The notes under the pieces are model-generated. The model was not told the origin of the DNA and ran no database searches. It worked only from the letters and a program-made list of their open reading frames with translations. The translations under genes and the position numbers were made by a program. From NCBI RefSeq assembly GCF_020179405.1, contig NZ_JAICBZ010000028.1:1-44297 (forward strand): DNA of 44,297 nucleotides, written 5' to 3'. Below, piece after piece: positions 1 through 44,297 of this stretch; position 1 is the first letter of the stretch, and each line of letters starts with the position of its first letter. This DNA is from Xinfangfangia pollutisoli. Lineage in GTDB: Bacteria > Pseudomonadota > Alphaproteobacteria > Rhodobacterales > Rhodobacteraceae.

Positions 1-7
1 TTCTCAT
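1..7 (-). CDS. Start of a gene running off the left edge
   Basis: On the minus strand an ATG at 7-5 is preceded by a strong ribosome binding site (GAGGAG, about seven bases upstream). Only the start codon and one further base pair of codons are visible, so nothing can be said about the product. A TAGAAT box at 43-38 could be its -10 element. It lies in the same direction as the operon ending at 212, but a 205-bp gap separates them, so it may be a separate unit. Confidence 0.35.
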
Positions 8-211
8 TCGAATCTCCTCAGCTCACGCTACGAGAAAATTCTACTTATGCAGCCCCTTAACCATGGGGAGGATTACCACGGGCGCGGCGGGTCTCGCGGT
101 TCTTCCGCTTCGCCTCGATTGGCGCGCGCAGGGTCGCGTGGCGCAAAGACATTCCTTGGCTCGCAGAAAGCCCGACGCTGCCGGCCGACCGAACGTGACC
201 GACGCAGCCGC

Positions 212-1123
212 TTACCGCTCCGGCATCGGATAATCATCGGCGTTCACGACCCAGCCGGGCTTCATCGAGAAGTCCAGCCTCGGCGGGGCGAAGATGTCGA
301 CAAGCTGGTTCAGCCCCTCGCCCTCGGCCGTCGTTGTGTGGATCGCGGGCGGCGGGATCACGCAGATCGAGGGGGCACCGACCGTCAGATGCTCGTCCTC
401 GCGCCAGAGGTTCATGTTGGTTGTCCAGGGCCAGCGCAGGTGATGGGTGAACTGGCCGTCCAAGGCCAGCGAGCATTGCTCGAAATCTTCATGATGGTGG
501 GGCGAGACCTGGTCGCGGGCGCGGGGGCCGTTTCGCGGGATGAGGAAGTTGATCATCAACGTGGTGCAACGGTAGATCCGCCCAAAGCGCGAGGGATCCT
601 CGGGCACGTCCAGCGTATACCATTTCAGCCGCAATCCGCCCGGCGGCTCGGGCCAGGGCTGAAAGGGCGGTACGGTGGGATGCGTCCCATGGAAGGCCGC
701 GGCATTCGACGACAGCGCCACCAGATCCTCGGCCCGCGGCGAGAAAATCCGGGTGATGCGGCCCTTCGCGACCATGCGGATCTCGCTGTCCCCGGGGGGT
801 ACGAAGACGATGGAGAAACCCGGGATTTCGACCGTGCCCTCGGCGGTGGTGACGGTGATCCCGACCTCTCTGTCCGGCAGGATGATCGCATATTCGTCGG
901 GCTGGCCGGTCCGCGAGAAGATCGCCCCCGCTTCGGCCTCGCTCTGCGCGACGATGAAGTTCTGCCCGCGCGCGATCCAGGTCTTGTGGTCGGGGCCAGC
1001 CTCCTGCGGTGGGGTGCCGTAAAACAGCGCCACTTGCGAGCCGAAATAGCCGCCGGGTGGCGGGGCGGCGGTGGATTTGGCCGCGGTGGCAAGCGTCGAT
1101 CGCGGATCGTTGGCGGTATACAT
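212..1123 (-). CDS. Double-cupin domain protein
   Basis: A 303-residue protein that looks like a bicupin: an N-terminal beta-rich half and a C-terminal half with the histidine-rich segment SPHHHEDFEQ and a later AIHTT, which together fit the metal-binding residues of a cupin. Cupins with such ligands are often dioxygenases, isomerases or small-molecule binding proteins; the substrate is not evident. There is no signal peptide, so it should be cytoplasmic. The start at 1123 is chosen because AAGGAG lies seven bases upstream. It is the last gene of the minus-strand transporter operon, 38 bp after the beta-keto acid cleavage enzyme, which suggests a role in breaking down the same substrate. Confidence 0.8.
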   Translation of the reverse strand: MYTANDPRSTLATAAKSTAAPPPGGYFGSQVALFYGTPPQEAGPDHKTWIARGQNFIVAQSEAEAGAIFSRTGQPDEYAIILPDREVGITVTTAEGTVEIPGFSIVFVPPGDSEIRMVAKGRITRIFSPRAEDLVALSSNAAAFHGTHPTVPPFQPWPEPPGGLRLKWYTLDVPEDPSRFGRIYRCTTLMINFLIPRNGPRARDQVSPHHHEDFEQCSLALDGQFTHHLRWPWTTNMNLWREDEHLTVGAPSICVIPPPAIHTTTAEGEGLNQLVDIFAPPRLDFSMKPGWVVNADDYPMPER

Positions 1124-1161
1124 CGGATCACTCCTTGGCGATGGTCGTGGATGGGCGCCGG

Positions 1162-2049
1162 TCAGCGCGGCGCGGATTTCTTCAGGCCCAGGATCTCGCG
1201 CGCCTCGCCCGCGGTGGCGGGCCGTCCGCCCAAGTCGCGCAGGATCCGCACGGCCTTCTGCACAAGGACGGTGTTGCTTTCGGCCAGCACGCCCTTTTCC
1301 AGATAGATGCTGTCCTCCAGCCCCACGCGGACATGCCCGCCCAGAAGCCAGGACTGCGCCAGCATCGGAAACGCCCAGCGGCCCACGCCGAACGCCGCCC
1401 AATGCGCGTTTGGCGGCAGGAGCGAGCGGAGATAGATCAGCGTCTCGGGCGTCGCGATGGCACCGTAACGCACGCCCAGGACGATCTGGAACAGCGCAGG
1501 CGTGTCGATCAGCCCTTCGCGGATGAGGTGATTGGCCAATTGCAGGTCGCCGCTGTCGAAGACCTCGATCTCGGGCCGGGTGCCCGCGCTGCGGATCGCC
1601 TCGGCCATGATGGCGATGTTTTCGGGCGTATTGATCACCACGGAATCGCCGGAATACATGGTGTTGAAATCCAGGCTGCAGATCTCGGGGCGCAGGGCGA
1701 CGACATGCTCCACCCGCCGTTCGGGCCGCATCAGCGTGGTGCCGGGGGCGGCCACGGCGGGATCGGCCTTGCTGGGGATGAAGCGTTGCCCGGGGCCGGT
1801 GGTCAGGTTGATGATCACGTCGGTATCGGCTGCGCGGATCCGCTCCACCACCTCGCGGTAAAGCGCAAGGGACATGCTGGGGCGGCCATCGGGTTCGCGC
1901 ACATGGATATGCACGATGGATGCGCCCGCAACGGCGGCGTCCAGACACGCCCGCGCGATCTGTTCCGGCGTCACCGGCAGATGGGGCGTTTGCGCGCGCG
2001 TGGTGATGTTGCCTGTGACGGCGCAGCTGAGGATCGTGGGTTGGGACAT
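1162..2049 (-). CDS. Beta-keto acid cleavage enzyme (BKACE, DUF849/Kce family)
   Basis: A 295-residue TIM-barrel protein of the family that includes 3-keto-5-aminohexanoate cleavage enzyme. These zinc enzymes condense a beta-keto acid with acetyl-CoA to give acetoacetate and a new acyl-CoA. The family zinc ligands are visible: H47 and H49 in HIHVREPDG and E245 in RVGLEDSIY. Length is normal. The start at 2049 (MSQPT) has GGAAAG seven bases upstream; an in-frame ATG at 2064 is less well placed. The gene follows tctA of set 1 after a 101-bp spacer that contains a palindromic operator-like site. It probably acts on a keto acid made from the imported substrate. Substrate is unknown. Confidence 0.88.
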   Translation of the reverse strand: MSQPTILSCAVTGNITTRAQTPHLPVTPEQIARACLDAAVAGASIVHIHVREPDGRPSMSLALYREVVERIRAADTDVIINLTTGPGQRFIPSKADPAVAAPGTTLMRPERRVEHVVALRPEICSLDFNTMYSGDSVVINTPENIAIMAEAIRSAGTRPEIEVFDSGDLQLANHLIREGLIDTPALFQIVLGVRYGAIATPETLIYLRSLLPPNAHWAAFGVGRWAFPMLAQSWLLGGHVRVGLEDSIYLEKGVLAESNTVLVQKAVRILRDLGGRPATAGEAREILGLKKSAPR

Positions 2050-2127
2050 GTCATGGCTTTCCGGCATCAGCCTTCGGCAAGAGAAGGCCATCGCGGAGCG
2101 ACGCTTCGCAAACGGCGCATGGGTGCA

Positions 2128-2142
2128 TTTCGCAGACTGAAA
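2128..2142. promoter_or_regulatory. IclR-type operator, copy a
   Basis: TTTCGCAGACTGAAA lies between the end of tctA (set 1) and the start of the beta-keto acid cleavage enzyme gene. It matches the motif TTYC-N7-GRAA found at eleven other spacers in this block. Confidence 0.45.
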
Positions 2143-2150
2143 CCGCGGGT

Positions 2151-3656
2151 TCAGGCCTCTTCGGTAAAGGCCTCGGCCCGTCCCCGGCGCAGCTGCGGCA
2201 CGACCACCAGCAGGCACAGCAGGAACGCAAGCCCCAGCATCGCCAGCGACATCGGCCTTTGCCAGAAGATCGCCGGATCGCCTTGCGACAGCAGCAGCGC
2301 CCGGCGGAAATGTTCCTCCATCATCGGGCCAAGGATGAAGCCCAGCAGCAACGGGGCCGCCTCGGCCCGCATGCGCCAGAACAGGCAGCCCAGCAGCGTG
2401 AATCCTGCGGCGAACCAGATGGGCAGGGTGCTGTTGCCGATCGAGTAAAGGCCAACGCAGCAGACGGTCAGGATCACGGGATAGAGGATCCAGTAGGACA
2501 CCCGGATCAGCCGGATCCACAGCGGGATCAGCGGCAGGTTCAGGATGACCAGCATCGCGTTGCCGACCCACATGCTGGCGATCAGGCCCCAGAACACTTC
2601 GGGATTCGAGACCATGACGAAGGGGCCGGGGGCGATATTGTGAACCATCAGCGCGCCGATCATCAGCGCCATGACGCCGTTGGACGGGATGCCCAGCGTC
2701 AGCATCGGGATGAACGAGGTCTGCGCACCGGCATTGTTCGCAGCCTCCGGCCCCGCCAGCCCGGCGATGGCGCCGTGGCCGAAGGTCTCGGGCCGTTTCG
2801 ACAGCCGCTTTTCCAGCGCATAGGAGGCGAAGGAGGACATCATCGCCCCGCCGCCCGGCAGCAGCCCCATGAATGCGCCAAGCGCGGTGCCGCGGATCAC
2901 CGGCAGCGCCGCTTCCGCCGCCTCGGCCTTTGTGATCCAGAGGTTGGTCAGGCTGGGCGCCATGACGTCGCGCGTCTGGTCGCGGCGGATGTTCATCACC
3001 ACATCCGTAAAGGCGAAAAGCCCCATGGCGATTGCGACGAACTCGATCCCCTCGGTCAGCGAGAAGTAACCGAACGTGAAGCGATAGGCGCCGCTGTTCA
3101 CATCCGCGCCCACAAGGCCCAGGATCAGCCCGGTCAGCACCATGGCCACGCCCTTCAGGAAGGACCCGTGCGCAAGAAGCGTCGCGGCGGTCAGGCCCAG
3201 CACCATCAGCGCGAAATACTCGACGGGACCGAACAGGAACCCCACCCCGGCCAGAAGGGGCGAGAAACCCGCGATCAGGACGGTGGCAACGGTGCCTGCG
3301 AAGAACGACCCCAGGGCCGCGATGGCCAGGGCGGCACCTGCCCGGCCCTTGCGGGCCATCTGGTGCCCGTCAAGGCAGGTGACGATCGACGAGGACTCTC
3401 CGGGCAGGTTCACCAGGATTGCGGTGGTCGAGCCGCCATATTGCGCGCCGTAATAGATCCCGGCGATCATGATCAATCCGGTCACCGGCGCCAGCGTATA
3501 GGTCAGCGGCAGAAGCATCGCGATGGTGGCAAGCGGGCCCAGGCCCGGCAGGATGCCGATGGCCGTGCCGACCATGACGCCGATCAGGCAGAAGGCCAGG
3601 TTGGTCAGCGACAGGGCCGAGTGGAAACCGATCAGAAGGTTGTCAAACAGCTCCAT
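2151..3656 (-). CDS. tctA: TTT transporter large membrane subunit TctA (set 1)
   Basis: A 501-residue multi-span inner-membrane protein of the TctA family, the transport subunit of tripartite tricarboxylate transporters, which take up carboxylates using an ion gradient. Both internally related halves show the family signature: GILPGLGP at about 34-41 and GLLPGGGAM in the second half, followed by [20 protein letters not shown]. Length is typical (about 500). It starts 3 bp after tctB, so the two are translationally linked. Set 1 order on the minus strand is tctC, tctB, tctA, then the beta-keto acid cleavage enzyme and cupin. Confidence 0.95.
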
Positions 3657-3659
3657 GAT

Positions 3660-4136
3660 CTACCACCCGATCCAACGGCTCAGGGGGGGCGACAGCATCG
3701 GCAGGCTGACCCCCAGCCCCAGAACGAACACGAGGTAGCAGAAGACCACCAGCAGCACCGCCAACAGCGCCGCGCGGCGCAAGGCGAAGTCCGGCGAGGG
3801 GATCAAGACGGTGACGACCAGCGCAGGGACAGCGATCGCGAGACCGGCACATCGGACCAGCACGGCAAAGACAATCAGCGACAGGGTCAGGCCAAGGGCC
3901 GGGACCAGCGGCACCGCGCGCGCCGCATCGCCGGCCCGCAGCAGGCCGCGGGTCAGGATCGCCAGCCCAAGCGCAGACAGGCACAGGCCAAGGAGGAGCG
4001 GGAACATGCCCGGCCCCATCATGGCGAAAGATCCCAGATCATATTTCAGCGACAGCGCCGCCGTCAGTGCGCCGAAACCGGCGAAGAACAGGCCCGATTC
4101 CACATCGGCCCGGCGGGGGTTGAGCTTGGCATCCAT
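3660..4136 (-). CDS. tctB: TTT transporter small membrane subunit TctB (set 1)
   Basis: A 158-residue hydrophobic protein with about four membrane segments and the TctB hallmark GPGMFP at 41-46. TctB pairs with TctA in the inner membrane; its exact job is not settled for the family. It sits 67 bp downstream of tctC and 3 bp upstream of tctA. CCTCC on the plus strand just beyond the start (4142-4148) gives a usable GGAGG ribosome site. Confidence 0.92.
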   Translation of the reverse strand: MDAKLNPRRADVESGLFFAGFGALTAALSLKYDLGSFAMMGPGMFPLLLGLCLSALGLAILTRGLLRAGDAARAVPLVPALGLTLSLIVFAVLVRCAGLAIAVPALVVTVLIPSPDFALRRAALLAVLLVVFCYLVFVLGLGVSLPMLSPPLSRWIGW

Positions 4137-4203
4137 GCGCCGCGCCTCCTTTGAATTTCTCGTCCCCGCGGCGATCTGAACCGCCCCGGGGGGTCGCGGC
4201 AGA

Positions 4204-5172
4204 CTATTCCGGCCGAAGCCCGATGCTTTCGACGATGGATTTGTTGAAGGCCATCTGCGCGGTGATATAGGCCAAGGCCTCGTCGGGCGCGTTCACCACC
4301 GGGTTCACGTTCAGCGCCTTCAGCTTCTGCTGCACCTCCGGTTCGGCGAAGATCTCCTTCAGGGTCAGGTTCAGCTTCTCCACCACCTCGGGCGGGGTGC
4401 CTGCCGGCGCGATCAGGGCCAGCCAGGTGGTGAACTGATAGCCTTCGACCACGCCGCCGATGGGCGGCAGACCCTCGGCCCCGAACGGTTCGGTCCCGGT
4501 GGACCCGATCATGCTCAGCCGGCCGCTTTCAGCAAAGGGACGGACGGTTTCATAGCCGCTGAACACCATGTCCACGAAGCCGCCCGCCACGGCATTCAGG
4601 CTTTCGCCCGACCCCTTGAAGGGAATGTCCCGGATCTCGATCCCGGCGGCGGTGTTCAGAAGGCCAAGCGCAAGCTGAACGCTGGCGCCGCGCCCGGGCG
4701 TTCCCGCCGTCAGGACACCGGGATTGGCCTTGGCATAGTCCACCAGCCCCTTGATGTCGGTGAAGGGCAGCCCCTGCCGGATGCCCAGGACGAAGGGATA
4801 GTCGGTCAAGATCGTCACCGGGGCGAAGGCGGCGGGCGTCTCATAGGGCATCTGGGCGTAGATGTAGGGGTTGATCGACAGGGCCGAGGTCACCACCAGC
4901 AGCGTGTGCCCATCCGGCTCTGCCTCGGCCAGAAGCGCCGTGCCGATGATCGAGTTGCTGCCGGGGTGGTTCTCCTTGATCACCGGCTGGCCCAGCGCCT
5001 GCGCCAGCCGGTCGGCGAAGACATTGGCCACCGCATCCGTGCCCCCGCCCGGCGCATAGGGCAGGATCAGCGTGATCGGCTTGGAAGGATAATCCTCGGC
5101 CTGGGCATGGGCCGCCGATAAACCGAAGGCGGTGGCCAGAACGGCCAGTAGTCCGGTCGCGGTCTTGTTCAT
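4204..5172 (-). CDS. tctC: TTT periplasmic substrate receptor TctC/Bug (set 1)
   Basis: A 322-residue extracytoplasmic binding protein of the TctC/Bug family. A Sec signal peptide (hydrophobic stretch LLAVLATAFGLSAAHA) is followed by the mature start AEDYPSKP. The ligand-binding loop LPYAPGGGTDAVAN carries the conserved aspartate. Two adjacent ATG codons exist at 5175 and 5172; the second is preferred because AGGAGG lies five bases before it rather than two. It follows the SnoaL-like gene by 49 bp and precedes tctB, so the receptor belongs to the minus-strand operon. The ligand cannot be read from sequence; carboxylates are usual for the family. Confidence 0.94.
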   Translation of the reverse strand: MNKTATGLLAVLATAFGLSAAHAQAEDYPSKPITLILPYAPGGGTDAVANVFADRLAQALGQPVIKENHPGSNSIIGTALLAEAEPDGHTLLVVTSALSINPYIYAQMPYETPAAFAPVTILTDYPFVLGIRQGLPFTDIKGLVDYAKANPGVLTAGTPGRGASVQLALGLLNTAAGIEIRDIPFKGSGESLNAVAGGFVDMVFSGYETVRPFAESGRLSMIGSTGTEPFGAEGLPPIGGVVEGYQFTTWLALIAPAGTPPEVVEKLNLTLKEIFAEPEVQQKLKALNVNPVVNAPDEALAYITAQMAFNKSIVESIGLRPE

Positions 5173-5221
5173 CATTTCCTCCTCTTGGTGTCTGTTCCGG
5201 GACAGGCCGACCCTCCTCCGG

Positions 5222-5671
5222 TCAGCCGCGGAATGTGGTGGTGGGCACGCCGCCCTTGAACCAGGTCTCGAATTTGCGATGGCGGTAGCGCCAAATCCCG
5301 TCCGGACCGCGCAGGCTGGTGTCGGTCGCCAGCGCGATCTGGATCGGCGGGGCCGAAGGCAGGACGGGCTCGCCGTCCTGGGCGTGCAGCAAGAGATACC
5401 AGGTCGAGACCGCCTGATCCGCCGTGACGAATTCCGCACGGAAGTTCGTCACCGAATGCACGGCAACCCTGGCCCCGCGCGACAGGCGGTACGCATAGAA
5501 TTTGCGGATGTGTTCGCGCCCGGAATACGTCGTCTCGCTGGCCTCGAACACACCGTCCTCGGTGTAGAAATCAGCCGCGTTGCGCCCCCAGTTGGTATCG
5601 ACATCATGCCAGAAGTCGACCAGCCGCAGATGCAGCTCTTGCGTCAGTCTCAGCCTGTCTTCAGACCGCAT
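5222..5671 (-). CDS. SnoaL/NTF2-like protein
   Basis: A 149-residue protein with the features of the SnoaL-like NTF2 superfamily: an N-terminal helix region (HLRLVDFWHDVDTNW), a FYTEDGVFEASETTYSGRE segment matching the usual 'period of damage, then molecule' layout, and a long C-terminal sheet ending in WRYRHRKFETWF. Such proteins are small enzymes (isomerases, hydratases) or ligand binders. The start at 5671 is preceded by AAAGGA about eight bases upstream. It sits between the Asp-box protein and tctC of set 1, with an operator-like site (5746-5760) in front, so it may have its own promoter inside the operon. Confidence 0.8.
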   Translation of the reverse strand: MRSEDRLRLTQELHLRLVDFWHDVDTNWGRNAADFYTEDGVFEASETTYSGREHIRKFYAYRLSRGARVAVHSVTNFRAEFVTADQAVSTWYLLLHAQDGEPVLPSAPPIQIALATDTSLRGPDGIWRYRHRKFETWFKGGVPTTTFRG

Positions 5672-5745
5672 CAATCGTTCCTTTCGTCTTTCTCCCGCCG
5701 ACAGAAGCACGGCGCCCACGCCCGCGCCCGGGGGGGCCGGGCGAG

Positions 5746-5760
5746 TTTCTGCCTGCGAAA
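5746..5760. promoter_or_regulatory. IclR-type operator, copy b
   Basis: TTTCTGCCTGCGAAA lies in the 103-bp gap before the SnoaL-like gene. It differs from copy j (16836-16850) at one position. Confidence 0.5.
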
Positions 5761-5774
5761 TTGGTGGGATCGGC

Positions 5775-6911
5775 TCAGACCGAAAATTCGGTCGCCGCGA
5801 TGTGGCGGACACCGCCATTCGCCTGGATCGGGTCACGGGCGCAGTTCATGTAATAGACCGCCAGCACCCGCCCCGGGGCGATCTCGATCGCGCGCGGATA
5901 GCCCAGATCCCAGCTGCCGCCATCGTCGCGCAGGATCATCTCGCTGCCCCAGCTGGCGCCACCGTCGGGGCTCAGCCGGTAGCGGATCCCCTGCGGGGCC
6001 AGACGATAACCGTAAACGCAGAGGATGCGGCCGTCGGACAGTTCGACCAGATGCCCCGGCGCGCCCCAGTCGTTGACGCGGTTCAGGAAGGCGAAGGTCC
6101 GCCCCCCGTCGCGGCTTTCGAAAAGTTCCGTCCAGAACGCCCCGGTCGGGCTGCGCTGGCAGCGCAGCGCCATCAGGATGCGGCCGTCGCGCAACACGAG
6201 GGGGCGGGGATACATGTGGCGATGCGACCAGAAGCGCGGCGTTCCGCTGACCGGCGCGTCAACTTCATCATCCCATTGCGGCGGGGTGATGAAGGACAGG
6301 AAATTCCAGTCCTCGCCGTCCCAGCTGCCATAAAGCACCGGCCGGCGGCGCCAGGCATCCGCCGAAGCGGCGGTCATGGCGCAAAGCCACAGCCCATCGG
6401 CCCGCCGCGCCACCGACCCGTGTCCCGAGACCGAGGCCAGATTGAACATCGGCAGCCGCAACGGCTTGCGCCAGCTGCGCCCCCCATTGACCGAGATGCG
6501 CATCCAGGGGCGCGCGTCCGGGATCAGCAGCGCCGGGGCAGCGCCCGAGACCATCAGGATATCGGCATCCGGTTCGGGGTTCAGCGGTCTGTCATCGGGA
6601 TCGACCGGCAAAGCGAAGTCGGCAGGCTCGGGCGTCTCGAAGATCGGGGTCAGACTTGCGGGATTCCAGGTCTTGCCCCCGTCGGTGGAGCGGATCGAGA
6701 CCATGCGCCGCTTCCCCATGGTGATGATGTCATGGCTGATCCCTTCGCCACTGGCATAGCTGCAGCCGGCCTGCATGAAAGCCGCGACGATATCGCCGTT
6801 GGCAACCTGCCAGAGACCGCCCAGAAAGGGGTGGCTGGTGAAGGCATTCTCATCACGCAACACGATGCGATGCACGGCATCGGGCGCCAGGCGCGGCCTG
6901 TCCTCGATCAT
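5775..6911 (-). CDS. Asp-box (BNR/sialidase-like) beta-propeller protein
   Basis: A 378-residue protein with several Asp-box repeats: STDGGKTW at 75-82, then SVNGGRSW, SRDGGRTF and SPDGGASW. This spacing marks a sialidase-fold six-bladed propeller (exo-alpha-sialidase-like family). No signal peptide is visible, so it appears cytoplasmic, unlike secreted sialidases. Family members without a signal may hydrolyse or bind a small imported sugar acid or conjugate; the function here is unknown. The start at 6911 has GGAG about ten bases upstream. It is the first gene of the minus-strand set 1 operon and diverges from set 2 across a 251-bp region with two operator-like sites. Confidence 0.82.
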   Translation of the reverse strand: MIEDRPRLAPDAVHRIVLRDENAFTSHPFLGGLWQVANGDIVAAFMQAGCSYASGEGISHDIITMGKRRMVSIRSTDGGKTWNPASLTPIFETPEPADFALPVDPDDRPLNPEPDADILMVSGAAPALLIPDARPWMRISVNGGRSWRKPLRLPMFNLASVSGHGSVARRADGLWLCAMTAASADAWRRRPVLYGSWDGEDWNFLSFITPPQWDDEVDAPVSGTPRFWSHRHMYPRPLVLRDGRILMALRCQRSPTGAFWTELFESRDGGRTFAFLNRVNDWGAPGHLVELSDGRILCVYGYRLAPQGIRYRLSPDGGASWGSEMILRDDGGSWDLGYPRAIEIAPGRVLAVYYMNCARDPIQANGGVRHIAATEFSV

Positions 6912-7020
6912 CTGGATCCGTCTCCCTCGGGGCCGCAGTCTCGGGCCCGGCGGCCGATGCGGCAATGTCCCATCGGCTTAGAAACCCCATCTCCTTCGCA
7001 CAATTGATGGCTCGGAACGA

Positions 7021-7035
7021 TTTCAGTCCGCGAAA
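7021..7035. promoter_or_regulatory. IclR-type operator, copy c
   Basis: TTTCAGTCCGCGAAA lies in the divergent control region between the set 1 operon (start 6911) and tctC of set 2 (start 7163). It is paired with copy d, 57 bp away centre to centre. Confidence 0.5.
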
Positions 7036-7077
7036 CCCGTGGCAGAAGCGCCGGCCGCCGGCCTTCTTGCGGAACGG

Positions 7078-7092
7078 TTTCATCTGGTGAAA
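7078..7092. promoter_or_regulatory. IclR-type operator, copy d
   Basis: TTTCATCTGGTGAAA has five-base palindromic arms. It is in the same divergent region as copy c, about 70 bp before the set 2 tctC start. Confidence 0.5.
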
Positions 7093-7162
7093 ATGCTTCA
7101 GGCCTGCACCCTGCGGCGCCCCGCCAAGCCTATTGTCGGTCGCCACATGTCTGGAGGAGATC

Positions 7163-8167
7163 ATGTTGGACCCCAAGATTTTCCCGACCCGCCGCCGGTT
7201 CCTTGCCTCGCTCGGCGCGGCATCCGCCCTGTCGATGGCCCCGGCCCACCGCGCCCTTGCCGCCGGCTGGCCGGACCGTCCCGTCACCATCGTGGTGCCC
7301 TATGGCCCCGGCGCCAGCAATGACATCTTCGCGCGCAGCCTGGCGGACCTTCTGTCCAAGGATCTGGGGCAGCCCTTCGTGGTCGAGAACAGGCCCGGCG
7401 CCGGAGGCTTCACCGGCGCGCTGTCCGTGGTGAATGCGCCGGCGGATGGCTACCGCTTCCTTCTGATGCCGAACAGCATCGCCAGCTTCGACTCTGTCAT
7501 GGCGCTGGATCTTGATGCGACCGCCGATGTCACACCCGTCGCGCAACTGGCCACCGCGCCGGGCAGCATGGTTGTTTCTTCGGCCCTGCCGGCGAACACG
7601 GTGCAGGAGTTCATCGCCTTCGCCAATGGCCGGGAAGAGGATACGTTCTACGGCTATGTCGGTGTCGGCGCGACGCAGCACCAGCTGGCCGAGAAGTTCC
7701 GCAAGCTGACGGGTGTGAAGATGAAGGGCGTCAACTACCAGGGCTCGGCCGAGGTGACGACGGATCTTCTGGCCGGCCGGCTGCACGTTCAGTTCTCGAC
7801 CGTCTCGGCAGTGCGGGGCCAGGTCGAGGCGGGCGAATTGAAGATCCTGGCCTACACCAACGCCAGCTCCGCCCCCGGATCGCCGCCCGCGCCGACGATG
7901 GCCGAGGCGGGTGTGGCCGGGATGGCGGAGACGCAGGTCTGGTGGGGCATCTTCGGCCCGGCCGGGTTGCCCCCGGAGGTCGTCACCCCGATGAACGCGG
8001 CGGTCAATCGCGCGCTGGGGGATGCGGCCGTCATCGACACCTTCGCCAAGAACGGCGCCGTTCCCACCCCGCGCTCGCCTGAAGAATTCGCGGCGGCGAT
8101 CGGGTCTGCCGTCGCCTCGGCCAAGGAATTCGTCGAATTCACCGGGATCGTCCCCGGCGGCGGCTGA
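7163..8167 (+). CDS. tctC: TTT periplasmic substrate receptor TctC/Bug (set 2)
   Basis: A 334-residue TctC/Bug receptor. The N-terminus has a twin-arginine-like signal (TRRRFLAS at 9-16, then an alanine-rich stretch ending RALA), so this receptor may be exported folded by Tat rather than by Sec. The binding loop VPYGPGASNDIFAR keeps the conserved aspartate but has ASN where GG is common. The start at 7163 is chosen for GGAGGAG three to four bases upstream; a more upstream in-frame GTG/ATG at 7133-7148 would precede the ribosome site. It begins the plus-strand set 2 operon, tctC-tctB-tctA. Confidence 0.94.
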   Translation: MLDPKIFPTRRRFLASLGAASALSMAPAHRALAAGWPDRPVTIVVPYGPGASNDIFARSLADLLSKDLGQPFVVENRPGAGGFTGALSVVNAPADGYRFLLMPNSIASFDSVMALDLDATADVTPVAQLATAPGSMVVSSALPANTVQEFIAFANGREEDTFYGYVGVGATQHQLAEKFRKLTGVKMKGVNYQGSAEVTTDLLAGRLHVQFSTVSAVRGQVEAGELKILAYTNASSAPGSPPAPTMAEAGVAGMAETQVWWGIFGPAGLPPEVVTPMNAAVNRALGDAAVIDTFAKNGAVPTPRSPEEFAAAIGSAVASAKEFVEFTGIVPGGG

Positions 8168-8244
8168 GCGCGGCCCGAAAAAGACAAAGGCCGCGGCTGG
8201 TTCGCAGGGGCGGCGGCCCTTCACGACGCGCAGAAAGACAGGTC

Positions 8245-8715
8245 ATGCAGACAAACTCCAGGGATCTCTGCGCGGGGCTTTTGTTCCTGTGCATCGGTGG
8301 CTTCTTCGTGCTGGGCGCCTGGCTCGGGTTGCGGATCGGCACCACGCAGGCGACGGGGCCCGGCTTCTTTCCCGCCTATCTCGGCCTCGGCCTGTGCCTG
8401 TTGGGCGGGGTGATCATCTGGGGCGCCCTGCGCGGCACCGCGCTGACCCTGCGCGAGGGGATCGGACGTGTTCCCTGGCGCGGGGGCGGGCTTGTCCTTG
8501 CCGCGATCCTGTTCTTCGCGCTGGCGATCCAGCCGCTGGGGGCGCTGCCGGCCATCCTTGGCAGCACGATCCTGGCCGCCGTCGCGCCCGCGGATGCAAC
8601 CTGGAGGTCGGCGCTGCTGACCGCCGCCATCCTGACCGCCTTCTGCGTCGCGGTTTTCTTCTATGCGCTCGGGCTGCCCTATCCGCTGCTCGGCCCCTGG
8701 CTTTCGGGACGGTAG
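8245..8715 (+). CDS. tctB: TTT transporter small membrane subunit TctB (set 2)
   Basis: A 156-residue hydrophobic TctB protein with GPGFFP at 38-43 and about four membrane segments. It follows tctC after 77 bp, in which a weak GC-rich inverted repeat could reduce read-through and favour receptor over membrane subunits. It precedes tctA by 8 bp. The ribosome site is weak. Confidence 0.92.
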   Translation: MQTNSRDLCAGLLFLCIGGFFVLGAWLGLRIGTTQATGPGFFPAYLGLGLCLLGGVIIWGALRGTALTLREGIGRVPWRGGGLVLAAILFFALAIQPLGALPAILGSTILAAVAPADATWRSALLTAAILTAFCVAVFFYALGLPYPLLGPWLSGR

Positions 8716-8723
8716 GCGCCACC

Positions 8724-10235
8724 ATGGACTTTCTGGATCACCTGGCCCTGGGACTTGCCACCGCCCTTCAGGCGGAAAGCCTGTTCTACTGCTTCATCGG
8801 TGTCCTTCTGGGCACGTTCATCGGCGTCCTGCCGGGCATCGGCCCCACCGCCACTATCGCCATGCTGCTGCCGGTGACGTATTTCCTGTCCCCCACCGCC
8901 GCCCTGATCATGCTGGCAGGCATTTACTACGGCTCGCAATACGGCGGATCGACCACCGCGATCCTGATGAACCTGCCGGGCGAGGTCTCGTCGTCGGTCA
9001 CCGCCATCGACGGCTACCAGATGGCGCGGAAGGGCGAGGCCGGCAAGGCGCTGGCCATCGCGGCGATCGGGTCTTTCGTGGCGGGCACTTTCGCGACCTT
9101 CCTCATCGCGCTGGCCGCCGTGCCGCTGTCATCGCTGGCGCTGAGGTTCGGCTCGACCGAATACTTCGCCCTGATCGTGCTGGGGCTGGTGACCTCGGTC
9201 GTCCTGGCGCATGGCTCGGTCATCAAGGGCGTGGCGATGATCCTGACCGGGATGCTGTTCGGCCTGGTCGGCACTGATACCGACAGCGGCATGTTCCGCT
9301 ACACGCTGGGCTTCTACCAGCTGTCCGACGGGCTGGAGACGGTGGCGGTCGCGCTGGGGATCTTCGGCATTTCCGAGATCCTGCGCAATCTTGAAGGCGG
9401 CGCGGACAGCGCGGGCCTGGGCACGGCCCGGATCACCAGCCTGATGCCCTCGCGCGCCGATCTGCGCGCCGCTGCCCCGCCGATCCTGCGCGGCTCGCTT
9501 CTGGGGGCGGTGATGGGGGTGCTGCCGGGGGGCGGGTCGATCCTTTCGGCCTTTTCCGCCTATGCGCTGGAAAAGAAACTGTCGCGCCATCCCGAACGCT
9601 TCGGCCATGGCGCGATCGAGGGGGTCGCGGCGCCGGAATCCGCGAACAACGCAGGCGCGCAGACCAGCTTCATCCCGATGCTGACGCTGGGCATTCCGTC
9701 CAACGCGCTGATGGCACTGATGGCGGGGGCGCTGATGATCCACGGGATCACGCCCGGGCCGAACGTGATCCGCGAACAGCCCGATCTGTTCTGGGGCGTC
9801 ATCGCCAGCATGTGGATCGGCAATGCGATGCTGGTGGTGCTGAACCTGCCGCTGGTAGGCCTTTGGGTCGCGCTGCTGAAGATCCCCTACCGGGTGCTGC
9901 TGCCCGCCATCGTGATCTTCTCGACCATCGGGGTCTATACCGTCAACAACAGCGGCTTCGACCTTTACGTCCTGATCTTCTTCGGCACGCTCGGCTATGT
10001 CTTCCGCAAGCTGGGCTGCGAGGTGGCGCCCTTCCTGATCGGCTTCGTCCTGAGCAAGCTGCTGGAGACGCATTTCCACCGGGCGCTGGTGTTCTCGGGC
10101 GGCGATCTGACGGTCTTCCTGCGCGAGCCGATCAGCGCCGCCATCCTGGCGCTGACCGGCTTCGTCGTGCTGCTGGTGGCCCTGCCCGCCTTCCGCCGGA
10201 CCCGCAAGCAGGCCTTTGCAGACAGCGACGACTGA
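8724..10235 (+). CDS. tctA: TTT transporter large membrane subunit TctA (set 2)
   Basis: A 503-residue TctA permease subunit starting MDFLDHLALGL. The first-half signature is [17 protein letters not shown] and the second half has GVLPGGGSI followed by [20 protein letters not shown], nearly identical to set 1. The frame remains open upstream of 8724, but homologous length and the short gap to tctB support this ATG. It ends 3 bp before the stop of the convergent IclR gene, leaving no room for a terminator between them. Confidence 0.95.
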   Translation: MDFLDHLALGLATALQAESLFYCFIGVLLGTFIGVLPGIGPTATIAMLLPVTYFLSPTAALIMLAGIYYGSQYGGSTTAILMNLPGEVSSSVTAIDGYQMARKGEAGKALAIAAIGSFVAGTFATFLIALAAVPLSSLALRFGSTEYFALIVLGLVTSVVLAHGSVIKGVAMILTGMLFGLVGTDTDSGMFRYTLGFYQLSDGLETVAVALGIFGISEILRNLEGGADSAGLGTARITSLMPSRADLRAAAPPILRGSLLGAVMGVLPGGGSILSAFSAYALEKKLSRHPERFGHGAIEGVAAPESANNAGAQTSFIPMLTLGIPSNALMALMAGALMIHGITPGPNVIREQPDLFWGVIASMWIGNAMLVVLNLPLVGLWVALLKIPYRVLLPAIVIFSTIGVYTVNNSGFDLYVLIFFGTLGYVFRKLGCEVAPFLIGFVLSKLLETHFHRALVFSGGDLTVFLREPISAAILALTGFVVLLVALPAFRRTRKQAFADSDD

Positions 10236-10238
10236 CCG

Positions 10239-11198
10239 CTACAGCCCGAAATCCTGATCGCCGGCGCGGGCATCGGCCACCGGGGATTGCGGCGTGCCGT
10301 TGCGCATGAACGAGATCACTGTCTCGATGCTGCGGACCATGTCCTTCAACGGCTCGATCACCCGCTCTGACATCTGGTTGCGCGGGATGGCCGAGGTGAA
10401 GAAACTGACCGTCACCGAGGCCATGACCTTGCCGCCGGGGCGGATCGGCACGGCGACGGTGGTGTTGCGGCGCGGTTCGGTCTGCGGAGAGCGCAGCGCA
10501 TGGCCCTGCTTGCGCACCCCGGCGAGAAGAAGCTGAAACTCTTCCTCCTGCTCGGCCGTGAACCCGGCCGTGCTGTTGGCCCGGTAGGCGGCGATGGCAG
10601 CGGCGCGCTCTTCCTCGCCGCAAAAGGCAAGATAGGCCCGCCCCATGGCCGAGCTGACAAGATTGGGCCGGTTGCCGATCAGCGTGCTGGCGTGAACCCA
10701 AGGGCTGATTGCGCCGGTCCAGAATTGCAGGGCGATGGCGTCGCCATCCAGCGTGCCGATGCCGATGGGCCATTTGATCCGATGTGTCAGATCGATGGCG
10801 AACGGACGCGCGACCTCGATGATCTGGGCGATGCCTTCATAGCCTGCGTCCAGCTCTCGCACCCTGCGCGTCACCCGGTAGCCGCCGCACAGGTTGTCGC
10901 GCGCGACATATCCCTCTTCGACCAGCGTATCCAGCATGCGCACGATGGTGGGTTTCGGCAGGCCCGTCTCCAGATGCAACGCGCCTACGGTGGTGATCCG
11001 GCGACGGTTGACGATCCGCAGGATCTCCAGCGCGCGCCGCACCGCCTCGACCGGGGGATAGGAGGCGCGCATCCGGTCGACACTGCCCCGACGTGAATTC
11101 GCGCGGCAGTTTCCGGCAGAGGACACCTTCGCCCGCACCAAGGTGCCGGTTGCATCGCTGCCGTCCCGGCCCGGCAAATCCGCCCCAGAACTGTCCAT
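10239..11198 (-). CDS. IclR-family transcriptional regulator (IclR1)
   Basis: A 319-residue regulator: a disordered-looking N-terminal extension of about 40 residues, a winged helix-turn-helix (VEAVRRALEILRIVNRRR and the recognition helix TGLPKPTIVRMLDTL), and a C-terminal IclR effector domain. The start at 11198 is chosen for the GGGAGGG ribosome site; an internal ATG at 11072 would give a protein of usual family length (277) and cannot be excluded. Its recognition helix is almost the same as that of the second IclR protein at 14329-15138. It diverges from the aldolase gene across 301 bp with two operator-like sites. It probably senses a carboxylate intermediate of the block. Confidence 0.93.
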   Translation of the reverse strand: MDSSGADLPGRDGSDATGTLVRAKVSSAGNCRANSRRGSVDRMRASYPPVEAVRRALEILRIVNRRRITTVGALHLETGLPKPTIVRMLDTLVEEGYVARDNLCGGYRVTRRVRELDAGYEGIAQIIEVARPFAIDLTHRIKWPIGIGTLDGDAIALQFWTGAISPWVHASTLIGNRPNLVSSAMGRAYLAFCGEEERAAAIAAYRANSTAGFTAEQEEEFQLLLAGVRKQGHALRSPQTEPRRNTTVAVPIRPGGKVMASVTVSFFTSAIPRNQMSERVIEPLKDMVRSIETVISFMRNGTPQSPVADARAGDQDFGL

Positions 11199-11351
11199 TT
11201 GATCCCTCCCCTGGATCCCCGCAGACCTGCAAGCGGGTTTGGACAGGGCGCCACGATGAAGGGTCAAGGTGGTCGGCGCGTCAAAGGGCGGCGCCTGTCC
11301 GCGTTCGAGGTTACAAACTAGCCCGAAGCGCGGAGATCACGCCATAATAAG

Positions 11352-11366
11352 TTTCGCACAGTGAAA
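11352..11366. promoter_or_regulatory. IclR-type operator, copy e
   Basis: TTTCGCACAGTGAAA lies in the 301-bp region between iclR1 (start 11198) and the aldolase gene (start 11500). The rest of that spacer shows no gene. Confidence 0.55.
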
Positions 11367-11406
11367 TTCTGGGGATACGGCGCCGCGCCAGTCCCGGCCC
11401 CAGGGA

Positions 11407-11421
11407 TTTCGCACAGAGGAA
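11407..11421. promoter_or_regulatory. IclR-type operator, copy f
   Basis: TTTCGCACAGAGGAA shares its first ten bases with copy e, 55 bp away centre to centre, and lies about 80 bp before the aldolase start. Confidence 0.55.
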
Positions 11422-11499
11422 TGGCGACACCCCGTCGATGCGCTGCCCGACAGGCGCGGTAGGCCTGCCCGGTCCAACAAGATCAGGAGCCGCCGCACC

Positions 11500-12264
11500 A
11501 TGTCCGCCAACCCCCGCAGCTTCCGCGCCCGGCTTCTGGCCGGGGATCCGATGATCGGAACCTTCCTGAAGTTTCCCACCACTCAGACGGTCGAGATCCT
11601 AGGGGCGCTCGGCTTCGATTTCGTGGTGATCGACCAGGAACATGCCCCGCTGGACCGCGCGCAGATCGACCTGATGTGCCTGGCCGCCCGCGCCTCGGGC
11701 ATTGCACCGGTTGTTCGCGTCGGGGATCCCGGCGCCGCAAATGTGCTGTCTGCGCTGGATTGCGGGGCCTTGGGGATCATGTTCCCGCATGTGACCTCGG
11801 CCCGCACCGCCGCCGATTTCGTGGCGCGCTGCCGCTACCGGGGCGGGGTGCGCGGTTTCGTCGGCATGTCGCGGGCGGCGGGCTGGGGCGCGCAGTCGGG
11901 ACTGGACTTCATGGCCGCGCAGGACAGCGAGGTGGCGATGATCGCGATGATCGAGGATCAGCCGGCGGTCGATGAGGTGGCGCAGATCGTGGCGACGCCC
12001 GGGCTGGACGCGATCTTCGTCGGGCGCGGCGATCTGGGCGCCTCCTTCGCGGGCGACCCTGACGCCAAGAACAAGGTCGCGGCGCTGGCGCAGCGGATCG
12101 CCGCCGCGACGAAAGCGGCCGGCAAGCCGCTCTTGATGCTGGCGACAAGCCCTGAGGACGCGGCGGCGATGCGGGCGCTTGGCGCCGTCTCGCTTCTGGT
12201 CGGCAGCGATCACGGCTTCTTCCGGGCCGCCGCCGCACAGGCACTGAAGGATTACCGGGCCTAG
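11500..12264 (+). CDS. HpcH/HpaI-family class II aldolase
   Basis: A 254-residue aldolase of the family that includes 4-hydroxy-2-oxoheptanedioate aldolase (HpaI), 2-keto-3-deoxy-L-rhamnonate aldolase and 2-dehydro-3-deoxyglucarate aldolase. These split 2-keto-4-hydroxy acids to pyruvate plus an aldehyde. Catalytic positions are present: H48 in DQEHAP, R73 in VVRV, and metal ligands E152 (MIED) and D178 (GRGDLGAS), a constant three-residue offset from E. coli HpaI as I recall it. A ribosome site (AGGAG) lies near 11485. It has its own divergent control region, and its stop codon shares CTAG with the convergent next gene. Confidence 0.93.
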   Translation: MSANPRSFRARLLAGDPMIGTFLKFPTTQTVEILGALGFDFVVIDQEHAPLDRAQIDLMCLAARASGIAPVVRVGDPGAANVLSALDCGALGIMFPHVTSARTAADFVARCRYRGGVRGFVGMSRAAGWGAQSGLDFMAAQDSEVAMIAMIEDQPAVDEVAQIVATPGLDAIFVGRGDLGASFAGDPDAKNKVAALAQRIAAATKAAGKPLLMLATSPEDAAAMRALGAVSLLVGSDHGFFRAAAAQALKDYRA

Positions 12265-13265
12265 CTTCCCTCGGGCCCCATCACCACGACCTTGCCGATC
12301 TGACGGTTGGCATCCAGCATGCGGTGCGCGTCCTGCATCGCGTCGAAGGAAAAGGTGGCGCAGATCGGCATATGCATCTTGCCCTGCGCAAGCAGGGGCC
12401 AGACCTTGGCCACCTGCACCTCGGCCAGCCGCCCCTTATAGGCGGCGTCGCGCGGGCGCAGGGTGGACCCGGCCAGCGTGAGCCGACGGCGCACAAGGCT
12501 GCGGGTGTCCACCTCGCTTTGCGGGGATTGGTGGCTGGCGATCAGGATCAGGCGGCCATCGTAATCCAGAAGCTCAAGATGGCGGGCCACGGTGGGGCCG
12601 GCCTGCGCGTCCAGAATGACGTCGCAGCCCCGCCCGCCCGTGGCTGCGCGGACCTGTTCGGGCCAATCGCCGGCGGTGTAATCCACCGCCGCCTCTGCCC
12701 CCAGATCCAGACAGACCCGGCGTTTTTCGGCTGTGCTGGCGGTGGCGATGACCCGCGCATCGAACAGCTGCCGCGCGATCTGGATCGCCGCCATGCCGAC
12801 GCCAGAGGTTCCGCCCTGCACCAGAAGCGTCTCTCCCGGCTGAAGACGGCCCAGCCAGACCACATTGTTCCAGGCGGTGAAAAGCGCTTCGGGCAGGGCG
12901 GCGGCCTGCGCGGCGGTGAAGCCCTCGGGCAGCGGCATGGTCTGCAACACCGGCACGGCGCAGAACTCCGCATAGGCCCCGCCATTCGTCAGCGCGCATC
13001 GCTGCTGGCCGATCATCCCCGGATCCACATTCGGGCCGACGGCGGCAACCACCCCGGCCGCATCCAGCCCGGGCAGGTCCGACGCACCGGGCGGCGGCGG
13101 ATAGAGGCCGCGCCGCTGCTGCACGTCGGGCCGGTTCAGGCCGATGGCCTGTACCCTTAACAGGACCTCGCCGGGGCCGGGCACCGGGCACGGTCGGATC
13201 GCTTCGCGCAGCACCTCGGGCCCGCCCGGGGCGGAGATCTCGATCACGCGCATCGTCTGGGTCAT
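12261..13265 (-). CDS. Zinc-independent quinone oxidoreductase-like protein (MDR family)
   Basis: A 334-residue medium-chain dehydrogenase/reductase of the quinone oxidoreductase (zeta-crystallin) group. The NADPH-binding glycine motif is VQGGTSGVGMAAIQ, and the N-terminal GroES-like domain starts MRVIEISAPGGPEVL. It lacks the cysteine set of zinc alcohol dehydrogenases. Members reduce quinones or enoyl compounds with NADPH. The start at 13265 (MTQTMRV) lies 13 bp after the stop of the upstream hydrolase; an ATG at 13289 overlapping that stop is an alternative. It forms an operon with the hydrolase on the minus strand. The real substrate is unknown. Confidence 0.9.
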   Translation of the reverse strand: MTQTMRVIEISAPGGPEVLREAIRPCPVPGPGEVLLRVQAIGLNRPDVQQRRGLYPPPPGASDLPGLDAAGVVAAVGPNVDPGMIGQQRCALTNGGAYAEFCAVPVLQTMPLPEGFTAAQAAALPEALFTAWNNVVWLGRLQPGETLLVQGGTSGVGMAAIQIARQLFDARVIATASTAEKRRVCLDLGAEAAVDYTAGDWPEQVRAATGGRGCDVILDAQAGPTVARHLELLDYDGRLILIASHQSPQSEVDTRSLVRRRLTLAGSTLRPRDAAYKGRLAEVQVAKVWPLLAQGKMHMPICATFSFDAMQDAHRMLDANRQIGKVVVMGPEGS

Positions 13266-13278
13266 CGCGCCCCGCTTC

Positions 13279-14226
13279 TCAGCCCGCATCGGGCAGCTTC
13301 TGTCCCACCAGCCGGGCCGGATTGTCCCGCACCATCATCCGCACGTCGCCCGGCGCATAGCCAAGACCAAGCAGCAACCGGATCGCCTGACGCATCCCCT
13401 CGACCGGCGTGGGGTTGTCCACCTGGCCAAGATCCGACCCGATGGAACTGTTCGCAACCCCCGCCGCGTCGATCTCATCCTTCAGCTGCTGCGGAGGATA
13501 GACGTTGAACCGCGAGTCGATGAAGAGGCAGGCGGATTGTTCGACCACCACCCCCATCGCCCCCAGATCGGCGATGTCCTTGAAGCTGCTGTGCAATCCG
13601 TAGGTCGGGTGGTTGGTCAGCAGCTTCGTCACGCCCCGGCTTCTGGCCTCTTCGAACAACGCGAAGATCTCGGCCACATGCAGGTGGCCCGAGGACAGGA
13701 TCACGTCATGTTCGGCGATGATATCCAGGATCTCCTTCACCGGGTCGATGATCCTGCCCATCTCGTCAACCGGCGACAGGGCCCGGGGCGGGCGCAGTTT
13801 CACATTGCTGGCCAGGCGCGTCTTGCCATGGCTGGACCGGATGTGGTTCGCGGCATGGGCGGTCGGCATGAAGACCAGCTTGGCCCCGGACTTGATGTTG
13901 AAATCCACCGCATAGGGATTGAAGCCGCCCACGGCATTGTTCAACACGACCGAGCCGTACATCTGCACGCCCAGATGGCCAACCAGCCGTTCCATCATCG
14001 GGATCACCGGGGCGACCGAATAATGGTGGTCCTTGAACAGCACGCCCGACATGCCCGCCGCCGCCGCTTCCTCGACCTGCTGCAAATGGTCCAGCTTGCG
14101 CGCCATGGTCGAAGGGCCGCTGTGGACATGCAGGTCGATTGCGCCCTTCATCAGATCGGCCACGATGCTCTCGTCGGCCGTTTCCATGATCGCAACCGCT
14201 TCCTTGCGCCATTCCGTCGATGACAT
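13279..14226 (-). CDS. DUF6282-type metal-dependent hydrolase (amidohydrolase-like)
   Basis: A 315-residue protein with the amidohydrolase-like start motif DLHVHSGPS (HVH at 33-35), a later SSGHLHVAEI, TNHPTYGL and GSDLGQVDNP, giving a plausible set of histidine and aspartate metal ligands in a TIM barrel. It fits the DUF6282 family, whose members accompany carboxylate transporters and are not well characterised. The gene has a palindromic operator-like site at 14303-14317 in front and is followed by the oxidoreductase. It could hydrolyse a lactone or amide form of an imported acid; that is inference. Confidence 0.82.
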   Translation of the reverse strand: MSSTEWRKEAVAIMETADESIVADLMKGAIDLHVHSGPSTMARKLDHLQQVEEAAAAGMSGVLFKDHHYSVAPVIPMMERLVGHLGVQMYGSVVLNNAVGGFNPYAVDFNIKSGAKLVFMPTAHAANHIRSSHGKTRLASNVKLRPPRALSPVDEMGRIIDPVKEILDIIAEHDVILSSGHLHVAEIFALFEEARSRGVTKLLTNHPTYGLHSSFKDIADLGAMGVVVEQSACLFIDSRFNVYPPQQLKDEIDAAGVANSSIGSDLGQVDNPTPVEGMRQAIRLLLGLGYAPGDVRMMVRDNPARLVGQKLPDAG

Positions 14227-14302
14227 TCCCGCTTCTCCCTCTGCAACCGGCGAGGGTGTTCTGGCTTGCTTCCGCGGGGTCCACCCGATCGGGATGCGGC
14301 GT

Positions 14303-14317
14303 TTCCGGCTGACGGAA
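14303..14317. promoter_or_regulatory. IclR-type operator, copy g
   Basis: TTCCGGCTGACGGAA, with one further matching base on each side, is between the stop of iclR2 (14329) and the start of the DUF6282 hydrolase gene (14226). Confidence 0.6.
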
Positions 14318-14328
14318 AAGCCGGGCCG

Positions 14329-15138
14329 TCAGACCGCCTGATCGGCCGCCTCGTCCCGCAGCCGCTCGGTCGCGGCGGTGATGCGCAGGCTGGCAGCCTT
14401 CAGCCGCTCCGCAAGCTCGTCCAGCGCGGTATCGCCGCGCAGAGCCGTGCGGAAGAACGTGATGCCGATGGTCGCGCGCACCGTGCCGTCCAGAAAGATC
14501 GGCACTGCCAGCGTGTCCGAGGACCGCGGCTCGATCTCGCGGTCGCGCAGCGCATAGCCCTTCCAGCGGATCGAGGTGATCATCCCGAAAAGCGCTTGGG
14601 CATCGCGGACCAGCTCATGCCCCTCTGACTGCTCGGCGATGGTCTGGCGCGCGTAGGTTTCGACCTGGGTGGGGTCGCAGAACGAGATATAGGCGCGCCC
14701 CAGGCCCCGCAGGAAGAAGCTGAGATGCATGTTCAGCGTGGAATGGAAGGGCGACATCGGGCTTTCATGCGCCGTGGACAGCCGGACCACCACGCCATTC
14801 CCGCTGGGCAAGGCGACCGAGACCGGCCATTTGATCTCGCGCGTGATCTCATGTGCGATGGGGGTCGCGGCCTGCACGATCAGCGGATCGCCGTGGTAGC
14901 CGCTGGACAGCGTGCGGACCAGCGAGGTCAGCTGGTAGCCGCCATTCCGCCGCAGGCTGGTGACGAAGCCCGCATGGTTCAGCGTCGACAGGAAGCGCAC
15001 CAATGTGGGCTTCGGAAGCCCGGTTTCCTTGTGCAGGTAATCGACCGAGGACACCGGCCTGCGGTTCATCGCCTGCAGGATGGCCAGCGTGCGCTCGGCC
15101 GAACGGATGGGGGCTTCGCCCTGGATCAGATCTTTCAC
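14329..15138 (-). CDS. IclR-family transcriptional regulator (IclR2)
   Basis: A 269-residue IclR regulator of normal length, with a winged helix-turn-helix (IRSAERTLAILQAMNRR, recognition helix TGLPKPTLVRFLSTL) and a C-terminal effector domain. The start is taken as the GTG at 15138 because AGGAGGG lies three bases upstream and this gives the family N-terminus; ATG codons further up (15186, 15249) lack such a site and would run through the operator region. Two operator-like palindromes 32 bp apart lie 117-163 bp upstream, suggesting autoregulation. It is about as similar in layout to IclR1 as paralogues in one regulon. Confidence 0.92.
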   Translation of the reverse strand: MKDLIQGEAPIRSAERTLAILQAMNRRPVSSVDYLHKETGLPKPTLVRFLSTLNHAGFVTSLRRNGGYQLTSLVRTLSSGYHGDPLIVQAATPIAHEITREIKWPVSVALPSGNGVVVRLSTAHESPMSPFHSTLNMHLSFFLRGLGRAYISFCDPTQVETYARQTIAEQSEGHELVRDAQALFGMITSIRWKGYALRDREIEPRSSDTLAVPIFLDGTVRATIGITFFRTALRGDTALDELAERLKAASLRITAATERLRDEAADQAV

Positions 15139-15254
15139 AGGCCCTCCTCCGGCGGACAAGCCGCCGACCCGGAACGGCCGCGCCATGGCCGCGCGCCTTT
15201 CGATGGCAAGCCTAGCCGCAGCATGGGCAAGATGCGATCTGTATCGCATGCGGA

Positions 15255-15269
15255 TTTCGCCTGGCGGAA
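15255..15269. promoter_or_regulatory. IclR-type operator, copy h
   Basis: TTTCGCCTGGCGGAA overlaps a perfect 20-bp palindrome at 15260-15279 (CCTGGCGGAATTCCGCCAGG) and is upstream of iclR2. A third half-site TTCCGCC lies at 15270-15276. Confidence 0.65.
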
Positions 15270-15286
15270 TTCCGCCAGGACCTGGG

Positions 15287-15301
15287 TTCCGCCTGGCGGA
15301 A
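15287..15301. promoter_or_regulatory. IclR-type operator, copy i (perfect palindrome)
   Basis: TTCCGCCTGGCGGAA is a perfect inverted repeat around one central T and is the best copy of the motif. It is 32 bp (about three helical turns) from copy h and directly after the end of the fumarase beta gene. Confidence 0.7.
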
Positions 15302-15304
15302 AGA

Positions 15305-15931
15305 TCAGCCGCCGCGGTCTTTCGCCAGCTGGTCCAGTATGGCCGGCAGGCGGGCGCGGGCCCTGGCGGTCAGATCGTGATAAACGCTATGGCCATGGGC
15401 ATCGATCGCGACGGTAAGCGGACCGAACCCGTCCAGCCGCAGCCGCGACAGGCGGAACTGCTCGATCAGATCGTCCCAGCCCGTCGCCTCGACCGCGGTG
15501 ACGCCTTCCGTCAGCAGCGCGGCGGCGCCGCCCACCATCGACAGGTAGACGCATCCCGTCTGCTGCAGGGCAGCGACGCCATCCTCGTCCATCCCGCCCT
15601 TGCCCGCCACCACGGTCAGACCGAAGTGCCGGACGATGCCGGGCAGGAAGGCGTTGAAGCGTGTGCTGGTCGTCGGATTAACGTACAGGGGCCGCATGAC
15701 GCCCGCGTCATCCCGCCGACTGAGGCTGCCCATGTGGAACAGCGCCGCGCCGGCCATGTCGATTGGCGGGGGAATGCCGTCTCGAACGCCTTGGGCCATC
15801 CGCAGATGCGCAGGATATCCGGCGGTTGCCACCGCCACGCCGCTGACCCGCAGAATGTCGCCCGCCCTCAGGCTGCGCGCCGTGTCGGGGTGAAGCGGCA
15901 GGGTCAGGTGGATCTCACTCAATCCAGTCAA
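15305..15931 (-). CDS. Class I fumarase/tartrate dehydratase-like beta subunit
   Basis: A 208-residue protein matching the C-terminal (swivelling) domain of class I fumarases, found as a separate beta subunit in tartrate dehydratase and in some fumarases. It shows NPTTSTRFNAF at 85-95 and the family loop GKGGM at 110-114. The usual RDxAH segment is replaced by TAGYPAHLRM. It overlaps the alpha-subunit gene by 17 bp, so the two are co-translated. With the alpha subunit it should make a (4Fe-4S) hydro-lyase acting on a hydroxy-dicarboxylate such as tartrate, malate or citramalate; which one is not decided by sequence. Confidence 0.9.
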   Translation of the reverse strand: MTGLSEIHLTLPLHPDTARSLRAGDILRVSGVAVATAGYPAHLRMAQGVRDGIPPPIDMAGAALFHMGSLSRRDDAGVMRPLYVNPTTSTRFNAFLPGIVRHFGLTVVAGKGGMDEDGVAALQQTGCVYLSMVGGAAALLTEGVTAVEATGWDDLIEQFRLSRLRLDGFGPLTVAIDAHGHSVYHDLTARARARLPAILDQLAKDRGG

Positions 15932-16784
15932 CCCGGCCAGAGTTGTGGATCAGCGCGCGGCTGCGACGGTTTATCCAGCAGTTGAAGCAGACCGCCACCG
16001 GCGTGAAACCATGTCCGGCGGCATAGTCGATATGCACCCCCAGCGCCGTCGTATCGCCCCCCGTGCCCATGGGGCCGAAGCCGGTGGCATTGACAGCGCG
16101 GGTCAGGCGCTCTTCCATCGCGGCCAGGATCGGTTCGGAATTCGTACTGCCGAAGGGCCGCAGGGTTTGCAGTTTCGCCAGCTTCGCAGCATGGTCGAAG
16201 GACCCGCCGATGCCCACGCCGATCACGACGGGCGGGCAATGCTGCGACCCGGCGCGGATCGACACTTCCAGAACGTAGCGTTCGATCTCTTCCAGCGTCG
16301 GGTAGCTGAAGATCTCCAGCGCCGCCCAACGGCCCGACCCCAGCGCCTTGGGCGAGCAGGTGATGTCGATGTGATCGGCGCCGGAAAGCAGATCCCAGGT
16401 GACATGCGGCATATCCTTGCCACGATAGCTGCGCTCGCCCGTCAGCGGGTTGGTGACAAATTTCAGGATGGGCGGCTGGATCGTGTCTACCAGGTCGGCG
16501 AAGGCATCGGTGATGGCCTGCTTGATGTCGCCATCGAAGCGGACCCGCGTGCCGATCTTGACGAAATAGACCGGGAAGCCCGCGTCCGAGCAGACGAAGG
16601 TTCCGCGCGTCTCGGCCTGGCGGGCGCTGGCGATCATGAAATTCAGCGTGTTCCGCCCGGTCTCCGAGCGTTCAGTCGCGGCCGCCCTTGCCAGTGCGTG
16701 GTGCGAATTCTCGGGAATGCGCTTCAGCGCCCGTTCATACAGGGTGCGGGCAGTGTCCTTCATTGCCTGATAGGTGACAGCCAT
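15915..16784 (-). CDS. Class I fumarase/tartrate dehydratase-like alpha subunit
   Basis: A 289-residue alpha subunit. Candidate (4Fe-4S) ligands are C65 (CSDAGFP), C183 (CPPVVIGVGIGG) and C269 (with C266 nearby, CFNCW), the usual three-cysteine pattern. Where well-known family members have K-G-x-G-S-E-N, this protein has SPKALGSGRWAAL, so the substrate pocket may differ. Class I enzymes of this kind include fumarase, L-tartrate dehydratase and mesaconase. The gene diverges from the Ldh2-type dehydrogenase over 138 bp holding an operator-like site, and together they could turn a hydroxy-dicarboxylate into a keto acid. Confidence 0.9.
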   Translation of the reverse strand: MAVTYQAMKDTARTLYERALKRIPENSHHALARAAATERSETGRNTLNFMIASARQAETRGTFVCSDAGFPVYFVKIGTRVRFDGDIKQAITDAFADLVDTIQPPILKFVTNPLTGERSYRGKDMPHVTWDLLSGADHIDITCSPKALGSGRWAALEIFSYPTLEEIERYVLEVSIRAGSQHCPPVVIGVGIGGSFDHAAKLAKLQTLRPFGSTNSEPILAAMEERLTRAVNATGFGPMGTGGDTTALGVHIDYAAGHGFTPVAVCFNCWINRRSRALIHNSGRVDWIE

Positions 16785-16835
16785 GCCGCCATGCTACGGC
16801 GTCCCTTGTGCGGGTATCGCGCCCCCCGGCGGCGA

Positions 16836-16850
16836 TTTCGGCCTGCGAAA
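16836..16850. promoter_or_regulatory. IclR-type operator, copy j
   Basis: TTTCGGCCTGCGAAA sits midway between the divergent starts of the fumarase alpha gene (16784) and the Ldh2 gene (16923). Confidence 0.6.
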
Positions 16851-16922
16851 CCGCCTGTTCTCCGGCTTCGGTCCTGCAGGCCGCCCCCTAGGCTTGTCCC
16901 GAACCGAGAGGGGGACTGGCTG

Positions 16923-17972
16923 ATGAGTGTGGATGTTCCGGTCGACGCGCTGCGCGCCTTCGTGGCGGATCTGTTCGCGGCGGCGGGCCTGTCGGCGCCC
17001 CTTGCCGCGCGCGTGGCCTCGGCTTTGGTCGAGGCGGACATGTCGGGCCGCAGCTCGCATGGCGTGCTGCAGGCCGAGAACTATCTGGCCCGGCTGGAAA
17101 CCGGCGCCATGACCACCGCCGAGACGCCGGTTGTGGTTCGCGACAGCGGTGGGGTGATCGTGCTGGATGCCGCGCATATGCAGGGCCATATCGCGGCCGA
17201 AGAGGCGATGGCGCTGGCCATCCGGCGCGCTCGTCTCACGGGCATCGCGGCCGTGGCCGTCCGCCGCGGGTTCCACACCGGTGTGGTGGGCCGCTATGTC
17301 CGCATGGCTGCCGAGGCCGGCTGCGTCGGCATCGCCATCAGCAACGCCAAGCCCGTGATGCCGGCGCCCGGCGGGGCGGAGCGGCTGGTCGGGACCAATC
17401 CGCTTGCCATCGGGCTGCCGCAGGCCGAGGGGCCAGCGATCGTTCTGGACATGGCGACGACGGCAGGCACAATCGGACGGATCCGCCAGGCGATGGCGGC
17501 GGGCAATTCGATCCCCGAAGGCTGGGCGGTGGATGCCAAGGGACGGCCGACCACCGATGCCGCAACAGCGATGAAAGGCCTGCTGCTTCCGGCCGGCGGG
17601 GCCAAGGGATTTGGACTGGCCTTCATGATCGACCTTCTCGCTGGCCTGCTCTCGGGCGGGGTCTGGGGCGCGGCTTTGGGCGAATTGAACGACGATCCGA
17701 AGAACCCCTACAACTCCTCCTACCTGTTCATCGTCCTGCACATTGCCCATTTCCAGCCATTGGCGGACTTTCAGGCCCAGGCGGCTGAGGCCGCCCGCCG
17801 CCTGCGTGGCTCGCGCCGCGCGCCGGGGGTGGATCGCCTGTTCACTCCCGGCGAGCAAAGCGCCGAGGCACTTGCCACAAACCGCGGAACCGTTCCGCTG
17901 ACCGATACGGTCCGCAAGACCCTGGCCGCGCGTGCCCTGCGTCTGGGCGTCGCGCGGCCGGACTTTCTGTAG
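16923..17972 (+). CDS. Ldh2-family malate/L-lactate dehydrogenase
   Basis: A 349-residue NAD(P)-dependent oxidoreductase of the Ldh2/MDH-type family (malate, L-lactate, ureidoglycolate, 2,3-diketogulonate and similar dehydrogenases). It shows the SGRSSHGV segment with the catalytic histidine, NPLAIGLP, IPEGWAVDAKGRPTTD and the C-terminal GGAKGFGLAFMIDLLAG. Length is normal. AGGGGGA precedes the ATG. It probably oxidises a 2-hydroxy acid to a 2-keto acid. The control region is shared with the fumarase-like operon, so the two likely serve one pathway. Confidence 0.92.
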   Translation: MSVDVPVDALRAFVADLFAAAGLSAPLAARVASALVEADMSGRSSHGVLQAENYLARLETGAMTTAETPVVVRDSGGVIVLDAAHMQGHIAAEEAMALAIRRARLTGIAAVAVRRGFHTGVVGRYVRMAAEAGCVGIAISNAKPVMPAPGGAERLVGTNPLAIGLPQAEGPAIVLDMATTAGTIGRIRQAMAAGNSIPEGWAVDAKGRPTTDAATAMKGLLLPAGGAKGFGLAFMIDLLAGLLSGGVWGAALGELNDDPKNPYNSSYLFIVLHIAHFQPLADFQAQAAEAARRLRGSRRAPGVDRLFTPGEQSAEALATNRGTVPLTDTVRKTLAARALRLGVARPDFL

Positions 17973-17976
17973 CCAT

Positions 17977-18007
17977 CCGCCCCGCGCCGGAACCAGGCGC
18001 GGGGCGG
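17977..18007. terminator. Hairpin between convergent genes
   Basis: A perfect 12-bp stem (CCGCCCCGCGCC with its complement) and a 7-base loop lies between the convergent Ldh2 gene and tctC of set 3. It has no T-tract. It is likely a bidirectional stop signal or mRNA end protector. Confidence 0.6.
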
Positions 18008-18030
18008 GCGCGGATCAGCCAGGCCTGATG

Positions 18031-19014
18031 TCAGTCAACCTTGATTCCGGCGGCCGCGATGACCTTGGCGAACTTCTCCTGATCGGACTTGATCACGGCG
18101 CCGAACGCTTCGGGCGTGCTGGCGTTGATCGTGGTGCCCAACTTGTCAAAGAATTCCTTTGCCTCGGGCGTCCGGAGATAGTCGACGATCGCCGCGTTCA
18201 GCGCCGCGACGATTTCGGGCGGGGTGCCCGCAGGGGCGACGAAGCCATTCCAGGCGGTCAGCTCATAGCCCGGCACCACCTCGGCCACCGTGGGGACATC
18301 GGGCAGGATGGGCGAGCGTTCCGCGCTGGTCACCGCCAGCGCGATCAGCGCGCCGGAGTCGATATGCGGCACCGCCGTCGTCAGCGTGTCGAAGGCGAAG
18401 GGCACCTCATCCGCCAGCAAAGCGCCCAGCAGCTTGCCGCTGCCCGCATAGGGGATATGGACCGCCGAGCCCTCTATCCCCTGCAGCAGCATTTCCATCG
18501 AAAGGTGCTGGCTGTAGCCGATCCCGCCGCTGCCATAGTCGAAGGCATCGGGGTTCGCCTTCACCTTGGCCACCCATTCCTCCAGCGTGGTCACCCCGAA
18601 AGAGGGGTTCACCAGCAAGACATTCGGCACCGAGGAAACCATGGCGATCGGGGCGAAATCGGCCACCGGATCATAGCTGACATCCGGGGCCAGCGAAGGC
18701 AGGATCGCGAACGAGGAGAAGACGAACTGGATCGTCTGCCCGTCCGGGGCCGCCGCCTTCACCGTCTGCGCCGCCAGCGCCCCGCCCGATCCGGGCAGGT
18801 TGTCCACGACGAAGCTTTCGCCGAACTTCGCCGTCAGCGCCTCGGCCACCAGGCGCGAGACGGTGTCGGCAGTGCCGCCCGGCGACGATCCGACGACGAT
18901 CCGGACAAGGTCGTCCGGGTAGGCGTCCTGCGCAAGGGCGCCATGTGTCAGGGCGCCATGTGTCAGGCCGATGGCGCCAAGCGCCGCCGCCGCGATCAGG
19001 GATCTAATCCGCAT
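18031..19014 (-). CDS. tctC: TTT periplasmic substrate receptor TctC/Bug (set 3)
   Basis: A 327-residue TctC/Bug receptor with a Sec-type signal peptide that contains a duplicated HGALT unit (THGALTHGALA) made by an exact 15-bp tandem repeat. The binding loop is VGSSPGGTADTVSR, lacking the common PY before the glycine-rich turn but keeping the aspartate. The start at 19014 has GGAGGAGAAGG directly upstream and overlaps the end of the CoA-transferase gene by 11 bp. Unlike the other sets, the receptor is the last gene of its operon (tctB, tctA, CoA-transferase, tctC). Confidence 0.93.
   Translation of the reverse strand: MRIRSLIAAAALGAIGLTHGALTHGALAQDAYPDDLVRIVVGSSPGGTADTVSRLVAEALTAKFGESFVVDNLPGSGGALAAQTVKAAAPDGQTIQFVFSSFAILPSLAPDVSYDPVADFAPIAMVSSVPNVLLVNPSFGVTTLEEWVAKVKANPDAFDYGSGGIGYSQHLSMEMLLQGIEGSAVHIPYAGSGKLLGALLADEVPFAFDTLTTAVPHIDSGALIALAVTSAERSPILPDVPTVAEVVPGYELTAWNGFVAPAGTPPEIVAALNAAIVDYLRTPEAKEFFDKLGTTINASTPEAFGAVIKSDQEKFAKVIAAAGIKVD
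18937..18968. repeat. 15-bp exact tandem duplication in a signal peptide
   Basis: The unit GGGCGCCATGTGTCA occurs twice in direct succession at about 18938-18967. It lies within the tctC signal-peptide coding region and keeps the frame, adding five residues. Confidence 0.85.
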
Positions 19015-20230
19015 CCTTCTCCTCCCGCTGTTGTTCGTTCTGTCCGATCCCGTCGCAAAGCGCCGCGATCTCTTCCGTCGAAAAGCCGAACGCGCGCAGA
19101 ACCTCGCCCGTGTGTTCGCCCATGCGGGGCGGGGGCCGATCCATCCGGGCACCGCCATGATCCAGCCGGAACGCCGCCTTGGGCACGGTGATCGCCCCCG
19201 GGATCCCCGGCGCATCGATGAAGCCATGCAGCGCGTCGCGGCTTTGCATCTGCGGATGGGCCAGCGTCTCGGGCAGGGTCCAGATCCGCGCGGCCGGGAT
19301 GTGATGGGCCTGAAGCCAGTCCTCCCAATCTGCTGCCGGTCGCTGCAACAGGATTGGCCGCAGCACAGCCCGTTCCGCCTCGGCCCCGGCGCGTCGTTCG
19401 GCATTTGTGTGCTTGATCAGACCGGGATGGCCCAGCAACCGCCAAAGCCTTGCCTGCTGCGCCAGGTTGATCGCGGCAAGCTGCAATGGCCCATCCGCCG
19501 TATCGTACAGTCCGACCGTTGCGAATTCATGGTGATTGCCGACGGATTTCGGCGCGCGCCCCGAGCGGCTGTGATTGGTCAGATGCGCGCCCATCAGGAT
19601 CAGCGCGGTGTCCAGCATCGACAGGTCCACCCGCTGGCCGCGCCCCGTCCGCGCGCGCTGGAACAGCGCCGCCGAAAGGGCGAAGGCGGCCATGGTGCCG
19701 GTCGCGTAATCCACCGCGGGGGTGCCGACCTTCATCGGCTGCGTGCCCGGCGCGCCATTGACCATCATCAGGCCCGAGACCGCCTGGATCACCTGGTCAT
19801 AGGCGGTCTGCCCGCCCCGTGGCCCCTCTTGCCCGAAGGCCGAGATCGAGGCGTAGATCAGCCGCGGGTTCAGCGCCGCCAGATCGGGATAACCCAGCCC
19901 CAGCGCCGCCATCGCGCCCGGGCGGAAGTTCTCGACCAGGATGTCCACATCCGCCACCAGCCGCCGCAGCGCGTCCTGGCCTGCCCGGGTCTTCAGATCC
20001 AGCGTGATCGACCGCTTGCCGCCATTCTGGATCAGGAAATGCGTGCCCATCCCCGCCTGCGACAACGCCTCGTCCACCCCATCCAGCCGGGTCTGATCCG
20101 GCGCATGGGGGTTCTCGACGCGGATCACATCGGCCCCGAACAGCGCGAGCTGATAGCTGGCGAAGGGACCGGCCAGCACATGGGTGATGTCGAGGACGCG
20201 GATGCCGGCGAAGGGGCGCAGGTCTTCCAT
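19004..20230 (-). CDS. Class III (CaiB/BaiF) acyl-CoA transferase
   Basis: A 408-residue family III CoA-transferase. D174 in VGTPAVDYATG is the catalytic aspartate position of the family, and the N-terminus GIRVLDITHVLAGPF and VENFRPGAM are typical. These enzymes move CoA between carboxylic acids (for example formyl-CoA:oxalate, succinyl-CoA:citramalate, carnitine). GAGGAGG precedes the start, which overlaps the tctA stop as TGATG. Sitting between tctA and tctC of set 3, it likely activates the acid imported by that transporter to its CoA thioester. The acid is unknown. Confidence 0.94.
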   Translation of the reverse strand: MEDLRPFAGIRVLDITHVLAGPFASYQLALFGADVIRVENPHAPDQTRLDGVDEALSQAGMGTHFLIQNGGKRSITLDLKTRAGQDALRRLVADVDILVENFRPGAMAALGLGYPDLAALNPRLIYASISAFGQEGPRGGQTAYDQVIQAVSGLMMVNGAPGTQPMKVGTPAVDYATGTMAAFALSAALFQRARTGRGQRVDLSMLDTALILMGAHLTNHSRSGRAPKSVGNHHEFATVGLYDTADGPLQLAAINLAQQARLWRLLGHPGLIKHTNAERRAGAEAERAVLRPILLQRPAADWEDWLQAHHIPAARIWTLPETLAHPQMQSRDALHGFIDAPGIPGAITVPKAAFRLDHGGARMDRPPPRMGEHTGEVLRAFGFSTEEIAALCDGIGQNEQQREEKDAD

Positions 20231-21735
20231 CACGCCTCCTCGGCAAAGGCGTCGCGGCGACGGCGGGCGATGGCCGGGGCGCAGACCAGGACAAGGCCCA
20301 GCGCCGAGACGATCAGGAAGCCCAGGCTGATCGGCTCGGTCACGAAGACGGTCGGATCGCCGCGCGACATCAGCATGCTGCGGCGCAGCTGCTCTTCCAT
20401 CATCGGGCCCAGGATGAAGCCAAGGGTCAAGGGCGCGGGTTCGCATCCCAGACGCATGAAGACATAGCCGAGCAGCGAGAAGACGCTAAGCTCCAGCATC
20501 GAGAAGGCGGTGCCCGAGGCCGAATAGATCCCCACCGCGCTGAAGGCGGTGACGGCCACAACCAGGATCGGATAGGGCACGGTCAGGAAGCGGACCCAAA
20601 GGCCGATCAGCGGCAGGTTCAGCAGGATCAGCATCAGGTTGCCGACCCACATCGACACGATCAGCCCCCAGAACAGCCCGGGCTGCTTGACGATGATGTC
20701 CGGCCCCGGCTGGATCCCCTGCAGGATCATCGCGCCGATCATCAGCGCCATGACGGCGTTGGACGGCAGGCCCAGCGTCAGCATCGGTATGAAGGCGGTC
20801 TGTGAGCCCGCATTGTTGGCGCTTTCCGGCGCGGCCACGCCCTCGATGGCGCCCTTGCCCATCTCGGCCCGGTTCTTCGACACCTTCTTCTCGACGATGT
20901 AAGCTGCGAACGAGGCCAGCATCGCGCCGCCGCCAGGCAGGATCCCAAGGATCGAGCCGATGCCGGTGCCGCGGATCGTGGGCCAGGCGATGCGGCGCAG
21001 ATCTTGCCAGGACAGCCAAAGCCCAGTGACCTTGCGGGTCAGCACCTCGCGGTTCTCGGGTTGCTCCAGATTGCGCAGGATCTCGGCCAGACCGAAAAGG
21101 CCGATGGCAAGCGCCACGAAATCCACCCCGTCGGTCAGCTCGATCAGGCCCAGGTTCAGCCGGGCGGTGCCCGTGTAGATGTCGGTGCCGACCAGGCCCA
21201 GCAACAGCCCCAGCAGAACCATGGCGATGGCCTTGGGAACAGAGCCATGTGCCAGGACGACCGAGGCGATCAGCCCCAGCACCATCATCGAGAAATAGGA
21301 GGGCGGCCGGAAGGCCATGGCGACCTGGGTCAGGGGCGCCGCGAAAAGCGCCACGATCACAGTGGCCACCGTGCCCGCGAAGAACGACGAGATCCCCGCC
21401 GCCGCCAGCGCCTTGCCCGCCATCCCGCGCCGCGCCATCTGGTAGCCGTCCAGCGTGGTGATGGCCGACGATGCCTCGCCGGGCAGGTTCAGCAGGATCG
21501 CTGTGGTCGATCCGCCGTATTGCGCGCCGTAATAGATCCCGGCCAGCATGATCAGCGCGGAATCCGGGGCCATCGTGTAGGTCACCGGCAGCAGGATCGC
21601 GATGGTGGCCAGTGGCCCCACGCCGGGCAGAACGCCGACCAGCGTGCCCGCCAAGGCGCCGAGGAAGCAGAAGAAGATGTTCTTGGCCGCCAGCGCGACG
21701 CTGAAGCCCAGTGCAAGATTGGACAGGAATTCCAA
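20230..21735 (-). CDS. tctA: TTT transporter large membrane subunit TctA (set 3)
   Basis: A 501-residue TctA permease subunit with GVLPGVGPLATIAILLP in the first half and GILPGGGAM then [20 protein letters not shown] in the second. No ATG fits the N-terminus. The start is taken as the TTG at 21735 (giving LEFLSNLALGF, matching the start of the other three TctA proteins), 11 bp after the tctB stop, with a G-rich stretch upstream as weak ribosome site. The frame is open far upstream, but that part overlaps tctB and is not family-like. Confidence 0.92.
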   Translation of the reverse strand: MEFLSNLALGFSVALAAKNIFFCFLGALAGTLVGVLPGVGPLATIAILLPVTYTMAPDSALIMLAGIYYGAQYGGSTTAILLNLPGEASSAITTLDGYQMARRGMAGKALAAAGISSFFAGTVATVIVALFAAPLTQVAMAFRPPSYFSMMVLGLIASVVLAHGSVPKAIAMVLLGLLLGLVGTDIYTGTARLNLGLIELTDGVDFVALAIGLFGLAEILRNLEQPENREVLTRKVTGLWLSWQDLRRIAWPTIRGTGIGSILGILPGGGAMLASFAAYIVEKKVSKNRAEMGKGAIEGVAAPESANNAGSQTAFIPMLTLGLPSNAVMALMIGAMILQGIQPGPDIIVKQPGLFWGLIVSMWVGNLMLILLNLPLIGLWVRFLTVPYPILVVAVTAFSAVGIYSASGTAFSMLELSVFSLLGYVFMRLGCEPAPLTLGFILGPMMEEQLRRSMLMSRGDPTVFVTEPISLGFLIVSALGLVLVCAPAIARRRRDAFAEEA

Positions 21736-21746
21736 ACACCCGCCCC

Positions 21747-22214
21747 CTAGCGCAGAAGATCGCCGATGAGCGGAAGACCAATCCCCAGCCCAAAGGAAAA
21801 GATTGCCACGCAGGCGGCCGTCATCACGATCGCCAGAAGGACGATCCGGCTTGCGCGCATCTGGCCGGTGGCGAAGCCCGCCAGAAGGCTCAGAAGGAAC
21901 AGCGCGGCGATCAGGCCCAGCGGACGCATCACCAGCCCGAACAGCAGCAGCCCGGTCGGGATCAGCACGATCGCCTTCCAGGGAAGCGGTGGGGACGATT
22001 CGGGCCGGGCCACGCGCGTTCCGGCAAGGGCGATGGCCAGGCCAAGCAGGCAAAGCAGGCCGCCGATCACCGCCGGGAAATACCCGGGCCCCATGCGGAA
22101 GGGGGTGCCGAGGCGCAGGCCGAACAAGGCTTGCCCGCAGAACCCCGCCCCGAGGGCCGCGAACAGCAGTCCCGCCGCGATGTCGCTGTTCATTCGGAGT
22201 GGCGTCTCGGTCAT
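21747..22214 (-). CDS. tctB: TTT transporter small membrane subunit TctB (set 3)
   Basis: A 155-residue TctB protein with the GPGYFP hallmark and about four membrane segments, ending GLPLIGDLLR. Two ATG starts are possible, 22214 and 22193, seven codons apart, neither with a strong ribosome site. The longer is listed. It opens the minus-strand set 3 operon and diverges from the enolase-superfamily gene across 171 bp containing an operator-like site. Confidence 0.88.
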   Translation of the reverse strand: MTETPLRMNSDIAAGLLFAALGAGFCGQALFGLRLGTPFRMGPGYFPAVIGGLLCLLGLAIALAGTRVARPESSPPLPWKAIVLIPTGLLLFGLVMRPLGLIAALFLLSLLAGFATGQMRASRIVLLAIVMTAACVAIFSFGLGIGLPLIGDLLR

Positions 22215-22298
22215 CGGCCTGTGCTCGCTTTGTCCCGTGGGGTTGCGAGAGAAGGTTAGACGGCAGGCGCCGCAGGCCACGACCTGCGCTTCCCCCTG

Positions 22299-22313
22299 TT
22301 TCGTTGCGCGGAA
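22299..22313. promoter_or_regulatory. IclR-type operator, copy k
   Basis: TTTCGTTGCGCGGAA lies in the divergent region between tctB of set 3 (start 22214) and the enolase-superfamily gene (start 22386). Confidence 0.5.
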
Positions 22314-22385
22314 TGTCCGGTGGCGCGGCCCCTTGCCTCGGGCGGCGCACCGCATCCTGGCCGAGGGCAGCAAAAGGGCGGGCGC

Positions 22386-23525
22386 ATGAAAATCACCGGA
22401 ACCACCATTCGCGCCTGGCGGCTTCCGCTGGCCTCGCCGATGATCTCGGCCCGCGTGACGATGACCCATCGGGAACTGGTCGTGGTCGAGATCGAGACCT
22501 CGGCCGGCATTTCCGGTACGGGCTGGTGCACCACGGCGGGCGTCGGGGCGGCGGCGGTGCAGGCTTTGCTGTCTGGCTATCTGCTTCCCATGCTGACGGG
22601 CGCCGACCCAAGGATGGTAGAGCGGATCTGGCACCGGCTGTGGATGGAATGCCATGCCGCAGGCCCCGGCGGGATCACCACGCTGGCCCTTTCGGCGCTG
22701 GACATCGCGCTGTGGGACATCAAGGCCAAAGCGGCTGGCGAGCCGCTGTATCGGCTGCTGGGTGGCGGGCCCCGCGGGGTGCCCGTCTATGCCAGTGCCA
22801 TCAATCTGCATCTCTCGCAGGAAGATTTGGTGGCGCAGGCCCGCGCGCAACGTGCCGCCGGCTATCGCGCCTTCAAGCTGAAGGTGGGCCGTCCCGGCCT
22901 GCACGAGGATCTGGAGCGCTGCCTGGCCGTGCGGGCGACCATCGGGGATGACGGCATCCTCATGCTCGATGCCAACCAGAAATGGCAGCTGGGCGAGGCG
23001 ATCCAGCGCTGCCGCATCCTGACCGAGGCCGCCCCGCTGTTCATCGAGGAGCCGCTTCTTTCCGACGATGTCGATGGCCACCGCCGGCTGCGCCAGTCCT
23101 GTGGGGTGCCGGTCGCCATGGGCGAGCAGCTCTGCAATCGGTTCGAGTTCTGGACCTATGTCCGCAGCGATGCGGCAGATTACCTGCAACCAGACGTGTG
23201 GAAGGTGGGCGGCATCACCGAATTCCTGAAGATCGCCGCCCTTGGCGCTTCGACCAACCTGCCGATCTCGCCCCATGGCGCGGTCGAGCTGTCGGTGCAT
23301 CTGGCGGCGGCCCTGCCCAATGCCCTGCATGTCGAGAACATCTTCGGCCTGAACCTGTTCGATCTGGGCGCCACCACGAAGCCCCTGCCCTTCCGGGATG
23401 GGCTGTTGCAACCTCCGGACGGACCGGGCCATGGTGTGGTCTTCGACGGGCCGGCGCTGGCGGGGGCCGGGATCCGTCTGGGCGAGGCGATCGACCGGAT
23501 GCCGTTGCAGCGCGACCCGGGGTGA
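22386..23525 (+). CDS. Mandelate racemase/muconate lactonizing-type enolase superfamily enzyme
   Basis: A 379-residue enolase-superfamily protein. The KxK pair (K164, K166 in FKLKVGRP), metal ligands D195 (LDANQKW), E221 (IEEP) and E247 (GEQL), and the catalytic H297 (ISPHGAVE) with D270 all fit the mandelate racemase group, whose members remove an alpha proton from carboxylates for racemisation or dehydration of sugar acids. The start has AAGGGCGGG upstream. It diverges from set 3 and leads into set 4 on the plus strand, separated from tctC of set 4 by 99 bp. Sugar-acid dehydratase or racemase activity is likely; the substrate is open. Confidence 0.93.
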   Translation: MKITGTTIRAWRLPLASPMISARVTMTHRELVVVEIETSAGISGTGWCTTAGVGAAAVQALLSGYLLPMLTGADPRMVERIWHRLWMECHAAGPGGITTLALSALDIALWDIKAKAAGEPLYRLLGGGPRGVPVYASAINLHLSQEDLVAQARAQRAAGYRAFKLKVGRPGLHEDLERCLAVRATIGDDGILMLDANQKWQLGEAIQRCRILTEAAPLFIEEPLLSDDVDGHRRLRQSCGVPVAMGEQLCNRFEFWTYVRSDAADYLQPDVWKVGGITEFLKIAALGASTNLPISPHGAVELSVHLAAALPNALHVENIFGLNLFDLGATTKPLPFRDGLLQPPDGPGHGVVFDGPALAGAGIRLGEAIDRMPLQRDPG

Positions 23526-23528
23526 CCG

Positions 23529-23543
23529 TTCCGGCAGACGGAA
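23529..23543. promoter_or_regulatory. IclR-type operator, copy l
   Basis: TTCCGGCAGACGGAA, extendable by one matching base on each side, lies just after the enolase-superfamily gene and 82 bp before tctC of set 4. It differs from copy g at two central positions. Confidence 0.6.
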
Positions 23544-23624
23544 CCTGCCGTGACGGAAGCCTCTGCGGGCGGGCTGGCCTGCCAAGACAGGACAACCCGG
23601 AGAACCGGGATGGGAGGGAGAATT

Positions 23625-24587
23625 ATGAAATACGGATTGTCATTCGCAGCCGCCTTGACCGGGACGATGCTGCTGTCACCCCAAGTCCTGGCGCAACAGG
23701 CCTATCCGGTCGATACGGTCACCATGATCGTGCCCTATGCCAGCGGCGGGGCGGGCGATATCGTCGGGCGGCTGGTCGCCGATGATCTGGGCCAGCGCCT
23801 GGGCGTGACCTTCGTGGTCGAGAACCTGGGCGGGGCCAGCGGCACGCTGGGGGCCGAGAAGGCGGCGCGCGCGCCTGCCGATGGCTCGACACTGCTTCTG
23901 GCGGGCAACGCGATCTTCACCACCGCGCCGCATCTGGCCGAGGTGCCCTTCGATCCCTTCGCCGATTTCACCGCCATCGCCAATGTCAGCGAGGCGGTGC
24001 GCCTGCTGGCCGCGTCCAAGCATCTGCCCGTGACGAATTTCCAGGAGTTCGTGACCTACGCCAAGGAAAACCCCGGCGCGCTGAATTATGGCAGCGTGGG
24101 CGTCGGATCGACGGGCCATGTCGCCACGGTGGACCTGCTGCGCGTGCTGGAGATCGAGGCCACGCATATCCCCTACAAGGGCGCTGCCGAGGTGGTGCAG
24201 GCGCTGCTGTCCGGAGACATCCAGTTCATGCTGGACGCCGCCGCCGTGGCGCAGGCCAAACAGGACACGGTGACGGCGCTGGCCGTGCCGGGGGCCACCC
24301 CGCTGGCAGCTTTGCCCGATGTGCCGACCTATGCAGATCTGGGCATCACCAGCATGACCGGCACCGGCTGGCAAATGGTGATGGGTCCCGCCGGGATGCC
24401 GCCGGACGTGGTCGCCATGATCGAGGCGGCGCTGAAGGCGGCAAGCGAGGATCCGGCCTTCCTGGAGAAACTGGCCAAGGCCGGCGTCTCGCCGCGCTTC
24501 ATCGCCGGGCCAGAGTTGGCGGCGGCCCTGCAGGAAGACTTCACCAAGCAGGGTGCGCTTCTGGCCGCCATCGGCGTGAAGAAATAG
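23625..24587 (+). CDS. tctC: TTT periplasmic substrate receptor TctC/Bug (set 4)
   Basis: A 320-residue TctC/Bug receptor with a Sec signal peptide (MKYGLSFAAALTG, cleavage likely after VLAQ or QVLA). The binding loop is VPYASGGAGDIVGR with the conserved aspartate. The start at 23625 has GGGAGGGAG four bases upstream. Gene order downstream is MmgE/PrpD, tctB, tctA. Confidence 0.94.
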   Translation: MKYGLSFAAALTGTMLLSPQVLAQQAYPVDTVTMIVPYASGGAGDIVGRLVADDLGQRLGVTFVVENLGGASGTLGAEKAARAPADGSTLLLAGNAIFTTAPHLAEVPFDPFADFTAIANVSEAVRLLAASKHLPVTNFQEFVTYAKENPGALNYGSVGVGSTGHVATVDLLRVLEIEATHIPYKGAAEVVQALLSGDIQFMLDAAAVAQAKQDTVTALAVPGATPLAALPDVPTYADLGITSMTGTGWQMVMGPAGMPPDVVAMIEAALKAASEDPAFLEKLAKAGVSPRFIAGPELAAALQEDFTKQGALLAAIGVKK

Positions 24588-24634
24588 GCGCCGATGCCCG
24601 TGCCGATCTGTCAGACCCGAACGGATGCCGCCCG

Positions 24635-26032
24635 ATGCAAAGCCTGAGTACCCAAATCGCCCGGTGGAGCGCGGGTCTGACCTTTGCTGACCTGCCCGCC
24701 GAGGTGATGAACAATACAAAGCTGCGCATTCTCGATCTGCTGGGAGTGATGATCGGATCCGCCGGGCATGCCACCGTCGCCGCGGCCCGCCTGGCCGCGG
24801 CGGAAGAGGGCGGTCGCGGGGCGCATCCCCTGAGTTTCGGGGCCGAGACCTCGGCCCCCGGCGCGGCATTCGTGAACGGCGTCGCCTCGGCCGTTCTGGA
24901 ATTCGACGACACGCATCTGACGACGAACATCCACCCGACCGGGGTGATCCTGTCGGCCTGCCTTCCGCTGCTGCAAAAGCGCGCGGTCTCTGGCCCGGCG
25001 CTGATCGCGGCGGTGGCGGTGGGGTCAGAGGTGGCCTGCCGCCTGGGCCTTGTCTCGCCCGTCCGGCTGCATGAGGTGGGGCTGCATCCGACCAGCCTGT
25101 TCGGCATCTTCGGGGCCGCCTGCGCCGCCGGCCGGTTACGGGGGGTGACGGCGCAGGGCATCGCCGATGCTCTGGGCGCCTCGGCCAGCCTGTCGGCAGG
25201 CTCCATCGCCTCGTTCCAGGACGGCACGGACACCAAGACCCTGCATGTGGGCTTCGCCGCCGCTTCCGCGCTGCGGGCGGTCGCCTTGGCAGCCCAGGGT
25301 CTAAGCGGCCCCGCAGAGGCGTTCGAGGGCAAGTTCGGCTGGTATCGCAGCCATATCCAGGCAGCGCCCGAATTCCGCTTCGATCTGGCGACAGAGGGGC
25401 TGGGATCGCGCTGGCACCTTCTGGACATCGCGCCGAAGCTGCACCCCTGCGCCTATACGATGATCCCGTTCATCGCGGCGGCCCTGGCCCTGCGCGAGAA
25501 GATTGGCGGCGACATCGGGCGGATCGCCTCTGTCACCTGCGAGATCATGCCGCGTTCGTTCGGGATCGTCTGCGAACCCGTGGCCGAGAAGCGGCGCCCC
25601 AGGACCTCTTGGCACGGGCGGATCAGCCTTCAGCACACCGTGGCCGAGGCGCTGGCGCGGGGCCGGTTCGACAAGACGGCCTATTCCGTCGCCGCCCTGA
25701 CCGATCCTGCGATCAACGCGCTGGCCGACAAGGTGGGCTACACGGCCGATCCCGTGGCCGCCGCGGACCTGACCCGGTCACGTGCCGTGATCCATCTAGA
25801 TCTGACCGACGGCCGCCGCATCACCCATACGGTGGAAGACATGCGCGGCACTGCCCGAAATCCTGCGACCGAGGCGGATTATCGGGCGAAGTTCCGGGCC
25901 AATACCAGCGACATGCTGGAAGACAAGCTGGGCGACCGGATGGCCGAGCGCATTCTGGACCTGGACCGCGTGGACAATGTCGATGCGCTTCTGGCGCCGC
26001 TGCGCGGGAACGTCTTCGCTCTGGCGCGCTGA
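24635..26032 (+). CDS. MmgE/PrpD family protein
   Basis: A 465-residue member of the MmgE/PrpD family, which includes 2-methylcitrate dehydratase, cis-aconitate decarboxylase and iminodisuccinate epimerase. Features include an N-terminal all-helical domain with LRILDLLGVMIG, the segment FVNGVASAVLEFDDTH, the stretch LHEVGLHPTSLFGIFGAA, and KLHPCAYTMIPFIAAAL in the second half. Length fits. It lies between tctC and tctB of set 4, so it probably acts on the acid imported by that transporter, for example as a dehydratase, epimerase or decarboxylase of a dicarboxylate or tricarboxylate. Confidence 0.93.
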   Translation: MQSLSTQIARWSAGLTFADLPAEVMNNTKLRILDLLGVMIGSAGHATVAAARLAAAEEGGRGAHPLSFGAETSAPGAAFVNGVASAVLEFDDTHLTTNIHPTGVILSACLPLLQKRAVSGPALIAAVAVGSEVACRLGLVSPVRLHEVGLHPTSLFGIFGAACAAGRLRGVTAQGIADALGASASLSAGSIASFQDGTDTKTLHVGFAAASALRAVALAAQGLSGPAEAFEGKFGWYRSHIQAAPEFRFDLATEGLGSRWHLLDIAPKLHPCAYTMIPFIAAALALREKIGGDIGRIASVTCEIMPRSFGIVCEPVAEKRRPRTSWHGRISLQHTVAEALARGRFDKTAYSVAALTDPAINALADKVGYTADPVAAADLTRSRAVIHLDLTDGRRITHTVEDMRGTARNPATEADYRAKFRANTSDMLEDKLGDRMAERILDLDRVDNVDALLAPLRGNVFALAR

Positions 26033-26097
26033 CGGGTCACAGTCTGCCCGATGGGCCATGGCGCCCGCGCCGCATCCGCCCTGGGGAGGGGCCGAGA

Positions 26098-26547
26098 ATG
26101 AACAATGCCGAAACACTCGCCGCGGTGATCTTCCTCGTATTCGGGGCGATCACGGTCGTCCTGGGCGTCGGGTACGGCACGGGCAGCGCGGGCGCCCTGG
26201 GGCCGGGCGCGCTGCCCGTCGTGGCCGGAGGGGGGCTGATCCTTCTGGGCTTCCTTCAACTGGCGCGCGCCTTGCGGGCTGCCCCATCGGCCCCGCGCGC
26301 CTTTGCCCGGGCCGAGCTGCGGCCGCTTCTGGTGATCCTGGCCGCCGTCGCCGCCTTCGGCCTGTTGATCGCGCCCTTCGGTCTGATCCCGGCCCTGACC
26401 GTCCTGGTCCTGATCGCCTGGTTCGCCCATGGCAGCGGCAAGCCGGTCGAGCTGGGGGTGATCGTGATTGTCACGCTGGCTCTGAACCTGGCCATCTTCC
26501 ACTGGGGCCTTGGCATCCCCTTCCGCCTGTTCGCCTGGAGCCTGTGA
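26098..26547 (+). CDS. tctB: TTT transporter small membrane subunit TctB (set 4)
   Basis: A 149-residue hydrophobic TctB protein with GPGALP at 35-40 in place of the GPG-aromatic-P of the other three, and about four membrane segments. The start at 26098 has GGGGAGGGG upstream. Its stop overlaps the tctA start as TGATG. Confidence 0.92.
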   Translation: MNNAETLAAVIFLVFGAITVVLGVGYGTGSAGALGPGALPVVAGGGLILLGFLQLARALRAAPSAPRAFARAELRPLLVILAAVAAFGLLIAPFGLIPALTVLVLIAWFAHGSGKPVELGVIVIVTLALNLAIFHWGLGIPFRLFAWSL

Positions 26548-28043
26548 TGGATCTTCTGCCCAACCTGGCCTTGGGCCTGCAAGTCGCCTTTTCTCCGATC
26601 AACCTGATGTACTGCCTGATGGGCGTGACCCTGGGCACCGCGATCGGCGTGCTGCCGGGGGTGGGGCCGATCATCACCATCTCGCTTCTCCTTCCCCTGA
26701 CTTTCGGCCTGCCGCCCGAGGCGTCGATCATCCTTCTGGCCGGAATCTACTACGGCGCGGCCTATGGCGGATCGACCACCTCGATCCTGGTCAACCTTCC
26801 GGGCGAGGCGGCCTCGGCCGTCACCTGCATCGACGGGCACCAGATGACGCGGCAGGGCCGCGCGGGGTCGGCGCTGGCCATTGCGGCGCTGGGATCGTTC
26901 TTCGCGGGCACTGTCGGCACCTTGCTGATTGCGCTGGCCGGGCCGCCTTTGGCCAGCATCGCCATCCGCTTCGGTGCGGCGGAATATGCGGCGCTGGTCT
27001 TCTGCGCCCTGATCACCACCGCCTCCATGACGCGCGGCGGCGCCGTGAAGGGGATCGGCGTCACGCTGCTGGGCGTGATCTTCGGGCTGGCAGGCGCCGA
27101 TGTCTCGACCGGGATCTTCCGCTTCGACTTTGGCATCCTTGAACTGCGCGACGGGATCGACTTCGCCGTGCTGGCCGTGGGCCTTTTCGCGGTGGCCGAG
27201 ATCATCGGCAACATCGCGCAGGGCGAGGAGAATGTCGTCAGTCAGCAGAAGCTTGGCCGCCTTTGGCCCACGCGCGACGATTTCCGCCGCGCCTGGCCCG
27301 CAGTGCTTCGCGGCACGGGCATCGGCGCGGTCCTGGGCGTCCTGCCCGGCGCCGGCCTGGCGATGAGTTCCTTCTCGGCCTACATGCTGGAGAAAAGCAT
27401 CGCGCGCGAGCCGGAGCGTTTCGGCAAGGGCGCCGTGGAAGGGGTTGCCGCCCCGGAATCCGCCAACAATGCCGCCTCGCAGACCGCCTTCATTCCGACG
27501 CTGCTGCTGTCGGTGCCGGGCAGCCCGGTGATGGCGCTGATGCTGGGGGCCTTCATGATCCACGGCATCTCGCCCGGTCCCCGGATGATGACGGAACACG
27601 CCCCGCTGTTCTGGGGCCTGGTTGCCTCGATGTGGGTGGGCAACCTGATGTTGGTCGTGCTGAACCTGCCCTTGATCGGCCTCTGGGTGCGGCTGCTGCG
27701 GGTGCCCTATCACTGGCTGTTCGTCTTCGTGCTGGCCTTCGCCTGCGTCGGCGTCTTCAGCACCGGCGCCTCGGTATTCGACATCTACGCGCTCGTCTTC
27801 TTCGGCCTTCTGGGCTATCTGCTGAAGGCCGCCGGCTGCAGCCCGGCGCTGTTCATCCTGGGCTTCATCCTGGGTCCGATGTTCGAAGAGCATTTCCGCC
27901 GCGCCATGACCCTGTCGCGGGGCGATCCGACGATCTTCCTGCAGCGCCCGATCAGCCTGACCTTCGTGCTGATCGGCCTGGCCGTCCTGCTGGCCACCAT
28001 GTCCTCGTTCATCCGCAAGGGGCGGGCGGAGGCGACCGACTGA
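26547..28043 (+). CDS. tctA: TTT transporter large membrane subunit TctA (set 4)
   Basis: A 498-residue TctA permease subunit with GVLPGVGPIITISLLLP in the first half and GVLPGAGLAM then NNAASQTAFIPTLLLSVPGS in the second. The latter segment differs from the GIPSN/GLPSN of sets 1-3, suggesting a different ligand path or ancestry. It is translationally coupled to tctB and ends the transporter block. No clear terminator follows. Confidence 0.95.
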   Translation: MDLLPNLALGLQVAFSPINLMYCLMGVTLGTAIGVLPGVGPIITISLLLPLTFGLPPEASIILLAGIYYGAAYGGSTTSILVNLPGEAASAVTCIDGHQMTRQGRAGSALAIAALGSFFAGTVGTLLIALAGPPLASIAIRFGAAEYAALVFCALITTASMTRGGAVKGIGVTLLGVIFGLAGADVSTGIFRFDFGILELRDGIDFAVLAVGLFAVAEIIGNIAQGEENVVSQQKLGRLWPTRDDFRRAWPAVLRGTGIGAVLGVLPGAGLAMSSFSAYMLEKSIAREPERFGKGAVEGVAAPESANNAASQTAFIPTLLLSVPGSPVMALMLGAFMIHGISPGPRMMTEHAPLFWGLVASMWVGNLMLVVLNLPLIGLWVRLLRVPYHWLFVFVLAFACVGVFSTGASVFDIYALVFFGLLGYLLKAAGCSPALFILGFILGPMFEEHFRRAMTLSRGDPTIFLQRPISLTFVLIGLAVLLATMSSFIRKGRAEATD

Positions 28044-28404
28044 AGCGGACCGCAGGACGATCCATTTGCCGCAAAAGCATTGCGAGCGGCTGGGTTTAGG
28101 GAACAGCGGACCAGAACGCGCGATCGGGGGGCGTTGCCAACCCGGCCGCAATCGTCCCGCGTTGGGCCCGCATCACAAGCCTGGTTCGCTGCGGTGCGCG
28201 CCGAATGTCAGCGGTCAGGAACTGTGCCTCTGCCGCGCACTCTGGCGTCGGACGCCGGGTTTGGGGCCATTCTGGGCCGGATACGGCATACGGAAGAAGT
28301 CCTTGACCTGGGTAGCAGCACCGCAACGCGAATGACCGCTTCGGAAAAGCTGCCGCAGGCAAGGCGCCCGACCCTGAACGGCAAGATTGGACCATGCCGT
28401 GCGC
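28044..28404. other. Intergenic stretch without a recognisable gene
   Basis: This 361-bp stretch lies between convergent tctA (set 4) and the LysR gene. Open frames here have no ribosome site and no family-like sequence. It contains AATGACCGCTTCGG (28331-28344), which recurs with one change at 30589-30602 on the far side of the LysR/SDR module. It may be the residue of an old insertion. Confidence 0.5.
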
Positions 28405-29313
28405 TTACACCGTGATCGCCACACCAGGGCCAGCCCCCTCTTTCACCATGGCGAGAAACGCCTTGAACCCCGCCGATGGGTTGCGTCGTCCGGGGTAATA
28501 CAGGCTGAAGCCCGGTCGGGGCGGGGTCCAGTCGTCCAGCAGGCGGAGCAGACGCCCGGCGGCGATGTCATCTGCCACGTCTTGTTCCATGAAGAACCCG
28601 ATGCCGGCGCCGCACAAGACGGCGGTGCGGGCGATGGCGGCCTCGTCCAGGGTCAGGCGGCCCTGCGCCTCGATCTGAACGGCGTCGCCGTCGCGCTGGA
28701 ACGACCAGCGGAACAGCGCACCGTTGGGCAGGCGCACGCGGATGCAATCGCGCAACGGCAGATCGGCCGGGGTCAGGGGCGTGCCATGTTGCGCCAGCCA
28801 GCCCGGCGATGCGACCACGGCATAGCGCTGCGGTTGCCCCAGCGGCAGGGCGATCATGTCGCGCGGAACCAGATCGGCGGGGCGGATGCCCAGGTCGAAC
28901 CCCTCGGCCACGATGTCGATCAGCCGCCCCTCGGTGACCAGATCCACCTGCATGTCGGGGTATCGGCGCAGGAAGGTCAGGACCAGCGGCGCGATCTCTC
29001 GTCCCGCCTGAACCGAGGCGTTGATGCGCAACAGCCCCGACGGGGTCCGGCGCTGCGACCGCACCGTCTCCATCGCCCCGCGAATCTCGGCCACGGCCGG
29101 GGCGATGCGGTCGACGAAGGCGCGGCCGGCATCGCTCAGCGACACACTGCGCGTGGTGCGGTTGAACAGACGCACGCCAAGCGTGGCCTCCAGCCGCGCG
29201 ATGGCATGTGACAGCGCGGTGTTCGACATGCCCAGATCCAGCGCCGCCGCCCGGAACGATCCGCGCCGTGCGATGGCCAGCACCGCTTCCAGCCCCTTCA
29301 ACCCATGGTCCAT
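28405..29313 (-). CDS. LysR-family transcriptional regulator
   Basis: A 302-residue LysR regulator of normal length. The N-terminal winged helix ([35 protein letters not shown], shown here as separate helices around residues 7-40) and [17 protein letters not shown] are typical, followed by a periplasmic-binding-like effector domain. It diverges from the NTF2-like/SDR pair over 99 bp, in which TTAT-N7-ATAA (29345-29359) is a T-N11-A candidate site. It probably controls that pair. Confidence 0.93.
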
Positions 29314-29344
29314 TGTCCCGATCCTGTCATCCGAAGATGCCAGT

Positions 29345-29359
29345 TTATCCTGATTATAA
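29345..29359. promoter_or_regulatory. Candidate LysR binding site (T-N11-A)
   Basis: TTATCCTGATTATAA fits the LysR T-N11-A rule, with four-base arms, and is the most AT-rich part of the divergent spacer between the LysR gene and the NTF2-like gene. Confidence 0.4.
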
Positions 29360-29412
29360 GTATGACCGTCCAGCGCTATGTCGAGATCAGCAGAACCTTC
29401 GAGGACCAAACC

Positions 29413-29733
29413 ATGCAGCTGCCCCACCCCATCCAGACCTATTTCACCGCCCTCGCGCCGCAGGATGGCGACGCCTTTGCCGCCGCATTCGCCCCCGACG
29501 CCATCGTCCATGACGAGGGCCAAAGCCATTGCGGACCACAGGCGATCCGCGCGTGGTGGCTTGCCTCAAAGGCAAAGTATCGCCACCGCGCTGTGCCGCT
29601 GGACGCAGCCGAAACCGCAGGCAAGACCATCGTCCGGGCGACCGTTACCGGTGATTTCCAGGGTAGTCCTGCGGTGCTGACATTCACCTTTGGTCTGGCC
29701 GGCGACCGCATCTGCGATCTGGAGATCGGCTGA
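29413..29733 (+). CDS. NTF2-like/SnoaL-type small protein
   Basis: A 106-residue protein of the nuclear transport factor 2-like superfamily: [30 protein letters not shown] gives the helix-loop-sheet opening, and the C-terminus ends in a strand motif ([14 protein letters not shown]). Such proteins often act as scaffolds or small isomerases. It overlaps the SDR gene as TGATG, so the two are made together. Function unknown. Confidence 0.82.
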
Positions 29734-30509
29734 TGTCGGCGTTCCTGACGCTCAAGGGCAAGCGCGCCCTGATCACCGGCGGCACGCAGGGTGCGGGCGC
29801 GGCCACGGTGTCGCTGTTCCATGAGCTTGGCGCGCAGACCCTGACCGTGGCGCGCAACCCTGTCGATCTTCCCGACGCGCTGTTCGTCGCCGCCGATCTG
29901 ACCACCCCCGAAGGCTGCGACGCGGTCGCCAGGGCCGTGCGGGACCGGATGGGCGGCACCGACATCATCGTCCACATGCTGGGCGGCTCATCCGCGCAGG
30001 GCGGCGGCTTCACGGCCCTGGGCGATACGGAATGGCAGGCTGAACTGGCGCTGAACCTGATGCCGGCCGTGCGGCTGGACCGGGCACTTGTTCCGGGCAT
30101 GATCGCGCAGGGGGCCGGCGTGGTGATTCATGTCACCTCCATTCAGCGCCTGTTGCCGCTGCCCGAGGCGACCACCGCCTATGCCGCCTCGAAGGCCGCG
30201 CTGTCAGTCTATAGCAAGAGCCTGTCCAAGGAGGTTTCGCCCAAAGGCGTGCGCGTTGTGCGCGTGGCCCCGGGCTGGATCGAGACCGAAGCCTCGGTCC
30301 GGCTGGCTGAACGCGTGGCCCGCGACGCGGGCACGGATCTTGACGGAGGGCGGCGGATCATCATGGACAGCCTGGGCGGCATCCCGATCGGTCGGCCGTC
30401 GAAACCGGCTGAAATCGCGAATCTGATTGCCTTCCTCGCCTCGGATCGCGCAGCCACGATCACCGGAACCGAATATGTCATCGATGGAGGGACGGTGCCG
30501 ACGGCGTAG
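29733..30509 (+). CDS. SDR-family oxidoreductase
   Basis: A 258-residue classical short-chain dehydrogenase/reductase. The cofactor motif TGGTQGAG is near residues 15-22, and the catalytic serine and YxxxK are in TSIQRL and YAASK. The C-terminus IDGGTVPTA is typical. It is translationally coupled to the NTF2-like gene and divergent from the LysR regulator, a common layout. Substrate unknown. Confidence 0.93.
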
Positions 30510-30606
30510 TGACCGCAGCAATCGGTTGTCGGCTGCCCGCGGGAGTGGCCGTTTTGGGGGACCACGCCGCAGCGTCTGACGCGGTACGAATGCCCGCTTC
30601 GGGCCA

Positions 30607-30628
30607 GTCGGCAGAGGATTCTGCCGAC
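30607..30628. terminator. Hairpin between convergent SDR and integrase genes
   Basis: A perfect 9-bp inverted repeat (GTCGGCAGA and its complement) with a 4-base loop lies between the stop codons at 30509 and 30640. No T-tract follows on either strand. Confidence 0.45.
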
Positions 30629-30639
30629 CGGCGTCGGGG

Positions 30640-31272
30640 CTAAAGGTCTATCCCCTCTGACAGCGTCAGGGCGTCATCAAGATCGACGCCGAGGTAGCGA
30701 ACTGTGCTGTCCATCTTGCTGTGGCCCAGCAAAAGCTGAACCGCACGCAGGTTGCCCGTCTTCTTGTAGATCTGGGCCACCTTCGTCCGACGCTTCGAAT
30801 GTGTGCCATAGGCGCTCGGCTCAAGCCCGATCGACGTAACCCATCCGCGCAGGATGCGTGCATACTGGCGCGTCGACAGATGCGGGCTGTGGTGAAGGCG
30901 GCTGGGCCAAAGATATTCCAGCCCAAGCATCTCGGGATCGGCGATCCAGCGTTCAAGCGACTGGCGCGTCGTCTCGGTGATTTCGAAACGCACCGGCCTT
31001 CCTGTCTTGCTCTGGGTGACTGATGTACGTTCCTTCACCCTTCCCGCTGCAAAGACGTCGCGGACCTTCAGGCAGACCAGGTCACAGCCCCGAAGCTTGC
31101 TGTCCACGGCCGTGTTGAACAGCGCAAGGTCGCGGCGGTTGTCCGCCATCTCCAGGCGGACGCGGATCGACCAGACGTGTTTGGGCAGCAGGGGGCGCTT
31201 CTGACCAATGATGCGTCCCTTGTTCCAGGCGGGACGTTCAGGATGGATCGCAGGAAGAGTGTTGGTGGACAT
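30640..31272 (-). CDS. Short tyrosine recombinase/integrase
   Basis: A 210-residue protein consisting essentially of the catalytic domain of a tyrosine recombinase. The full active-site set is present: R61 (KLRGCDL), K89 (QSKTGRP), H158 and R161 (THSKR), H184 (LLGHS) and Y193 (VRYLGV). The usual N-terminal SAM-like core-binding domain is missing or very short, so it is shorter than phage integrases. The start at 31272 has GGGAGGT upstream. It lies about 1.1 kb from a tRNA-Ser gene, a usual integration target, but no phage or element genes remain beside it. It may be a stand-alone recombinase or the remnant of an island. Confidence 0.88.
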   Translation of the reverse strand: MSTNTLPAIHPERPAWNKGRIIGQKRPLLPKHVWSIRVRLEMADNRRDLALFNTAVDSKLRGCDLVCLKVRDVFAAGRVKERTSVTQSKTGRPVRFEITETTRQSLERWIADPEMLGLEYLWPSRLHHSPHLSTRQYARILRGWVTSIGLEPSAYGTHSKRRTKVAQIYKKTGNLRAVQLLLGHSKMDSTVRYLGVDLDDALTLSEGIDL

Positions 31273-31334
31273 GGCGTTACCTCCCGTCCTCCTGCCCCGC
31301 CCTGACTTCGGATGATCCGACGGGATAGATGGTA

Positions 31335-31697
31335 TCATCGGATGCCCGAGCAGCGCGATGCCGTCTCGCAGGCGGGAAGCCGACGTTCTCTCTCGAAGAA
31401 ACAACGTCTGCTGCCTGGCAATTCCGCGCCGCGAGGTATGGCGCCAACCGCCGGCCTCACCTGTCTCGGCCGCCGGGATGCCTTAACCCGCCAAACGTCA
31501 CGGTTGCTGCGCCGCCGCATGGCGGTTCCGAGCCCTTTGCGGGCGCCCTGCTGCACGCTTGGTTCAGGCTGGGATGTCCAGTTAAGTGTCAGCCAAGCGA
31601 TGCAAGTCAAAATCAGAATGGACAGGCCAATTGCGATCATAAGTTGCCCGGCACGGCCAGCCTGAGACTTCCCGACGCGTGAGAACTCTTCGTTCAT
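31335..31697 (-). CDS. Possible small membrane protein, doubtful
   Basis: A 120-codon frame starting MNEEFSRVGKSQ with one clear membrane segment (LMIAIGLSILILTCIAWLTL). The first 60 residues look protein-like and lie in AT-richer DNA, but the rest is arginine-rich and may be noise from a frameshift or decay. Alternative starts exist at 31718 (ATG) and 31760 (GTG). No good ribosome site. Unknown function. Confidence 0.25.
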   Translation of the reverse strand: MNEEFSRVGKSQAGRAGQLMIAIGLSILILTCIAWLTLNWTSQPEPSVQQGARKGLGTAMRRRSNRDVWRVKASRRPRQVRPAVGAIPRGAELPGSRRCFFERERRLPACETASRCSGIR

Positions 31698-31760
31698 AAA
31701 AAGAGATCCGCGCCTCATCCTTTCGGAAAAAGGCTCCGAAAGGGTGTTCCACCATGTCAC

Positions 31761-31901
31761 TCAGAAAAAGTAGCGCAGGAGCATCGGAAAAATCAGGCAT
31801 GCGACACCAAGCCAAATCAACAGAGAGCTTACGAAGAATGAGAATTCAACGATGTCTTGGCCCATGCGCCTGCACTCGTGCCGAAGAACTTTCCATTTCA
31901 T
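31761..31901 (-). CDS. Possible 46-residue membrane peptide
   Basis: A short frame starting MKWKVLRHECRRMG with a single hydrophobic segment (FFVSSLLIWLGVACLIF) and a basic N-terminus, a plausible single-span small protein. It ends immediately before the next possible small membrane frame. No convincing ribosome site is present, so this is a candidate only. Confidence 0.3.
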   Translation of the reverse strand: MKWKVLRHECRRMGQDIVEFSFFVSSLLIWLGVACLIFPMLLRYFF

Positions 31902-32350
31902 GTCGTGATATCAAAATGTTACCCGATGCTTCGATCATTTTCCAATTTTACGAACATCCGTTCTGTCCGCGGCGTCACCATCGGGACCGGTTTCTTGCTG
32001 CGGTGCCAGACGAGCGGCGACTTTGGGGAATGCGGCGAGGCCCGGCGACCGACTGCAACGGGCCGAGCCAAGCCGCGGCATAGCAGCCTTCGCCTCCCGA
32101 AACCGACGTGTCGGATCATCGAGGCAGGCTGGGGCTTACACGCGTGACAAGCCGCCGCCTTTGTCACACCTGTGCCCATGTTGCCCTGAAGACGGCAGCT
32201 GCGATCGGCCCGAGCGGCCAGCGCGCGATGGGGCCCGGAAATTCCCGCCAGGGCGATCCTGTTCGGTGCGCCCCTTTGGGAACGCAGGTGCGCGCCCGCA
32301 GGATGATTCCCGAAACAAGCCGGAAATATCGATGCACTCTGCGGAAGATA
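31902..32350. other. Stretch between small frames and tRNA-Ser without a gene
   Basis: About 450 bp with no frame that has both a ribosome site and family-like sequence. The left part (31902-31960) is AT-richer than the surroundings and the rest is normal for the window. I saw no copy of the tRNA 3' end here that would mark an attachment site. Confidence 0.5.
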
Positions 32351-32440
32351 TGGCGGACAGTGAGGGATTCGAACCCTCGAGACGGTTCCCCGCCTACACA
32401 CTTTCCAGGCGTGCGCCTTCGACCACTCGGCCAACTGTCC
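32351..32440 (-). tRNA. tRNA-Ser (anticodon GGA)
   Basis: A 90-nt serine tRNA including an encoded CCA. The 7-bp acceptor stem is GGACAGT/ACTGTCC, the D arm is TGGCCGAGTGGTCGAAGGC, the anticodon loop is CTGGAAA (GGA at 32406-32404), a long variable arm follows as expected for serine, and the T arm is GAGGG-TTCGAAT-CCCTC. Confidence 0.97.
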
Positions 32441-32450
32441 GTCGGGCGCT

Positions 32451-32478
32451 CTTATACCGGGGCGGGCGGGGACGGCAA
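32451..32478 (-). promoter_or_regulatory. Promoter of tRNA-Ser
   Basis: On the minus strand TTGCCG and TATAAG are separated by 16 bp, with the -10 box about 11 bp before the mature tRNA 5' end. Confidence 0.6.
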
Positions 32479-32527
32479 GGGGATATCAAGCGGCGGCCGG
32501 GACGCAGGGGGGCAGGCTGCAAGGCCC

Positions 32528-32548
32528 CGATCTTTCGTCGAAAGATCG
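32528..32548 (-). terminator. Hairpin after the alaX-like gene
   Basis: CGATCTTT and its complement form an 8-bp stem with a 5-base loop, 9 bp after the alaX-like stop. It is not followed by a T-run, so its role as terminator is tentative. Confidence 0.45.
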
Positions 32549-32556
32549 CCCCCCGC

Positions 32557-33276
32557 TCAATCGGCCAGCGCGATCACAACGCGGCGGTTCTGCCGGCCCT
32601 TCTTCTCGATCCGGTCGATTTCCAGCCGGCCGATCTCGGCCGTGCGCGCCACATGGGTGCCGCCGCAGGGCTGCAGATCCACTTGGGTCGTCGCCGTCCC
32701 GATCCGCACCAGCCGCACCCTGCCCTGCCCCATGGGCGGGCGCACCGACATCGTCTTCACCAGGCCCGGATTGGCCGCCAGCTCGTCGTCACCGATCCAA
32801 AGCGTGCTGACCTGCAGATCGGCCTCGACCAGCGCATTCAGACGCTCTTCCAGTGCCGCCGCGTCGCCGGGCGGGTCGGGCATGTCGAAGTCCAGCCGGC
32901 CGCGCTCGGCGCCGATCTGGCCGCCGGTCACCGGCAGCGGGACCACCACCGACAGAAGATGCAGCGCGGTATGCACGCGCATGTGGCGGTGGCGGCGGCC
33001 CCAGTCCAGCCGCTGCAGCACCTCGGTCCCCGGCGGCGGCAGGGCCAGCGGCTCGGCCGGGACCAGCACCACCGCGCCATCGGCGGCCTTGACGGTGGTG
33101 GCGATGGGCAGGCGGCCGCCCTCCCAGATCAGCCAGCCGCTGTCGCCGGGCTGGCCGCCGCCGGTCGGGTAGAACACCGACCGGTCACACAGGATGCCGC
33201 CCTCGGGCGTGTGGCCGATGACGCGGACGCGCGCCTCTTGCAGATAGGCATCGTCGCGGAACAGAAGCTCGGTCAC
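32557..33276 (-). CDS. Alanyl-tRNA editing protein (AlaX type)
   Basis: A 239-residue free-standing editing-domain protein related to the AlaRS/ThrRS second additional domain. It removes serine or glycine wrongly attached to tRNA-Ala. Zinc-site residues are visible: H102 and H106 (HTALH) and C204 and H208 (CGGTH). The size fits the medium AlaX class. The start overlaps the mechanosensitive-channel stop as ATGA, so translation is coupled. This places it at the end of a cysK-mscS-alaX operon. Confidence 0.92.
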   Translation of the reverse strand: MTELLFRDDAYLQEARVRVIGHTPEGGILCDRSVFYPTGGGQPGDSGWLIWEGGRLPIATTVKAADGAVVLVPAEPLALPPPGTEVLQRLDWGRRHRHMRVHTALHLLSVVVPLPVTGGQIGAERGRLDFDMPDPPGDAAALEERLNALVEADLQVSTLWIGDDELAANPGLVKTMSVRPPMGQGRVRLVRIGTATTQVDLQPCGGTHVARTAEIGRLEIDRIEKKGRQNRRVVIALAD

Positions 33277-35753
33277 CGCTGGCCCCCGTTTTCGGCATCA
33301 TCCTCATCGCCGGTTTCGGGCGGCTCGGGCTCGTATTCCTGGGGCGCAGAGTTGCGGAGCGCGGCCGGCGCGCCAGGGGCTGCGGGCGCGGGCTCGGCCA
33401 GCACGGCCGGCGCGGGCGGATGGGCCAGACCGGCCAGCGCGCGCCCCAGCTCGTCGGCATTGCGCAGGGTGATTTCCGACTGCGCGAAGGGGATCTCGAT
33501 CCCTTCCTCGGCAAAGCGGCGCACGATCATGTGGTTCATCTCGCTGCGCACCGTCAGCGAGAAATTCACGTCGCGCAGGATCACCCGGATCTCGAAATTC
33601 ATCGCATCGGCGCCAAAGCCCTGGAACACCACCGAGGGCGGCGGGTTCAGCACCACCAGGGGCTGCGCCTCGGCGATCTCGCGCAGGACCGCCTCGACCT
33701 TCTTCGTATCGGTGCCGAAGGCCACGCCCACCGGCACGATCAGCCGCCCGGCCAGGCCGAAGCGGGTCCAGTTCTTCACCTGCTGGCTGATCAGATCGCC
33801 ATTCGGCACGATCACCATGGTGCGGTCGAAGGTCTGCACCCGGGTCGAGCGGACCGAGATCGTCTTGACCACGCCCTGCACGCCGCCGACCTCGATCCAG
33901 TCGCCCTCGCTGACCGGGCGTTCGATCAGCAGGATGATGCCCGAGATAAAGTTCTGCACGATGTTCTGCAGGCCGAAACCGATGCCGACCGACAGGGCGC
34001 CGGCGACGATGGCCAGGCCCGACAGGTCGATCCCGGTGGCATTGATCGCGATCAGCGCCGAGATGAAGATGCCGACATAGCCCGTGCCCGCCACCAGCGC
34101 GGTCTGGCCGCCGCGCTCCATCGAGGTGCGGGGCAGGATCGTGTTCTTCAGCGCGCCCTGGAACAGCCGCGTCAGCAGGTAGCCGACCAGGAAGATCAGC
34201 ACGAACAGCAGGAAGACCGTGGGCGAGATCCGCGTGTCGCCCATCTGGAAGCCTTCGCGGAACCGCGTCCACAGTTCGGTCAGGTCGCTGAACCGCGCCC
34301 CCCAGATCAGCGCGAAGACCGGCAGCGCCAGCAAGACCAGCGCAAAGCCCGCCAGCACCGGCACCAGCCCGTCGCTGTCGCTGCGCTCGGGCGTGGGCTT
34401 GGGCGACAGCATCGCCCAGAGATCCGAGATCAGCCGTTGCAGCACCAGAACCATGGTGACCAGCGCCAGCGTCAGGATCGCGGGGAAGATCAGCGCCCGG
34501 CTGGCGGCGACATAGCCGGCCGCGGCCAGAAGCGGGCCCACGATGCCGATCACCGTCAGCGCATTGGCCAGAAGCCCCAGAAGCTTCAGCGTATAGCTTT
34601 GCCCGCCGCTGGCCGCACCGGCGCGCAGCACGCGTCCGGTGCGCCACAGCAGAAGCCCGCCCGCCACCAGGACCGGGAACGTGGCGACCGCCGTCACCGC
34701 ATCGGAATAGCTTTGCGCATCCATCGCCGTGGCGCGCAGGAAATCGGCCGCCAGCACCAGGCCCAGCATCGTGGCCAGCGCCCGGCCCTCGGCCCGCCGT
34801 TCATCGGGCAGCGGCAGGACCGCATCCTCGCCCTGCACCCGCGGGAAGGCGCGCCCGCCCAGCCAGGCGGCCAGGAAGACCGTCATCCCCATCACCGGCA
34901 ACTGAACCGCGATGCGGGTGCTGATCTCGCCCAGAAGCTGGCTTTTCAGCAGCGCCATCGACAGGGCCACCATGCCCAGCGTCGGCACGATGACCTGACC
35001 CAGCGAGGCGGCCAGCGACAGAAGCCGCCGCCGCACCTCGGACCCGCCGGCCTGCATCCGGTCGGCAAAGCGTTCGATCAGGGCGCGGGCATAGATCGCC
35101 AGCGCCGCCCAGATCGCCAGCAGCAACAGGATCAGCGGCAGGTTGTCGAAGAAGGCGGCGCGATGGCGGGTGTCGACCCAGCCCGAGCTGGTCTCGTCCC
35201 AAAGCTGCATCAGCGTGTCGGAAATGCCGACCGCCGCTTCGGGCCAGTTCTGCGGATTGACCGGCGCGGGCCACAGCTGCAGCAGCTGGCTGGCCTGGCG
35301 TTCGCGCAGCGCGCTGTCGATTTCGCGGATCAGCCCATCGGCGCGGCGATAGGCCTCGTCCGCGGCAATGCCCGGCGCCTGCAGCTTGACCAGCTGCCCG
35401 GCCAGTTCGGCGCGGCGCGCGGCGATTTCGGGCGCTTCGGTCTCGCCCTCGGCCGGGGCGGCGCCCAAGGCGGCGATCTGTTCCTTGACCGTGGCGATCC
35501 GGGCCGAATTCGCGGTCTGCGCCGTCAGCAGCGCGGCGCGCCATTGCGCCAGCTGGCTGCGCAATTCCTCAAGCCGCTCGTCGGTGATGGCGGGCTTGGC
35601 CAGTTCCGCCTCGGCGCGCTCGGCCGTCTTGGCCCAGCCGGCGTAATCCACCGAAGTTGCATCAAGGGGCGGGTCCTGGGCCAGGGCGCGTTGCGGCGCC
35701 AGCCCGAAGGCCAGCCCCAGCATCAGCGTCAGCACAAGCAGCCAGACCCGCAT
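33273..35753 (-). CDS. Mechanosensitive channel of the MscS superfamily, large form with DUF3772
   Basis: An 826-residue inner-membrane protein: a signal peptide (MRVWLLVLTLMLGLAFGLAP), a periplasmic coiled-coil-rich region (DUF3772-like, about 30-190), roughly eleven membrane segments, and a C-terminal MscS core starting near residue 587 with LSVGIGFGLQNIVQNFISG (pore helix and gate) then GDWIEVGGVQGVV. The acidic/proline-rich tail is disordered. It opens on membrane tension to release solutes. The ATG at 35753 is preferred because it begins the signal peptide; a GTG at 35789 is one base after the cysK stop and would add 12 residues. Confidence 0.92.
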   Translation of the reverse strand: MRVWLLVLTLMLGLAFGLAPQRALAQDPPLDATSVDYAGWAKTAERAEAELAKPAITDERLEELRSQLAQWRAALLTAQTANSARIATVKEQIAALGAAPAEGETEAPEIAARRAELAGQLVKLQAPGIAADEAYRRADGLIREIDSALRERQASQLLQLWPAPVNPQNWPEAAVGISDTLMQLWDETSSGWVDTRHRAAFFDNLPLILLLLAIWAALAIYARALIERFADRMQAGGSEVRRRLLSLAASLGQVIVPTLGMVALSMALLKSQLLGEISTRIAVQLPVMGMTVFLAAWLGGRAFPRVQGEDAVLPLPDERRAEGRALATMLGLVLAADFLRATAMDAQSYSDAVTAVATFPVLVAGGLLLWRTGRVLRAGAASGGQSYTLKLLGLLANALTVIGIVGPLLAAAGYVAASRALIFPAILTLALVTMVLVLQRLISDLWAMLSPKPTPERSDSDGLVPVLAGFALVLLALPVFALIWGARFSDLTELWTRFREGFQMGDTRISPTVFLLFVLIFLVGYLLTRLFQGALKNTILPRTSMERGGQTALVAGTGYVGIFISALIAINATGIDLSGLAIVAGALSVGIGFGLQNIVQNFISGIILLIERPVSEGDWIEVGGVQGVVKTISVRSTRVQTFDRTMVIVPNGDLISQQVKNWTRFGLAGRLIVPVGVAFGTDTKKVEAVLREIAEAQPLVVLNPPPSVVFQGFGADAMNFEIRVILRDVNFSLTVRSEMNHMIVRRFAEEGIEIPFAQSEITLRNADELGRALAGLAHPPAPAVLAEPAPAAPGAPAALRNSAPQEYEPEPPETGDEDDAENGGQR

Positions 35754-35790
35754 CGCCGGGCCGCCGCGCCCCCGTCCTGCCCCCGTCACC

Positions 35791-36825
35791 CTAGACCTCT
35801 TCGAAGACCGAAGGCAGGGCGCGCGGGGCGCGATCCAGCCAGTCCGGCACCGGCAGGCCCTTTTCCTTCAGGAAGGCCGGGTTCCAGATCTTCGACTGGT
35901 AGCGGCTGCCGTAATCGCACAGCACCGTCACGATCGTATGACCCGGGCCCAGTTCGCGGGCCATCCGCACCGCGCCTGCGATGTTGATCGCGGTCGAGCC
36001 GCCCATGCACAGGCCCTCGTCCCGGCCCAGATCGAAGATATAGGGCAGCGCCTCGGCATCGGGGATGCGCCAGGCCATGTCGGGGGTGAAGCCCTGCAGA
36101 TTGGCGGTGATCCGGCCCTGGCCGATGCCCTCGGTGATCGAAGTGCCAGGCGATTCGAAGACGCCATTGGTGTAATAGGAATACAGCGCCGCCCCTTCCG
36201 GGTCGGCCAGCGCGATCTTCACGCCCTTGGGCTGCAGGGCCATGCCGATCCCGGCCAGCGTCCCGCCCGAGCCGACGGCGCAGACGAACCCGTCGACCTT
36301 GCCGCCGGTCTGGTCCCAGATCTCGGGGCCGGTGCCCTGGATATGCGCCTCGCGATTGGCGGTATTGTCGAACTGGTTCGCCCAGATCGCGCCATTCGCC
36401 TCGGTCCGGGCCAGCGCCTCGGCCAGACGGCCGGAATAGCGCACGTAATTGTTCGGGTTCTTGTAGGGCGCGGCGGGCACCTGCACCAGTTCGGCCCCCG
36501 CCAGGCGGATCATGTCCTTCTTTTCCTGGCTTTGCGTCTCGGGGATGACGATCACCGTCTTGAACCCCATCGAGGCGCCCACCAGCGCCAACCCGATGCC
36601 GGTATTGCCCGCGGTGCCTTCAACGATCGTGCCGCCGGGGCGCAGCTGGCCCTTGGCCACCGCATCGCGGATGATGAACAGCGCGGCGCGGTCCTTGACC
36701 GACTGGCCGGGATTCATGAATTCGCATTTGCCCAGGATGGTGCAGCCCGTCATCTCGCTGACCCGGCGCAGCTTCAACAGCGGCGTGTTGCCGATGGCCG
36801 AGGCGAGATCGCCGTGGATGTGCAT
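35791..36825 (-). CDS. cysK: Cysteine synthase A-like O-acetylserine sulfhydrylase
   Basis: A 344-residue fold-type II PLP enzyme. K44 in NPGQSVKDRAA binds PLP, the substrate loop is EGTAGNTGIGLA (TAGNT at 71-75 instead of the common TSGNT), and the phosphate-binding turn is GSGGTLAG. It makes cysteine from O-acetylserine and sulfide. It is a little longer than enteric CysK. AAGGAG lies eight bases before the start. It begins the operon with the MscS-type channel and the tRNA-editing protein. Confidence 0.9.
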   Translation of the reverse strand: MHIHGDLASAIGNTPLLKLRRVSEMTGCTILGKCEFMNPGQSVKDRAALFIIRDAVAKGQLRPGGTIVEGTAGNTGIGLALVGASMGFKTVIVIPETQSQEKKDMIRLAGAELVQVPAAPYKNPNNYVRYSGRLAEALARTEANGAIWANQFDNTANREAHIQGTGPEIWDQTGGKVDGFVCAVGSGGTLAGIGMALQPKGVKIALADPEGAALYSYYTNGVFESPGTSITEGIGQGRITANLQGFTPDMAWRIPDAEALPYIFDLGRDEGLCMGGSTAINIAGAVRMARELGPGHTIVTVLCDYGSRYQSKIWNPAFLKEKGLPVPDWLDRAPRALPSVFEEV

Positions 36826-36888
36826 GACGCGGGCTCCTTCCCTGTTCCAACACTGGTTCTAGGCCGCAATCCCCCGAACCTCAAGCGG

Positions 36889-36919
36889 CCGTGCCGGGTG
36901 TCGGCAGCCCGGGGCACGG
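36889..36919 (-). terminator. Hairpin after the secreted hypothetical gene
   Basis: CCGTGCC and GGCACGG form a 7-bp stem, continued by GGG/CCC with a two-base bulge, 24 bp beyond the stop at 36943. No strong T-run follows. Confidence 0.4.
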
Positions 36920-36942
36920 TCGGCCAGCCCCTGCCCCGGCGG

Positions 36943-37575
36943 TCAAAGCGGGGTCAGCGCGGTCAGCCCATTGGCCGTGCCGTCGCGGCGGGTTTCCAGC
37001 CCCAGACCCAGATCGGGGAAATAGACCCAGCGCTGGCTGCGCGTGCCGGATGTGCCGGTGAAGACCGCCTCGACCGACAGGGCGCGGTGGCTGCAGCCCG
37101 ACAGCGTGACCTCGCGCGGCTCGAAGCAGCGGTAGCTGGCCTTCCAGCGGGTTTTCTGGCGCTGCACCGTGGCCTTTTCGTCGCTGATCGTGACCGAGAC
37201 CTCCTCGCGCACCGTGCCGGCCCAGGTCGCGCCATCCGCGGGCGTGATCACCGCGGGGCTGTAGCGCCAGGCGTAATCGGGGGCCGAGGCGCCGACCACC
37301 GGCTCGACGCTTTCCTCGACCAGCCGGCTTTGTTCGAAGACGCCATTCTTCACCCGGCGCTGGTCCAGCCAGGCGCCGCGATTGGTGACATAGTCGATGA
37401 AGACCAGCCCGTCGCCCTCGCGCCGGGCCAGGCCGCGGCTGCCATCCTGCCGCGTGAAGGCGACGCCGCGCGCCAGATCCAGCGGCGCGCAGCCCGCCCG
37501 GGCCGGGCGGATCAGCGCCGGCGCGGCCAGGGCGGACAGGGACAGCGACAGAACGGCACGGCGGGGCAGGATCAT
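36943..37575 (-). CDS. Secreted hypothetical protein
   Basis: A 210-residue protein with an N-terminal signal peptide (basic MILPRRAVL, hydrophobic SLSLSALAAPALI, likely cleavage near ARAG). The RR could also allow Tat export, but the motif is poor. The mature part is beta-rich, with three cysteines (CAPLD, RCFEPRE, GCSH) that could form a disulfide. I do not recognise the family. It stands alone between an aminotransferase terminator and its own hairpin. Confidence 0.75.
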   Translation of the reverse strand: MILPRRAVLSLSLSALAAPALIRPARAGCAPLDLARGVAFTRQDGSRGLARREGDGLVFIDYVTNRGAWLDQRRVKNGVFEQSRLVEESVEPVVGASAPDYAWRYSPAVITPADGATWAGTVREEVSVTISDEKATVQRQKTRWKASYRCFEPREVTLSGCSHRALSVEAVFTGTSGTRSQRWVYFPDLGLGLETRRDGTANGLTALTPL

Positions 37576-37677
37576 AGCGGGGCCTAGAGCGTGAGAGGGG
37601 GGGGCGGATCGGCGCCACCCTAGCCGCGGGCCGGTTCCCTGTCAGATGAATTCCGCCGTCATCCTCTGAACGCAAAC

Positions 37678-37699
37678 GGGCCGCCGAAAGGGGCGGCCC
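37678..37699 (-). terminator. Rho-independent terminator of the aminotransferase gene
   Basis: An 8-bp GC stem (GGGCCGCC with its complement) and a 6-base loop lie 24 bp after the stop at 37723, followed on the minus strand by GTTTGCGTTC. Confidence 0.65.
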
Positions 37700-37722
37700 G
37701 CAGCGGGAAACGGGGCGGCGCG

Positions 37723-39123
37723 TCAGCCGGCCTTGGCGACCAGCAGGCCTTCGTCCTTGATGATCTTGTAGCCCTCGTCCAGCGACTTGCGGGCGCGCTC
37801 GATCAGCACGTCGATTTCGGCCGGCGTGATCACCAAAGGCGGCGAGATGATCATCCGGTCGCCGACATGGCGCATGATCAGGTCATTGGCAAAGCAGCGC
37901 TCGCGCACCTTGAAGCCGACCGTGCCTTCTTCGCTGGCGAATTGCGCGCGCTTGGCCTTGTCGGGGGTCAGCGCGATGCTGCCCATCAGCCCGACCAGCT
38001 TGGCCTCGCCCACCAGCGGATGGTCGGCCAGCGCCGCCCAGCGTTCGGCCAGATAGGGGTTGGCCACATCGCGCACATGCTCGACCACGCCCTCGTCCTG
38101 CATGATGCGCAGGTTTTCCAGCGCCACGGCCGCGGCGACCGGATGGCCGCTATAGGTGTAGCCGTGGAAGAATTCCCCGCCCGAGCCCACCACTTCGGCC
38201 ACCTCGTCGCAGACGATCGAGCCGCCGATCGGCTGATAGCCCGAGGACAGGCCCTTGGCGATGGTCATGATATGCGGCTTGATGCCGAAGGTCTGGCTGC
38301 CGAACCAGTTGCCGGTGCGGCCAAAGCCGGTGATGACCTCGTCGGCGATCAGCAGGATGCCGTATTTGTTGCAGATGCGCTGGATTTCCGGCCAGTAGGT
38401 CGAAGGCGGGATGACCACGCCGCCCGCGCCCTGCACCGGCTCGCCGATGAAGGCCGCAACCTTGTCGGCGCCCAGTTCCAGGATCTTGGCTTCCAGCTCC
38501 TGCGCGCGCATCAGGCCGAAGTCTTCCGGCGTCATGTCGCCGCCCTCGGCCCACCAATGCGGCTGGCCGATATGGGCGATGCCGTCGATCATGCCGCCAT
38601 GGGCATGGATCGGCTTCATCCCGCCCAAGCTGCCCCCGCCCATGGTCGAGCCATGATAGCCGTTCCAGCGCGCGATGATGGTGCGGCGCTCGGGCTGGCC
38701 CTTGACCTGCCAGTAGCGGCGCACAAGGCGGATATTGGTGTCATTGGCTTCCGAGCCCGAGCCTGCGAAGAACACATGGTTCAGATCGCCCGGCGCCAGT
38801 TCGGCGATCTTGGCGGCCAGTGCGATCGCCGGCACATGGGTGGTCTGGAAGAAGGTGTTGTAATAGGGCAGCTCTTCCATCTGGCGCGCGGCCACCGCGG
38901 CCAGTTCCTTGCGGCCATAGCCGATGTTCACGCACCACAGGCCCGCCATCCCGTCCAGAATGCGGTGGCCTTCGCTGTCGGTCAGCCAGACGCCCTCGCC
39001 GCGCAGGATCACCCGCGCGCCCTTCGCCGCCAGTCCCGCCTTGTCGGTGAAGGGGTGGAAGTGATGCGCGGCGTCCAGCTTCTGCAGCTCGGCCGTCGGA
39101 AGATTGGTGTTGATCATGTTCAT
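37723..39123 (-). CDS. Class III omega-aminotransferase
   Basis: A 466-residue fold-type I PLP aminotransferase. K290 (TIAKGLSSGYQP) is the PLP lysine, D261 (LIADEVITGFGRTG) binds the pyridine nitrogen, and GSGSEANDT is the phosphate-binding region. The sequence resembles pyruvate-dependent omega-aminotransferases of the putrescine/taurine/beta-alanine type (SpuC-like), which use pyruvate as amino acceptor; the donor is not certain. GAGGT lies six bases before the start. It stands as a single gene with its own terminator. Confidence 0.92.
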   Translation of the reverse strand: MNMINTNLPTAELQKLDAAHHFHPFTDKAGLAAKGARVILRGEGVWLTDSEGHRILDGMAGLWCVNIGYGRKELAAVAARQMEELPYYNTFFQTTHVPAIALAAKIAELAPGDLNHVFFAGSGSEANDTNIRLVRRYWQVKGQPERRTIIARWNGYHGSTMGGGSLGGMKPIHAHGGMIDGIAHIGQPHWWAEGGDMTPEDFGLMRAQELEAKILELGADKVAAFIGEPVQGAGGVVIPPSTYWPEIQRICNKYGILLIADEVITGFGRTGNWFGSQTFGIKPHIMTIAKGLSSGYQPIGGSIVCDEVAEVVGSGGEFFHGYTYSGHPVAAAVALENLRIMQDEGVVEHVRDVANPYLAERWAALADHPLVGEAKLVGLMGSIALTPDKAKRAQFASEEGTVGFKVRERCFANDLIMRHVGDRMIISPPLVITPAEIDVLIERARKSLDEGYKIIKDEGLLVAKAG

Positions 39124-39230
39124 GGCCGGACCTCATCGCGGGAATCAACGGGCCCGAAAGCCCCTTCCGCGCCAGATTACGGCTTTGCCGGCGTCGCTTC
39201 AAGGAATTTGATCAAATTATCTTGCCGCCC

Positions 39231-39254
39231 CCTTCCTCTCTGCAAAAATATCCT
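39231..39254. repeat. 24-nt dispersed repeat, copy 1
   Basis: This stretch, with core TCTGCAAAAATATCCT, is identical over 24 nt to 42798-42821. It lies downstream of the emrA-like gene (stop 39390) and upstream of the aminotransferase. On the minus strand the core reads as a T-rich tail after GC hairpins. Confidence 0.75.
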
Positions 39255-39302
39255 GCGGGGCGAGCCAGTGGTGCGCCATCGGTTCAAGCACCGCTGGCGA
39301 GG

Positions 39303-39325
39303 TGGAGGGGTGCAAAACCCCTCCA
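39303..39325 (-). terminator. Hairpin associated with repeat copy 1
   Basis: TGGAGGGGT and its complement form a perfect 9-bp stem with loop GCAAA, between the emrA-like stop and the 24-nt repeat. A second imperfect 11-bp inverted repeat is at 39260-39294. Confidence 0.45.
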
Positions 39326-39365
39326 GGGGAACAGCCGGGGCTCGGTCAGGGCCGCGTCGCGCGGT

Positions 39366-39383
39366 CCGGGCGGCGCCGCCCGG
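39366..39383 (-). terminator. GC palindrome just after the emrA-like gene
   Basis: CCGGGCGGCGCCGCCCGG is a perfect 18-bp palindrome 6 bp after the stop at 39390. It can fold as a 7-bp stem with a 4-base loop. Confidence 0.4.
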
Positions 39384-39389
39384 GCCCGC

Positions 39390-40448
39390 CTAGCGCCCCG
39401 AGGCCGTCGCCGCCGCCCCGCCCTGATCCACCGTCACGATCACTGACAGGCCCGGCGACAACAGATCGGCGCCGGGCTGGCCCGGGTCGATGGCGATGCG
39501 CACCGGCAGGCGCTGGGCGATCTTGGTGAAATTCCCGGTGGCGTTGCTGCCGCTCAGCAAGCTGAACTCCGAGGCGGTGGCGGGCGAGAAGCTTTCGACA
39601 TGGCCCTTGAAGCTTTGGCCCTGCAGCGCGTCGACGCTGAACTCCGCCGCCTGCCCGACCACCACGCCGGACACGCTGCCTTCGGTGAAATTGGCGATCA
39701 CCCACAGATCGGTGCCGACATGCGACACCAGCGCCGTCCCGGCCGAGACATATTGCCCGACCCGCACCGAGACCTGGCCCAGCTGCCCCGCCGCAGGCGC
39801 GCGGATCACCGTATTGCCCAGATCCAGCCGCGCCAGTTCCACCGCCGCCGTGGCGCTGGCGATATTGGCATGCGCCACCGCGATCTGCGCCTTGGCATTG
39901 GCCACCTGCTCGACCTGCGCATCCAGCGCCGCCTGGGCCTGGCCCTCGGCCGAGATCGCCTTTTGCAGCGCCAGCGCGGCCTGTTCCTCGGCTGCTTCGG
40001 TCGCCACGCCGCGGGCGGTCAGCGTCTGCGCGCGCGCCGCGTCATTCTGGGCCGTGGTCACCGCCAGATGCGCGGCCTTCAGCGCCGCCTCATCGGCGCG
40101 CACCACCGCCTCGGCCGAGCGCACGTTCTGCTCGGCCACATCCCGCGCCGCCCGGGCCGAGGCCAGCGCCGCTTCGGCCTGCGCGAGCTTCTGGCGATAG
40201 ATCCGGTCATCCAGAACCGCGATCACATCGCCTTCCGAGACGGTCTGGAAATCCACCACCGGCACTTCGCGGATATAGCCCGACAGTTGCGGCGCCAGCG
40301 TGGTGATCTTGCCGCGCAGATAGGCATTCTCGGTCGTGGGCGCCGTGACCGAGAAGGGCGGCAGATGCCAGGCGAACAGGACAAGCAGGACACCGGCCAG
40401 ACCGATGATCCCGGCGATCAGGGTGGGAAGAAGATGCGAACGGTTCAT
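39390..40448 (-). CDS. HlyD/EmrA-family membrane fusion protein
   Basis: A 352-residue periplasmic adaptor: an N-terminal membrane anchor (LIAGIIGLAGVLLVLFAW), a lipoyl-like half (TTLAPQLSGYIREVPVVDFQTV), a long alanine-rich coiled coil (about 85-200) and a second lipoyl/beta-barrel part (TVIRAPAAGQLGQVSVRVGQYV). It links the inner-membrane exporter to an outer-membrane channel. The ATG at 40448 overlaps the exporter stop as TGATG. It is the last gene of the marR-emrB-emrA operon. Confidence 0.92.
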   Translation of the reverse strand: MNRSHLLPTLIAGIIGLAGVLLVLFAWHLPPFSVTAPTTENAYLRGKITTLAPQLSGYIREVPVVDFQTVSEGDVIAVLDDRIYRQKLAQAEAALASARAARDVAEQNVRSAEAVVRADEAALKAAHLAVTTAQNDAARAQTLTARGVATEAAEEQAALALQKAISAEGQAQAALDAQVEQVANAKAQIAVAHANIASATAAVELARLDLGNTVIRAPAAGQLGQVSVRVGQYVSAGTALVSHVGTDLWVIANFTEGSVSGVVVGQAAEFSVDALQGQSFKGHVESFSPATASEFSLLSGSNATGNFTKIAQRLPVRIAIDPGQPGADLLSPGLSVIVTVDQGGAAATASGR

Positions 40449-42175
40449 CACGAAGCGACCTTGGCAGAAGAGGGGGATGGGGTGGCAGAGGCGTCAGCGG
40501 CGCGGGCGAACAGCCGGCGGTCGATGCGCATCCACAGGAAATCGCGGAACAGATGCAGGCCCAGCGCGGCCAGGGTGATCAGGGCCAGAAGGCCGATCAC
40601 GCGGAAGGCATCGGCATAGGCCAGGACCCAGGCCTGGATCGAGGCCTGCTGCAGAAGCTGCGCGCCGGCCTGCAGCCGGTCAAAGGCCAGATCCGGGCTT
40701 TGCGCGGCAAAGGCGCGGGTCAGCTGGGCCAGCACCGCCTGGGTCTGCGGATCGGTGGCGGTCAGCTGCTCGGCCAGGATCTGCAGATGGAAGGCCTGGC
40801 GCAGATTGACGAAGGTGGTGAACAGCCCCGACCCCACGACCGACCCCAGGCTTTGGGTGGCGATATAGACGATGATGAAGGACAGAAGGTAAGTCGGCCC
40901 TTTGCGCATCGCGGCCATCAGCCCCATCATCATCGCCGGCGGCATGAACAGCATCGCCGCGACCGACATCATCGACTGGCTGAACAGGAACTGATCCGCC
41001 CGCCAGTCCGAGGTCGCCCGCGCGTCCATGAAGGCCGCCGTGGCGATCAGCACCAGCGCCGCGGCATGCAGCGCCGCCTCGCGCGAGGGTTTGATGAAGA
41101 CGATGGTCACCACCGCCCCGGCCAGCGTGGCCACACAGACCAGGCCGAACAGCCCCTCCATCTGCGCGCCGCCCTGGCCCAGAAGCTGCAGGAAGCGCGG
41201 CGGGCCCGAGCTTTGCTCGGTCAGAAGGATGCGGAACAGCAGCAGCGTCATCGTCAGATGCAGCATCGCGGGCGAGGCCAGCCAGCGGAAGTCAATCAGC
41301 GGCGTGTCGCGGCGCAGTTCCAGAATGACCGCCACCGCCAGGGCCGCGATCGACAGGGCCAGAAGCGTGCCGATCCAGGGCAGGTTCCACCAGTAGATCG
41401 GCCCCAGCACCGCCGCGATGGTGATGCCGGAAAACCCGGTGGCGATCAGCCCGAAGGACAGGAAATCCCCGGCCTGAATCACCTTCTCGCGCGGCTGCGG
41501 CTGCAGCTTCAGCGTGAAGACCACCGCCAGGCACATCAGCGCCAGCCCCAGTTCGGCCAGATGGATCCCCTCCAGCCCACCATCGCCCAGAAGCGAGGGC
41601 GAAACGACCCGCGCCAGATTCGGCCCGATCAGGATCAGCCCCAGCACCGCCGGCAGACCGATCTTCACCTTGGCCGGCCCGCTTAAGGGCTCCAGCATGT
41701 ACAGGAAGGCCAGCGTCGACAAGGGCGCCGCGGCGGCGCCCGACAGGATCTGCACCACCAGGGCCGAGCGGAAATCCTTCATCCACAGCGCCGCAAAGGC
41801 CACCGCGACGAAGGCCAGGATCGAGATTTCGGCAAAGCGGCGCAGCCCGTATTGGGTGCGCACCTTGATCAGGATCAGCGGCAGGGCCGAGCGCGGGATC
41901 ATATAGGCGGCCAGAAGCCAGCTGGCACTGGTGGTGGTGATGCCCAGATCGCCTGCGATCTGCGAAAGGTTCGCGGTGATGAAGCCCTGGCCCAGGCCCT
42001 GCGCCAGCGCGATCAGGATGCCGGCCAGAAAATACGGCGCCGCCTGGCGCGGGCCCATCCCGGCCAGAAGCGGGATCTTTGCCGGCACGGCCGCCGGCGC
42101 CGCGGCCTGGGATGCAGCCTCGGTCGCGGCGTCCGCCGGTTCGGGCAGCCTCTGCGCGGGGGCGGCGGCGGTCAT
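40448..42175 (-). CDS. EmrB/QacA-type MFS drug efflux transporter (DHA2 family)
   Basis: A 575-residue major facilitator with about 14 membrane segments, of the DHA2 family that exports drugs and other toxic compounds by proton antiport. It has a 40-residue alanine/proline-rich N-terminal tail and a TANLSQIAGDLGITTTSASWLLAAYM segment typical of the first helices. It starts within the marR stop (ATGA overlap) and is coupled to the adaptor gene. Substrate unknown. Confidence 0.92.
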   Translation of the reverse strand: MTAAAPAQRLPEPADAATEAASQAAAPAAVPAKIPLLAGMGPRQAAPYFLAGILIALAQGLGQGFITANLSQIAGDLGITTTSASWLLAAYMIPRSALPLILIKVRTQYGLRRFAEISILAFVAVAFAALWMKDFRSALVVQILSGAAAAPLSTLAFLYMLEPLSGPAKVKIGLPAVLGLILIGPNLARVVSPSLLGDGGLEGIHLAELGLALMCLAVVFTLKLQPQPREKVIQAGDFLSFGLIATGFSGITIAAVLGPIYWWNLPWIGTLLALSIAALAVAVILELRRDTPLIDFRWLASPAMLHLTMTLLLFRILLTEQSSGPPRFLQLLGQGGAQMEGLFGLVCVATLAGAVVTIVFIKPSREAALHAAALVLIATAAFMDARATSDWRADQFLFSQSMMSVAAMLFMPPAMMMGLMAAMRKGPTYLLSFIIVYIATQSLGSVVGSGLFTTFVNLRQAFHLQILAEQLTATDPQTQAVLAQLTRAFAAQSPDLAFDRLQAGAQLLQQASIQAWVLAYADAFRVIGLLALITLAALGLHLFRDFLWMRIDRRLFARAADASATPSPSSAKVAS

Positions 42176-42657
42176 TTCGCACCGATCCGCAGGGTGTTTT
42201 CGGCGATCTTCGCCAAGGCGCGGTCCAGCGCGGCGCGGTCTTCCGGGGTGATGCCCTCGAACAACTCCGCCCGCACCCGGATCACGAAGCGGGTGATCGA
42301 GGCGCCATGCGCCTTCTCGGTCAGGAACAGCGCGCGCTTGCGGGCATCGCCGTCCATCCCGCGCCGCTCGATAAAGCCCTGACGCTCCAAGGCGTCGATC
42401 TGGCGCTTCAGCGTCGGCGGCTCGATCCCCAGCGCCTGGGCCAGTTCGGCCTGGGTCGCGCCTTCCATGCCGGCCAGACGGGTGATCACCCGCGCCCGCG
42501 CCATGGTCAGGCCCAATTCCCCCGCCGCCGCATCATAGGCGCGGCGCAATTCGTTCATCACCTGGATCAACCGCTCCAGCGTCTGCGGCGTGGCCGAGGC
42601 CAGCGGGGCCGAGACAGTCGGCCTGGAAGTGGTCGGTTTGGAATTGGACGCGCACAT
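42172..42657 (-). CDS. MarR-family transcriptional regulator
   Basis: A 161-residue winged-helix MarR repressor with ITRLAGMEGATQAELAQALG and PPTLKRQIDALERQGFIERR (recognition helix and wing with DARKR). It is the first gene of the operon with the efflux pump and probably represses it and itself, releasing in the presence of the pump substrate. A promoter and a small palindrome AGCATGCT lie just upstream. Confidence 0.93.
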   Translation of the reverse strand: MCASNSKPTTSRPTVSAPLASATPQTLERLIQVMNELRRAYDAAAGELGLTMARARVITRLAGMEGATQAELAQALGIEPPTLKRQIDALERQGFIERRGMDGDARKRALFLTEKAHGASITRFVIRVRAELFEGITPEDRAALDRALAKIAENTLRIGAK

Positions 42658-42679
42658 ATCGGTAGCCTGCTATTTACTT

Positions 42680-42718
42680 AGCATGCTTTCATTAAGGGCA
42701 TGACCTGCCGCCGGTCAA
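42680..42718 (-). promoter_or_regulatory. Candidate promoter and operator of the marR-efflux operon
   Basis: On the minus strand TTGACC (42718-42713) and TTAATG (42695-42690) are separated by 17 bp. The palindrome AGCATGCT (42680-42687) falls at the expected transcription start and could bind the MarR protein. The -10 match is weak. Confidence 0.4.
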
Positions 42719-42797
42719 GGCCGGGCCCCGTCCCGATGCCTGCCGATCGCTCATCCCCGCAATGCGTGGGTTGCATGGCAGGCCGAAAACCCGCCTG

Positions 42798-42821
42798 CCT
42801 TCCTCTCTGCAAAAATATCCT
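42798..42821. repeat. 24-nt dispersed repeat, copy 2
   Basis: Identical over 24 nt to 39231-39254. It lies downstream of the GntR gene (stop 42917) and upstream of the marR gene, next to GC-rich hairpins. Confidence 0.75.
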
Positions 42822-42829
42822 CGGGGGGT

Positions 42830-42852
42830 CCGGGGGGCAGACAGCCCCCCGG
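42830..42852 (-). terminator. GC hairpin associated with repeat copy 2
   Basis: CCGGGGGGC and its complement form a perfect 9-bp stem with a 5-base loop. A smaller copy with the same loop (GGGGC-agaca-GCCCC) is at 42871-42885. On the minus strand the repeat core with TATTTTTGC follows about 8 bp later, like a delayed T-tract. Confidence 0.5.
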
Positions 42853-42916
42853 CTGGCTGGAAGATTCGGCGGGGCAGACAGCCCCCCAGGAGCCCCCCAC
42901 CCCGCTCAGGCCCGGC

Positions 42917-43576
42917 TCAGACCCCGCCTTCGGCCAGCGCCAGGCGCACCTGGTCCACGCCCTGCTGGATATCCTGGGCCAGGGCCGCGGCCAGTGCCGC
43001 CGCATCGCCGGCCCGCATCGCCGCCAGCGCCTCGTGATGCCGGTCGGGCAGGCCCGCCTTGCCATAGCGCCCGATCACCTCGCGCAGCGAGGGCCCGGCG
43101 CGCAGCCACAAGGACCGCGCAATGTCCAGCAGCACCGGCGCCTGCGAGACCTCGTACAGGGTGAAATGGAAGGCGTGGTTCGCCTCGAGATAGGCCGGAA
43201 TGTCGCCGGTGCGGATCGCGACATCGACGCGCCCGTCCAGCGCCTCAAGCCGGTCGATCAGCGCCGGGGTCAGCCGGGCCGCCGCCATCTCGGCCAGGCG
43301 CGGCTCCACCGCCAGGCGCACGAAGGCCACCTCGTCCAGCATGCCCGGCGTCATCTGCGGCACCGCGACCCGGCGATTGTCCTGCAACAGAAGCGCGCCC
43401 TCGGCGATCAGCCGGCGGATCGCCTCGCGCACCGGGGTCATGCCGGCGTCCAGGTCCTGGATCAGCCCCTGGATCGTCACCGGCTGGCCCGGCGCCAGGC
43501 GGCCGAACAGAACCATGTCGCGCAGCCGCGCATAGGTCAGCTCATGCGTCGGTATCTTGCGCCTGTCCCCGTCCAT
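42917..43576 (-). CDS. GntR-family regulator with FCD domain
   Basis: A 219-residue FadR-subfamily GntR regulator: an N-terminal winged helix (LTYARLRDMVLFGRLAPGQPVT, MTPVREAIRRLIAEGALLL) and a helical FCD ligand-binding domain with likely metal ligands including ANHAFHFTLY and PDRHHEAL. The ATG at 43576 has GAGGG just upstream. The target genes are not evident; it stands apart from the efflux operon, with a hairpin between. Confidence 0.92.
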   Translation of the reverse strand: MDGDRRKIPTHELTYARLRDMVLFGRLAPGQPVTIQGLIQDLDAGMTPVREAIRRLIAEGALLLQDNRRVAVPQMTPGMLDEVAFVRLAVEPRLAEMAAARLTPALIDRLEALDGRVDVAIRTGDIPAYLEANHAFHFTLYEVSQAPVLLDIARSLWLRAGPSLREVIGRYGKAGLPDRHHEALAAMRAGDAAALAAALAQDIQQGVDQVRLALAEGGV

Positions 43577-43602
43577 CACCCTCTACCCGGCCAACAAAGA
43601 CA

Positions 43603-43616
43603 GGCCCCGCAGGGCC
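43603..43616 (-). terminator. Weak terminator after the NUDIX gene
   Basis: GGCCC/GGGCC with a 4-base loop, followed on the minus strand by TGTCTTTGTT, lies 41 bp after the stop at 43658. Confidence 0.35.
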
Positions 43617-43657
43617 CGATGCGTCAGGCCGCCTTTATGACGCCTCGGCCGCGACAA

Positions 43658-44297
43658 TCAAGAGATGATCAAATCGGCCCGCAGCCCGTCGCGCGCCGCC
43701 TGCAGCGCATAAAGCGATAGAAGCAGGGGCCCGCAGGTGAATTCGCCGGCCGCCAGCCGGGCCGCGGCCTCGGACCAGGGCAGAAGATGGCCGCGGATAT
43801 CCTCGGCCTCGCCCGCCACACCATGTACGCCCGCGCTGCCATCGGGCAGATCGCACAAGCCGAGATAGGCATAGAGATATTCCGACATCGCCCCCGGCGA
43901 GGGGTAATATTCCGCCAGTTTCACCAGCCGGCCCAGCTGCAGCCCCGCCTCTTCCTGCGCCTCGCGGCGGGCGGCCTGTTCGGGGCTTTCCTCGGGGTCG
44001 ATCCGCCCGGCCACCGCCTCGATCTGCCAGGGATTGGCCTCGCCCCGCGCCAGCGGGCCGGGGCGCATCTGCTCGATCAGCAGCACCCGGTCGCGGGCCG
44101 GGTCATAGGGCAGCACCGTGACCGCGTCGCAGCCGATGAAGACCTCACGCGTCACACGCGGGCTGAACCCGCCATCGAACCGGCGGAAGCGGTAGTCCAG
44201 CGCCTCGACCGCGAAGAAGCCGGCATGGGCCTGCCGCGGCAATGCGGTGTCCAGATCGCCCGGGCCCGCGCCCAGCCGCAACCCCTGCGGCGCGCCA
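43658..44297 (-). CDS. NUDIX hydrolase, N-terminus beyond the window
   Basis: A partial protein, at least 207 residues, with a perfect NUDIX box (GRIDPEESPEQAARREAQEE followed by AGL; pattern G-x5-E-x7-REUxEExGU). It resembles the ADP-ribose pyrophosphatase group (PYDPARDRVLLIEQMRPG, AEYYPSPGAMSEY). The frame stays open to the window edge without an ATG, so the start lies outside. In related bacteria as I recall them, a gamma-glutamylcyclotransferase-like domain precedes this NUDIX domain in one chain, which could be the missing part. Confidence 0.9.
   Translation of the reverse strand, partial: GAPQGLRLGAGPGDLDTALPRQAHAGFFAVEALDYRFRRFDGGFSPRVTREVFIGCDAVTVLPYDPARDRVLLIEQMRPGPLARGEANPWQIEAVAGRIDPEESPEQAARREAQEEAGLQLGRLVKLAEYYPSPGAMSEYLYAYLGLCDLPDGSAGVHGVAGEAEDIRGHLLPWSEAAARLAAGEFTCGPLLLSLYALQAARDGLRADLIIS

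Follow-up and report, generated by a model that had tools for sequence, protein, structure and literature searches.

The window, i.e., the whole stretch of 44,297 nucleotides analyzed here, comes from a contig of Xinfangfangia pollutisoli and holds a block of genes with four tct nutrient-uptake gene sets, in which nearly every gene group is preceded by a 15-bp palindrome, TTYC-N7-GRAA. There are many tripartite tricarboxylate transporters, most of them without known substrates; we take COG3181 to be TctC and COG3333 to be TctA. Two regulators are encoded in the block, both on the minus strand: iclR1 (P0001, 10239..11198) and iclR2 (P0002, 14329..15138), the latter with a GTG start after GGAGGA. 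Both belong to the IclR family, since their Pfam domains HTH_IclR and IclR_C score above the respective cut-offs of 22 and 24 bits (45.6 and 54.6 bits for IclR1, 34.6 and 39 bits for IclR2). The block may be a catabolic island adjoining a tRNA-Ser gene (32351-32440) and an integrase gene (30640-31404). IclR2 was found in none of the 12 other genomes of the genus, and 11 of these 12 have at least 2.1 kb that matches the core flank of the block; the left end of the block is the end of the contig.

A scan of the window for the palindrome (written TTYCN7GRAA) gave 13 matches, against 1.3 expected. In 100 shuffled windows the mean was 1.30 and the maximum 7, and none reached 13, in line with the claim of an earlier note that the density is far above chance. 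The twelve sites listed in that note are all exact, and the one additional match, at 12868..12882, lies within the dehydrogenase gene and is probably not an operator. An identical 15-mer was found again in the locus L003. None of the twelve covers a single coding base, as the note had held, with coding and spacer DNA assigned by our codon-usage script; as the region from 2128 to 23543 is 91% coding, the twelve fall within about 1.9 kb of spacer. The rate of about one site per 16 kb that the note expected fits the genome itself (4.41 Mb), which has 266 sites, or one per 16.6 kb, and 186 matches to the reversed pattern. What did not hold is that the sites are mostly TTYCG-N5-CGRAA: this strict form fits just six of the twelve. 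The window has six strict matches where 0.29 were expected (Poisson p = 7e-7).

Across the genome the strict form is no commoner than its reversal (29 vs. 31), which suggests that most sites outside the window are background and might be taken to favor chance, or a coding or repeat bias of a GC-rich genome. Of the 48 outside sites sampled (all 23 strict and 25 loose ones, from 253 outside the window), 34 are coding, i.e., 19/23 strict and 15/25 loose, compared with one of 13 in the window (Fisher p = 5e-5). We saw no sign of a genome-wide regulon among the 48, and the regulon proposed in the note came through this comparison of sampled sites unrefuted. The shuffles, the strict-pattern enrichment, and the spacer placement contradict a chance origin of the window sites; given also the fixed distance and the recurrence in other genera described below, we grant chance or bias next to no probability.

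All 13 promoters from BKACE to tctC4 carry a site, which bears out the earlier statement that the sites stand before the named gene units. The site centre is 59-161 bp before the start codon, and 78-92 bp before it at nine of the 13, with start codons chosen by us. At eight of these promoters, compared with 0 of 3000 shuffles, a -10-like element with an initial TA begins 38-40 bases past the site. On the minus strand, this concerns the candidate operators facing the BNR-repeat gene (7021..7035; TAAGCC at 6975-6980) and iclR1 (11352..11366; TAACCT at 11308-11313), and the one before iclR2 (15255..15269; TAGGCT at 15209-15214), where a second candidate on the same strand (15287..15301) lies 32 bp from the first. 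On the plus strand, it concerns those facing tctC2-B2-A2 (7078..7092; TATTGT at 7131-7136), for which tctC2 of L138 has matching sites, and the aldolase gene (11407..11421; TAGGCC at 11460-11465). Two candidate operators lie between divergent genes and are probably shared. The one at 16836..16850 would serve fumA (TAGCAT at 16791-16796, minus strand) and Ldh2 (TAGGCT at 16889-16894, plus strand), and the one at 22299..22313 would serve tctB3 (TAACCT at 22253-22258, minus strand) and the MR_MLE enzyme gene. The TA is missing at 38-40 at five of the 13 promoters: on the MR_MLE side, before BKACE and the cupin-like gene (2128..2142, minus strand; TTTCGCAGACTGAAA), before SnoaL-tctC1-tctB1-tctA1 (5746..5760, minus strand), before DUF6282-dehydrogenase (14303..14317, minus strand), and before tctC4-PrpD-tctB4-tctA4 (23529..23543, plus strand). 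The arrangement between tctB3 and the MR_MLE enzyme gene is repeated in L017. Paired sites start 57, 55, and 32 bp apart in the window, and 68, 51, and 34 bp apart in L138, with no fixed phase. Allowing one mismatch, bases 1-32000 have two sites with a TA at 38-40, at 11546 (within the aldolase gene) and at 31896, suggesting few or no additional members of the regulon.

The same distance is found elsewhere. In six loci with IclR1 orthologs, 22 of 32 sites have a TA at 38-40, and other slots have 1-7. In 80 IclR2-like loci, it is present in 95 of 530 oriented flanks (17-41 at other slots; 7 of 88 for the reversed motif) and extends as TAnnnT, but these relatives are not independent, and once they are grouped into 14 clusters the test comes close to saturation, with a TA at 38-40 in 12 and at other slots in at most 11. 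With its end 38-40 bases ahead of the -10 hexamer, a site is centred near -59 relative to the start of transcription. The distance thus points to activation from about this position, and its constancy suggests that the proteins act as activators, a matter that the note did not raise. A similar geometry is found for MhpR, the IclR-family activator of mhp in E. coli K-12: its operator, also a 15-bp palindrome, ends 39 bases before TATACT, much as at the eight of 13 window promoters. We take PRK09834 to be MhpR, and the centre of its operator to be at -58. The half-sites differ (GTGCAC for MhpR, TTYCG in the window), and MhpR is 23% and 29% identical to the two window proteins. The best NCBIfam model for both of these is NF007342, used here as the equivalog model for MhpR, with 223.8 and 228 bits, below the cut-off of 251.

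Could the proteins instead be repressors that keep the promoters shut until a ligand arrives? The family does include repressors and dual regulators, according to the parts of PMC8222616 covered here. Moreover, in the 80 loci the peak at 38-40 is absent from the flanks leading from a site toward the IclR2-like gene itself, so the promoters of the regulators may operate differently. Yet the fixed distance sets the site upstream of the -35 element, and the same geometry occurs at the promoter beside E. coli mhpR, whose product is annotated as an activator. We consider repression quite improbable, and keep to activation in what follows.

The earlier note had described the palindrome as a form that IclR-family operators often take, and it indeed has the frame of a published type, WTT-11-AAW or WTTYCRYW3RYGRAAW (Suvorova and Gelfand 2021, PMC8222616, in the passages covered). 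All 12 sites have the TTYC/GRAA of this 15-bp frame (TTYCRYNNNRYGRAA), and their half-sites have R at base 5 (22/24) and Y at base 6 (18/24), whereas the outer W is present in just 14 of 24. In the same passages, IclR proteins generally regulate the gene that encodes them plus an adjoining operon or two, compared with sites at 13 promoters of one block in the window; COG3181 and COG3333 are linked to IclR regulons; and gene starts are the reference for site positions, with nothing on how far a site lies from the -10 element. The terephthalate systems TphR/TphC resemble the window in combining an IclR-type regulator with a TTT-kind transporter receptor. They differ from it in the TphR motif, TTTTTGCGCATAGCGCAAAAA in the part of PMC8222616 covered, which does not fit TTYC-N7-GRAA. 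No ring-cleaving enzyme was found among the window proteins scanned. Literature searches by title and abstract returned nothing on this gene block or on the fixed distance, and the supplementary tables of PMC8222616 may list the regulator group. What is new here is the fixed distance of 38-40 bases, together with a probable split into two abutting regulons.

The sites accompany IclR genes across other genera. Of 80 loci with an IclR2-like gene, 43 have a site no more than 400 bp upstream of that gene, compared with 0 for the reversed motif, and the six IclR1-ortholog loci (14-20 kb) all contain 3 to 8 sites. Upstream sites are also found at homologs of fumA (22/28), aldolase (26/51), tctC (34/75), and DUF6282 (17/52), and at none of the homologs of fumB (0/28) or the CoA transferase (0/6). 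At E 1e-70, and leaving its own gene aside, IclR1 has no ortholog in 294 genomes of the family or 384 of the class, and one in 397 genomes of another order; the contig number, place, size, and score of the latter match are those of G687. Ten plasmid records have IclR1-like proteins, with a best identity of 44%. That a protein of another kind reads the sites, such as the LysR regulator at 28405 or a host factor, is very improbable: LysR homologs number 0 at threshold in the 80 loci, despite the sites there, the sites track IclR genes, and the motif is of a published IclR type.

It was suggested that one or both local IclR proteins bind the sites. That these are IclR operators read by one or both is well supported by the sequence comparisons; that they form one regulon is less so, as there are probably two, abutting, which differ in their regulator and in part in how their sites are spelled. 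The regulators form two separate ortholog groups, each with 100/100 support in the tree. IclR1 orthologs accompany TTTC..GAAA sites and the gene types of 1-12 kb, and the proposed IclR1 regulon follows their neighbors (212..12264: cupin-like, BKACE, tctABC1-SnoaL, BNR, tctCBA2, iclR1, aldolase). The two closest relatives of IclR2 (L016 and L017) accompany the gene types of 12-24 kb, and their neighbors support the proposed IclR2 regulon (12261..28043: dehydrogenase, DUF6282, iclR2, fumAB, Ldh2, tct3 with the CoA transferase, MR_MLE, and tctC4-PrpD-tctB4-tctA4). The third base differs as well. Its T:C ratio is 11:1 in the left and 4:8 in the right part of the window (p = 0.009), although the right-half site at 16836 is spelled TTTC..GAAA, counter to this split. 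Among TA-bearing sites the ratio is 41:3 in IclR1 loci and 108:62 in the 80 IclR2-like loci (p = 7e-5). Limited to L016 and L017 as nearest relatives of IclR2, it is 4:4 (p = 0.007), and the 6:10 obtained for near relatives takes in the hand-picked L051.

A single regulon, with all twelve sites read by one IclR protein or by either of the two without distinction, would fit the TTYC frame common to both halves and the almost identical recognition helices (PKPTxVRxLxTL), which make cross-binding possible. It would also fit L021 and L141, where homologs of aldolase, cupin-like, BKACE, and DUF6282 genes occur together near one regulator. Among the wider IclR2-like relatives the split is less clean: IclR2-like genes have nearby homologs of aldolase (51 matches), cupin-like (57), and BKACE (15), a DUF6282 homolog (42%) adjoins one IclR1 ortholog (L148), and L141 combines gene sets of both regulons, so gene type alone gives no clean division. 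Against a single regulon stand the separate ortholog groups with their different neighbors and the T:C skew, in the window and between loci, and we hold it to be unlikely.

We thus think it likely that the palindromes are operators for the two IclR proteins of the block, acting as MhpR-like activators, with IclR1 on the left and IclR2 on the right. An IclR dimer would bind TTYC-N7-GRAA, with the operator centred near -59, just upstream of a weak -35 element, and with 38-40 bases between its end and the -10 hexamer. The protein would recruit RNA polymerase once it has sensed a substrate or intermediate. The symmetry of the operator would allow one site to serve both divergent promoters, as proposed at 16836 and 22299. 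Units left of about 12.3 kb would most likely be under IclR1 and those to the right under IclR2, which may accept both TTCC and TTTC, IclR1 accepting mainly TTTC.

A broader proposal is more tentative, and we lean somewhat against it: a branch of IclR activators in Alpha- and Betaproteobacteria would follow the 38-40 rule in both directions, and the island would join two diverged circuits, with four transporter sets under two signals and one-way cross-talk owing to these site preferences. If the rule is true, activators and their regulons could be called from sequence alone, and the distance in common with MhpR might flag activator-type IclR regulons. In the window, the sites would assign each transporter set to one of two regulators, indicating which genes act together, and would offer a direct assay for the ligands. 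A last observation concerns the residue two positions after VRxL, for which the T:C counts of the sites are 76:8 with E, 10:6 with D, 10:14 with K, and 27:27 with R, kinship being a confounder in these counts. As a lead, D or E at this position may pair with TTTC, and K or R with a mix of TTTC and TTCC.

A motif search of the window recovered all twelve TTYC-N7-GRAA palindromes listed in an earlier note and added a thirteenth match at 12868, compared with a mean of 1.3 in dinucleotide-keeping shuffles, none of which (0/100) reached 13. Gene calls by a codon-usage script placed the twelve listed sites in spacer, as had been claimed, and the one at 12868 inside a gene; the coding fraction of 2128-23543 is 91%. 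The whole genome (4.41 Mb) has 266 matches, against 186 for the reversed motif. Among 48 of the 253 sites outside the window (all 23 of the strict form TTYCG-N5-CGRAA and 25 loose ones), 34 were coding, versus none of the twelve listed. The cluster of sites is local to the window. The description of these sites as mostly strict was incorrect: 6 of the twelve fit the strict form, which occurs 29 times in the genome (the reversed strict motif has 31) and 6 times in the window.

The block starts with a cupin-like gene (212-1123, named by eye, with no Pfam match) and BKACE (1162-2049), followed by tctA1-B1-C1-SnoaL (2151-5671), a BNR-repeat gene (5775-6911), tctC2-B2-A2 (7163-10235), iclR1 (10239-11198), an aldolase (11500-12264), a dehydrogenase with DUF6282 (12261-14226), iclR2 (14329-15138), the fumarase-like fumB and fumA (15305-16784), Ldh2 (16923-17972), tctC3, a CoA transferase, tctA3 and tctB3 (18031-22214), an MR_MLE enzyme (22386-23525), and tctC4-PrpD-tctB4-tctA4 (23625-28043). 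In all 13 promoters, from BKACE to tctC4, the site centre lies 59 to 161 bp ahead of the chosen start codon, and in nine of them 78-92 bp. A LysR and then an SDR gene (28405-30509) follow tctA4 at the end of the block; they have no TTYC-N7-GRAA site and may belong to a separate circuit.

The frame of these sites is that of WTTYCRYW3RYGRAAW, one of the four subtypes of group 1 operators that PMC8222616 describes for IclR proteins. Loci of 3.7 kb around homologs of either regulator, drawn from seven further genomes of the family, each held at least one site (11 in total, some perhaps coding), and one of these is identical over its 15 bases to the coding site 12868. A scan of the species genomes with an alignment of eight homologs then gave 178 related loci, of which the 80 best were kept. 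In 43 of these IclR2-like loci, the 400 bp ahead of the regulator match contain a site, versus 0 of 80 for the reversed motif, and the 80 loci together (1.52 Mb) had 269 sites versus 46 reversed. Many Bradyrhizobium loci (L024, L027, L029, L030, L033, L034, and others) carry the near-identical operator TTCCACCAGGTGGAA directly ahead of the regulator match. Within 300 bp upstream, sites were found for homologs of fumA (22/28), aldolase (26/51), DUF6282 (17/52), tctC (34/75), iclR2 (30/80), BKACE (4/15), SnoaL (3/6), Ldh2 (3/12), and MR_MLE (2/4). Counts were low for the dehydrogenase (1/21), cupin-like (3/57), and tctA (1/7) homologs, and null for PrpD (0/3), SDR (0/6), and the operon-internal fumB (0/28) and CoA transferase (0/6). 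The published motif and this recurrence upstream of homologs of the regulator and of window genes support the proposal of IclR-type operators as right in kind. The block is new and exceptionally large for a system of an already known kind.

In 8 of the 13 window promoters (tctC2, iclR1, aldolase, Ldh2, fumA, BNR, iclR2, and tctB3), a -10-like TA starts 38-40 bases past the site end; in shuffles the best three-base slot averaged 2.1, and 0/3000 reached 8. In the 80 loci, TA occupied this slot in 95 of 530 oriented flanks (17-41 in other slots; 7/88 for the reversed motif), and the flanks so selected continue as TAnnnT, with a weak T at the 17-bp -35 spacing. Around IclR1 orthologs, in six loci, the slot was filled for 22 of 32 sites (1-7 in others). 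Since the distance is fixed, as at the MhpR operator of E. coli K-12, which has TATACT at offset 39 and adjoins a gene annotated as activator, we read it as pointing to activation. Three results count against this reading: 5 of the 13 window promoters lack TA at 38-40, the peak is missing from flanks that point at the IclR2-like gene, and collapsing relatives to 14 clusters gave 12 at 38-40 versus at most 11 elsewhere, a test that is nearly saturated. If transcription begins about 12 bases past the T of the -10, the site centre would be near -59. The distance rule may prove useful more widely. In the opposite direction, the Bradyrhizobium TTCCACCAGGTGGAA-type sites frequently have TA at offsets 10 and 14 instead.

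The earlier note took the sites for a single regulon bound by one or both IclR proteins. The observation was confirmed, but two neighbouring activator circuits would be the better account, as judged from separate tree groups, different neighbours, and operator spelling. IclR1 and IclR2 are 31-33% identical. IclR1 orthologs (49-67% identity, E <=1e-70) occur in 6 of 56 genomes searched among holders of the 80 loci, a search that covered 58 of those loci. In a tree of 97 rows, IclR1 groups with these six (100/100), and IclR2 separately with the regulators of two related loci, L016 and L017 (100/100). The six IclR1 loci have homologs of SnoaL (5/6), cupin-like (5/6), aldolase (4/6), tctA (4/6), BKACE (3/6), and BNR (2/6), one DUF6282 homolog at 42%, one MR_MLE enzyme at 27%, and no fumA, fumB, CoA transferase, or Ldh2. 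L016 carries DUF6282 and dehydrogenase, L017 carries dehydrogenase, fumAB, MR_MLE, tct3, CoA transferase, and Ldh2, and neither has aldolase, BKACE, or SnoaL. These neighbour sets match the gene order left and right of ~12.3 kb in the window. The split is unclean in wider relatives, where IclR2-like genes have 51 aldolase, 57 cupin-like, and 15 BKACE matches nearby. L141 (5208-9963, Mesorhizobium sp. Root554) mixes both sets, with one regulator alongside aldolase, BKACE, cupin-like, and DUF6282 genes, perhaps the state that preceded two separate circuits. L140 and L149 are closely related and do not count as independent cases.

As for spelling, TA-bearing sites of the IclR1 loci have T:C 41:3 at base three, vs 108:62 for those of the 80 IclR2-like loci (p 7e-5), 6:10 in L016, L017, and the hand-picked L051, and 4:4 in L016 and L017 alone (p 0.007). 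In the window, the base-three T:C counts are 11:1 for the left six sites and 4:8 for the right six (p 0.009, with half-sites that are not independent and a left/right split chosen by us); site 16836, on the right, reads TTTC..GAAA. In the recognition helix of these regulators, an acidic residue two places past VRxL tracks TTTC sites, and a basic one a mix.

Downstream of the block are a phage-type integrase gene and, next to it, tRNA-Ser (GGA), together at 30640-32440. GC drops to 61% between 30 and 32 kb, and this region resembles the border of an inserted island. At least 2.1 kb of the 2.4-kb flank beyond the tRNA is matched in 11 of the 12 other genomes of the genus, and IclR2 is absent from all 12. 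Hence, the block probably arrived as an island that brought its own regulators and operators; its left end is the contig end, so that the extent seen is a minimum. Between integrase and tRNA lies a one-mismatch palindrome (31896-31910), with TA at offset 38.
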